Positions 1 through 34,925 of a DNA stretch of 34,925 bases are shown one piece after another (the first letter of the stretch is position 1; the number at the start of each line of letters is the position of its first letter). The DNA comes from Myxosarcina sp. GA_180221_E-2-1-MAG-40_15 (lineage in GTDB: Bacteria; Cyanobacteriota; Cyanobacteriia; Cyanobacteriales; Xenococcaceae). The stretch is from positions 1-34,925 of the forward strand of contig JAIMKV010000003.1 in the NCBI GenBank assembly GCA_020692205.1, given 5' to 3'. Below the pieces are notes generated by a model. The model ran no database searches. It was not told the origin of the DNA and was given only the letters and a program-made list of their open reading frames with translations. A program made the position numbers and the translations under genes.

Positions 1-73
1 CATTCTGTCCTAACCTTTATACGTAATGCTATATAGACTCCGCAATTAAGTTGACAGTAGCTAAAATCAAAGT

Positions 74-108
74 AAAAGACCATAGTTACTGGATAACTAT
101 GGTCTTTT
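74..108. terminator. Perfect 15-bp inverted repeat, bidirectional terminator
   Basis: The arms at 74-88 and 94-108 are exact reverse complements around the 5-nt loop CTGGA. The stem begins with AAAA and ends with TTTT, so each strand gives a hairpin followed by a T-tract. It lies about 140 nt beyond the porin stop codon and is the likely intrinsic terminator of that minus-strand transcript. It could also serve a plus-strand gene to the left of the window. Confidence 0.8.
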
Positions 109-245
109 TGAACTAGTGTTCAACTAAACGGTGTTTACTGCGCTTTTGGATAGAATACATGAGTTGAACTTTAGAAAAGCTATAAAACTAGTTAATAAAC
201 AGCGTTAGTTTATTCAAGTAAAAACTGCTGTTAATCGTCCTAATC

Positions 246-1850
246 TTAGAAAGTAAAAGTAGTTCTTAAAACACCAATTAAAGCATCTTCATCATCTTCA
301 CTACCGTTAGGAGCAATTAAATAAACTACACCAGGGGTAATCGAGATATTGTCGTTGAACTGATACTTGTATAAACCTTCAAGATGAATCGGCAAATCTT
401 GATCACTTCCTACGTAAGGTTCAACTCCTGCAAAAAGAGCAGCTAAGTTACCTTCTTTACCCAAGTCTGGAAATGACAATCCAGCACCATAAGACCAAAT
501 TTCTGCTGCTCCTGCTTCAGAAGTAGGCTGTGCATCAGTATACATCCCAAAAGCATTGAGAGCAATCTGATCGCTAAATTGAAAAGCTGCTTGTACACCG
601 TAAGAGTTAGTAACTGTCTTAATACCCTCGCCAAAAGGCTGTCTTGCCAGTGCAGTACCTACACCCAAGTCATAAATTGTATTGTCACTAACTCCAAATT
701 GACCTAACGAGTAAGTACCAGCTAGCTGAAGCCGATCATCTAATAAGCTTAGGGTAACTTGACCCAATGCCGAGTATTCTTCATTGATGAATCCACCATC
801 TTCATCGGCAACAGGATTAAAGGAATCACCACCGAAATAACCAGCACTAACAGTGATAAAGTCTGTGGCTTCAAAGTTGAAACCAACACCACCACCAGAA
901 GCCAAACCGATTTTGTAAATTGGACTGGATTCAGCAAAGCTAGACAAAGAACCAGTCGCACCAGTGAAAGAATCTAAATATGGGCTAAGAGAAGGTACAA
1001 AGTCAACCCAGAGAGGGAAAGCAGCGGGGAGATAAACATCAATTTTCTCACCAATGGGGAAGTAGTAAGCTAACCAGCCAATTTCTATATTGTTATCATT
1101 ATCGAAATTGTAGGTCAAAGCACCTGTATCTAGATCGATCGGATCTCCATTTATGTCTTCTGTTTGGAAACCATAAATAGCATTACCAGCATCAAGACGG
1201 GTATATAGAGCATCTTCCCCAAAGAAACTGGAAACGAAAGCCAGACGCGCTCTATTTTGGAAAACTGGTTCGTTAAGATCAGAGTTATTAAACTCATTGC
1301 TGATGCCAAAAACAGCTTCTCCTTCTAATTTAGTAGTAGTAGAGAAAGCACTATCTTCTAATACTGCCGTACGGCTTTCAATTTCATCAACTCTACCCCC
1401 TAAAGTAGCTAATTCTGCTTCAAACTCTTGGTTGAGACGGTTTATTGTATCTAAATCTTCAGCACTGACAGAACCTTGTGAAGCAATCAATCGCTCGATT
1501 TGATTTAAACAAGAGTTTAAGCCAGCCGCAAATTCATAACGAGTCAGAGGCTGACTACCACGGTAAGTCTGGTTAGGAAAACCAGCAATACATCCATAGC
1601 GGTCAACTAAGCTACGTAATGCTTCATAAGCCCAATCTGTGGGAGAAACATCCCGCAGTTGATTAACGTTAGTTACTTGATTACGGGGGGTGGTTTTACC
1701 TTCTTGGCTATAATTATTAATTTGATTCAGTAACTGAGTATTAGCGTCTGCGCCTGAAACTGACTGAGCCGAAGCTGATAATTGAGAACTCAACACCAAA
1801 CCAATTATTGCTGGAGAAACCAACAACAAATTACGGATTAATTTAGACAT
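246..1850 (-). CDS. Cyanobacterial iron-uptake-type porin (SLH domain + OprB-like barrel)
   Basis: This is an outer-membrane channel protein of 534 residues, the usual size for cyanobacterial SLH porins. A signal peptide (about residues 1-30, ending near SASAQS) is followed by an SLH domain at about 65-125 (DVSPTDWAYEALRSLV, then TRYEFAAGLNSCL), which in this family binds the peptidoglycan layer. A short coiled coil at about 130-165 leads into an OprB-type beta-barrel ending in TFTF, with the terminal aromatic residue typical of outer-membrane proteins. I place the start at the ATG of MSKLIRN, because the codons just upstream (GTG AGG AAA) form the GTGAGG ribosome site; a GTG start three codons earlier is less likely. 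The gene is monocistronic. An NtcA-type promoter lies 122 nt upstream and a strong hairpin lies downstream. The ion or solute carried cannot be read from the sequence; the iron-uptake name comes from the family. Confidence 0.9.
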   Translation of the reverse strand: MSKLIRNLLLVSPAIIGLVLSSQLSASAQSVSGADANTQLLNQINNYSQEGKTTPRNQVTNVNQLRDVSPTDWAYEALRSLVDRYGCIAGFPNQTYRGSQPLTRYEFAAGLNSCLNQIERLIASQGSVSAEDLDTINRLNQEFEAELATLGGRVDEIESRTAVLEDSAFSTTTKLEGEAVFGISNEFNNSDLNEPVFQNRARLAFVSSFFGEDALYTRLDAGNAIYGFQTEDINGDPIDLDTGALTYNFDNDNNIEIGWLAYYFPIGEKIDVYLPAAFPLWVDFVPSLSPYLDSFTGATGSLSSFAESSPIYKIGLASGGGVGFNFEATDFITVSAGYFGGDSFNPVADEDGGFINEEYSALGQVTLSLLDDRLQLAGTYSLGQFGVSDNTIYDLGVGTALARQPFGEGIKTVTNSYGVQAAFQFSDQIALNAFGMYTDAQPTSEAGAAEIWSYGAGLSFPDLGKEGNLAALFAGVEPYVGSDQDLPIHLEGLYKYQFNDNISITPGVVYLIAPNGSEDDEDALIGVLRTTFTF

Positions 1851-1878
1851 TTTCCTCACACCTTAAAACAGAAATTCA

Positions 1879-1902
1879 ATCGCACCAACAATTAAGTGCG
1901 AT
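1879..1902 (-). other. Small inverted repeat in the porin leader
   Basis: ATCGCAC (1879-1885) and GTGCGAT (1896-1902) form 7-bp arms around a 10-nt loop, between the predicted transcript start and the ribosome site of the porin. It overlaps a HIP1-like GCGATCGC octamer, so it may be incidental. No T-tract follows. Confidence 0.3.
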
Positions 1903-1944
1903 CGCGCCAATTTTAACCGTTGACTAACATTAAGCGCAATAACA

Positions 1945-1987
1945 AAATTAACAACGATATCGCATTTCTTGTGTATCTTAAGATACA
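1945..1987 (-). promoter_or_regulatory. NtcA-activated promoter of the porin gene
   Basis: The 16-bp perfect palindrome TGTATCTTAAGATACA (1972-1987) fits the NtcA consensus GTA-N8-TAC with its preferred TGTA/TACA flanks. On the minus strand it is followed after exactly 22 nt by TAATTT (1945-1950), matching the TAN3T -10 box of class II NtcA-activated promoters. This predicts a transcript start near 1938 and a leader of roughly 90 nt for the porin gene. Confidence 0.75.
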
Positions 1988-2076
1988 TTTTTAATTCCGT
2001 TAGCAGTTACTCAAGTTGCCAATATTTAACTCATAGCTGTATTACAAGACTTCCAACAGTACATAATTGATTGAAT

Positions 2077-3549
2077 CTAATTACTGACCCAATTAACCAG
2101 GGTTCTAACGGGGAAGCCAGTCGCACCTTTGTTGTTGACCCCACTAGCAGACTCTGCCCAGACAGGACCTGCAACATCTAAGTGCATCCAAGGAGTTTCC
2201 TTAATAAACTGCTTGAGAAATAAGGCAGCGGTAATCGACCCACCAGGGCGAGGCCCAGTGTTTTTCATATCGGCAATTTGAGACTTCAAGCCTTCAAAAT
2301 ATTTTTCTTCGAGAGGCAACTGCCAAAACTTTTCTCCTGCTGATTTAGCAGCGGTTTTCAGCTCTTGGGCCAGAGCATCGTCAGTACTCCACAGCCCAGC
2401 GATATCATTACCTAAAGCAACAATACACGCTCCAGTTAACGTAGCAAGATCGACGATCGCATCTACCTCTAGTTTTTCGGCATAGACTAGGGCATCTGCC
2501 AGAGTTAGTCTGCCCTCAGCATCAGTGTTATTAACTTCAATCGTTTTACCATTAGATGCTTTAAGCACATCACCAGGATGCATCGCTTTACCGCTAATCA
2601 TATTTTCCGTGGCTGCACAAATGAAGTGAACCTCAACGTCTGGCTTGAGCTGGGCGATCGCTTTGGCTGCGCCAAGAGTGGCAGCGCCGCCTCCCATATC
2701 CATTTTCATGGTTTCAATCCCGCTACCGCTAGGTTTAAGATTCAAACCACCAGAGTCAAAGGTAACGCTTTTACCCACAATAGCCACCTTACGTTTGGCT
2801 GTACCTTGAGGTTTATAGATTAGGTGAATAAACTTTGGGGGAATCTCCGAAGCCTGACCTACACCGAGATAAGCACCCATGCCTTGCTCGAACTTAGCAC
2901 AGTCTTCTTGTTCTAAGATTTTAACTTCTAGATTATATTCTTGAGCTAGCTGCTGTGCTGTTTGAGCCATGGTTACGGGGGTAACTTCATTAGCAGGAGC
3001 ATTAACTAATTCTCTAGCAAAGATCACTCCAGAAGCTATGGTTTGGGCTTTGGAGATGGCTTGTTCCTGTCCTGGCAAACCAATTAAATCAACAGTCTCT
3101 AGTTTTGGTTCTTGAGATTCTGGTTTAGACTTAAAGCGATTATCTTCGTGGAGAGCCAAAATGATTGCTTCAGTAATTGCTTGAGCTACTTCTGCGGCAG
3201 ATTCTGATCCTGGTGGCAAGCTAATAGCCAAAGTTTTTTCTTTCTTTGCCAAACGAGCGATCTCGGCTGCGGCACTGCGCCAGCTATCTACAGTTAAATC
3301 GCTGGACTTGCCCAAGCCGACTAGAGCAACCTTGCGTACAGGGTTTTTGCCGCCAACACGGCTCACTGCACTAGTACCAGATTTACCTTCAAATTCCTCA
3401 TCGGCAATTAATTCAGAAATTGTCCCAGTTAATTTCTCATCTAATTTGGCTAAGTCTCCTGACAACTCAGTTTCGCCTTCTAAAATACCAACGGCAAGTA
3501 AGTCGCCCGTCCAATCTAATAATGCTGTATCGGTTGCTTTGATCTGCAT
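2077..3549 (-). CDS. pepA: Leucyl aminopeptidase (M17 family)
   Basis: This cytosolic two-metal aminopeptidase removes N-terminal residues in peptide turnover. It has 490 residues, normal for the family. The variable N-terminal domain (about 1-170) is followed by the catalytic domain carrying the M17 signature [14 protein letters not shown] at about 340-353, with the metal and catalytic region [16 protein letters not shown] and [13 protein letters not shown]-like segments upstream. The start MQIKATDT agrees with the N-terminus I remember for cyanobacterial PepA. The only purine-rich stretch (AAAAGAGG) directly abuts this ATG, an unusually short ribosome-site spacing. The gene has the same strand as the porin but is separated by 226 nt holding the NtcA promoter, so the two are probably transcribed separately. 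Confidence 0.95.
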
Positions 3550-3860
3550 CCTCTTTTAATCGATCCTTTGTGTGAAGTAACTATATTTCTCTCTAATCTG
3601 TTTTTTTAGATCTAAGTTCTTTGACCAGTTCATAAAACAGCATCCGAGTTAACTTAAATAATATCCGAGTCAGCGCGTCTTTGCCCTTGACTGACTTTCT
3701 TCATTCTTGATAGCGATCGCCTAACTGACTCGTCAACTTATTATGTTTAAAGTAACTTTGACGATGTTATTGCAATTTATTATAACGTTGTCAGTTGACT
3801 TATAAAATGAAAAGATTTTTACGAAGTTTCAATAATTTGTGCCTGATGGAGATCAGATTA

Positions 3861-4007
3861 TCAGTAAAACATACTATGACCAGAGTTGAGGGAGAAAACA
3901 GTCGTTTAAGGCATTATTTGGTCAGGTTACATCGTAAAACTTTTGCTTATTCCAAGTCAGAAGAAATGTTATTCTTGTCAATAAAACTGTTGGTTTACTA
4001 TTTTTGA
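3861..4007 (+). pseudogene. IS1-type transposase remnant (C-terminal fragment)
   Basis: A reading frame open from about 3795 to 4007 encodes, over its last 50 residues, VKHTMTRVEGENSRLRHYL followed by RLHRKTFAYSKSEEM and a hydrophobic tail ending YYF. This is the ending of IS1-family DDE transposases (E-N-x-R-x-R-H-Y, then R-x-T-x-x-x-S-K-S). The rest of the transposase is missing, no matching terminal inverted repeats were found on either side, and there is no convincing start or ribosome site. It is most likely a decayed insertion-sequence tail between pepA and the pentapeptide gene. The identification rests on memory of the family pattern, not on an alignment. Confidence 0.6.
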
Positions 4008-4031
4008 TCAATTAAGCTAATTTTAATTTTA

Positions 4032-4063
4032 CTCACAAGTTCCTCAAATTTTAGATATATGAT
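4032..4063 (+). promoter_or_regulatory. Conserved CTCACAA-type promoter, copy 1 (pentapeptide gene)
   Basis: The box CTCACAAGTTCCTCAAATT (4032-4050) is followed by a TATGAT -10 hexamer at 4058-4063, beginning 26 nt after the first base of the box. The predicted start near 4070 leaves a 140-nt leader before the pentapeptide gene. Five more copies with the same register occur in this window. Confidence 0.65.
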
Positions 4064-4209
4064 CTTTTGATATGGAGGCATAATTATTTAACAAATTGTG
4101 ATGGTTGATTAAAGGTTAAAACTCCATTTTTATTTAATAGCTAACTCAAGTAATTAATTTTGTTGTCTGAGCTAGCTAGCGAATTGTTAGTCAAAGGAAC
4201 AACACGATT

Positions 4210-4743
4210 ATGAAAGCTACACAACTACTTCGTCAATATCGATATGGAATATTAGATTTTAATGGTGCCAGCCTACATGCTGCTCATCTTCAAGCTGCCG
4301 ATTTAACTCGGATTAATTTGACTCAAGCAGATCTAAGTGATGCTAACTTAAACGATGCTGATCTAAGCGGTGCTTGTCTAGAACAGGCTAATTTAACCAA
4401 TGCTAATTTAGTCGGTACTAGTTTCGTCGGTGCCAATTTGTCAGAAGTTAATTTAATTGGCGCAGATCTAGAAAATGCCGATCTCAACGGCGCGGATTTA
4501 AGTGGTGCAGATTTACGTTGTGCCAATTTACACGGCGCTCATTTGTGTAGTGCCAATCTAACTGATGTCGATCTTGGTGGTGCAAACTTAACTAACGCCG
4601 ATTTAACTGAGGCTCAATTGGCGGGTACTGATATTTCCGTAGCCGAAACCAAAGGAATAAATTTAGAGGGGGTAAATTGGGGCGAAAGTGAAAGAAAACA
4701 GGAAAATACGTCTCATCGCTGGGTTAGTTGGTCGGGAAAATAA
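4210..4743 (+). CDS. Pentapeptide-repeat protein
   Basis: This 177-residue protein is made almost entirely of A(D/N)LXX pentapeptides from about residue 18 to 155, which fold into a right-handed quadrilateral beta-helix. Visible repeats include ADLSDANLNDADLSGACL and ADLNGADLSGADLRCANL. There is no signal peptide or membrane segment, so it is probably cytosolic. The first 20 residues (MKATQLLRQYRYGILDFNGA) match the cap often seen in cyanobacterial members, and the last 20 are charged and non-repeating. The molecular role of such proteins is mostly unknown; some mimic DNA, and nothing here points to that. The start is the ATG after AAAGGAACAACACGATT. It is preceded by a conserved CTCACAA-type promoter, suggesting co-regulation with five other genes in the window, and it converges with the kinase-like gene downstream, 23 nt away. 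Confidence 0.9.
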   Translation: MKATQLLRQYRYGILDFNGASLHAAHLQAADLTRINLTQADLSDANLNDADLSGACLEQANLTNANLVGTSFVGANLSEVNLIGADLENADLNGADLSGADLRCANLHGAHLCSANLTDVDLGGANLTNADLTEAQLAGTDISVAETKGINLEGVNWGESERKQENTSHRWVSWSGK

Positions 4744-4766
4744 AGATAGCTTGGTTGAAATAATAA

Positions 4767-6305
4767 CTAAATTATCTGGTTGATTCTTTTCTGCCAATTT
4801 TGAGAGGTATCGACGACAATTAGATCGTTATCGTTATGTTCTGCTGGGGTGAAAGCTTCGGCATTTGCCTGTTGGCTGGCAATTAAATCTACCCCCGCAT
4901 CGGAAATATCACCCTGCCGCTGATTTAAGCGATCGCGCAATACTGATACAGGTGCGGTACAGTAAATCATCTTTAAAGGTATGTTGTTAGCCTCTGCTTG
5001 AGAACTTACAGGTTGGCGCAGCTTAACGCGATCGTATTTAGCATCCAGAATTACCGTATATCCTTCCTTGGCTAGCATAATACCCAAATTTAAGAGACGA
5101 TCATAAGTTTTTTGTGTCATCTCCTGGGAGTAAAGATCAGCTGTTCCCGACTCATCTAGAGGTATTCCCCCGAGGTGTTTACGAACCGCATCAGAACGAA
5201 TTTGAATTGCACCTTTATTCTGGGCAATTGTTCTAGCGACGGTGCTTTTACCCGAACCTGATAAACCAGACATTAAAATTAAACTGCCTGAGGTGACTTG
5301 AGTATATTGAGCGGCTAGTCGATAGTAGTCGCTAGCAGTTTGGCTTGCTTGTTCACGATCTACTTGGCTAACTTGAGGATCGTCAAGCAAAAAAGAATTT
5401 ACTTTAGCCCTAACATAAGCCTGTCTGCTTAGATATAAAGGTAATACTAGCAGCCCTGTCCAGTCTCCTGAGTATTCAAGATAACTATTGAGAAAAGCAT
5501 TTTTCAAATCAGGTTGTTTTCTGGCTGCTAAATCCATGACGGTAAAAGCCACATCGTACATCGTATCCACGAAGCGAAAAGACTCATTAAATTCAATGCG
5601 ATCAAACAACTGAATTTTGTCCTGCCATAAGCAAATATTTTGCAGGTGCAAATCACCGTGACATTCTTTAATTCGCTGCTGTTTTACTCTCTGTTGCAAT
5701 AAATCTTCTCGTTCGGTAAAGAAAAAATCGGTATATGCTTTAGTAGCTTCAAACTGCTCTTTAGTCTGAACAACGCCAATATATTTTTGAGACTGGCGGT
5801 AGTTTTCCTCAAAAGCAGCACGAATGTGATCTACTGTGCCAAAGCTACTAATATAATTATTGGTTTGAGCCTGATGATGAAATTGAGCTACGATCTTGCC
5901 CAATTCTATAAAGCGATCGCTATTTAGTTTCCCTGCATCTAAAAGATTAGAGAATAAATTTTCCTGGGGAAACTGACGCATTTTCAGGGCATACTCAACG
6001 ATATTTTCTGAGTTAGCCAGCAAAAAATCATCATTACATTTACTAATTGGCACAACTTCTAAATACAGTTCAGGGGCAATTTCGTGATTTAGTCGCAATT
6101 CTGTTTCTAAGCAATGCTTTCTTTTTGAGAGAGTAGAGTAATCAAGAAACCCATAATCGACATTTTTCTTGATTTTGTAAGCATATTCTCCTGTTAAAAA
6201 AACATAAGAAGCATGAGTTTGCATGATCTCTATTTTTTCGGCAACAGCATGGGGATAAAAATTAGGCTGCTGCATCTGGGAAATTAAGTTAGCAATATCA
6301 CTCAT
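4767..6305 (-). CDS. Two-domain aminoglycoside phosphotransferase-like / AAA_33 ATPase protein
   Basis: This 512-residue protein has two kinase modules. The N-terminal part (about 10-320) resembles the APH/choline kinase fold: HGDLHLQNICLW near 217 is the catalytic-loop pattern and DRIEFNE shortly after is the metal-binding segment. The C-terminal part (about 335-510) is a P-loop kinase of the AAA_33/gluconate-kinase type with Walker A GLSGSGKST near 347 and a conserved RSDAVRKHLGG just after it. Fusions of this kind are widespread in bacteria (COG2187/COG0645), but their substrate is not established, so no pathway is claimed. It is the last gene of a minus-strand series that includes the KaiA-like gene 36 nt upstream, with which it may be co-transcribed. 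A heptamer-repeat patch lies in that 36-nt gap. The start MSDIANLIS is the first ATG; the ribosome site is weak. Confidence 0.85.
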   Translation of the reverse strand: MSDIANLISQMQQPNFYPHAVAEKIEIMQTHASYVFLTGEYAYKIKKNVDYGFLDYSTLSKRKHCLETELRLNHEIAPELYLEVVPISKCNDDFLLANSENIVEYALKMRQFPQENLFSNLLDAGKLNSDRFIELGKIVAQFHHQAQTNNYISSFGTVDHIRAAFEENYRQSQKYIGVVQTKEQFEATKAYTDFFFTEREDLLQQRVKQQRIKECHGDLHLQNICLWQDKIQLFDRIEFNESFRFVDTMYDVAFTVMDLAARKQPDLKNAFLNSYLEYSGDWTGLLVLPLYLSRQAYVRAKVNSFLLDDPQVSQVDREQASQTASDYYRLAAQYTQVTSGSLILMSGLSGSGKSTVARTIAQNKGAIQIRSDAVRKHLGGIPLDESGTADLYSQEMTQKTYDRLLNLGIMLAKEGYTVILDAKYDRVKLRQPVSSQAEANNIPLKMIYCTAPVSVLRDRLNQRQGDISDAGVDLIASQQANAEAFTPAEHNDNDLIVVDTSQNWQKRINQII

Positions 6306-6331
6306 GAAAAGTTTACGATGATGAATACAAT

Positions 6332-6353
6332 TGACTTCTGACTACTGACTTTC
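6332..6353 (-). repeat. Degenerate GAAGTCA heptamer repeat overlapping the KaiA-like stop codon
   Basis: On the minus strand this is three heptamer-like units (GAAAGTCA, GTAGTCA, GAAGTCA). The stop codon of the KaiA-like gene (6342-6344) lies inside it. It belongs to the same family as the arrays at 7536, 8098, 13227, 13686 and 23078. Confidence 0.75.
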
Positions 6354-6779
6354 TAGGTTACGATACATTTCTCCCAAATGAGCAATGACATCAATTAATG
6401 TGAGGCGAAAATCATCGAGATCTTCAGTATGTAAACCTTGAGATATTAGTTGTTGTTCCAGATTATCCATCAAGCTCATGTGAATTTCCACAACTTTATT
6501 AATAGGGAGATTAAAACAGAAAGCTTCTGCCACAAAGCGATCAATTAGGTTATTAATGTTGTCTTGCGAAGAGAAATAATCAAAAAGAATTTGCGAGTAG
6601 ACCAATTTTAGCCTGCTAAGTAATCTTTCTTGTTCTAAAGTAGATAGTTGATGAAAAGATTGTTGAGAATGTCTAGCAAAATAAATATCTGTAGATTTAA
6701 ATCGTGGCAATTGAGAATTCAATCTATTTTGTTGCGCTTGATGTCTATCGATGTGATATTTACTAATGGTTTTAGGCAT
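6342..6779 (-). CDS. Short KaiA-like clock protein (C-terminal KaiC-binding domain only)
   Basis: This 145-residue protein ends in a clear KaiA C-terminal domain (about 55-142): RLKLVYSQILFDYFSS, then FVAEAFCFNLPINKVVEIHM and FRLTLIDVIAHLGEMYR, which match the helical bundle by which KaiA dimerises and binds the KaiC tail to stimulate KaiC autophosphorylation. The preceding YFARHSQQSF resembles the interdomain linker. The roughly 135-residue N-terminal pseudo-receiver domain of full-length KaiA (about 285-300 residues) is absent; only about 35 polar residues precede the linker. Short KaiA proteins are known from filamentous cyanobacteria, but there, as in other species, kaiA sits beside kaiBC; no kaiB or kaiC is in this window. 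The last three residues (ESQ) and the stop codon are encoded in a GAAGTCA-type repeat. It is either the organism's only KaiA, relocated, or an extra paralogue. Confidence 0.85.
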   Translation of the reverse strand: MPKTISKYHIDRHQAQQNRLNSQLPRFKSTDIYFARHSQQSFHQLSTLEQERLLSRLKLVYSQILFDYFSSQDNINNLIDRFVAEAFCFNLPINKVVEIHMSLMDNLEQQLISQGLHTEDLDDFRLTLIDVIAHLGEMYRNLESQ

Positions 6780-6879
6780 TATTTAAGCTTCTCTAATAAT
6801 TGTTAAAACAATCAGAATCTCAAGGCTAGCAACTTTTTTTTGCGTTGCTTATGGTTGTTTACCCGATCTTTTTAGCTCA

Positions 6880-7089
6880 TTAATACTGAGGTGTCAAAAC
6901 TTTTGAACCAACTGATAAATTTAAAACTCTCTTGGATTTTCGGTAACTATAACTATGCTCTTTAATATTTTCCCAATCTGGCATCTCTTGCCAGCAATGA
7001 CGGCAAAACCAATATTCTCGATGATTACTAATATGATGCAGCATGGAAGCAGAACAACAAGGACAGATATTTAGAATGCTCATAATCAT
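6880..7089 (-). CDS. Small zinc-ribbon protein
   Basis: This 69-residue protein has two Cys pairs, CPCC (about 9-12) and CRHC (about 29-32), spaced as in a zinc ribbon, with the conserved-looking core YWFCRHCWQEMP. The C-terminal half is basic (YSYRKSKR) and then non-descript. I recall similar tiny proteins in other cyanobacteria, sometimes near response regulators, but no function is known to me. The start is either the ATG given or the ATG two codons downstream; the ribosome site is weak for both. It lies 100 nt upstream of the KaiA-like gene on the same strand, with poly-T-rich DNA between them, so co-transcription is uncertain. Confidence 0.65.
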   Translation of the reverse strand: MIMSILNICPCCSASMLHHISNHREYWFCRHCWQEMPDWENIKEHSYSYRKSKRVLNLSVGSKVLTPQY

Positions 7090-7183
7090 TTAAACCAAGT
7101 AGGAAAAAAGTAGTGAAAAATCGAAATATTAAATAAGCTTTGATGTTTAAACCAGAAAAAAACTAAATAAAAGCTAAGCTTAA

Positions 7184-7417
7184 TTAGCAGGCAAATGTTG
7201 GTTCAAGCACCTGTTTTCCTTCTGGTTCAAGATAAACTTCTAAGCGTCCGTCAAGTATGGTTTCAAATAAGATTCTTTGTTGAGGAAAGACAACTTTTTC
7301 ATAATTGCAGTTCTGACTGTCAAGTACACGAATCAGCTGGATGTTGCGTGTAGAATTGGTGTAACAGCACAGCATTTTCGCAGTCGATCGCTCAGTTGCT
7401 GGACAAGTAAGTAGCAT
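7184..7417 (-). CDS. DUF1830 protein
   Basis: This 77-residue protein belongs to DUF1830, a small cyanobacterial family: LCCYTNSTRNIQLIRVLD at about 16-33, then FERVVF-type YEKVVFPQQRILFE and a C-terminal segment ending in Cys. No membrane segment is visible. The function of the family is unknown. The start is set at the ATG of MLLTCPATERS because GCGAGGAAAAATT directly precedes it; an upstream TTG six codons earlier would bury that ribosome site. A conserved CTCACAA-type promoter with a TATGAT -10 box lies only 22 nt from this start (predicted transcript start near 7439), which supports the assignment and leaves almost no leader. Confidence 0.8.
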   Translation of the reverse strand: MLLTCPATERSTAKMLCCYTNSTRNIQLIRVLDSQNCNYEKVVFPQQRILFETILDGRLEVYLEPEGKQVLEPTFAC

Positions 7418-7445
7418 AATTTTTCCTCGCTTCAATCTAATTCAA

Positions 7446-7477
7446 ATCATAGTTTCTAAATCTGAAGAATCTGTGAG
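7446..7477 (-). promoter_or_regulatory. Conserved CTCACAA-type promoter, copy 2 (DUF1830 gene)
   Basis: Read on the minus strand, CTCACAGATTCTTCAGATT (7459-7477) is followed by TATGAT at 7446-7451, again starting 26 nt after the first base of the box. The predicted transcript start is about 22 nt before the DUF1830 ATG. Confidence 0.6.
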
Positions 7478-7535
7478 GAAGTTGACGAAAAACTAAAAAA
7501 TATTAATTACTCTGGTTAAGTCAGATAATTGAAAA

Positions 7536-7588
7536 ACTTCTGACTTCTGACTTCTGACTTCTGACTTCTGACTCCTGACTTCTGACTC
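7536..7588 (-). repeat. GAAGTCA heptamer array after the response-regulator gene
   Basis: About seven head-to-tail copies of a 7-bp unit (minus strand GAAGTCA or GGAGTCA), beginning 7 nt after the response-regulator stop codon. This is a short tandemly repeated repetitive (STRR) sequence of the kind described in cyanobacteria. Confidence 0.9.
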
Positions 7589-7594
7589 CATAAG

Positions 7595-7969
7595 TTACCA
7601 GCCGAGGAATCCAGAAATTTGGCTAGCTAGGGTAAGCGAATCGAAGGGTTTGTTGATTACGCCTTTTGCCCCTGCATTATAAAAGCGACGGCGATCGCTT
7701 GCTTGAGCTTTAGCCGTAATAAAGATAGTCGGAATATGTTTAGTTTTGGGGTTAAGCAGTAGTTTTTCAATCGTTTGGATTCCATCTACTTCGGGCATCA
7801 TCGCATCCAAAAGAATCGCGTCTGGCTGTTCGTCTTCAGCGATCGCTACTCCCTCCATCCCACCAGAAGCACCAATCATTTCCCAACCCGCCTCAGATTC
7901 TAAGCAAAAACGAGCTAAGGTTTTGATGTCATCCTCATCATCAATAAATAAAATGCGTCTTGCGTTCAT
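7595..7969 (-). CDS. Single-domain response regulator (REC only)
   Basis: This 124-residue stand-alone receiver has every key position of the family: acidic pair DDE at about 10-12, phospho-acceptor Asp in AILLDAMMPEVDG near 55, Thr in IFITAKA near 83, and Lys in INKPFD near 107. There is no output domain, so it acts by phosphotransfer or protein contact, like CheY or Spo0F. It lies directly downstream of the large PAS/GAF histidine kinase on the same strand, 187 nt away, and is its most obvious partner. It is a close paralogue of the receiver at 17040-17450, sharing the IGFINKPFD-like ending. Its stop codon is followed at once by a heptamer array. Confidence 0.92.
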   Translation of the reverse strand: MNARRILFIDDEDDIKTLARFCLESEAGWEMIGASGGMEGVAIAEDEQPDAILLDAMMPEVDGIQTIEKLLLNPKTKHIPTIFITAKAQASDRRRFYNAGAKGVINKPFDSLTLASQISGFLGW

Positions 7970-8097
7970 GTTATTAAAAAGCGACAGACAATAAAATTTT
8001 ATCGGCTAAATACGATTATGTTATGGTAGCTTGTTATTTTCCAACCTAATATTACAGCATTTCTAAGGCTACGAGTCACAAGTAAAGGGTACTGTTA

Positions 8098-8156
8098 ACT
8101 TCTGACTTCTGACTTCTGTACGGGCGAATGGCCATTCGCCCCTACTCCTGACTTCA
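8098..8156 (-). repeat. GAAGTCA heptamer array split by a nested GC-rich palindrome
   Basis: Heptamer units at 8098-8118 and 8146-8155 flank an inverted repeat at 8118-8145 (core GGGCGAATGGCCATTCGCCC). The palindrome appears to have inserted into the array. The array begins right at the histidine-kinase stop codon. The palindrome could act as the terminator of the kinase gene. Confidence 0.8.
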
Positions 8157-11100
8157 TTACTTTTGAGGTATTGTGAAGCAAAAAGTGCTGCCCTCTCCAT
8201 AAACACTTTCTACCCAAATTTTGCCACCGTGTTGTTCGACAATATGTTGACAAATAGCCAAACCAAGACCAGTACCGCCCTTTTGACGGGAATCAGAAGC
8301 GTCCACTTGTTGAAAGCGTTCAAAGATGGTTTCTAGCTTATCTTGAGGAATACCTCTACCCTTATCTTTAACTGCAAAGAGAACGTAGTTATTTTGTAAT
8401 TGAGCTGAGATTGAAACTTGACTGTTAGCAGGAGAAAACTTAATCGCGTTGCTGATTAGATTGGTGAGAGTTTGGACAATGCGATCGCGATCGCCCCAAA
8501 ATTCAACCGAAGGAGAATTAATTTCCCAGCTAATTTGCTGTTCTTCAGCCAGAGAACTAAGAGTATCTATTGCTTGCTGAATTACTTCAGTACTATCGCA
8601 GGGTTGCTGGTCAATTTCATCTCGTCCTGACTCCATGCGTTCTAAGTCCAGGATATCTTTAACCAAACGAGTTAGGCGATCGCTATTTCTCAACGCCATC
8701 TCTGCCATTTGTTTACCTGAAGTAGTTAGTTCTCCCAAACGGCCAGCACAGAGTAAGTGAATCACGCCATGAATCGAAGTTAGAGGAGTGCGCATTTCAT
8801 GACTGGCAATCGAAACAAATTCGCTTTTCATTTGTTCGACAGCTTTGCGATCGCTAATATCCTCTACCATTGAGAAAAAGCCTTTCACCTTGCCATCTGA
8901 GTCAAAATCAGGAATATAGGTGGCATTCGTCCAGTAGATACTACCGTTTTCATGGGTACGTTGATTCTCAAAAGTAACTGCTTTTCCCGCCAACGCAGTC
9001 TTGATGTAGGGCAGGGTTTTTTGATAGGTGTCTGCTCCCATTGTTTCTATTATAGGTCGTCCGAGCAGACTGGATCTTGGTTTGCCATACCAAGTTTCGT
9101 AGGTACGATTGTTATAGCGATAACGTTGTTGGTTGTCTACGTAGGAAATCAACACTGGTAGAGCATCAGTAATTAGCTTTAACTGTTCTTCACTACGTTG
9201 AAAAGATTTCTCGACCTGGATGCGATCGCTAACATCCATAATTGTCTCGAATACCTTGAGGACTGTTCCTTGAGCATCTAATGTTGGTTCACCTCTACTT
9301 TCTACATACTTAATCGTGCCGTTGGGTAATAGCAAGCGATAGCTAAACTGCCAAGGTATACCTTCAATATGGCCTTGATACAGCGTATTTTTAACTAACA
9401 GACGATCTTCTGGATGAACGCGAGCCAAAATTTCTTCACATGACGGTATGGGTTGTTCTCTGGGAAAATCTAAAATGGCAAACAATTCTTCTGACCAACT
9501 TCTCTGTTGAGTTTGATGATCATATTCCCAACTGCCTATTTTGGCGATTTTTTCAGCTTTTGCCAATAAAGATTTAGAATCCTGCAATTTTGCTTGTGCT
9601 TGATGTCTTTCGGTAATATCTTTGAGCATCACCGTAAACAGCATTCCTTCGCGAGTTCGCAGTTTAGCCACAGAAGCCTCCGCCGGGAACTGCTGACCGT
9701 TTTTGCAACGACCAAATACCTTGGTGTTACGTTCTGTCATCTGACGAGATTGCTTTGTCGATTGAGCAAATTGCTGAATATGCTGACGATGAACCTGACG
9801 AAATACTTCAGGTAAGAGCAGATCCAGAGGTTTTCCCATTATTTCTTGAGCCTGATAGCCAAAAATCTTTTCCGCACCCTGATTAAATAGTTGAATCTGC
9901 TGTTGTTCGTTAATGGAGATAATTGCTTCATCGGCATTGTCTAAAATACCTGCTAGCTTTTGTTGATTTTCTCTTAAGATTGCTTCTGTTTGTTTGCGTT
10001 CGGCTATTTCTGCCTGAAGCAGATTGTTGGTAGTAGTAAGCTCAGTAGTTCGTTGAGCTACAGACGCTTCTAGATTGTCCAGTAACTGAGCCTGAGATAA
10101 AGCTACGCCAATTTGATCGGCTAACTGCTTTAATAGTTGAATTTCAGGTTCTTGCCACTGTCGGGGAGCATAACATTGGTGGGCAATCAACAGACCTTGG
10201 AGGTTATTCTGGGAAAGAATGGGAACAACTAGTTTAGCCTGAATCTGAAACTGTGTTAGTAGCAGCTTCACCTCTGGAGCAATAGAAGCAGTAGCCAAAT
10301 TATTGATCGCCAATACTTCTCCCTGACGGTAGCTGGCTAAATATTCACCGCTCAACAGCGGATCGGCAAGTTGATAACCCAACATCGGTGGTAAATTGGG
10401 CAAGATCGCTTCGCTAATCGGTAAAGCAGTGTTGTTGGTTTTTAGTTCCACAATTAAAACGCGATCGCAAGCTAATAGATGCTGTACTTCAGTAACGGCG
10501 GCTTGCAGTAGCTCTTCTAGCTCAATCGACATCCGAATTTTGCTGGTGATCTCGGTCAGTAATTTTGTTTGTCGATACTGTTGTTCTAGCTGATTCCAAA
10601 CCCGACGTTGCTCGGTAACATCAATACCTGTAGCAATAATAAATTCTATTTTTCCTGCTGCATCCAATAGAACAGTATTTGACCAGGAAATCAAACGACG
10701 GCTGCCATCTTTAGCTACCCAATAATTTTCATACTGGTTGGACAGTTGCCCCACCAGCAGTCGCTCAAATATGGCTTGAACTGTGGTTTGGTCTTCGGGG
10801 GCAATTAAAATTGACCAGACTGACTGACCTTTAACTTCGGCAAAGCTATAGCCAGTAACTTGCTCGCAGGTATGATTAAAGCTAATTATCCTGCCTTGTT
10901 TATCTAATACAGCTACTAATGCACCTACGGTATTAACAACCGCTTGAGAAAAATCCCGTTCTTGTTTTAGTTGAATTTCCGCCTGTTTGCGATCGCTGAT
11001 GTCCCTAGTAACTGCTAACAGCGCGGTAATGCGATCGCCATCTTTTAAAGGAACAGCATGAGTCGATAGCCAGCAAGATGTTCCTTTTAATCCAGTTAGC

Positions 11101-12524
11101 TCAAATTCTAATTTCCCCGATTTCCCAGCAAATATGCTTTCTGTCAGGTCAATAAAAGCCTGACGATGTTTGATATTAATTAGAGGATAAACTGATTGAT
11201 TAATTACCTGTGTCCAGGAATCTGCCTCAATCATTGCCAATCCAGCGGAATTCATTTCGAGCAGTTTGCCCTCACGATCAAGTATTTTGACACACTCTGG
11301 TTCGGACTCAATAATGGTGCGGAGTAAATTTTCACTTCTAGCTAATTTTGATTCTGCTTGTTTGCGGGAGGTAATATCAGTATGAGAACCAGCGATCCTG
11401 AGCACATTTCCTGCCTCATCCCATAACGCCTGTCCTCGGGCTAAAATCCATTTATAGCTGCCATCTTTACACCGTAACCGATGCTCCGAAATATAAAGCG
11501 GAGTTTTCTGGGCAAAGTGGTCTTGAATCACTTCCTTTACCCAACCTAGATCGTCTGGATGAACTCGGCTAGACCATTCTGCTATAGTATTGCCAATTTC
11601 AGCCTCGCTATATCCCAACATCTCTTTCCAATGTCGAGAAAAGAATACTTCATTGGTTTTAAGATTCCAGTCCCAAATCCCGTCATTTGCACCTTTGAGT
11701 GCTAATTGCCATCTAGACTCGCTCTCGATTAAAGCTAGTTCGTTTTCCTTGCGCTCTGTAATATTTTGTGCTACTGCATAAATAATTTCCGCTTGTAGAT
11801 CAGGTTTTGCCGTCCATAACAGCCAGCGATAGCTACCATCTTTAGTGCGATAGCGATTCTCGAAAGAAATAGTAGTTTGTCCTGTGGCTAATTTTTCCAC
11901 CTCAGCTTGAGTTGCAGCGAGATCGCCTGGATGAACAAAGTCAAGGAACGGTTTGGCTAATAGTTCAGCTTCACTAAAGCCTAGAGTTTGGCTAAAACCA
12001 GGATTAATCCGTTTTAAATAACCATCCAAACCAAAGACACCGAGGATACTCGGCGTAAGCTCAAACAAATGCTCTAATTCTCGGACTTTGACTTGCCAAT
12101 CGTCCTGTTGCTGATTCTGGCTACAGGTTACTACCCACTCTGGTTCTAATTTAGACGGTAAGAACTGAATTAGGGCTTTAGTACCAATAAGCCCAACCAA
12201 TTCACGCTTTTGACCCAAAATAGGTAAATAGCTGAGGGAATACCGTTGTAAGAAAGACCAAACCACCTGAATATTCGGGCATTGCGATCGCTCCAGAGTC
12301 AGCACTGACTGAGTCATCACCGCATCTACCATGGCGGTTTTGAGATTAATGCCCTGAGATATTGCTCTTAGCACATCACCTTGAGTTAAAATCCCGACTA
12401 ATTCCGCTTCAACCACCAAAATACAGTCAAGCTGTTTTTGAGTAAATAAAGCGATCGCCTCCGAAAGCAAAGTATCAGGCGCAATGGTGACAGGATTAAA
12501 TTCAATGTACTGATCAATACACAC
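8157..12524 (-). CDS. CBS-PAS(7)-GAF sensor histidine kinase
   Basis: This 1455-residue cytosolic kinase starts with a CBS pair (about 1-122, ligand-binding, typically for adenine nucleotides). PAS domains follow at about 147-265, 266-393, 394-518 and 519-645, most ending in the DITER/DISDR-type linker motif. A GAF domain lies at about 646-816, then a coiled coil at 817-853 and PAS domains at about 854-977, 978-1104 and 1105-1228. HisKA begins near 1229 with the phospho-acceptor in SIASHEMRTPLTSIHG, followed by HATPase with N box LTNLISNAIKFSP, G1 KDKGRGIP and G2 GGTGLGLAIC. There are no membrane segments, receiver or Hpt domain, so it needs a separate regulator; the receiver just downstream is the best candidate. 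The start is a GTG (MCIDQYIEF) that begins the first CBS motif without an obvious ribosome site. No chromophore cysteine was identified in the GAF domain with confidence. Confidence 0.92.
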   Translation of the reverse strand: MCIDQYIEFNPVTIAPDTLLSEAIALFTQKQLDCILVVEAELVGILTQGDVLRAISQGINLKTAMVDAVMTQSVLTLERSQCPNIQVVWSFLQRYSLSYLPILGQKRELVGLIGTKALIQFLPSKLEPEWVVTCSQNQQQDDWQVKVRELEHLFELTPSILGVFGLDGYLKRINPGFSQTLGFSEAELLAKPFLDFVHPGDLAATQAEVEKLATGQTTISFENRYRTKDGSYRWLLWTAKPDLQAEIIYAVAQNITERKENELALIESESRWQLALKGANDGIWDWNLKTNEVFFSRHWKEMLGYSEAEIGNTIAEWSSRVHPDDLGWVKEVIQDHFAQKTPLYISEHRLRCKDGSYKWILARGQALWDEAGNVLRIAGSHTDITSRKQAESKLARSENLLRTIIESEPECVKILDREGKLLEMNSAGLAMIEADSWTQVINQSVYPLINIKHRQAFIDLTESIFAGKSGKLEFELTGLKGTSCWLSTHAVPLKDGDRITALLAVTRDISDRKQAEIQLKQERDFSQAVVNTVGALVAVLDKQGRIISFNHTCEQVTGYSFAEVKGQSVWSILIAPEDQTTVQAIFERLLVGQLSNQYENYWVAKDGSRRLISWSNTVLLDAAGKIEFIIATGIDVTEQRRVWNQLEQQYRQTKLLTEITSKIRMSIELEELLQAAVTEVQHLLACDRVLIVELKTNNTALPISEAILPNLPPMLGYQLADPLLSGEYLASYRQGEVLAINNLATASIAPEVKLLLTQFQIQAKLVVPILSQNNLQGLLIAHQCYAPRQWQEPEIQLLKQLADQIGVALSQAQLLDNLEASVAQRTTELTTTNNLLQAEIAERKQTEAILRENQQKLAGILDNADEAIISINEQQQIQLFNQGAEKIFGYQAQEIMGKPLDLLLPEVFRQVHRQHIQQFAQSTKQSRQMTERNTKVFGRCKNGQQFPAEASVAKLRTREGMLFTVMLKDITERHQAQAKLQDSKSLLAKAEKIAKIGSWEYDHQTQQRSWSEELFAILDFPREQPIPSCEEILARVHPEDRLLVKNTLYQGHIEGIPWQFSYRLLLPNGTIKYVESRGEPTLDAQGTVLKVFETIMDVSDRIQVEKSFQRSEEQLKLITDALPVLISYVDNQQRYRYNNRTYETWYGKPRSSLLGRPIIETMGADTYQKTLPYIKTALAGKAVTFENQRTHENGSIYWTNATYIPDFDSDGKVKGFFSMVEDISDRKAVEQMKSEFVSIASHEMRTPLTSIHGVIHLLCAGRLGELTTSGKQMAEMALRNSDRLTRLVKDILDLERMESGRDEIDQQPCDSTEVIQQAIDTLSSLAEEQQISWEINSPSVEFWGDRDRIVQTLTNLISNAIKFSPANSQVSISAQLQNNYVLFAVKDKGRGIPQDKLETIFERFQQVDASDSRQKGGTGLGLAICQHIVEQHGGKIWVESVYGEGSTFCFTIPQK

Positions 12525-12693
12525 TTATAGACAATTAGTAGCTAAATAATTAATCTTCTTAGCAGAGTTATGTAGAGGAATACCTTTCGTATTTGTATCT
12601 ACCATAGTCTAATATTTCAATCTCTCAATGAATCATTTTTAACTACATAACTTAATCAAGCGAGCGGACTACTAAGCAAAAAATATCTTGTCC

Positions 12694-12725
12694 CTCACAA
12701 GTTCCTCAAATTGCTGGTCTAAATT
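12694..12725 (+). promoter_or_regulatory. Conserved CTCACAA-type promoter, copy 3 (133-residue protein)
   Basis: CTCACAAGTTCCTCAAATT at 12694-12712 is identical over 19 nt to copy 1 at 4032. The TAAATT at 12720-12725 occupies the same -10 register. The predicted transcript start near 12732 leaves an 89-nt leader before the ATG at 12821. Confidence 0.65.
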
Positions 12726-12820
12726 TAATTAACAAATGTAGCTTGCTAAGCTTAATCAAATTGGTCATCTTTTATGCCCCGTCCGTCCATACGCGGTTAG
12801 AAGTATCTTAATTGAGAAAG

Positions 12821-13222
12821 ATGAAAACAAATCAAGAATATATCTACTCGTTTGCTAATGCCAGTTCTACTCTTAGAGTCATCAAGCATTTACGTCACCA
12901 ATATCAGTCACACTTAGATTCAGTAGCAGTCATCAATCTCATTGATTGCTGGTTGGTTAAAGTCAAGTTGAAAAACTCCATACCTTATCGCTTGGCTAAG
13001 AATCTTCAGGCTTTTTTCAGCGAGATGGGAGTTTTTGCTCAACCATCTACCAAAATAATGAATGTCTTAGCCAGACTAGAAGCTGGAGAATCGGTAGTTA
13101 AGATCATGAATCGCTATCAGGTGGTTATCGTAGCTCATGGCAAACCAGAAACGGAAGAAATTGAAATTTTTCGCGATCAGATTGTTGATCGACTGGGCTA
13201 TTGCCCACAAAACATGGCGTAA
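12821..13222 (+). CDS. Conserved-looking hypothetical protein, 133 residues
   Basis: I do not recognise this family. The protein is 133 residues, basic in its first half, without signal peptide or membrane segment. Several stretches look like an alpha/beta fold: SVAVINLIDCWLVKVKL (about 34-50) and YQVVIVAHGKP (about 105-115). The first ATG after GAGAAAG is taken as start; a TTG three codons upstream is possible. It carries a conserved CTCACAA-type promoter identical over 19 nt to that of the pentapeptide gene, so it probably shares its regulation. Its stop codon is followed after 4 nt by a GAAGTCA heptamer array, and it converges on a broken four-helix-bundle gene. Codon use and HIP1 content resemble the neighbours. 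Confidence 0.7.
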   Translation: MKTNQEYIYSFANASSTLRVIKHLRHQYQSHLDSVAVINLIDCWLVKVKLKNSIPYRLAKNLQAFFSEMGVFAQPSTKIMNVLARLEAGESVVKIMNRYQVVIVAHGKPETEEIEIFRDQIVDRLGYCPQNMA

Positions 13223-13226
13223 ATTA

Positions 13227-13265
13227 GAAGTCAGAAGTCAGAAGTCAGAAGTCAGAAGTCAGGAG
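13227..13265 (+). repeat. GAAGTCA heptamer array between convergent genes
   Basis: About five head-to-tail copies of GAAGTCA begin 4 nt after the stop of the 133-residue gene. The other end supplies the original stop codon (13259-13261) of the broken four-helix-bundle gene on the opposite strand. Confidence 0.9.
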
Positions 13266-13677
13266 TTTGATTTAAGTGAGTTGATGGTAGTTACCAAGAT
13301 TCTGATGATGGAGTCTATTTCTTGAAGCAATAAAGCGAATTTTTGTTTTGGAACAAGATTGGTTTCAATCATTATTTCCATCCAGTATTCTGTAGGCGGC
13401 TTTTGAGTGGGAAGCTTCTCACTCAAAACGCGTCGTTTTCTCTCGCTTCTTTTAATGCTATTTCATATTTGCTAATAAAGTCTTTCTTTGACTGCGCTGA
13501 CTTAGCTTCTTTGCAGTTCGCGCCTACGCTTGTGCCAGAGCGTAAAAACTGCTTGGCTAATATTCTTACTGCATCATCATAATTATTACTCTTGCCGATA
13601 ATTTCTGTGTAGGCAAAAATAACTCTAGTAGCAAATTTCTTAGTTCTACTTTGAATAGAAATATTGCTATCTACCAT
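13259..13677 (-). pseudogene. Four-helix-bundle (S23/TIGR02436) gene broken by a palindromic insertion
   Basis: The intact 5' part (13423-13677) encodes 84 residues with the four-helix-bundle signature LRSGTSVGANCKEAKSAQSK and ALKEARE. It then runs into about 44 nt of foreign sequence and stops at a TGA inside it. Beyond the insertion another frame resumes the family's ending: EYWMEIMIETNLVPKQKF and then LLQEIDSIIRILVTTINSL, stopping at 13259. Joining both parts gives about 125 residues, the normal length. The insertion contains a 28-bp near-perfect palindrome at 13401-13428 and is not a multiple of three. These proteins were first found in 23S rRNA intervening sequences and are related to the accessory proteins of diversity-generating retroelements; their function in free-standing form is unclear. 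The start overlaps the 3' end of the upstream regulator gene by 11 nt. Confidence 0.8.
13401..13428. repeat. 28-bp palindrome inserted in the four-helix-bundle gene
   Basis: The halves TTTTGAGTGGGAAG and CTTCTCACTCAAAA are complementary at 13 of 14 positions, the exception being a G/T pair. With its flanks it forms an insertion of about 44 bp that interrupts an otherwise recognisable gene, so it appears to be a small mobile palindromic element. Confidence 0.75.
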
Positions 13678-15517
13678 TATTTTGAACTTCTGACTCCTGA
13701 CTTCTGACTTCTGACTTCAGAAGCTTGCTGCGACGTAAGCGATTTAAGATCCGATTAGCCAAGATTGAGCCAGTAACTGGCTTACAAATATAGTCGTCTG
13801 CGCCATTAGCAAAAGCCTGATCCTGAGTTTTTTCATCTTGATGTACGCTCAAAAATAAGATCGGTAGCAGTTGCCAACGGCGATCGCTTCTCAAGATCTG
13901 GCATAGTTCAATCCCGTTAATTTCAGGCATTTCTATATCTAGTACCAATAGATTTGGCTCAACATCTTCTAAAACCTCCCAAAAATGCTGTGGCTCATTT
14001 AGAGTAGTTAATTCAAAACCCCAAGGCTGAAGGGATATTTGCAAAGATAATAATACTTGCGGATCGTCATCGACAATCAAAATTTTGGCAGCAGCCCCCG
14101 CACTTTGGATTAGTTCAATCACGCAATTAATGGCGGTACTGGGTTCTACGGGATATTGTAAAGTCAGATTAACGCCTTTGCGGACTAGATCTAAGCGATC
14201 TTGTAATTGAGCCGATTCAGCGATCTCGACAATTGGTAACTGGGGCATTTGGTGGTGTAGCTGTTCGAGAAAAGCGACATCTTCTCCATCGGGAAAAGTT
14301 ATTTTTTGCAGCACCGCATCAATAGATTCCTGGGCAATTATCTCTCTGGCTCGCTCGAAATTAGATGCAGTGTAAGTTTTGATGCCGTTTTTGTGTGCTT
14401 CGGTAACTAACCTTTGGCTAAAATCAGCGTCGCGATTAATGATCAACAGCGTAATATTCTGATTCAGAGCATTTTTAACAGTTGCCTCAAAGGGCTGATG
14501 CTGCAATTCATGCTGAAGTGAGGAAATTAATTGGTTAATCTGTTGAATATCAGCCTCAGTATCAGAGTCGCTGTTTAATAATTGTTCGAGCTGTTTGGCA
14601 ATTTTTGAGCCATTGGGAAAACCAAAACAGCCTAATGAGCCTGCCAGTTTATGTGCCGAGTTTTTGGCTTGAGTATGTATTTCTGGAGTTACTTGTGCTT
14701 CTACCAGTGCTATAGCTAGATTGTCTAAATCAGTTAACCTTTGAAACGCCAAATCTTTAAATTTAGACCAAGTTTTAGTGATTACCGTCCCTCGATCTTG
14801 CTGATCGCTAATAGTTTGAGCCAGGCTAGACTGTTGATAATCTTCATCAGACTTGAGACGATAACCGACACCATAGACGGTTTTAATCGTATCCTTGTCC
14901 ATACCTGCCGCCTTGAGCTTTTGACGTAAGCCTTTAATATGGGTTCTGACTGCTTCTTCTCCTGGGGGATCTTCTCCCGCCCACAGGTTATTGATAATCG
15001 CTCCTGGGCTAAATACCTGTTGGGGATGGCGCATAAACAGCTCGATCATGCCATATTCTTTGGGAGTGAGCGGTAATAACTGCTCTTGATAATGCACCTC
15101 ATGAATTTTTGGATCGAGACTTAAATCCTGCCACTGCAAGATAGGAGAGGAAATACCAACTTCTCGCCGTAGCAAAGCCCGAATTCTCGCGGTAAGTTCG
15201 TCAAAATCGAAGGGTTTGACGACATAATCATCCGCACCAGCATCCAACCCGATGACTTTATCATTATGGCGATCGCGGGCAGTCAACAGCATAATGGGCA
15301 TAGTATAGCCTTCAGCTCTAATTTGCTGACACAGAGCTACTCCATCCACATCAGGCAACATCCAGTCGAGAACTATCAAATCAAAGTCAAACAGTAAAAT
15401 GAACTCCCAGCCCATTTCACCCGTGTTGGCAAGATCAACTGCATAACGCTGAGCGATTAGTTTGTCAGCTAAAACTTCCATTAGCTGTTCATCGTCATCT
15501 ATAAGTAAAATTCTCAC
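13667..15517 (-). CDS. Multidomain response regulator REC-wHTH-Hpt-REC-REC
   Basis: This 616-residue regulator begins as a standard OmpR-family protein: REC at about 1-118 (DDDE, phospho-Asp in LIVLDWMLPDVDG, KPFDFDE) and winged helix at about 128-226 ending TVYGVGYRLK. It continues with an Hpt domain (about 250-335, phospho-His in NSAHKLAGSLG), a second receiver-like domain at about 352-470 and an intact third REC at about 480-600 (DDDP, LLVLDIEMPEING, ICKPV). The middle receiver is degenerate: the acceptor position reads LQKITFP with no Asp, and the conserved Lys is missing in LQYPVE. The intact Hpt and REC modules suggest a phosphorelay output. The last 15 or so residues (SEVRSQESEV and following) are a translation of a GAAGTCA heptamer array, so the original protein probably ended near RRSKLL. 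It diverges from the Crp-type regulator gene. Confidence 0.9.
   Translation of the reverse strand: MRILLIDDDEQLMEVLADKLIAQRYAVDLANTGEMGWEFILLFDFDLIVLDWMLPDVDGVALCQQIRAEGYTMPIMLLTARDRHNDKVIGLDAGADDYVVKPFDFDELTARIRALLRREVGISSPILQWQDLSLDPKIHEVHYQEQLLPLTPKEYGMIELFMRHPQQVFSPGAIINNLWAGEDPPGEEAVRTHIKGLRQKLKAAGMDKDTIKTVYGVGYRLKSDEDYQQSSLAQTISDQQDRGTVITKTWSKFKDLAFQRLTDLDNLAIALVEAQVTPEIHTQAKNSAHKLAGSLGCFGFPNGSKIAKQLEQLLNSDSDTEADIQQINQLISSLQHELQHQPFEATVKNALNQNITLLIINRDADFSQRLVTEAHKNGIKTYTASNFERAREIIAQESIDAVLQKITFPDGEDVAFLEQLHHQMPQLPIVEIAESAQLQDRLDLVRKGVNLTLQYPVEPSTAINCVIELIQSAGAAAKILIVDDDPQVLLSLQISLQPWGFELTTLNEPQHFWEVLEDVEPNLLVLDIEMPEINGIELCQILRSDRRWQLLPILFLSVHQDEKTQDQAFANGADDYICKPVTGSILANRILNRLRRSKLLKSEVRSQESEVQNNGR
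13686..13718 (-). repeat. GAAGTCA heptamer array translated as the C-terminus of a regulator
   Basis: Four to five heptamer units lie inside the reading frame of the REC-wHTH-Hpt regulator and encode its SEVRSQESEV tail. Because 7 is not a multiple of 3, array length decides where the frame ends. Confidence 0.9.
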
Positions 15518-15558
15518 GATTTGGGCTGATTACTTCTCTTGAACATATTACAGGTAAT

Positions 15559-15601
15559 TGAAGTATGAAGTATGACGGGCAAGTACAAACTTCATACTTC
15601 A
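15559..15601. repeat. Inverted ATACTTC heptamer repeat between divergent regulators
   Basis: TGAAGTATGAAGT (15559-15571) and its exact reverse complement (15589-15601) form 13-bp arms around a 17-nt loop. Each arm is about two copies of a heptamer (TGAAGTA). It lies in the 200-nt divergent region, just upstream of the Crp-gene promoter. It is either a repeat relic or a symmetric binding region. Confidence 0.75.
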
Positions 15602-15618
15602 TATTTAAATCTACATTA

Positions 15619-15650
15619 CTCACAAATTCTTCAATTCCTGTTAATAAGAT
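15619..15650 (+). promoter_or_regulatory. Conserved CTCACAA-type promoter, copy 4 (Crp-type regulator)
   Basis: CTCACAAATTCTTCAATT at 15619-15636 is followed by TAAGAT at 15645-15650, in the same register as the other copies. The predicted transcript start near 15657 lies 61 nt before the ATG. Confidence 0.6.
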
Positions 15651-15717
15651 AATCTACATAGTTCACCAATTGCTTGAATAGTTTTTTAAAATTCACTCTA
15701 CATGAGGGTAAAAAATA

Positions 15718-16458
15718 ATGGTTTTATCCATCCAGCATCCTCCTCGCTTGGGCAATGGAGAGATACCCGCTCGTGCTAATCAGCTCTTAGGCTTACTACC
15801 AGAGTCGGAACTTCAGCAGCTGCTGTTTAGTTCACAACGCCTGGTTCTCCCCGCGAAACAAACTCTCTACCAACCTAACAAGGCGATTGAGCAAGTTTAT
15901 TTTCCGCTTCGCGGCATCATCTCCTTGGTTAATATTAGCGAAGCTGGTTTGATAGCTGAATCAGCTATGGTGAGTAATGAGGGCATGATCGCTACTGCGA
16001 CATTTTTGGGAGCTAATTTTATGGTCAATTGGGCGATCGCTCAAACTGATTGTCTTGTCATTAGCTTGCCCGTCAAGGTTCTGCGACAAGAATTTGCTTA
16101 CGGTGGGGAGCTACAACGCATCTTGTTGCGATACTCTCAAATCTTCTTGGCTCAAGTTTCACAAAACGTTTTCTGTAGCTGTCATCATACTTTAGAACAA
16201 CGACTGGCTCGTTGGCTGCTATCCTATAGCGATCGCTTAAATGCCAGTGAATTGTCGCTAACTCAAGAAACCCTTGCCGAACTAATTGGCGTTAGACGTT
16301 CGAGCTTATCTGTTGTCGCGGCAGATCTTCGTCAAAGAAACCTGATTGATTATTGTCGGGGCAAAATTATGATTTTAAACCCTATAGCTTTAAGAAGAGT
16401 TTCCTGTGAATGCGATCGCCTCATCTGGAATATATATTCTCGTTTACTAAATCTTTGA
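15718..16458 (+). CDS. Crp/Fnr-family transcriptional regulator
   Basis: This 246-residue protein combines a cyclic-nucleotide-binding-like beta-roll (about 35-150: VYFPLRGIISLV, then a GMIATATFLGA segment) with a C-terminal winged helix (about 165-235). The recognition region LTQETLAELIGVRRSSLSVV is typical of Crp/Fnr proteins. The beta-roll lacks the RxAS-type phosphate-binding cassette of true cAMP receptors, and there is no Fnr cysteine cluster, so the effector is unknown. It is not NtcA. The start ATG follows GAGGGTAAAAAATA. It is one of six genes with the CTCACAA-type promoter and the only DNA-binding protein among them, so it could pass that signal to further genes. No terminator is evident before the DUF1816 gene. 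Confidence 0.9.
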   Translation: MVLSIQHPPRLGNGEIPARANQLLGLLPESELQQLLFSSQRLVLPAKQTLYQPNKAIEQVYFPLRGIISLVNISEAGLIAESAMVSNEGMIATATFLGANFMVNWAIAQTDCLVISLPVKVLRQEFAYGGELQRILLRYSQIFLAQVSQNVFCSCHHTLEQRLARWLLSYSDRLNASELSLTQETLAELIGVRRSSLSVVAADLRQRNLIDYCRGKIMILNPIALRRVSCECDRLIWNIYSRLLNL

Positions 16459-16569
16459 TGTCACAATTATTTAACAATTTCTCCTAATTTTTTTGGCACT
16501 ATGTCAGAATTCGAACAGACATCTTTGGCAAAATATGTAAATATACAGGTCAAGTATCTAAATAAGCTA

Positions 16570-16586
16570 AATGATTATCAATCATT
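16570..16586 (+). promoter_or_regulatory. Inverted repeat, candidate operator of the DUF1816 gene
   Basis: AATGATT-ATC-AATCATT is a perfect 7-3-7 inverted repeat about 110 nt upstream of the DUF1816 start. Its spacing and A/T pattern loosely recall Fur-type operators but do not match closely enough to name the protein. Confidence 0.35.
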
Positions 16587-16630
16587 AGCAATTTAATTCC
16601 AGTTCCCAAGTGTTTAAAGGTTTGAAACCA

Positions 16631-16680
16631 AAATTTGAAGCAAATGACTGCGAGCGTATATAGTATTTGCTTTCAAATTT
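16631..16680 (+). promoter_or_regulatory. 5'-leader hairpin directly before the DUF1816 ribosome site
   Basis: AAATTTGAAGCAAAT at the left and ATTTGCTTTCAAATTT at the right pair over about 15 bp with one bulged base, around a 19-nt loop. The hairpin ends 6 nt before the GAGGAG ribosome site. It could control translation, or transcription could start inside it; no T-tract follows, so it is not a terminator. Confidence 0.45.
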
Positions 16681-16696
16681 AATTGTGAGGAGAGTG

Positions 16697-16999
16697 TTGT
16701 TCGAGCAAAATTTATTACAACTCTGGAGTAATAGCAATTTGAATTACCATAAATTTTCTTCTAATATGCGATCGTCTTACAAATCAGTCGCTAGAATTAA
16801 GCCAAAATTGCCTTGGTGGGTCAAGATTATCACGGTTAAACCCAAATGTGTTTATTATTTTGGGCCTTTCGATAGCCAGTTAGAAGCAAGAGAATCTCAG
16901 TCTGGTTATATCGAAGATTTAACCGCAGAACAAGCTAAAGGAATTAGTATCGAGATCGCCCAAGATCGCCCCAAAGCATTAACTATTGTCGACGAATAA
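16697..16999 (+). CDS. DUF1816 protein
   Basis: The C-terminal 75 residues match the DUF1816 pattern: LPWWVKIITVKPKCVYYFGPF, then a segment ending GYIEDLTAEQAKGI. This small cyanobacterial family resembles the linker and CpcD-like proteins in size, but its function is not established. The start is uncertain. GAGGAG at 16687-16692 favours the TTG at 16697 or the overlapping GTG at 16694, giving about 100 residues; an ATG at 16766 (MRSSYKSV) gives a 77-residue protein beginning closer to the conserved core. A leader hairpin and an inverted repeat lie upstream. The receiver gene follows 40 nt downstream on the same strand, so the two are probably one transcript. Confidence 0.8.
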   Translation: MFEQNLLQLWSNSNLNYHKFSSNMRSSYKSVARIKPKLPWWVKIITVKPKCVYYFGPFDSQLEARESQSGYIEDLTAEQAKGISIEIAQDRPKALTIVDE

Positions 17000-17039
17000 T
17001 CCGCAAACAACTCTTAATTTTAAAGCTGGTTTTTAGCAG

Positions 17040-17450
17040 ATGAGCAAGAGACATATTTTAATCATCGAAGATGATCCAGGAATTCAGCTCATTACCAAAT
17101 TTACTTTAGAAATGGATAATTATTGGCAAGTTACCACTGCTAACTGCGGCAAAGAAGGATTATTTAAAGCCAACAATCTGCATCCAGACGTAATTCTCTT
17201 GGATTTGATCGTACCTGATCTTAAAGGGATCGAAATTCTGCAAAGATTACAAAGCGATCGCGTAACTCAAAAAATTCCTGTGGTTTTATTTACAGCCAAA
17301 TTAATCGAGTCAGCAAGATCGGAATTAAAACATAGTAATGTAATCGGGTTTATTAACAAACCTTTTGATTGTCTTGCGTTATCAACAGAAATATCAAACT
17401 TGCTCAATTGCCGATTTACTGACGAACAGCCGTTCGCACCTGCCTACTGA
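17040..17450 (+). CDS. Single-domain response regulator (REC only)
   Basis: This 136-residue receiver has an acidic pair (EDD at about 10-12), phospho-Asp in VILLDLIVPDLKG near 55, Thr in VLFTAKL and Lys in INKPFD near 108, so it should be phosphorylatable. It has no output domain; about ten polar residues follow the receiver. It is a paralogue of the receiver at 7595-7969, with the same IxxPT/VVLFTAK and INKPFD layout. It lies 40 nt after the DUF1816 gene and is probably co-transcribed with it. The large histidine kinase at 8157 or the multidomain regulator at 13667 could be partners, but nothing in the sequence fixes that. Confidence 0.9.
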   Translation: MSKRHILIIEDDPGIQLITKFTLEMDNYWQVTTANCGKEGLFKANNLHPDVILLDLIVPDLKGIEILQRLQSDRVTQKIPVVLFTAKLIESARSELKHSNVIGFINKPFDCLALSTEISNLLNCRFTDEQPFAPAY

Positions 17451-17608
17451 CCACATTGACAAATTGGCGGTAATTGTTTTCCATCTAACTAAACTAAGTA
17501 TGAAGTCAGAGATTATCTCGTAGCGGTTGCGATCGCCTGGTGATCTTCAATAGCGAGATTAGAAGCCTTTTGGTTTATTGAAATGAAATAAAAACCCTGT
17601 AAGTTAGC

Positions 17609-18013
17609 TTAATCGGCGATCGCAATCTCGCCAATCATTCCCGCACCCCGATGAGGTTCGCAATAATAAGAATATGTACCAGGTGCAATATCTTCTGGGA
17701 AATTGGTTTGATAAGATGCGCCAGTTTTGAACAGCAATTGTTTGTGGGATAAATCTTTTGCCAATGCTTTGTTTCCATTGGGCATTTTGGCTTCGTCAAA
17801 GACGACATTGTGAGGCGCAACTTGATTAATTGTCCATTCAACTGTGTCCCCAGGCTTAATTTCTAAAACCTCGGGAACGAACTTTAATTCGCCTCGATCT
17901 GAACCCATTTTTACTGTATAAGTAGCAGCATCGGCAGCAGCTGTTAATAAGAGCAAACAAAGTGCTAATAATAAAGTAGTTAAGATTAATGAATTGAATC
18001 TTAAATGTGTCAT
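17609..18013 (-). CDS. petE: Plastocyanin
   Basis: This blue-copper electron carrier moves electrons from cytochrome b6f to photosystem I in the thylakoid lumen. The 134-residue precursor has a Sec signal peptide (about 1-30, hydrophobic core [12 protein letters not shown], cleaved after ADAA) and a mature domain of about 100 residues. All copper ligands are visible: His in APHNVVF, then Cys, His and Met in [13 protein letters not shown]. The start is the ATG of MTHLRFN, preceded by GAGGTGATTAAA; a GTG three codons earlier overlaps that ribosome site. It lies 54 nt after the DUF3122 gene on the same strand and may be read with it, though petE usually has its own copper-responsive promoter. 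No such promoter could be recognised. Confidence 0.95.
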
Positions 18014-18067
18014 TTTAATCACCTCACTAAATAAATTTTTGAGCCAAAAAGTGAACGCAGTAAAAAT

Positions 18068-18673
18068 TTAAACTCCGATTTGTTCAAACCGCTCGATCGC
18101 TAGGAGAAAAGGTATAGTTGGGCGAGAGAAAATATGCTCTTGGTCGCTGCGTGATTTAGTTTGAGCGAACTCTTGCCATTGCGCTACTATTGCCGCAGGC
18201 AGCTTCAGATTAACTGGGCGATTAGGCAACCCGTAGCCTTCAGGCTCGTTAGTTAGATCAAGAGTTAGATTCAAATCATTAACTGGTAATTTAGACAAAA
18301 TATCTCGGACGCTATACTCAGCAACATTAAATGCTAGAGAATTTGGCGAGGATGAATCTTGGATCGCCAAAAAATTGCCGTTGGGAGTAGCAATCTGTAG
18401 CGGTTGGCTGTGGTCGATTTCAGCTAGAGGAAACCCCACCAAACGCCAGAAAATATCTATGCTATCACCGTAATTTTTTTCAACTAGTACGATCTGCCAA
18501 TTGTTGCCAGCCTCATCTTTGAGGTTACTTACCGAGCGATCGCCAGAGAGTGAGCCTGTTGGCTCAATCGAGGCTGAGGCTGGCAAAGTAAAATAATCAA
18601 TTATCTGGGGACTAGAGAATAAGCAAAAACTTGTCAATAGTAAAACCAGGAATTTCTTGAACTGAAATCTCAT
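18068..18673 (-). CDS. DUF3122 exported protein
   Basis: This 201-residue protein begins with a Sec signal peptide (about 1-34: basic MRFQFKKF, hydrophobic core LVLLLTSFCLFSS, cleavage near ASAS). The mature part has the pattern LKDEAGNNWQIVLVEK followed by FWRLVGFPLAEIDHSQPLQI, which I associate with DUF3122, a family of secreted cyanobacterial proteins of unknown function. It is probably periplasmic or lumenal; no lipobox is evident. AGAGGTAAGTAACA before the ATG gives a good ribosome site. It follows the small gene at 18686 by only 12 nt and precedes petE by 54 nt, so an electron-transport or copper-related role is conceivable but only by proximity. Confidence 0.75.
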   Translation of the reverse strand: MRFQFKKFLVLLLTSFCLFSSPQIIDYFTLPASASIEPTGSLSGDRSVSNLKDEAGNNWQIVLVEKNYGDSIDIFWRLVGFPLAEIDHSQPLQIATPNGNFLAIQDSSSPNSLAFNVAEYSVRDILSKLPVNDLNLTLDLTNEPEGYGLPNRPVNLKLPAAIVAQWQEFAQTKSRSDQEHIFSRPTIPFLLAIERFEQIGV

Positions 18674-18685
18674 TGTTACTTACCT

Positions 18686-18904
18686 CTAAGAAAGATGATG
18701 TTGGAAGTGACTTTCTATTTGAGTTTCCACCTGACTAATCAAAGCTTCTGCCATGGCGATCGCCATTTTAATTAGTTCTTGCTGTTGTTCTCGGCTCAAT
18801 TTTCCACTTTCTGTGGGATAAACTTGCTCAATATGCGGATTTGCCAGCATCCCTGCTAGTAGCTGAGCCGCAATTTGCTTAACTTCGTCTGCTTGTGACT
18901 TCAT
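18686..18904 (-). CDS. Small helical hypothetical protein
   Basis: This 72-residue, soluble, probably all-helical protein (VKQIAAQLLAGMLANPH and ELIKMAIAMAEALISQVE are amphipathic) ends in a His-rich tail. I do not recognise a named family. AAGGTAAAAATT before the ATG is a good ribosome site, and the 12-nt gap to the DUF3122 gene implies translation from one message. It is 116 nt downstream of ftsH on the same strand. Confidence 0.7.
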   Translation of the reverse strand: MKSQADEVKQIAAQLLAGMLANPHIEQVYPTESGKLSREQQQELIKMAIAMAEALISQVETQIESHFQHHLS

Positions 18905-19020
18905 AATTTTTACCTTAATTTAAGACTATACATATCGCCTCTCGACGAGCAGCCAGCGCGATCGCTTGATTTAAAAGCTATTAGCTGAAATCCAGTTAAC
19001 CATAAGCGTAGTCCATTTAG

Positions 19021-20961
19021 TTATAGTTGGTTATCAGTCTTGCCGTTACTGTGGGTAATTACTGCCAATAATTGATTGTCAGTAAACTTTCCCGATTGCA
19101 ACCATTGATCTACTGCTACAGTTTTTTGCGCTCGACTAAGTTGCGAGCGCAGTTTAGCTCCTTCTAAAACTTCTTGCTCCAATAAGGTTTGAGCAATTTC
19201 TACTAATAGTTGGCGATTGTTACGTAAAATTTCCCCAGCAACTTGATGTGCGCCATCGATTACTGCTTTGACTTCGTGATCAATTTCTTCAGCCAGTTGG
19301 GGACTTACCTGACGACGAGGATTAGTCATACCTTCAAGAAACTGCTGCTGGATCTTTTCAAATGCCATCGGGCCAAGGCGATCGCTCATACCATAGAGGG
19401 TTACGTATCTTTCAGCAAGATCGGTAGCTTTTTGGATATCATCACTCGCACCAGTAGACACCTTACCAAAGATCAATTCTTCGGCGGCACGTCCGCCAAG
19501 TAAAGTGGCAATCCGACCACGAATTTCATCCTCAATCATCAAGAAACGGTCTTCTTCTGGCAACTGCAGCGTATAGCCCAATGCCCCGATCCCACGAGGT
19601 ACAATCGAGATCTTCTCGATCTGATCCGTACCAGGCATTAGCGAAGCAACGATGGCATGACCTACTTCGTGATGGGCAACGGTTTTCTTTTCAATTTCAT
19701 TCAGCACCCGGGATTTTTTTTCTAATCCTGTGAGAATTCTTTCGCTAGCTTCATTAAAATCTTCCATGACTACGGCAGGACGATCACGACGAGCAGCGAG
19801 TAAAGCAGCTTCATTGATTAAGTTTGCCAGATCTGCTCCAGCAAAACCAGGAGTACGAGCAGCTATTTTATTTAGATCTACATCTCCTGCTAATCGGACA
19901 TTACGGGCATGGACTTCTAAAATTGCCAGTCTCCCAGACTTGTCGGGGCGATCTACCACAATACGGCGATCAAAACGACCAGGACGTAACAAAGCAGGAT
20001 CGAGGACTTCAGGGCGATTCGTAGCAGCTAGAAGAATTACTCCTGCATTGGGTTCAAAACCGTCCATTTCGGCTAGCAGCTGATTCAGAGTTTGTTCGCG
20101 TTCATCGTTACCACCCATTAATGAGCCAGCAGCAGCGCGAGATTTACCCAAGGCATCTAGTTCATCGATAAAGACAATGGCAGGAGCTTGTTTTTTAGCG
20201 CGGTCGAATAAATCCCGCACTCGCGATGCACCAACCCCAACAAACATCTCAATAAATTCTGAACCAGAAATACTAAAGAAAGGAACTTTTGCTTCCCCAG
20301 CGATCGCTTTGGCTAAGAGAGTTTTGCCCGTACCTGGAGGGCCAACTAACAATACGCCTTTGGGTATTTTTGCTCCTAAAAGTATATATTTGGTTCCATG
20401 TTGCAAAAAATCGACTATTTCCAACAATTCTGCTTTGGCTTCATCAATTCCTGCCACATCATCAAAAGTAACGTCCATTGTTCCCTCAGAATAAATGCGC
20501 GCGTTACTTCGACCAATGCTAAAGGGACTTGTGCTTCCTTGTTGTCCTCGACTGAATAATAAATTACCTAAGTTGATAATTAAGAAGAAGAAAAATAAGA
20601 ATTTAATCAAACCCCAAATGCCATCGTTATTGGCAGCAGTTGCGGAAAACTCTACCTGATGCTGACGTAATAGTCTGGGTAGTTCTGTATCCTGTTCTAC
20701 GATAGCGGTAACAAACGTTTGCTTTGATTCAGCTTCAACTGATGGTTTGAGTATATATTCAAGATGACTTGAGCCGATAGTTACACTCTTGACGCGATCG
20801 CTTTCGACTAAATCAATAAATTCACTATAGGGTTGGACTTTATTAGCTGGTGTTGTCGGTAAGAATAAGCTAAATAAAATCAAGCAAAGTGCTGTGACAA
20901 TCATGCTCCACCCGATGAAATTCGATGGTGGAGTTTTGGTTGAATTTTGTTTTTGAGGCAT
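19021..20961 (-). CDS. ftsH: ATP-dependent zinc metalloprotease FtsH
   Basis: This membrane-anchored AAA+ protease of 646 residues degrades damaged membrane proteins; in cyanobacteria FtsH complexes turn over photosystem II D1. An N-terminal transmembrane helix (about 18-38), a lumenal domain and a second helix (about 125-142, [16 protein letters not shown]) precede the AAA domain. Walker A is GPPGTGKT, Walker [11 protein letters not shown] and the second region of homology [19 protein letters not shown]. The zinc site reads HEVGHAIV instead of the usual HEAGH, keeping both His and the Glu. I start at MPQKQNSTK because GGGAGTGG precedes it; an in-frame start 21 codons upstream has no ribosome site and adds non-conserved residues. 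It lies 112 nt after the phosphoribosyltransferase gene. Most cyanobacteria carry four ftsH paralogues; which one this is cannot be settled here. Confidence 0.95.
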
Positions 20962-21073
20962 TTTTACCACTCCCGTCAAGACAATTTGGCAATTTTGCGA
21001 TCTGAGTAAATTAAATTTTTCCAACTCGACTAACAGCTAGCCGCTAACTCCTGAGCGCGGAGTAGGGTTCACT

Positions 21074-21763
21074 TCAACAAGATTCGGCAAAACTTTTGTG
21101 AGTCTGTTTAGATAGCAAATTGCATACTTCTTGGTCAGATACTTGACTAAAATCTTCGTACCAGAAACCGACGGCACCAAGAGACTTTGGTGTGACTAGA
21201 CAAGTGATTTCGTCTACTAAAGTGGTTAATTGTCTAATGGTTTTTTGAGCTGCGACGGGAGTAGCAATAATAATTTTTTGGGGCTGATGTGACTGTAAAG
21301 CAGTTACCGCAGCGTGCATGGTTAACCCAGTAGCAATGCCATCGTCAACAAGAATAACTAGATTTCCCTTGATTTTGAGTAGGGGACGATAGTGTCGATA
21401 ACAGCATTCTCGCCATCTTAATTCAGCTTTGGCTCCAGCAGCGATCGCTTTTATTTGTTCTTGGTCAACATCATTGCTTTGAGTTATGTTTTCATCAATA
21501 ATCGTGATGTTACCACTGTAGTCATGAATTAAAGCCGATTCGGCGATCGCTCCCATTGCTGTTTCGGGATAGTCAGGTAGACCTAGTTTTTTGACCAAAC
21601 AAACATCCAGAGGCAGGTTTAGACTCTTCGCGATTTCATAAGCCACAGGTACGCCACCGCGTGGCAGCCCCAAGACTATTGCCTGGGGATGATTGACATA
21701 AGCAGTCAATTGTTGGGCTAATTTTCTGCCTGCTTCTGACCTATCGATAAACACTGCATTCAT
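21074..21763 (-). CDS. Phosphoribosyltransferase-family protein (COG1926 type)
   Basis: This 229-residue cytosolic protein has the type I phosphoribosyltransferase fold. The PRPP loop is VILVDDGIATGLTMHAAV near 125-142, preceded by the LGLPRGGVPVAYEIA segment at about 28-45. The family is often found with stress genes in bacteria; its substrate is not known, so no purine or pyrimidine role is claimed. The start is MNAVFIDRSEAG, after AGCAGGAACAGAAA. A longer frame starting at 21856 would read through the promoter, so it is rejected. The conserved CTCACAA-type promoter lies 21 nt upstream of the ATG by predicted transcript start, leaving almost no leader. It is the first gene of a minus-strand series that continues with ftsH, and it diverges from the alcohol dehydrogenase gene. 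Confidence 0.85.
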   Translation of the reverse strand: MNAVFIDRSEAGRKLAQQLTAYVNHPQAIVLGLPRGGVPVAYEIAKSLNLPLDVCLVKKLGLPDYPETAMGAIAESALIHDYSGNITIIDENITQSNDVDQEQIKAIAAGAKAELRWRECCYRHYRPLLKIKGNLVILVDDGIATGLTMHAAVTALQSHQPQKIIIATPVAAQKTIRQLTTLVDEITCLVTPKSLGAVGFWYEDFSQVSDQEVCNLLSKQTHKSFAESC

Positions 21764-21790
21764 TTTCTGTTCCTGCTTTAATCGATCTAA

Positions 21791-21822
21791 ACTATAGATC
21801 TTAAATTTGAGGAAATTGTGAG
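21791..21822 (-). promoter_or_regulatory. Conserved CTCACAA-type promoter, copy 5 (phosphoribosyltransferase)
   Basis: On the minus strand CTCACAATTTCCTCAAATTT (21803-21822) is followed by TATAGT at 21791-21796, in the same register as the other copies. The predicted transcript start near 21784 is 21 nt before the ATG at 21763. Confidence 0.65.
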
Positions 21823-21893
21823 TTCTTACAGTATTTTTCGGTTGAGTAGAACACACAGGTCAAACTCCAAAAGCTCAGAAGCTAAGAGCTACC

Positions 21894-21926
21894 TTAACCG
21901 ATCAATTGTCTTAACCCGAACTCAGG
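21894..21926 (-). repeat. 33-bp dispersed repeat, copy 1
   Basis: Read on the minus strand, these 33 nt match 33014-33046 (plus strand) at 32 of 33 positions. The shared part includes GTTCGGGTTAAGACAATTG and two GGTTAA hexamers 17 nt apart. Weaker similarity continues on the GGTTAA side. It lies in the leader or promoter region of the alcohol dehydrogenase gene. Confidence 0.85.
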
Positions 21927-21964
21927 TTTTGCTATGGTTAAATCAGAAGTTGCTTGGGGTAATT

Positions 21965-22951
21965 ATGATGCGCGCCATGATTTTAGATCGAGTAGGTCAA
22001 AAGCTACGAGAAGTTGAACTACCTTTACCGCAACCGCAACCCGAACAAGTATTACTCAAGGTTCATGTCTGCGGAGTATGTCGTACAGATTTACACATAG
22101 TTGATGGCGAACTAAGCAAACCTAACCTGCCCTTGGTATTAGGTCATCAAATTGTGGGAACGGTAGTCGAAACTGGAGCTAAAGCCAATAAATATCCCTT
22201 GGGTACTCGCGTTGGCGTGCCTTGGTTGGGACATACTTGCAATTGTTGTCGTTATTGTCTAGCTGGCAAAGAAAATTTATGCGATCGCGCTTTATTTACA
22301 GGCTACAATCTCAATGGTGGTTATGCTGAATATACCGTTGCCGACGAAAGCTTTTGTTTCCCGATTCCTGAAGGTTTTCCCAATCTACAGGCAGCCCCTT
22401 TACTTTGTGCTGGATTAATTGGCTATCGCTCCTATCGGATGACTGAAGATGCAGCCAGAATTGGTTTTTATGGCTTTGGTGCAGCAGCACATATTTTGCT
22501 CCAGGTGGCAAATTATCAAGGTAAGCAAGTATATGCTTTTACCCGTTCGGGAGATACTCAAGGTCAAGAATTTGCTCGCCATCTTGGTGCAGTTTGGGCA
22601 GGAAGTTCGGAGCAATTACCGCCAAAAGAATTAGACGCAGCAATTATCTTTGCTCCTGTTGGTAAATTAGTTCCCGCAGCACTGAAAGCAGTCGCCAAAG
22701 CTGGCATTGTAGTTTGTGCAGGTATTCACATGAGCGATATCCCCAGCTTTCCCTATCAGATTTTATGGTCAGAGCGAGTATTGCGATCGGTTGCCAATCT
22801 GACGCGCCGAGACGGCGAAGAGTTTTTGGCTTTAGCTCCACGAATCGGAATCCAGACAGAAGTTACAGCCTTTCCTTTATCTGAAGCTAACGAGGCTCTC
22901 AATGCTTTACGAACTGGAAAAATTAACGGTGCTGCCGTGCTAAGTATGTGA
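21965..22951 (+). CDS. Zinc-dependent alcohol dehydrogenase-family protein
   Basis: This 328-residue medium-chain dehydrogenase is of the COG1064 type and should interconvert an alcohol and an aldehyde with NAD(P)H. The catalytic zinc ligands are visible in HVCGVCRTDLHIVDG and LVLGHQIVG, and the structural zinc knuckle has four Cys in CNCCRYCLAGKENLC. The Rossmann nucleotide loop is GFYGFGAAAHILLQVA near 165-180. The start is ATG ATG (MMRAMILDRVG) after TTGGGGTAATT; an upstream in-frame start at 21818 runs through the divergent promoter and the dispersed repeat and is rejected. The physiological substrate cannot be inferred. It diverges from the phosphoribosyltransferase gene. Confidence 0.9.
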   Translation: MMRAMILDRVGQKLREVELPLPQPQPEQVLLKVHVCGVCRTDLHIVDGELSKPNLPLVLGHQIVGTVVETGAKANKYPLGTRVGVPWLGHTCNCCRYCLAGKENLCDRALFTGYNLNGGYAEYTVADESFCFPIPEGFPNLQAAPLLCAGLIGYRSYRMTEDAARIGFYGFGAAAHILLQVANYQGKQVYAFTRSGDTQGQEFARHLGAVWAGSSEQLPPKELDAAIIFAPVGKLVPAALKAVAKAGIVVCAGIHMSDIPSFPYQILWSERVLRSVANLTRRDGEEFLALAPRIGIQTEVTAFPLSEANEALNALRTGKINGAAVLSM

Positions 22952-23011
22952 GTTGGGTTATAGCCGTACCAAGTTAAGTTAGGATATATAGATTATCGGC
23001 TCGCAAGTAGC

Positions 23012-23077
23012 CCTAAAGGATGTTATACCCTTGTGGTACTAGCTCCGCGTCACACTAATTACGTGTCGTCCTTTAGG
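23012..23077. repeat. Dispersed element with CCTAAAGGA inverted ends
   Basis: CCTAAAGGA at 23012-23020 and TCCTTTAGG at 23069-23077 are 9-bp inverted arms. Between them, ATACCCTTGTGGTA is the reverse complement of a sequence that recurs inside the element at 29187-29324, which also contains TCCTTTAGG. It ends against a heptamer array after the CBS gene. Confidence 0.6.
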
Positions 23078-23114
23078 ACTGACTTCTGACTTCTGACTTC
23101 TGACTTCTGACTTC
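23078..23114 (-). repeat. GAAGTCA heptamer array after the CBS gene
   Basis: Five head-to-tail heptamers in the orientation GAAGTCA on the minus strand, beginning 2-3 nt after the stop codon of the CBS-pair gene. Confidence 0.9.
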
Positions 23115-23116
23115 AA

Positions 23117-23620
23117 TTAAGTTTCTTCAACCGCATCCCAAGCCGCTTCACATTCTTGCTCTATTTCTGATTGTAAATCGGCAGCTACGCGATTGTGTAA
23201 CATAGTTTGATGAATTTTTGCAGACAAGTTATTAGAAGCGGTTGGCTGTGTCACATTGGATTTCATGATTAAATCAGTTGTGGAAATCATGCCTAAAAGC
23301 TGTTTTTGAATTACGGGCGCTCTGGCGATTCCTGTTTCGGCAAATAGCCGGGCTACGTTTTTCAAATCCAAATCGGGATTAACTACAATACAGGGTTTGG
23401 TCATAATCTGGTAGACCATAATTGAATTAGGATCTCGATCTTGGCTAGCTACTTTATAAATAATGTCGGTTTCAGTCACAATTCCATAAGCACCGTCTTC
23501 ACTCGGTTCAACAATCAAAGAACGTACTCTTTTGTCTTTCATCAGGGCGATCGCTTCAGCTACGGTAGCTAGTGTATTAATCGTACATACTTTGGTGGTC
23601 ATGATGTCTGCTGCTTTCAT
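23117..23620 (-). CDS. CBS-pair protein
   Basis: This 167-residue soluble protein consists of two CBS motifs (about 5-60 and 68-125), forming one Bateman module that typically binds adenine nucleotides. Visible elements are MTTKVCTINTLATVAEAI, then GIVTETDIIYKV, and in the second repeat VIQKQLLGMISTTDLIM. A 40-residue acidic helical tail follows (IEQECEAAWDAVEET). It has no enzymatic domain, so it is likely an energy or redox sensor acting on another protein, as proposed for plant and cyanobacterial CBS-only proteins. I start at MKAADIMTTK after AGAGGAGAAGTGAA; the longer frame from 23677 lacks a ribosome site. A conserved CTCACAA-type promoter lies 57 nt upstream by predicted transcript start. 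Confidence 0.88.
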   Translation of the reverse strand: MKAADIMTTKVCTINTLATVAEAIALMKDKRVRSLIVEPSEDGAYGIVTETDIIYKVASQDRDPNSIMVYQIMTKPCIVVNPDLDLKNVARLFAETGIARAPVIQKQLLGMISTTDLIMKSNVTQPTASNNLSAKIHQTMLHNRVAADLQSEIEQECEAAWDAVEET

Positions 23621-23683
23621 TTCACTTCTCCTCTGAGTTAATCTTAAATACCAAGAAAAATAACTACTTTTAATCACTTCTAA

Positions 23684-23715
23684 ATACTAAATCCGATTGA
23701 TGAGAAACTTGTGAG
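23684..23715 (-). promoter_or_regulatory. Conserved CTCACAA-type promoter, copy 6 (CBS gene)
   Basis: On the minus strand CTCACAAGTTTCTCA (23701-23715) is followed by TAGTAT at 23684-23689, in the same register as the other five copies. The predicted transcript start near 23677 lies 57 nt before the CBS start codon. Confidence 0.6.
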
Positions 23716-23824
23716 GAACAAAGCCGAACACTACTACTTATCGAATAGTTGCAAACTACCTTTAGCGAAGATAAAAACTGATACAACAAGAGTATCGATC
23801 AATAAACCGAGGAGGCAAATAATT

Positions 23825-24019
23825 ATGGATCAAGTCTCTGACACATTCATGACTGATGAAGACTGGATCAACCAAGGTAAAGCCGATGCTTGGGCAGGTA
23901 AACCCAAACACTCCCCAGAACACGATCCTCAAGCAGCTAGTATGTATGACTTAGGTTACTGTGAAGGAGAAATCGAGCGATCGCCTGTAAAGCCAAAAAA
24001 TCTTGAGCAACAAAATTAA
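23825..24019 (+). CDS. Small acidic hypothetical protein
   Basis: This 64-residue soluble protein begins MDQVSDTFMTDEDWINQG and continues KADAWAGKPKHSPEHDP, with a Tyr/Gly-rich centre and polar tail. I do not recognise a family name. The start is fixed by GAGGAGGCAAATAATT directly upstream; an upstream in-frame GTG at 23711 would overlap the divergent CBS promoter. The similarity of its length and polar composition to small stress-induced proteins is only an impression. A perfect palindrome follows 9 nt after its stop codon. Confidence 0.7.
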   Translation: MDQVSDTFMTDEDWINQGKADAWAGKPKHSPEHDPQAASMYDLGYCEGEIERSPVKPKNLEQQN

Positions 24020-24027
24020 TTAAATCA

Positions 24028-24063
24028 GCAAGTAGGGGCGATTTGCAAATCGCCCCTACTTGC
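24028..24063. repeat. Perfect 36-bp GC-rich palindrome, possible terminator
   Basis: The halves GCAAGTAGGGGCGATTTG and CAAATCGCCCCTACTTGC are exact reverse complements with no loop. The outer sequence GTAGGGGCGA resembles the palindrome nested at 8118-8145. It lies right after the small gene and may terminate it, although no T-tract follows. Confidence 0.85.
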
Positions 24064-24146
24064 GCGCAGTGCCATAGCATCGGTCTTTTGAATCGTCTCA
24101 ATTTACTAAATGTTAGACTAGCTTAAAGTAAAACTATGATTAATTA

Positions 24147-24974
24147 ATGTTTGAGCGACAAGAACCAAGCCCGCTATCATATCTTAAGCAATTCAGCCCG
24201 ACTCATCGATTTGGTAAAGTTGCAGAAGCAACTATCGATCGCGCTCATCCCAGTTCAACAGTTTTAGACCGAGATACAATTAAGGTTTTAAGCTGGAATA
24301 TCGCCAAAAATAATCATGACTACACCTGGAGTAATGATTTTTTAGCTATAGTCGAACAGCATCAGCCCGATCACATATTTCTCCAAGAAGTTCGTCTTTG
24401 CGCCATCAAACAACAAATTCCTGAACTGGCATCAATGGGCTGGAGCTTTGCCCCCAATTTAATTGATACTTTGGATAATACTTACTGTGGGGTGTTAACC
24501 GCGACTAAAAGCGATCGCCTCAATAGCCAGGCTAAAATTACGCAACATCAAGAACCAGTTACCAGAACCCCAAAAGTTTCTCTGTTTGTGGAATATTCCT
24601 GGGTTAATCGTGATCCGCTGTTAACGGTTAATACTCATCTAATTAACTTTGTTGAAACCAGCAAATTTCAGGCACAGCTACAGGAAATAGAAACGATCAT
24701 CTCTCAGCATCAGGGTGCAGTGATTTTTTCTGGAGATTTCAATACCTGGAATCGCTCGCGTTGGCTATTTCTCTTCCAAATGACGGCTAAACTAGGCTTA
24801 ACTCCTGTCTCTTTTCCCATCCTTGAAGCTCTAAAAATTAAACGCTTTTTGCTATCTCCCCCCCTAGACTATATTTTTTATCGAGGATTTAAGCAAAAAG
24901 CCTCTAGCGCTCAGGTAATTGACCAGATCTCATCTTCAGATCATAATCCACTACTAGTAGAACTTTACGTTTAG
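24147..24974 (+). CDS. Endonuclease/exonuclease/phosphatase-fold protein
   Basis: This 275-residue protein has the DNase I-like fold. The order of motifs is LSWNIAKNNHDYTW near 49-62, FLQEVRL near 78, VNTHLINF near 160, the catalytic GDFNTWNRSRW near 196-206 and SSDHNPLLVEL at the end. These supply the Asn, Glu, His and Asp residues used for metal-dependent phosphodiester cleavage. The substrate could be nucleic acid, a phosphoinositide or another phosphodiester. There is no signal peptide. The ATG start lacks a clear ribosome site. The cardiolipin synthase gene begins 15 nt downstream, so the two are almost certainly co-transcribed, which makes a lipid-related substrate worth considering. 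Confidence 0.88.
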   Translation: MFERQEPSPLSYLKQFSPTHRFGKVAEATIDRAHPSSTVLDRDTIKVLSWNIAKNNHDYTWSNDFLAIVEQHQPDHIFLQEVRLCAIKQQIPELASMGWSFAPNLIDTLDNTYCGVLTATKSDRLNSQAKITQHQEPVTRTPKVSLFVEYSWVNRDPLLTVNTHLINFVETSKFQAQLQEIETIISQHQGAVIFSGDFNTWNRSRWLFLFQMTAKLGLTPVSFPILEALKIKRFLLSPPLDYIFYRGFKQKASSAQVIDQISSSDHNPLLVELYV

Positions 24975-24989
24975 AGTGATCGCCAATGT

Positions 24990-26429
24990 ATGCAGTCAGG
25001 GATTAATCTGGTTTCAATCTTTAGCATCGCTACCATCATCGTACATGGTGTAGGCATCTTGTCTGCTGCCCATGCGGTAATGGTGGTGCGTTCATCTCGT
25101 GGCGCGATCGCCTGGGGCATATCCTTAATTACTTTTCCCTGGGTAGCTATTCCTTTGTATTGGATTTTAGGCAAGAATGAATTTCAGGAATATGCTCACG
25201 CATTGCAGAATGCTTATTCAGAAAAACATAAGCTAGTTAGTCAGGCTTATGAAGCCATTCTAAAATACAAAGCCGTACTTCCAGCTCAATTATCTGTAAG
25301 CGAAAAACTGGCAGAGGCTTTTACTCCGCTTCCTTTTACTACTGGCAACGAGATCGAATTATTAATTGATGGTGAGCAAACTTACCAAGCGATGTTAGCG
25401 GCGATCGCGCAAGCTCAAGACTATATTTTGCTGCAATCATATATCATCAACCATGATTGCGCGGGTAACGAGTTTAAACAGGCTCTCATCGAGCGAGCTA
25501 ACCAGGGAGTTAGAGTCAATCTACTCTACGACAAAATTGGCTCACGCAAACTCTCGCGTAACTATCTTAAATCCCTCCGACAGCATGGCATTAAAGTCGG
25601 TGGTTTTGGTAGTACTAGAAGAAAAGGCAACCGCTTTAGAATCAACTTTCGCAACCATCGTAAAATCTTGATTGTCGATGGACAAGTAGCCTTTATGGGT
25701 GGCTTAAATATTGGTGATGAGTATTTAGGCAAAAATCCTCGTTTTGGTTCGTGGCGCGATACTCATCTTAAGCTTCGCGGTGCTGCGGTTCAATGTTTAC
25801 AAAGTGTTTTTCTCGGAGATTGGTATTGGGTTACCAGAGACATTCCTCAAGTTTGCTGGCAGGTACAAGAAGCACAAAACAATCAGACAGCACTAATTTT
25901 ACCAACAGGCCCTGCCGATCAACTGCATAACTGCAACTTATTTTTTCTCAGTTTGATTGAGCGATCGCAAAGCCGAATCTGGATTGCTAGTCCTTACTTT
26001 GTTCCCAATACTTCTATTCTTAATGCCCTCAAGTTGGCTACCCTACGTGGTGTAGATGTACGGATTATTTTACCCAATCGTCCCGATCATCTGACTGCAT
26101 ATTTCTGTTCTTTTTCTTACTATACAGAGCTTCAAGCAGTAGGAATCAAGCTATATCGCTATCGCCCAGGATTTATGCACCAGAAAGTTATTCTAGTCGA
26201 TCACGACATCGCAGGAGTCGGTACAGTTAATCTTGATAATCGCTCATTCTTTTTAAATTTTGAAGTCATGACCTTTGCTATTGATAGCTACTTTATTGAC
26301 AGCGTTGCTACAATGCTGGAACAAGACTTTAATGTTTCTCGCGTGGTCAACCTCGATAATTATCAGCAAAAACCATTTTGGTTTAAGCTGACTGCAAGAG
26401 TCTCTCGCTTACTAGCACCAATATTGTAA
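24990..26429 (+). CDS. cls: Cardiolipin synthase (phospholipase D superfamily)
   Basis: This 479-residue membrane protein joins phosphatidylglycerol or a related lipid to form cardiolipin. Two N-terminal transmembrane helices (about 5-30 and 38-58, the latter WGISLITFPWVAIPLYWI) precede the two PLD domains. The HKD motifs are HRKILIVDGQVAFMGGLNIG near 222 and HQKVILVDHDIAGVGTVNLD near 395, both intact. Length and order are typical of bacterial ClsA-type enzymes. An alternative ATG lies 4 nt upstream in another frame. It is 15 nt after the nuclease/phosphatase-fold gene. Many cyanobacteria contain little or no cardiolipin, so a different phosphatidyl transfer is possible. A hairpin follows the stop codon. 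Confidence 0.9.
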   Translation: MQSGINLVSIFSIATIIVHGVGILSAAHAVMVVRSSRGAIAWGISLITFPWVAIPLYWILGKNEFQEYAHALQNAYSEKHKLVSQAYEAILKYKAVLPAQLSVSEKLAEAFTPLPFTTGNEIELLIDGEQTYQAMLAAIAQAQDYILLQSYIINHDCAGNEFKQALIERANQGVRVNLLYDKIGSRKLSRNYLKSLRQHGIKVGGFGSTRRKGNRFRINFRNHRKILIVDGQVAFMGGLNIGDEYLGKNPRFGSWRDTHLKLRGAAVQCLQSVFLGDWYWVTRDIPQVCWQVQEAQNNQTALILPTGPADQLHNCNLFFLSLIERSQSRIWIASPYFVPNTSILNALKLATLRGVDVRIILPNRPDHLTAYFCSFSYYTELQAVGIKLYRYRPGFMHQKVILVDHDIAGVGTVNLDNRSFFLNFEVMTFAIDSYFIDSVATMLEQDFNVSRVVNLDNYQQKPFWFKLTARVSRLLAPIL

Positions 26430-26437
26430 AGAGAGCT

Positions 26438-26461
26438 AAAAGCTATTAGCTGTTAGCTTTT
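26438..26461 (+). terminator. Hairpin after the cls gene
   Basis: AAAAGCTA (26438-26445) pairs with TAGCTTTT (26454-26461) around an 8-nt loop, 9 nt after the stop codon. The sequence is built from AGCTTTT/TTAGC heptamer-like units, so the terminator may derive from a repeat. Confidence 0.55.
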
Positions 26462-26515
26462 ATTGAAAAGCGCAGTAAGATAAAAACATTTAGCTAAAAT
26501 CAAGGAGCAAGAATA

Positions 26516-26863
26516 ATGACAGAATTATTAGAGCAAAAATGTGTCCCCTGCACAGGAAATTTACCGACTGCAACCGAAGCAGAAATCAAGATCTACAAAA
26601 CTCAAATACCCGACTGGAATATTATTAGCGAAAATGGTGAATTACATTTGCAGAGGGTGTACCAATTTAAAGATTTCCAAAGCGCCTTAGCGTTTACTAA
26701 TCTTGTAGGAGATATCGCTGAAGCAGAAGGACATCACCCCGCTTTACTAACTGAATGGGGTAAGGTAACTGTGAGCTGGTGGACTCATGCGATTAAAGGA
26801 CTTCATCACAATGATTTTATTATGGCAGCCAAGAGCGATCTTCTCTTCAAAAACAAGTTTTAA
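26516..26863 (+). CDS. Pterin-4a-carbinolamine dehydratase
   Basis: This 115-residue protein dehydrates 4a-hydroxytetrahydropterin during cofactor recycling. The family signature is present: LVGDIAEAEGHHPALLTEWGKVTVSWWTHAIKGLHHND has the active-site His pair (EGHHP) and the downstream His in WTHAIKGLHH (written here as family motifs at about 62-100). It starts MTELLEQKCVPC, and GGAGCAAGAATA before the ATG is a good ribosome site. Cyanobacteria generally lack phenylalanine hydroxylase, so the physiological pterin cofactor system is uncertain. It is a single gene 86 nt after cls, with a hairpin in between. An AGCTTTT heptamer array follows 27 nt after its stop. Confidence 0.92.
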   Translation: MTELLEQKCVPCTGNLPTATEAEIKIYKTQIPDWNIISENGELHLQRVYQFKDFQSALAFTNLVGDIAEAEGHHPALLTEWGKVTVSWWTHAIKGLHHNDFIMAAKSDLLFKNKF

Positions 26864-26890
26864 GACTACGCTGTTGGTTAACTGATTTTA

Positions 26891-26925
26891 AGCTATTAGC
26901 TTTTAGCTTTTAGCTTTTAGCTTTT
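26891..26925 (+). repeat. AGCTTTT heptamer array
   Basis: About five head-to-tail copies of AGCTTTT (one variant AGCTATT), 27 nt after the stop of the dehydratase gene. Related single or double units follow cls (26438), ftsH (minus strand near 18976) and the CHAT gene (near 33052). Confidence 0.85.
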
Positions 26926-27380
26926 GGGCGGCAAGGCTTCGCTACGAGATAATCTCATACTTCATACTTCAAAAATTATTTGGCAATGGTGCAACATTGC
27001 TATCTATGCTAGTTTCTGTTTCGCCAGCATTTTGACCATTAACCTTAGGCTGTTCCAAGCTAAAGAGCAAAATGATCATAATTCCCACGGACACACTCAC
27101 GATAAAAAATTGGCTTGATTCTAAATACCGATACATTATGCTTACTGTTATTTACTCACTCACATTAATTACAGTAATGATTAGTAGATCATCGATTTAT
27201 CTATCTTCAGACAGATTTACTTAATGTGATCTAGGTAGATTACTTAAAGTAAAAAATGAACAGCATGGAATTAAAAGCTCTGATGAGACAGAAACGACCT
27301 TGTTGCCGATGAAATATACCTAAATCAAGATAGATTATTAACAACGACTTCAAGTTTCAATAGCAGTTACTCAATCGATT
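26926..27380 (+). other. Gene-poor stretch with repeat fragments
   Basis: The sequence holds a few ATACTTC units near 26955-26975 and an AT-rich remainder. A 64-codon frame at 26924-27118 starts inside the heptamer array and has no ribosome site; its last residues are His-rich (NSHGHTHD), reminiscent of metal transporters, but too short to call. No promoter or RNA gene was recognised. Confidence 0.5.
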
Positions 27381-27557
27381 ATGCTCATGAAGACTAAAAG
27401 CAATAAACATCAAGTGGTTCATTTTTTGTGTCAGCCTCAAGGAGGAAAGGCTTATCTGCATAACGCTTTAAATTCAAAATCAGAACAAGTTTTCATTGAA
27501 GCTTTACATCACATTATTGATGCCATGAATCAAGATTTAAGTTCTAGCTCTCTCTAA
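27381..27557 (+). CDS. Possible 58-residue hypothetical protein
   Basis: This short frame starts with two nearby ATGs (MLMKTKSNKH) and encodes a soluble, balanced composition: HQVVHFLCQPQGGKAYL followed by an amphipathic helix SEQVFIEALHHIIDAMNQD and a serine-rich end. The hydrophobic periodicity and low rare-codon use look protein-like, but there is no clear ribosome site and I recognise no family. It is 78 nt before ubiD on the same strand and could be co-transcribed with it. Confidence 0.4.
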   Translation: MLMKTKSNKHQVVHFLCQPQGGKAYLHNALNSKSEQVFIEALHHIIDAMNQDLSSSSL

Positions 27558-27634
27558 CTCTTTTAAGAGATTGTAGATTTTTCTTTAACTCCTCTAGACT
27601 AAACATATATACTTAGAGCTTTATATTTCTTAAC

Positions 27635-29143
27635 ATGGCTAGAGATCTGCGGGGATTTATGAAAATTTTGGCATCAAGAGGACAGCTAAAGCGCATTACA
27701 GCACTAGTTGATCCTGAGTTAGAAATTGCCGAAATTGCTAATCGCATGCTACAGGCAGGAGGTCCTGGATTACTGTTTGAAAACGTCAAAGGATCGCCTT
27801 TTCCCGTAGCGGTAAACCTGATGGGAACTGTAGAGCGTATTTGCTGGTCAATGAATATGGAAACTCCAGAGGAACTAGAAACTTTGGGGTCGAAACTGGC
27901 TCTGTTACAGCAACCGAAACCACCTAAAAAAATCAAGCAGGCAGTGGATTTTGGTAAGGTACTATTTGATGTGCTTAAAGCCAAACCAGGAAGAGACTTT
28001 TTTCCTCCCTGTCAGCAGATAGTCATTGAAGGAGAGGATGTAGATCTAAACAAAGTACCGATGATCCGTCCTTATTCAGGAGATGCGGGTAAAATCATTA
28101 CTTTGGGATTGGTAATTACTAAAGACGTTGAGACAGGTACGCCTAATGTTGGAGTATATCGCCTCCAGCTACAGTCTAAAAATACGATGACTGTTCACTG
28201 GCTGTCGGTTCGGGGTGGTGCTAGACATCTGCGTAAAGCAGCAGAAGCAGGGAAAAAATTAGAAATTGCGATCGCTCTAGGAGTCGATCCGATGATTATT
28301 ATGGCAGCAGCCACCCCGATTCCTGTAGATCTTTCCGAATGGCTGTTTGCTGGGCTGTATGGCGGTAGCGGCGTAAAACTGGCTAAGTGCAAAACCGTCG
28401 ATTTAGAAGTACCCGCCGATTCAGAATTTGTTTTAGAAGGCACAATTACCCCTGGCGAAATGCTACCTGACGGCCCTTTTGGCGATCATATGGGCTACTA
28501 TGGCGGGGTTGAAGATTCTCCTTTAGTTCGTTTTCACTGTATTACTCATCGTCAAAACCCCATTTATTTAACTACTTTTAGTGGTCGTCCTCCCAAAGAA
28601 GAGGCAATGATGGCGATCGCTCTCAATCGAATTTATACTCCGATCCTGCGCCAGCAAGTGTCGGAAATTGTTGATTTCTTTTTACCGATGGAGGCTTTAA
28701 GCTATAAAGCAGCAATTATTTCGATTGATAAAGCCTATCCTGGACAAGCTAGAAGGGCTGCCTTAGCTTTTTGGAGTGCCTTACCCCAATTTACTTATAC
28801 TAAGTTTGTCATTGTCGTCGATCGAGACATTAATGTCCGCGATCCCCGCCAAGTAGTTTGGGCGATTAGTTCTAAGGTAGATCCCTCCCGCGATGTTTTT
28901 ATTTTGCCTAATACGCCTTTTGATACTCTAGATTTCGCCAGTGAAAAAATTGGACTTGGTGGCCGTATGGGTATCGATGCAACGACCAAAATTTCTCCTG
29001 AAACTGACCACGAATGGGGCGAGCCTTTAGAATCTGATGCTGATGTAGCAGCAATGGTCACCAGACGCTGGCAGGAATATGGTTTGGAAGACATTGATTT
29101 AGCCGAGGTAAATGCTAATTTATTTGGTTACGAGATGAAATAA
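27635..29143 (+). CDS. ubiD: UbiD-family prenylated-FMN decarboxylase
   Basis: This 502-residue enzyme is a full-length member of the UbiD family, which removes the carboxyl group from 4-hydroxy-3-polyprenylbenzoate using prenylated FMN. In cyanobacteria this step belongs to plastoquinone synthesis. Visible landmarks are GGPGLLFENVKGSPFPVAVN near 43-62, GPFGDHMGYYGGVEDSPLV near 280 (containing the catalytic Glu region of the family), and a C-terminal DATTKISPETDHEWGEP. Its partner UbiX, the flavin prenyltransferase, is not in this window. The start ATG (MARDLRGF) matches the family N-terminus. A hairpin follows the gene. Confidence 0.92.
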   Translation: MARDLRGFMKILASRGQLKRITALVDPELEIAEIANRMLQAGGPGLLFENVKGSPFPVAVNLMGTVERICWSMNMETPEELETLGSKLALLQQPKPPKKIKQAVDFGKVLFDVLKAKPGRDFFPPCQQIVIEGEDVDLNKVPMIRPYSGDAGKIITLGLVITKDVETGTPNVGVYRLQLQSKNTMTVHWLSVRGGARHLRKAAEAGKKLEIAIALGVDPMIIMAAATPIPVDLSEWLFAGLYGGSGVKLAKCKTVDLEVPADSEFVLEGTITPGEMLPDGPFGDHMGYYGGVEDSPLVRFHCITHRQNPIYLTTFSGRPPKEEAMMAIALNRIYTPILRQQVSEIVDFFLPMEALSYKAAIISIDKAYPGQARRAALAFWSALPQFTYTKFVIVVDRDINVRDPRQVVWAISSKVDPSRDVFILPNTPFDTLDFASEKIGLGGRMGIDATTKISPETDHEWGEPLESDADVAAMVTRRWQEYGLEDIDLAEVNANLFGYEMK

Positions 29144-29159
29144 ATAGTTATTTGGATCA

Positions 29160-29185
29160 GGGTAAGGTATTGCCTTGCCCTTTAA
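29160..29185 (+). terminator. Terminator of ubiD
   Basis: GGGTAAGG (29160-29167) pairs with CCTTGCCC (29173-29180) around a 5-nt loop, with one G-U wobble, followed by TTTAAT. It starts 16 nt after the ubiD stop codon. Confidence 0.7.
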
Positions 29186-29186
29186 T

Positions 29187-29324
29187 GGCGACGTTGCTGA
29201 ATCAAGGTATACCACAAGGGTATATCCGAAGGTGTATACCACAAGTGTACAATGTCCTTTAGGACAATGTGATGTAAAAATTTTATTCACAACTAGCAAC
29301 TTCATACTTAAAATCAGCAACGCC
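29187..29324. mobile_element. MITE-like element with imperfect terminal inverted repeats
   Basis: GGCGACGTTGCTGAATCAAG at the left end (from 29187) and the reverse complement of the right end (to 29324), GGCGTTGCTGATTTTAAGTA, are clearly related apart from a 3-nt insertion. The 138-bp interior has no open frame and carries two ATACCACAAG units plus a TCCTTTAGG motif also found at 23012-23077. The flanks (TTTAAT left, TAAATT right) permit a short TAA-type target duplication. The GCGTTGCTGA end resembles ends I recall from cyanobacterial IS elements. Confidence 0.6.
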
Positions 29325-29463
29325 TAAATTGCTTGTCTTTATTAAAAATTTACACTTGTGACAATATATTTAGTGAAATAATCAGAATTAACGATTTAAA
29401 TTTAGTTAAATATACTGAAACCATATAAACACAGCTTTAAAATCTTAATAGTTGGTAGCACTA

Positions 29464-29982
29464 ATGAATCAAAAAAAATATTTATATACTGCTATTGTTA
29501 GTTGCGCGATCGCACTTAATGCAGTTCCCGTTCACGCCATACAATACATAGCACAAGAATCGTCTCAATCAGTATTTGTTTGTGCTACTCAAGATGGTAC
29601 GCCAACCATGTTCTCCTATACTCCAGGAGAAGTAAACTTAACACCTTTGATGAGTTGGCATCCAGAATACTTGCTCCCAGAACAATCGGGGGCCCAAGTT
29701 TGCCAACAAACCGCTGCCAAACTACAGTCTTCTTATCAGCAAGAAGAAGCAAAATATCTCAAGGCAGAAATCACCAAAGATGAAAATTTAGTCTGCCTAG
29801 TTGATCAAGAAGATCAAAACTGCCTTTCACAAACCAGCCAAAAGCTTTTTAGCGTCAACCCAAATTATGATGCTGGATGTGTTTTAGAAAATAAGAGACC
29901 AATAGAATGTAAAGCTTTGCAGGGTAGAGGCATCTATAGTTTTGAGGACAAACCCTATCAAACCCTGTGGTGGCCTTGGTAA
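29464..29982 (+). CDS. COP23-domain exported protein
   Basis: This 172-residue protein has a signal peptide (about 1-26, ending PVHAIQ) and a mature domain resembling the COP23 (circadian oscillating protein) family: FVCATQDGTPTMFSYTPGE, a Trp in LMSWHPEYL, a Cys in AQVCQQTAAKLQSSYQ, and LVCLVDQEDQNC near 115. The conserved cysteines suggest disulphides outside the cytoplasm. COP23 was described as a membrane-associated protein with daily rhythm in a unicellular cyanobacterium; its activity is unknown. I start at the ATG of MNQKKYLYT. It is the first of three exported-protein genes on the same strand, followed after 103 nt by the probable outer-membrane protein and then the CHAT protein. Confidence 0.7.
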   Translation: MNQKKYLYTAIVSCAIALNAVPVHAIQYIAQESSQSVFVCATQDGTPTMFSYTPGEVNLTPLMSWHPEYLLPEQSGAQVCQQTAAKLQSSYQQEEAKYLKAEITKDENLVCLVDQEDQNCLSQTSQKLFSVNPNYDAGCVLENKRPIECKALQGRGIYSFEDKPYQTLWWPW

Positions 29983-30085
29983 AGTTAAATTTAATTTTTC
30001 AATCATTTGGCTAATTAATCTAAATTGCTAAATAGTTGGTCACAAATTAAATATTGTGAAATATTCAAACAAACACAGTGCTTAA

Positions 30086-31072
30086 ATGCCGTTGAAAAGA
30101 AAGCCCCCCTTACATTGCCTTAAATTTGTTCTGGTCAGTAGTGCAATTATCTTAAACGCTAATGAAGCCGAAGCTGATAGTCTCAAACTATCTTCTTCAT
30201 GGGGTACCAGACAAGCTCAAACAATTACGGTTAACAAATCGAAATTTCGGTTTCAGTCTTTATCATTGAACAATTCTGAAAGTGCCTCTAGCGTTGCCGC
30301 TGAAGCCTCAGAAAATGGTAGTCCTGCTTTACGCCGCCAACCCTCAGGAGGAGAAAGATTTGAGCCGACACGGATACCATTGCAAATTCCTTTTCCTCAA
30401 CAACCTTACCGAGCATCACCAAGCATTACGATCATTAATCCATCAGCCTATGGAGCATTTTGGGGCAATGCTGGGATTGGATTTGGGTTTCAAGAACGCG
30501 TGCGCTTTAAAGACGATGCTGATGGTGTAGCTGGTTTAGGTTTTGGTTTAGGAAATCCACAAACAAACGTTGGCGCCCAAATCGGGATTAGTTTAGTTGA
30601 CTTGAGCGCACCATTAGATGATGGGGCAATCAATCTGAAGTTACATCGTCGGTTGCCAGAAAACTTTGCGATCGCACTTGGAGTTCAAGGATTGACTACT
30701 TGGGGAAACACTGATGGTGGATCTTCAGTATATGGTGTTGTCACCAAAAGATTTATGCTGCGTCAAGATAGAACTAGACCATTTAGCGAAATCTATACAA
30801 CTTTGGGCGCAGGGGGTGGGCAATTTCGTTCTGAGTCCGATATTGATGATGGCAACGAAAACCTAGGAATTTTTGGTAGCTTAGCAATTAAAGTTATTCA
30901 ACCAGTTGGTTTGGTAGCAGAATGGAGCGGTCAAGATTTGACCATTGGTGTTCCTATTGTTCTATTTAGACAGCTACCACTGGTACTTGTTCCTGCTATC
31001 ACCGATATAACTGGTTCTGCTGGAGATGGAACTAGATTTGTGTTTGGCTTTGGATATACTTTTTCATTTTAG
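30086..31072 (+). CDS. Probable outer-membrane beta-barrel protein, unknown family
   Basis: I do not recognise a named family. This 328-residue protein begins with a basic, hydrophobic N-terminus (about 1-31: LKFVLVSSAIILNANEAEA) that reads as a signal peptide. Residues 65-115 are low-complexity Ser/Ala/Pro-rich. The C-terminal 200 residues alternate polar and apolar positions with many glycines (GAFWGNAGIGFGFQ, GLGFGLGNPQTNVGAQIG) and the chain ends FVFGFGYTFSF, the aromatic-terminated strand expected of an outer-membrane barrel. It lies between the COP23 and CHAT genes (gaps 103 and 27 nt), and the short second gap implies co-transcription with the CHAT gene. It could anchor or export its neighbours, but that is inference only. 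Confidence 0.65.
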   Translation: MPLKRKPPLHCLKFVLVSSAIILNANEAEADSLKLSSSWGTRQAQTITVNKSKFRFQSLSLNNSESASSVAAEASENGSPALRRQPSGGERFEPTRIPLQIPFPQQPYRASPSITIINPSAYGAFWGNAGIGFGFQERVRFKDDADGVAGLGFGLGNPQTNVGAQIGISLVDLSAPLDDGAINLKLHRRLPENFAIALGVQGLTTWGNTDGGSSVYGVVTKRFMLRQDRTRPFSEIYTTLGAGGGQFRSESDIDDGNENLGIFGSLAIKVIQPVGLVAEWSGQDLTIGVPIVLFRQLPLVLVPAITDITGSAGDGTRFVFGFGYTFSF

Positions 31073-31099
31073 ATTGATCTTTTTAGCAAAATAAAAAAC

Positions 31100-32992
31100 A
31101 TGAAATTATCTCAATTATCAATCAAAATTTTTTTAGTCTTAACTTGGATGCTACTGGCCACCGAATCAGCTCAATCTCAGTCAGGGAACATGTCTGATAT
31201 TACTCTTCCTAGTCCTGATGCCATGGTAACTGACCCTCCCACTGAAGAAGTACCTGTAGAAGATAATGCTCCCACTGAAGAAGTACCCGTAGAAAGTAAT
31301 ACTCCCACTGAAGAAACAATTACAGAAACTGCTCCTGACAACAACTTAGGCGAAAATCTGGCAGGTGATTCCGTAACCCCTCCAGAAGAAGCTATCAACG
31401 TAAATGAACCCGTGGATGCTACAGATAGCTCGAATTCTGAACCAGCTAATCTAGAATCAGAAGCTCCTCAAGGAGAATCAGCAACTTTAGATCAAGAAAA
31501 TGTAGCTGAGCCAAATGAGATAGTCAAAGAACTAGTTGAACGAGAAGCAAAAATAATTGAAGAAGAATCCTCTGCTGAAGAAGCAGAAGCAGAGCTATCT
31601 GAAACTGAAGAGATCGAAGAAAGCTCCAATCCAGAGTTAGGACAGCTTGATCGTGTCGCTTATGAAGCTCAATTTCAGCAAGCACCAAACGAGCTGGCTA
31701 TACTGATGCAAGAAGAATTTCAATTAAATCAATTCATTAATTCTTCTGGGTTACAGCTCTATGGAACCGTACCCTCAGTCAGAGATATTTCGCGTCGGCT
31801 AGCTCAATTAGCCGAACAGACAGGTAAAAAACCCGCATTTATCAATATATCTCTTCAATCCAACCAATTAGAGTCATTTGTAGTTTTACCCGAGCAAATT
31901 GAGGCCGCTGCTCATAACTCTAGGGTAGCATCGTCAAACTTAAACGCCATCAATTCACCTCAAGCACAAGCTGTAACAATCCGTAAGACTGTTCGAGATA
32001 CATCTCGCCAAGACTTGATGGCAACCGCAACTCAATTTCGGGAAGAGATTAGTGATATTAGAAAGTTAAATCAAACTAATTACAAGTCATCCGCTCAAGA
32101 ACTGTACAAAGTTTTGATTGAACCAATAGAGGCAGAATTAGAAGCTAATAACATTGACATTTTAGTGTTTTCCCTGGATTCGGGTCTGCGTTTATTACCA
32201 ATAGCAGCACTTCACGATGGAAACCAATTTCTGGTTGAAAAGTACGCCATGGGAATAGTTCCCAGTTTTGGCTTGACCGATACTCGTTATGTAAGCCCAG
32301 AGAAAAGTTCTATTCTTGCCATGGGAGCTTCAGAATTTGCCGAACAACCAGCTTTGCCAACAATGCCGATTGAATTGGCAACTATTATCAGTAATCCACG
32401 CCAGGGGGAAGTATTTCTCAACGAGCAATTTACCATTCCTAACTTTGTGACTCAAAATAGTCGCCAAACACCATTTTCGATCATTCACTTAGGCACTCAT
32501 GCAAAGTTTGAGACTGGTGACTCGAACGATTCATACATTCAGTTTTATGATGCCCAGCTAAAAATACCTCAACTACAAGAATTGTCTGATGAACTTGGTT
32601 GGAATACTAATGCTAGCCCCATAGAATTATTGGTACTAAGTGCCTGTGAAACTGCTTTGGGAGATGAAGAAGCCGAATTAGGTTTTGCAGGATTAGCGGT
32701 ACAAGCAGGCGTGAAATCAGCTCTGGCAAGTCTTTGGTATGTTAGTGATTTGGGAACTTTAGCTTTAATGGGGGAGTTTTACGATCAGCTGGGAAATACT
32801 TTAATTAAAGCAGAAGCATTGCGTCAAACTCAATTAGAGATGCTGCGAGGTAATGTGAAAGTAAATAATCGGCAAGTTCAATTATCTAACGGAAAAGGTT
32901 TAGCTCTTCCACAAGATTTTCCTGATGGAACTTTAACCCTCGATCATCCTTACTTTTGGTCATCATTTACTTTAATTGGCAACTGGAATTAG
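31100..32992 (+). CDS. Exported CHAT-domain (caspase-like) protein
   Basis: This 630-residue protein has a signal peptide (about 1-27, cleaved near SAQSQS). A disordered acidic region follows at about 35-185, with three near-copies of PTEEVPVE and long Glu-rich runs. An alpha-helical part at about 190-330 leads into a C-terminal CHAT domain at about 340-630. The His-Cys dyad of clan CD proteases is intact: His in IIHLGTHAKFE and Cys in LVLSACETALGDEEAELG, with the usual AGVKSALASLWYVSD downstream. It is therefore predicted to be an active periplasmic or surface peptidase. No TPR or haemagglutinin repeats, common partners of CHAT in cyanobacteria, are present. It begins 27 nt after the probable barrel gene. 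Targets are unknown. Confidence 0.85.
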   Translation: MKLSQLSIKIFLVLTWMLLATESAQSQSGNMSDITLPSPDAMVTDPPTEEVPVEDNAPTEEVPVESNTPTEETITETAPDNNLGENLAGDSVTPPEEAINVNEPVDATDSSNSEPANLESEAPQGESATLDQENVAEPNEIVKELVEREAKIIEEESSAEEAEAELSETEEIEESSNPELGQLDRVAYEAQFQQAPNELAILMQEEFQLNQFINSSGLQLYGTVPSVRDISRRLAQLAEQTGKKPAFINISLQSNQLESFVVLPEQIEAAAHNSRVASSNLNAINSPQAQAVTIRKTVRDTSRQDLMATATQFREEISDIRKLNQTNYKSSAQELYKVLIEPIEAELEANNIDILVFSLDSGLRLLPIAALHDGNQFLVEKYAMGIVPSFGLTDTRYVSPEKSSILAMGASEFAEQPALPTMPIELATIISNPRQGEVFLNEQFTIPNFVTQNSRQTPFSIIHLGTHAKFETGDSNDSYIQFYDAQLKIPQLQELSDELGWNTNASPIELLVLSACETALGDEEAELGFAGLAVQAGVKSALASLWYVSDLGTLALMGEFYDQLGNTLIKAEALRQTQLEMLRGNVKVNNRQVQLSNGKGLALPQDFPDGTLTLDHPYFWSSFTLIGNWN

Positions 32993-33013
32993 GCGGGTAT
33001 GCTAACTAATTAA

Positions 33014-33046
33014 CCTAAGTTCGGGTTAAGACAATTGATCGGTTAA
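33014..33046 (+). repeat. 33-bp dispersed repeat, copy 2
   Basis: This copy lies 22 nt after the stop codon of the CHAT gene and matches 21894-21926 (opposite strand) at 32 of 33 positions. A short AGCTAATAGCC/TTTAGCC repeat-like stretch follows, as it does more weakly at the other copy. Confidence 0.85.
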
Positions 33047-33636
33047 AGTAAGCTAATAGCCTTTAGCCTTTTAAACAAAATTTATACTGGGAAGCAGCTA
33101 GTCAGGGTAATGGTTCTATAGTTTCTTTTCGTTCTAACGATCTGCTTGATAATTGGGGATACAAAAGAACCAAAGATGATTGTCAACTTAACTTTTAGCA
33201 ACACAATTTTTCCAAAAAATTTTCTTTCTAGCTTTAAGTAGCTATACCGAGTATTAAAATAGCGATCGCTTATTGTTTCTGCTACAACGGGGTTGGTAGT
33301 AATCAATAACTCTAATAAGCTTCCTTGAAACAAGCAAAAACTATATTTGACTAAATTCAAGTCTTTGCTCTTCGTAATAATTGTCTTTGATTAACTATAT
33401 AAATTTGCAATAAACCATACTGTGTTTTGAGAATATTTTCTAAAAATCTTGATTTTGTCAAGCATTACAAGCTAAATTCGAGATGCTCGTTTATCCGATT
33501 AAACTCATTAAATACAGATTTAAAAGCTTTTTTGAGCAATATTTAACGACTAAAATATAAGCAATTATAGAATTTATCGCTCTCTTGATTAAACTTTATC
33601 AGTCAATAATGTAAACTTATGTAATTAAGTTATTGA
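33047..33636. other. AT-rich stretch without recognisable genes
   Basis: This 590-nt stretch separates the CHAT gene from the broken acyl-AMP ligase. A 92-codon minus-strand frame at 33082-33360 starts with TTG, has no ribosome site and no recognisable motif; I do not call it a gene. One HIP1 octamer lies near 33264. No tRNA or other structured RNA was found. Confidence 0.5.
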
Positions 33637-34713
33637 TATTTACTAGCAATAAGTGGTAGCTTAACTTCAGCGGTAAATTACTATAGAGTTACCAGTTTTA
33701 AGTTTTTAGAAGATGGAGAAAAAGAAACAGAGACACTAACTTATGCAGAGTTAGATCGAACAGCCAAAGCGATCGCCACTCAACTACAAGCATTAAACTT
33801 AAGTGGCGAAAGGGCTTTATTACTCTATCCTCCAGGATTAGAATATTTAGCCGCTTTTTTTGGCTGTCTTTACGCGGGTGTTATTGCTGTTCCTGCTTAT
33901 CCGCCCCAGAATCAACGGAAAACGCCTAGAATAAAGGCTATTACTAAGGATGCTCAAGCGGCGATCGCTCTAACTACTGAGATACTTTTGCCCAAAATGC
34001 AGTCTTTATTGGGCAAAATCCGCAATTTACAATGGCTGGCTACGGATAGTTTAGAGGTGAGAATTGAAGCTAATTGGCAAAAACCAGCTAGAAAACGAGA
34101 TGCAATCGCGTTTTTGCAGTATACATCGGGTTCTACGGGTACGCCGAAGGGAGTGATGGTAAGTCATGGTAATTTACTGCACAATGCAGCCATGACTTAT
34201 CGTTGCATGGGACATTCCTCGGAGAGTAAGTTTGTTTCTTGGCTGCCGATGTATCACGATATGGGTTTAATTGGAGGCATATTGCAGCCCCTTTATGGCG
34301 GTTTTTCTTGTGTTTTGATGTCGCCTACCTCGTTTTTACAACGTCCCTATCGTTGGTTACAAGCTATTTCTCAATACAAAGGAACTACTATCGGTGCGCC
34401 TAATTTTGCTTACGAACTATGTGTGCAAAAGATTACTGCTCAACAGAGGGCTACTCTGGATTTGAGTAGTTGGCAGGTGGCTTTCAATGGGGCTGAACCG
34501 ATTTTTCATGAGACTTTAGAGCGATTTACAGCTACATTTGCTGACTGTGGTTTTCGCCCGTCGGCTGTTTATCCTTGCTATGGGATGGCGGAAGCGACTT
34601 TGTTGGTTTCTGGAAAAAATAAAGAGGTAAGGAAACTAGGAAATGAAGCGGTTTCTTCTGACGGGGGGACAACCAGGCTAAACAAGACTCTGTATAAGTT
34701 TCCATCGCTTTAA
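33637..34713 (+). pseudogene. Fatty acyl-AMP ligase (FAAL) gene truncated at both ends
   Basis: An open frame from 33637 to 34713 encodes the first half of a FAAL, an enzyme that activates fatty acids as acyl-adenylates for polyketide, lipopeptide or hydrocarbon pathways. Similarity begins at FKFLEDGEKETETLTYAELD (about 33685) with no in-frame start codon before it, so about 15-25 N-terminal residues are missing. The adenylation core is clean: QYTSGSTGTPKGVMVSHGN (ATP loop), WLPMYHDMGLIGGIL, APNFAYELC and CYGMAEATLLVSG. The match stops near 34620, and 30 unrelated residues lead to a stop. The remaining 250 or more residues, including the FAAL-specific insertion and C-terminal subdomain, are gone. 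The frame itself is undamaged, which suggests recent decay or a DNA insertion at the 3' break. Confidence 0.8.
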
Positions 34714-34925
34714 GACCTTGGAGGTAAAATGGTAGTTTATTGATAGCTGTTCTCATCAATTTTTCGACCCATGACCAACATATATCCATACTCAAAATCC
34801 AAGTAGAGCCAGATAATCCCGTCCAAAAGCAACTATGTCTAGGTCTATTTTTACCTTCAATTTTAAGGCGATTAATCTATTCTTGATACCTAGTATTTCT
34901 AATATTTAGACCTACTAAACAACTA

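Follow-up and report, generated by a model that had tools for sequence, protein, structure and literature searches.

Six genes in a 34,925-nt stretch of DNA (the window, meaning the whole stretch analysed) are preceded by similar 19-bp boxes. Do these boxes define one regulon, what does it serve, and which protein reads them?

A box and a −10 hexamer in fixed register

The earlier note had described boxes at 4032, 7477 (minus), 12694, 15619, 21822 (minus) and 23715 (minus), each with a TANNNT hexamer starting exactly 26 nt after its first base. All positions and strands proved correct, and the register is exact in six of six. The boxes and their target genes are as follows.

4032..4063, plus strand: box 4032-4050 and −10 hexamer 4058-4063, before the pentapeptide-repeat gene (consensus, register, matrix)
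4210..4743, plus strand: target, pentapeptide-repeat protein (Pfam)
7446..7477, minus strand: box 7477-7459 and −10 hexamer 7451-7446, before the DUF1830 gene (consensus, register, matrix)
7184..7435, minus strand: target, DUF1830 protein (Pfam)
12694..12725, plus strand: box and −10 hexamer before the 133/136-residue gene, divergent from the kinase gene
12812..13222, plus strand: target, conserved protein of unknown family (no Pfam match)
15619..15650, plus strand: box and −10 hexamer before the Crp-type gene, divergent from the response-regulator gene
15718..16458, plus strand: target, Crp-type regulator (Pfam)
21791..21822, minus strand: box and −10 hexamer before the phosphoribosyltransferase gene
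21074..21763, minus strand: target, phosphoribosyltransferase (start taken at the ATG after the box)
23684..23715, minus strand: box (4 mismatches) and −10 hexamer before the CBS-domain gene (matrix score 23.9)
23117..23677, minus strand: target, CBS-domain protein (Pfam)

The boxes at 4032 and 12694 are identical over 19 of 19 nt. Near-identity to a consensus holds for five of the six, which have at most 3 mismatches, whereas the box at 23715 (minus) has 4 and keeps the register. These five matches compare with 0.36 expected from 100 shuffles, the largest of which gave 2 and none of which reached 5. A scan of the window with a position matrix, which includes the 23715 site itself, returned the six boxes only, none of them before the window's cupredoxin, FtsH or ADH genes. 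The two half-sites proposed earlier are indeed 11 bp apart, but the second is YTCA and not always CTCA. Position counts over the sites give the layout CTCACAA-N4-YTCANAT, two 7-bp direct repeats with 4 bp between them. A site over the −35 region, a single promoter architecture and one regulon are supported. The NtcA pattern centred near −41.5, with the consensus GTA-N8-TAC (PMC3898017), is absent from the consensus of the 25 sites.

Occurrence in the genome and the class

With at most 2 mismatches, YTCACANNTTCYTCANANT-N7-TANNNT has 27 matches in this genome and the mirrored pattern none. Allowing up to 3 mismatches, the box alone matches 37 times forward and 32 times reverse, against 11 and 11 for the mirrored control; 22 of the matches have at most 2. 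Among these 22, chosen without the −10, TANNNT stands at +26 in 19, with 0-3 at other offsets. The start-codon preference anticipated by the earlier note is clear: 18 of the 22 aim at an ORF start (at least 60 aa) within 300 nt, compared with four that have a divergent start at that distance. Two of the 22 fall inside an ORF of at least 100 aa, one of these being the phosphoribosyltransferase ORF as drawn from an upstream GTG, for which the ATG at 21763, after the box, is the likelier start. A box-only match in L015 (C17), intra-ORF and without a −10, was dismissed as chance. Three-mismatch matches, with a −10 at register in 0 of 8 examined, were excluded from use.

In a class-wide draw, box and register were found together in 137 of 388 genomes, and 251 had no match. 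We consider it close to certain that the cis-element is real; no description of the box turned up in the literature searched.

The boxes of this genome are clustered on two contigs. Such clustering would suit boxes with no regulatory role, whether chance matches in AT-rich DNA or copies of a mobile or repeated element. That explanation has next to no probability: the mirrored controls are near zero, the register is fixed, and the boxes point toward start codons and are conserved before orthologues. Register, direction and orthologue conservation rule out a mobile or repeated element, and the shuffles and mirrored controls rule out a chance origin.

Target genes and their conservation

In this genome the box precedes genes for PFOR/NifJ, PFK (phosphofructokinase), a PPDK-type enzyme, Hsp20 (twice), Usp, and CBS, pentapeptide, PRC-barrel and PII-like proteins, and an OsmC-like gene is a later member of a box-led run. 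Elsewhere it precedes Usp-hoxE-hoxF-hoxU-(one ORF)-hoxY-CBS/CP12-hoxH and stands ahead of hydrogenase maturation genes, pflB-pflA-adhE, a psbA, and a hydrogenase protease gene followed by acetate-CoA ligase.

Conservation before orthologues, also foreseen by the earlier note, was found for the 133/136-residue gene in 6/6 examined (G007, G012, G014, G015, G019, G022) and for the phosphoribosyltransferase gene in 3/4 (G001, G012, G015; absent in G043). The Crp-type gene of G012 has the box with the −10 register lost (score 17.0). Target orthologues carry an upstream box in 27/44 cases versus 35/543 for other ORFs, a table that is biased because many loci were fetched for their boxes. We therefore tested nifJ and pflB, whose loci were fetched regardless of box, with queries taken from genes known to carry it.

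Of 31 genomes with at least 4 box hits, 19 have the box upstream of nifJ, versus 0 of 18 with at most 2, where a genome's hits include its own nifJ box; removing the query genome leaves 18/30. These counts leave out L273, a nifJ locus lacking upstream DNA, and four second copies for which there was no locus (in G332, G195, G264 and G022). Where a genome has two different nifJ copies with upstream DNA, exactly one copy is boxed (9/9); G343, which has two nifJ rows of equal score and the same coordinates on two contigs and looks like a duplicated contig, was left out. For pflB, among the best 30 of the matches in 126 genomes, the box is upstream in 15 of 24 genomes with at least 2 hits (again including the gene's own box) versus 0 of 6 with none, and the mirrored control is 0/30 at score 13; without query genomes the figure within these best 30 is 14/23. 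In both tests, the second within its best 30 matches, the box recurs ahead of dedicated fermentation genes across independent genomes. Counting against our main reading, given below, 12 of the 31 box-bearing genomes have no box before the examined nifJ, and 9 of the 24 have none before pflB among the best 30 matches.

The stress regulon of the earlier note thus survives as a shared regulon and is refined, from the targets here and from nifJ, pflB and hox elsewhere, to one of fermentation and low-oxygen survival. Genes carrying the box are probably turned on in many cyanobacteria for fermentation and anoxic survival. A regulon for general stress, desiccation or dark survival, of which fermentation genes form only a part, would explain the Usp, Hsp20, CBS, OsmC-like, pentapeptide and PRC-barrel targets, and the PII-like, DUF2808 and Crp targets, which are not obviously fermentative, also count against our narrower reading. 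This broader regulon is nonetheless unlikely, with the anaerobic-metabolism genes nifJ, pflB, hox and PPDK-type boxed in several families.

Control of fermentation, hydrogen and anoxia in cyanobacteria has been pieced together in Synechocystis from the broad regulators SigE, cyAbrB2 and LexA, as presented in the sections consulted of PMC11368403. A sequence-specific operator with fixed register common to pfl/adhE, nifJ, hox, PPDK-type, PFK and survival genes, together with a candidate relay, opens this control to direct testing, and from the box the anaerobic genes of a genome could be predicted.

A candidate reader beside the boxes

The OmpR-type activator suggested by the earlier note remains probable, and a strong candidate, which that note did not name, sits in the window itself with two possible partners.

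13667..15517, minus strand: candidate regulator, RcaC-like (Pfam: receiver, OmpR-type winged helix, Hpt, degenerate receiver, receiver)
8157..12524, minus strand: candidate sensor histidine kinase (Pfam: CBS, several PAS, GAF, HisKA, HATPase; motif SHEMRTP)
7595..7969, minus strand: single-receiver protein after the kinase gene (Pfam: Response_reg only; LLDAMMPE), with a putative RcaF-like role

In the candidate regulator, Pfam places Response_reg on three stretches, Trans_reg_C at 148-221 and Hpt at 253-335. Its acceptor motif is LDWMLPD, its Hpt motif AHKLAGS and its last receiver motif LDIEMPE; the middle receiver stretch reads AVLQKITFPDG, without an acceptor Asp. RcaC has the order receiver-winged helix-Hpt-receiver, RcaF is a single receiver, and the RcaC L box is TTGCACA-N4-TTGCACA. 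The window likewise encodes a kinase, a regulator with receiver, OmpR-type winged helix, Hpt and receiver, and, adjoining the kinase, a separate single receiver that corresponds in presence and place. Rca uses an activating promoter operator, as this system would, and the 7-4-7 direct-repeat geometry is the same, but the half-sites here are CTCACAA / YTCANAT and not TTGCACA. Also unlike Rca, the sensor has CBS, PAS and GAF domains, the regulator has an extra degenerate receiver, and the targets are fermentation and survival genes, not phycobiliprotein genes. The kinase does not look like a phytochrome-class light sensor, having CBS, PAS and GAF with no PHY domain among the 15 Pfam families, and we therefore liken the relay to Rca without filing it as chromatic acclimation. 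The RcaE-RcaF-RcaC relay and L-box activation are described in the portion of PMC8256508 consulted.

Regulator, kinase and single receiver form a cassette that adjoins boxes in this genome and in G012, G007 and G014 of the same family, and again in G030, G029, G412, G142, G183, G132, G272 and G214; cassette and box counts are not independent, because same-family loci share synteny. In loci of ~4.8 kb chosen by regulator and not by box, own genome included, a box (score at least 21) was found in 15/24 of tree group A, 5/10 of group B and 1/22 of other RcaC-like regulators (mirrored control 0/56; Fisher 4.0e-5). The recognition-helix string VRTHIKGLR follows the same groups (A 22/24, B 9/12, others 0/25), and a group A or B regulator is present in 10 of 12 box-rich genomes versus 1 of 10 with 0-2 hits. 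Loci with a box nearby do not form one clade on the tree, requiring 16 changes against a shuffled mean of 20.5 (12/500 shuffles as low); the truncated regulators L088, L179 and that of G264 were left out. Covariation of helix and box, with VRTQIK accompanying the box variant CTCACAAAATCCTCACA in G029, G052 and G412, was considered and rejected as not clean, since G043 combines VRTQIK with ordinary boxes and G233 also has a variant-like box.

Our main reading, to which we give a probability of about 0.7, is that an RcaC-like regulator of an Rca-type phosphorelay reads the box as the operator of a widespread fermentation and low-oxygen survival regulon. Linkage, phylogeny and the conserved recognition helix make it the likely reader. 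Not every genome conforms, G007 and G009 for example encoding regulator and kinase with only 3 box hits each. In several lineages the box adjoins the relay proteins that are its probable readers. The hybrid CBS/PAS/GAF kinase (8157-12524) would signal through the single receiver (7595-7969) to the Hpt and receiver domains of the regulator (13667-15517). This would bind the CTCACAA-N4-YTCANAT half-sites, 11 bp apart on one DNA face at about −38 to −20, and activate, rather than repress, a sigma-70-type promoter with a TANNNT −10 and no TTGACA-type −35 hexamer. The signal may be low oxygen, a reduced redox state, or adenylate charge sensed by the CBS domains. If true, a relay design familiar from the sensing of light colour by Rca has been reused for energy or oxygen sensing.

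The same regulon could be read by another transcription factor, OmpR-type or unrelated, with the cassette a mere neighbour or upstream member. G024 (96% complete) and G025 (81%) have boxes and no clear regulator orthologue, G025 also no clear kinase, and G306 is box-rich with no group A or B row in the tree; short OmpR-type regulators (~226-240 aa) share 50-58% identity over receiver and winged helix. Against this stand cassette adjacency in distant families, box enrichment in groups A and B, and a helix string kept in both groups and absent from others, and we regard a different reader as rather unlikely.

The earlier note had also offered an alternative sigma factor. A box acting as an unusual −35, read by SigE or another group 2 sigma factor without a dedicated activator, would agree with the fixed −10 register and with the published SigE −10, TANNNT, SigE driving hox and nifJ in Synechocystis (PMC11368403, in part). 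This is very unlikely: 19 bp with an 11-bp direct repeat exceeds the length of a −35, 251 of 388 genomes lack box and register, and box presence tracks response-regulator groups. A sigma factor alone is less likely because the conserved 19-bp direct repeat, which fits an activator better, goes with two such groups. The TANNNT −10 is compatible with ordinary sigma-70 and the SigE consensus alike, and at an activator-bound box polymerase could be supplied by a sigma factor of group 2, for example SigE.

Likeness to known systems

PhoB/OmpR-type operators cover the −35 region with a pair of half-sites spaced by roughly one helical turn. The box resembles these (Pho box, RpaB HLR1) in its direct repeat over −35, as the candidate regulator does in its OmpR-type winged helix, but its half-site differs from CTGTCAT, the cyanobacterial Pho repeat and the TTACA-type HLR1 repeats. 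In the FNR and DosR anaerobic regulons, one regulator links Usp, Hsp20 and CBS proteins to the enzymes of fermentation. The box regulon works alike in this linkage and differs in its operator, a direct repeat versus their palindrome, and in its protein families. We put at even odds that it is their counterpart: in many cyanobacterial families with large genomes, one Rca-type relay with a CBS/PAS sensor (adenylate charge plus oxygen or redox) would act as master switch over the genes of fermentation, hydrogenase and dormancy and over an anaerobic psbA; families with small genomes would lack it, and the helix would persist wherever the box regulon does.

Synechocystis hox and nifJ share microoxic induction of hydrogenase and PFOR, and a TANNNT −10 for SigE, with the genes discussed here; the consulted part of PMC11368403 attributes their control to SigE, cyAbrB2, cyAbrB1, LexA and possibly Rre34, and has no such box or cassette. 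The extracts seen of the Chlorogloeopsis and Acaryochloris papers (PMC10830646, PMC5295598) hold nothing on the box. The mapped hoxE start of Lyngbya majuscula, described with a −35 and LexA/IHF sites in the pages consulted of PMC2674450, counts against the box model, and the published hoxW start of Nostoc PCC 7120, with −10 TAGCTT and no −35 (PMC2670836, in part), would suit this promoter type and is not counted as support. ChlR, as presented in the available text of PMC13421787, is likewise a low-oxygen activator in cyanobacteria, but belongs to the MarR family and acts on tetrapyrrole genes through the palindrome TTMCC-N3/4-GGWAA.

A 19-nt box in register with the -10 element

The earlier note had described six copies of a 19-nt box (CTCACAAnTTCyTCAnaTT) in the window, and all are present, with a TANNNT hexamer exactly 26 nt from the first base in 6/6; five of the six match the consensus at ≤3 mismatches, against 0.36 expected. 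We then scanned the whole Myxosarcina genome (4.87 Mb, 131 contigs). The box alone was found 69 times at ≤3 mismatches, compared with 22 matches to a mirrored control pattern, and 22 times at ≤2 mismatches. Within this last set, picked without regard to a -10 element, TANNNT lies at +26 in 19/22 boxes, while every other offset from 19 to 59 has 0–3. The predicted preference for start codons was borne out: 18/22 boxes point toward an ORF that starts ≤300 nt away, and 4/22 have a divergent start. Box and register combined (≤2 mismatches) gave 27 matches and the mirrored control none; many are concentrated at 4–49 kb of contig 58, which begins with the window, and at 129–153 kb of contig 50. We conclude that the box is, with near certainty, a real element.

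Position counts over 25 sites gave the consensus YTCACAA-N-TTCYTCAAATT. Its half-sites, CTCACAA and YTCANAT, have first bases 11 bp apart and a 4-bp spacer, a geometry that we take to be that of OmpR/PhoB-family operators, and the second is followed after 8 bp by TANNNT. With the standard 17-bp spacing, a -35 hexamer would occupy box positions 4–9, where the consensus (ACAANT) is unlike TTGACA; transcription from such a promoter would require contact between an activator and the polymerase.

At ≤1 mismatch, box and register were found in 38/60 genomes, Myxosarcina included, among them 26/26 relatives of the same family (3–40 matches each); the mirrored control gave four matches over all 60. 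In a class-wide draw, 137/388 genomes matched. Many members of families f33, f45, f48, f56 and f58 had high counts, and the box was absent or nearly so in f34, f8, f14, f37, f49 and most of f55.

The box precedes fermentation genes

Pfam assignments of box targets in Myxosarcina include pyruvate:ferredoxin oxidoreductase, phosphofructokinase, a PPDK-type enzyme, a nitroreductase-like protein, a phosphoribosyltransferase, two Hsp20 proteins, a tandem pair of universal stress proteins, CBS proteins, two pentapeptide proteins, PRC-barrel and PII-like proteins, a Crp-type regulator, DUF1830, DUF4278, DUF4327 (twice), DUF2808, and an OsmC-like protein encoded second, behind a DUF1816 gene. Pfam gave no match for three box genes (165, 266 and 312 aa) or for the 136-residue target. 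On contig 50 (L033:2254-3076), the gene behind one box encodes a berberine-bridge-type oxidase and is apparently split over two overlapping frames, seemingly a broken gene or an assembly error.

Loci of nifJ (pyruvate:ferredoxin oxidoreductase) and pflB (pyruvate formate-lyase) were retrieved independently of the box. Upstream scores at nifJ were bimodal (≥13.8 or ≤8.7), and the best score reached ≥19 in 19/31 genomes with ≥4 box matches versus 0/18 with ≤2 (Fisher 8.9e-6), each genome's count taking in its own nifJ box. In 9/9 genomes with a pair of different nifJ copies and upstream sequence for each, exactly one copy carries the box (L255/L272, L281/L297, L280/L296, L284/L302, L285/L299, L283/L298, L282/L303, L288/L301, L286/L300), a possible marker separating the fermentative copy from the other. 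Among the best 30 pflB matches of those in 126 genomes, the box lies upstream in 15/24 genomes with ≥2 box matches versus 0/6 with none (mirrored control, 0/30).

Individual loci extend this picture. In comparison genome G142, the box is followed by a universal stress gene and a hydrogenase operon encoding a CBS-CP12 fusion, and G183 has a similar run; HoxE and HoxU scored above NCBIfam cut-offs, and hoxF, hoxY and hoxH were named by family resemblance, below cut-offs. A 12-kb run in G043 holds seven boxes scoring ≥21 with a nifJ start, Hsp20, PRC, phosphoribosyltransferase and Nuo51-type genes, and, beyond the final box, genes for HypA, HypF and a hydrogenase protease, the protease gene coming first. 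In G383, pflB-pflA-adhE stands behind a box, and in G255 a box lies ~460 nt ahead of a hydrogenase protease gene, followed by acetate-CoA ligase. A box ~0.5 kb ahead of psbA in G423 (L220:15878-17467) could mark a low-oxygen D1 gene, of a kind reported in other cyanobacteria. We consider it likely that the box marks a fermentation/low-oxygen regulon (probability about 0.85).

Two details of these loci stand apart. The CBS protein lies between presumed hoxY and hoxH (L207:14418-15056 in G142, where it ends in a CP12 domain; L233:17092-17706 in G183), which hints at a link of hydrogenase, adenylates and the Calvin cycle. In G043 (L140:105-1058), nifJ looks interrupted: only ~112 residues (POR_N) come after the box, and the ORF beyond them encodes a DDE transposase domain.

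According to PMC11368403 and the review PMC13421787, Synechocystis regulates hox and nifJ through SigE, cyAbrB2, cyAbrB1, LexA and possibly Rre34. Searching the literature for the box letters returned no cyanobacterial paper by title, and the titles and abstract openings covered do not describe the regulon; subscription papers, including a Nostoc hox study, lie beyond that scope.

A candidate reader of the box

Amid the boxes of the window lies a three-gene cassette with the domain order of the Rca relay:

7595-7969 (-), single receiver
8157-12524 (-), hybrid kinase (CBS, PAS, GAF, HisKA)
13667-15517 (-), RcaC-like regulator

All of its acceptor motifs are present, the middle receiver of the regulator being the one exception. 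The design is that of RcaE-RcaF-RcaC, as outlined in PMC8256508. The likeness is one of relay design; because sensor and operator differ, the cassette would work like Rca but not in chromatic acclimation.

The cassette adjoins boxes in other families too. A box follows the single receiver in the window, G030, G029, G412 and G132, and the order kinase, box, small gene, regulator is common to G214 and the window. Regulator and kinase are fused in one protein (Pfam) in G142 and G183, divergent from the box ahead of the stress and hox genes, and in G171 a regulator gene, incomplete at the locus end, diverges from a box ahead of a universal stress gene.

Phylogenetic analysis of 64 regulators placed most of the box-linked proteins from loci fetched by the regulator in group A (the window's family plus G195 and G214; support 99/97) or group B (95/95). 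At these loci, the box was found for 15/24 of group A, 5/10 of group B and 1/22 others (mirrored control, 0/56), and the recognition helix reads VRTHIKGLR in 22/24, 9/12 and 0/25, respectively. On recount, helix/box covariation weakened as an argument for the regulator and the helix string VRTHIKGLR strengthened, with no net change in the odds. The RcaC-like regulator probably reads the box. We regard it as a strong candidate only, because proteins with a box nearby do not form one clade, five genomes (G024, G025, G306, G007, G009) do not fit the pairing neatly, and G043 combines VRTQIK with ordinary boxes.

Three genomes have a variant box, CTCACAAAATCCTCACA, together with a VRTQIK helix (L205, L206, L216); besides G043, G233 is an exception to this pairing, with a variant-like box (L330). 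An 84-aa ORF (window 13423-13677, -) separates the regulator gene from that of the 136-residue target; G012 has no ORF ≥80 aa in its place. In G306 (L236:1408-2654), an RcaC-like regulator gene begins ~60 nt behind the start of a box, which suggests autoregulation.
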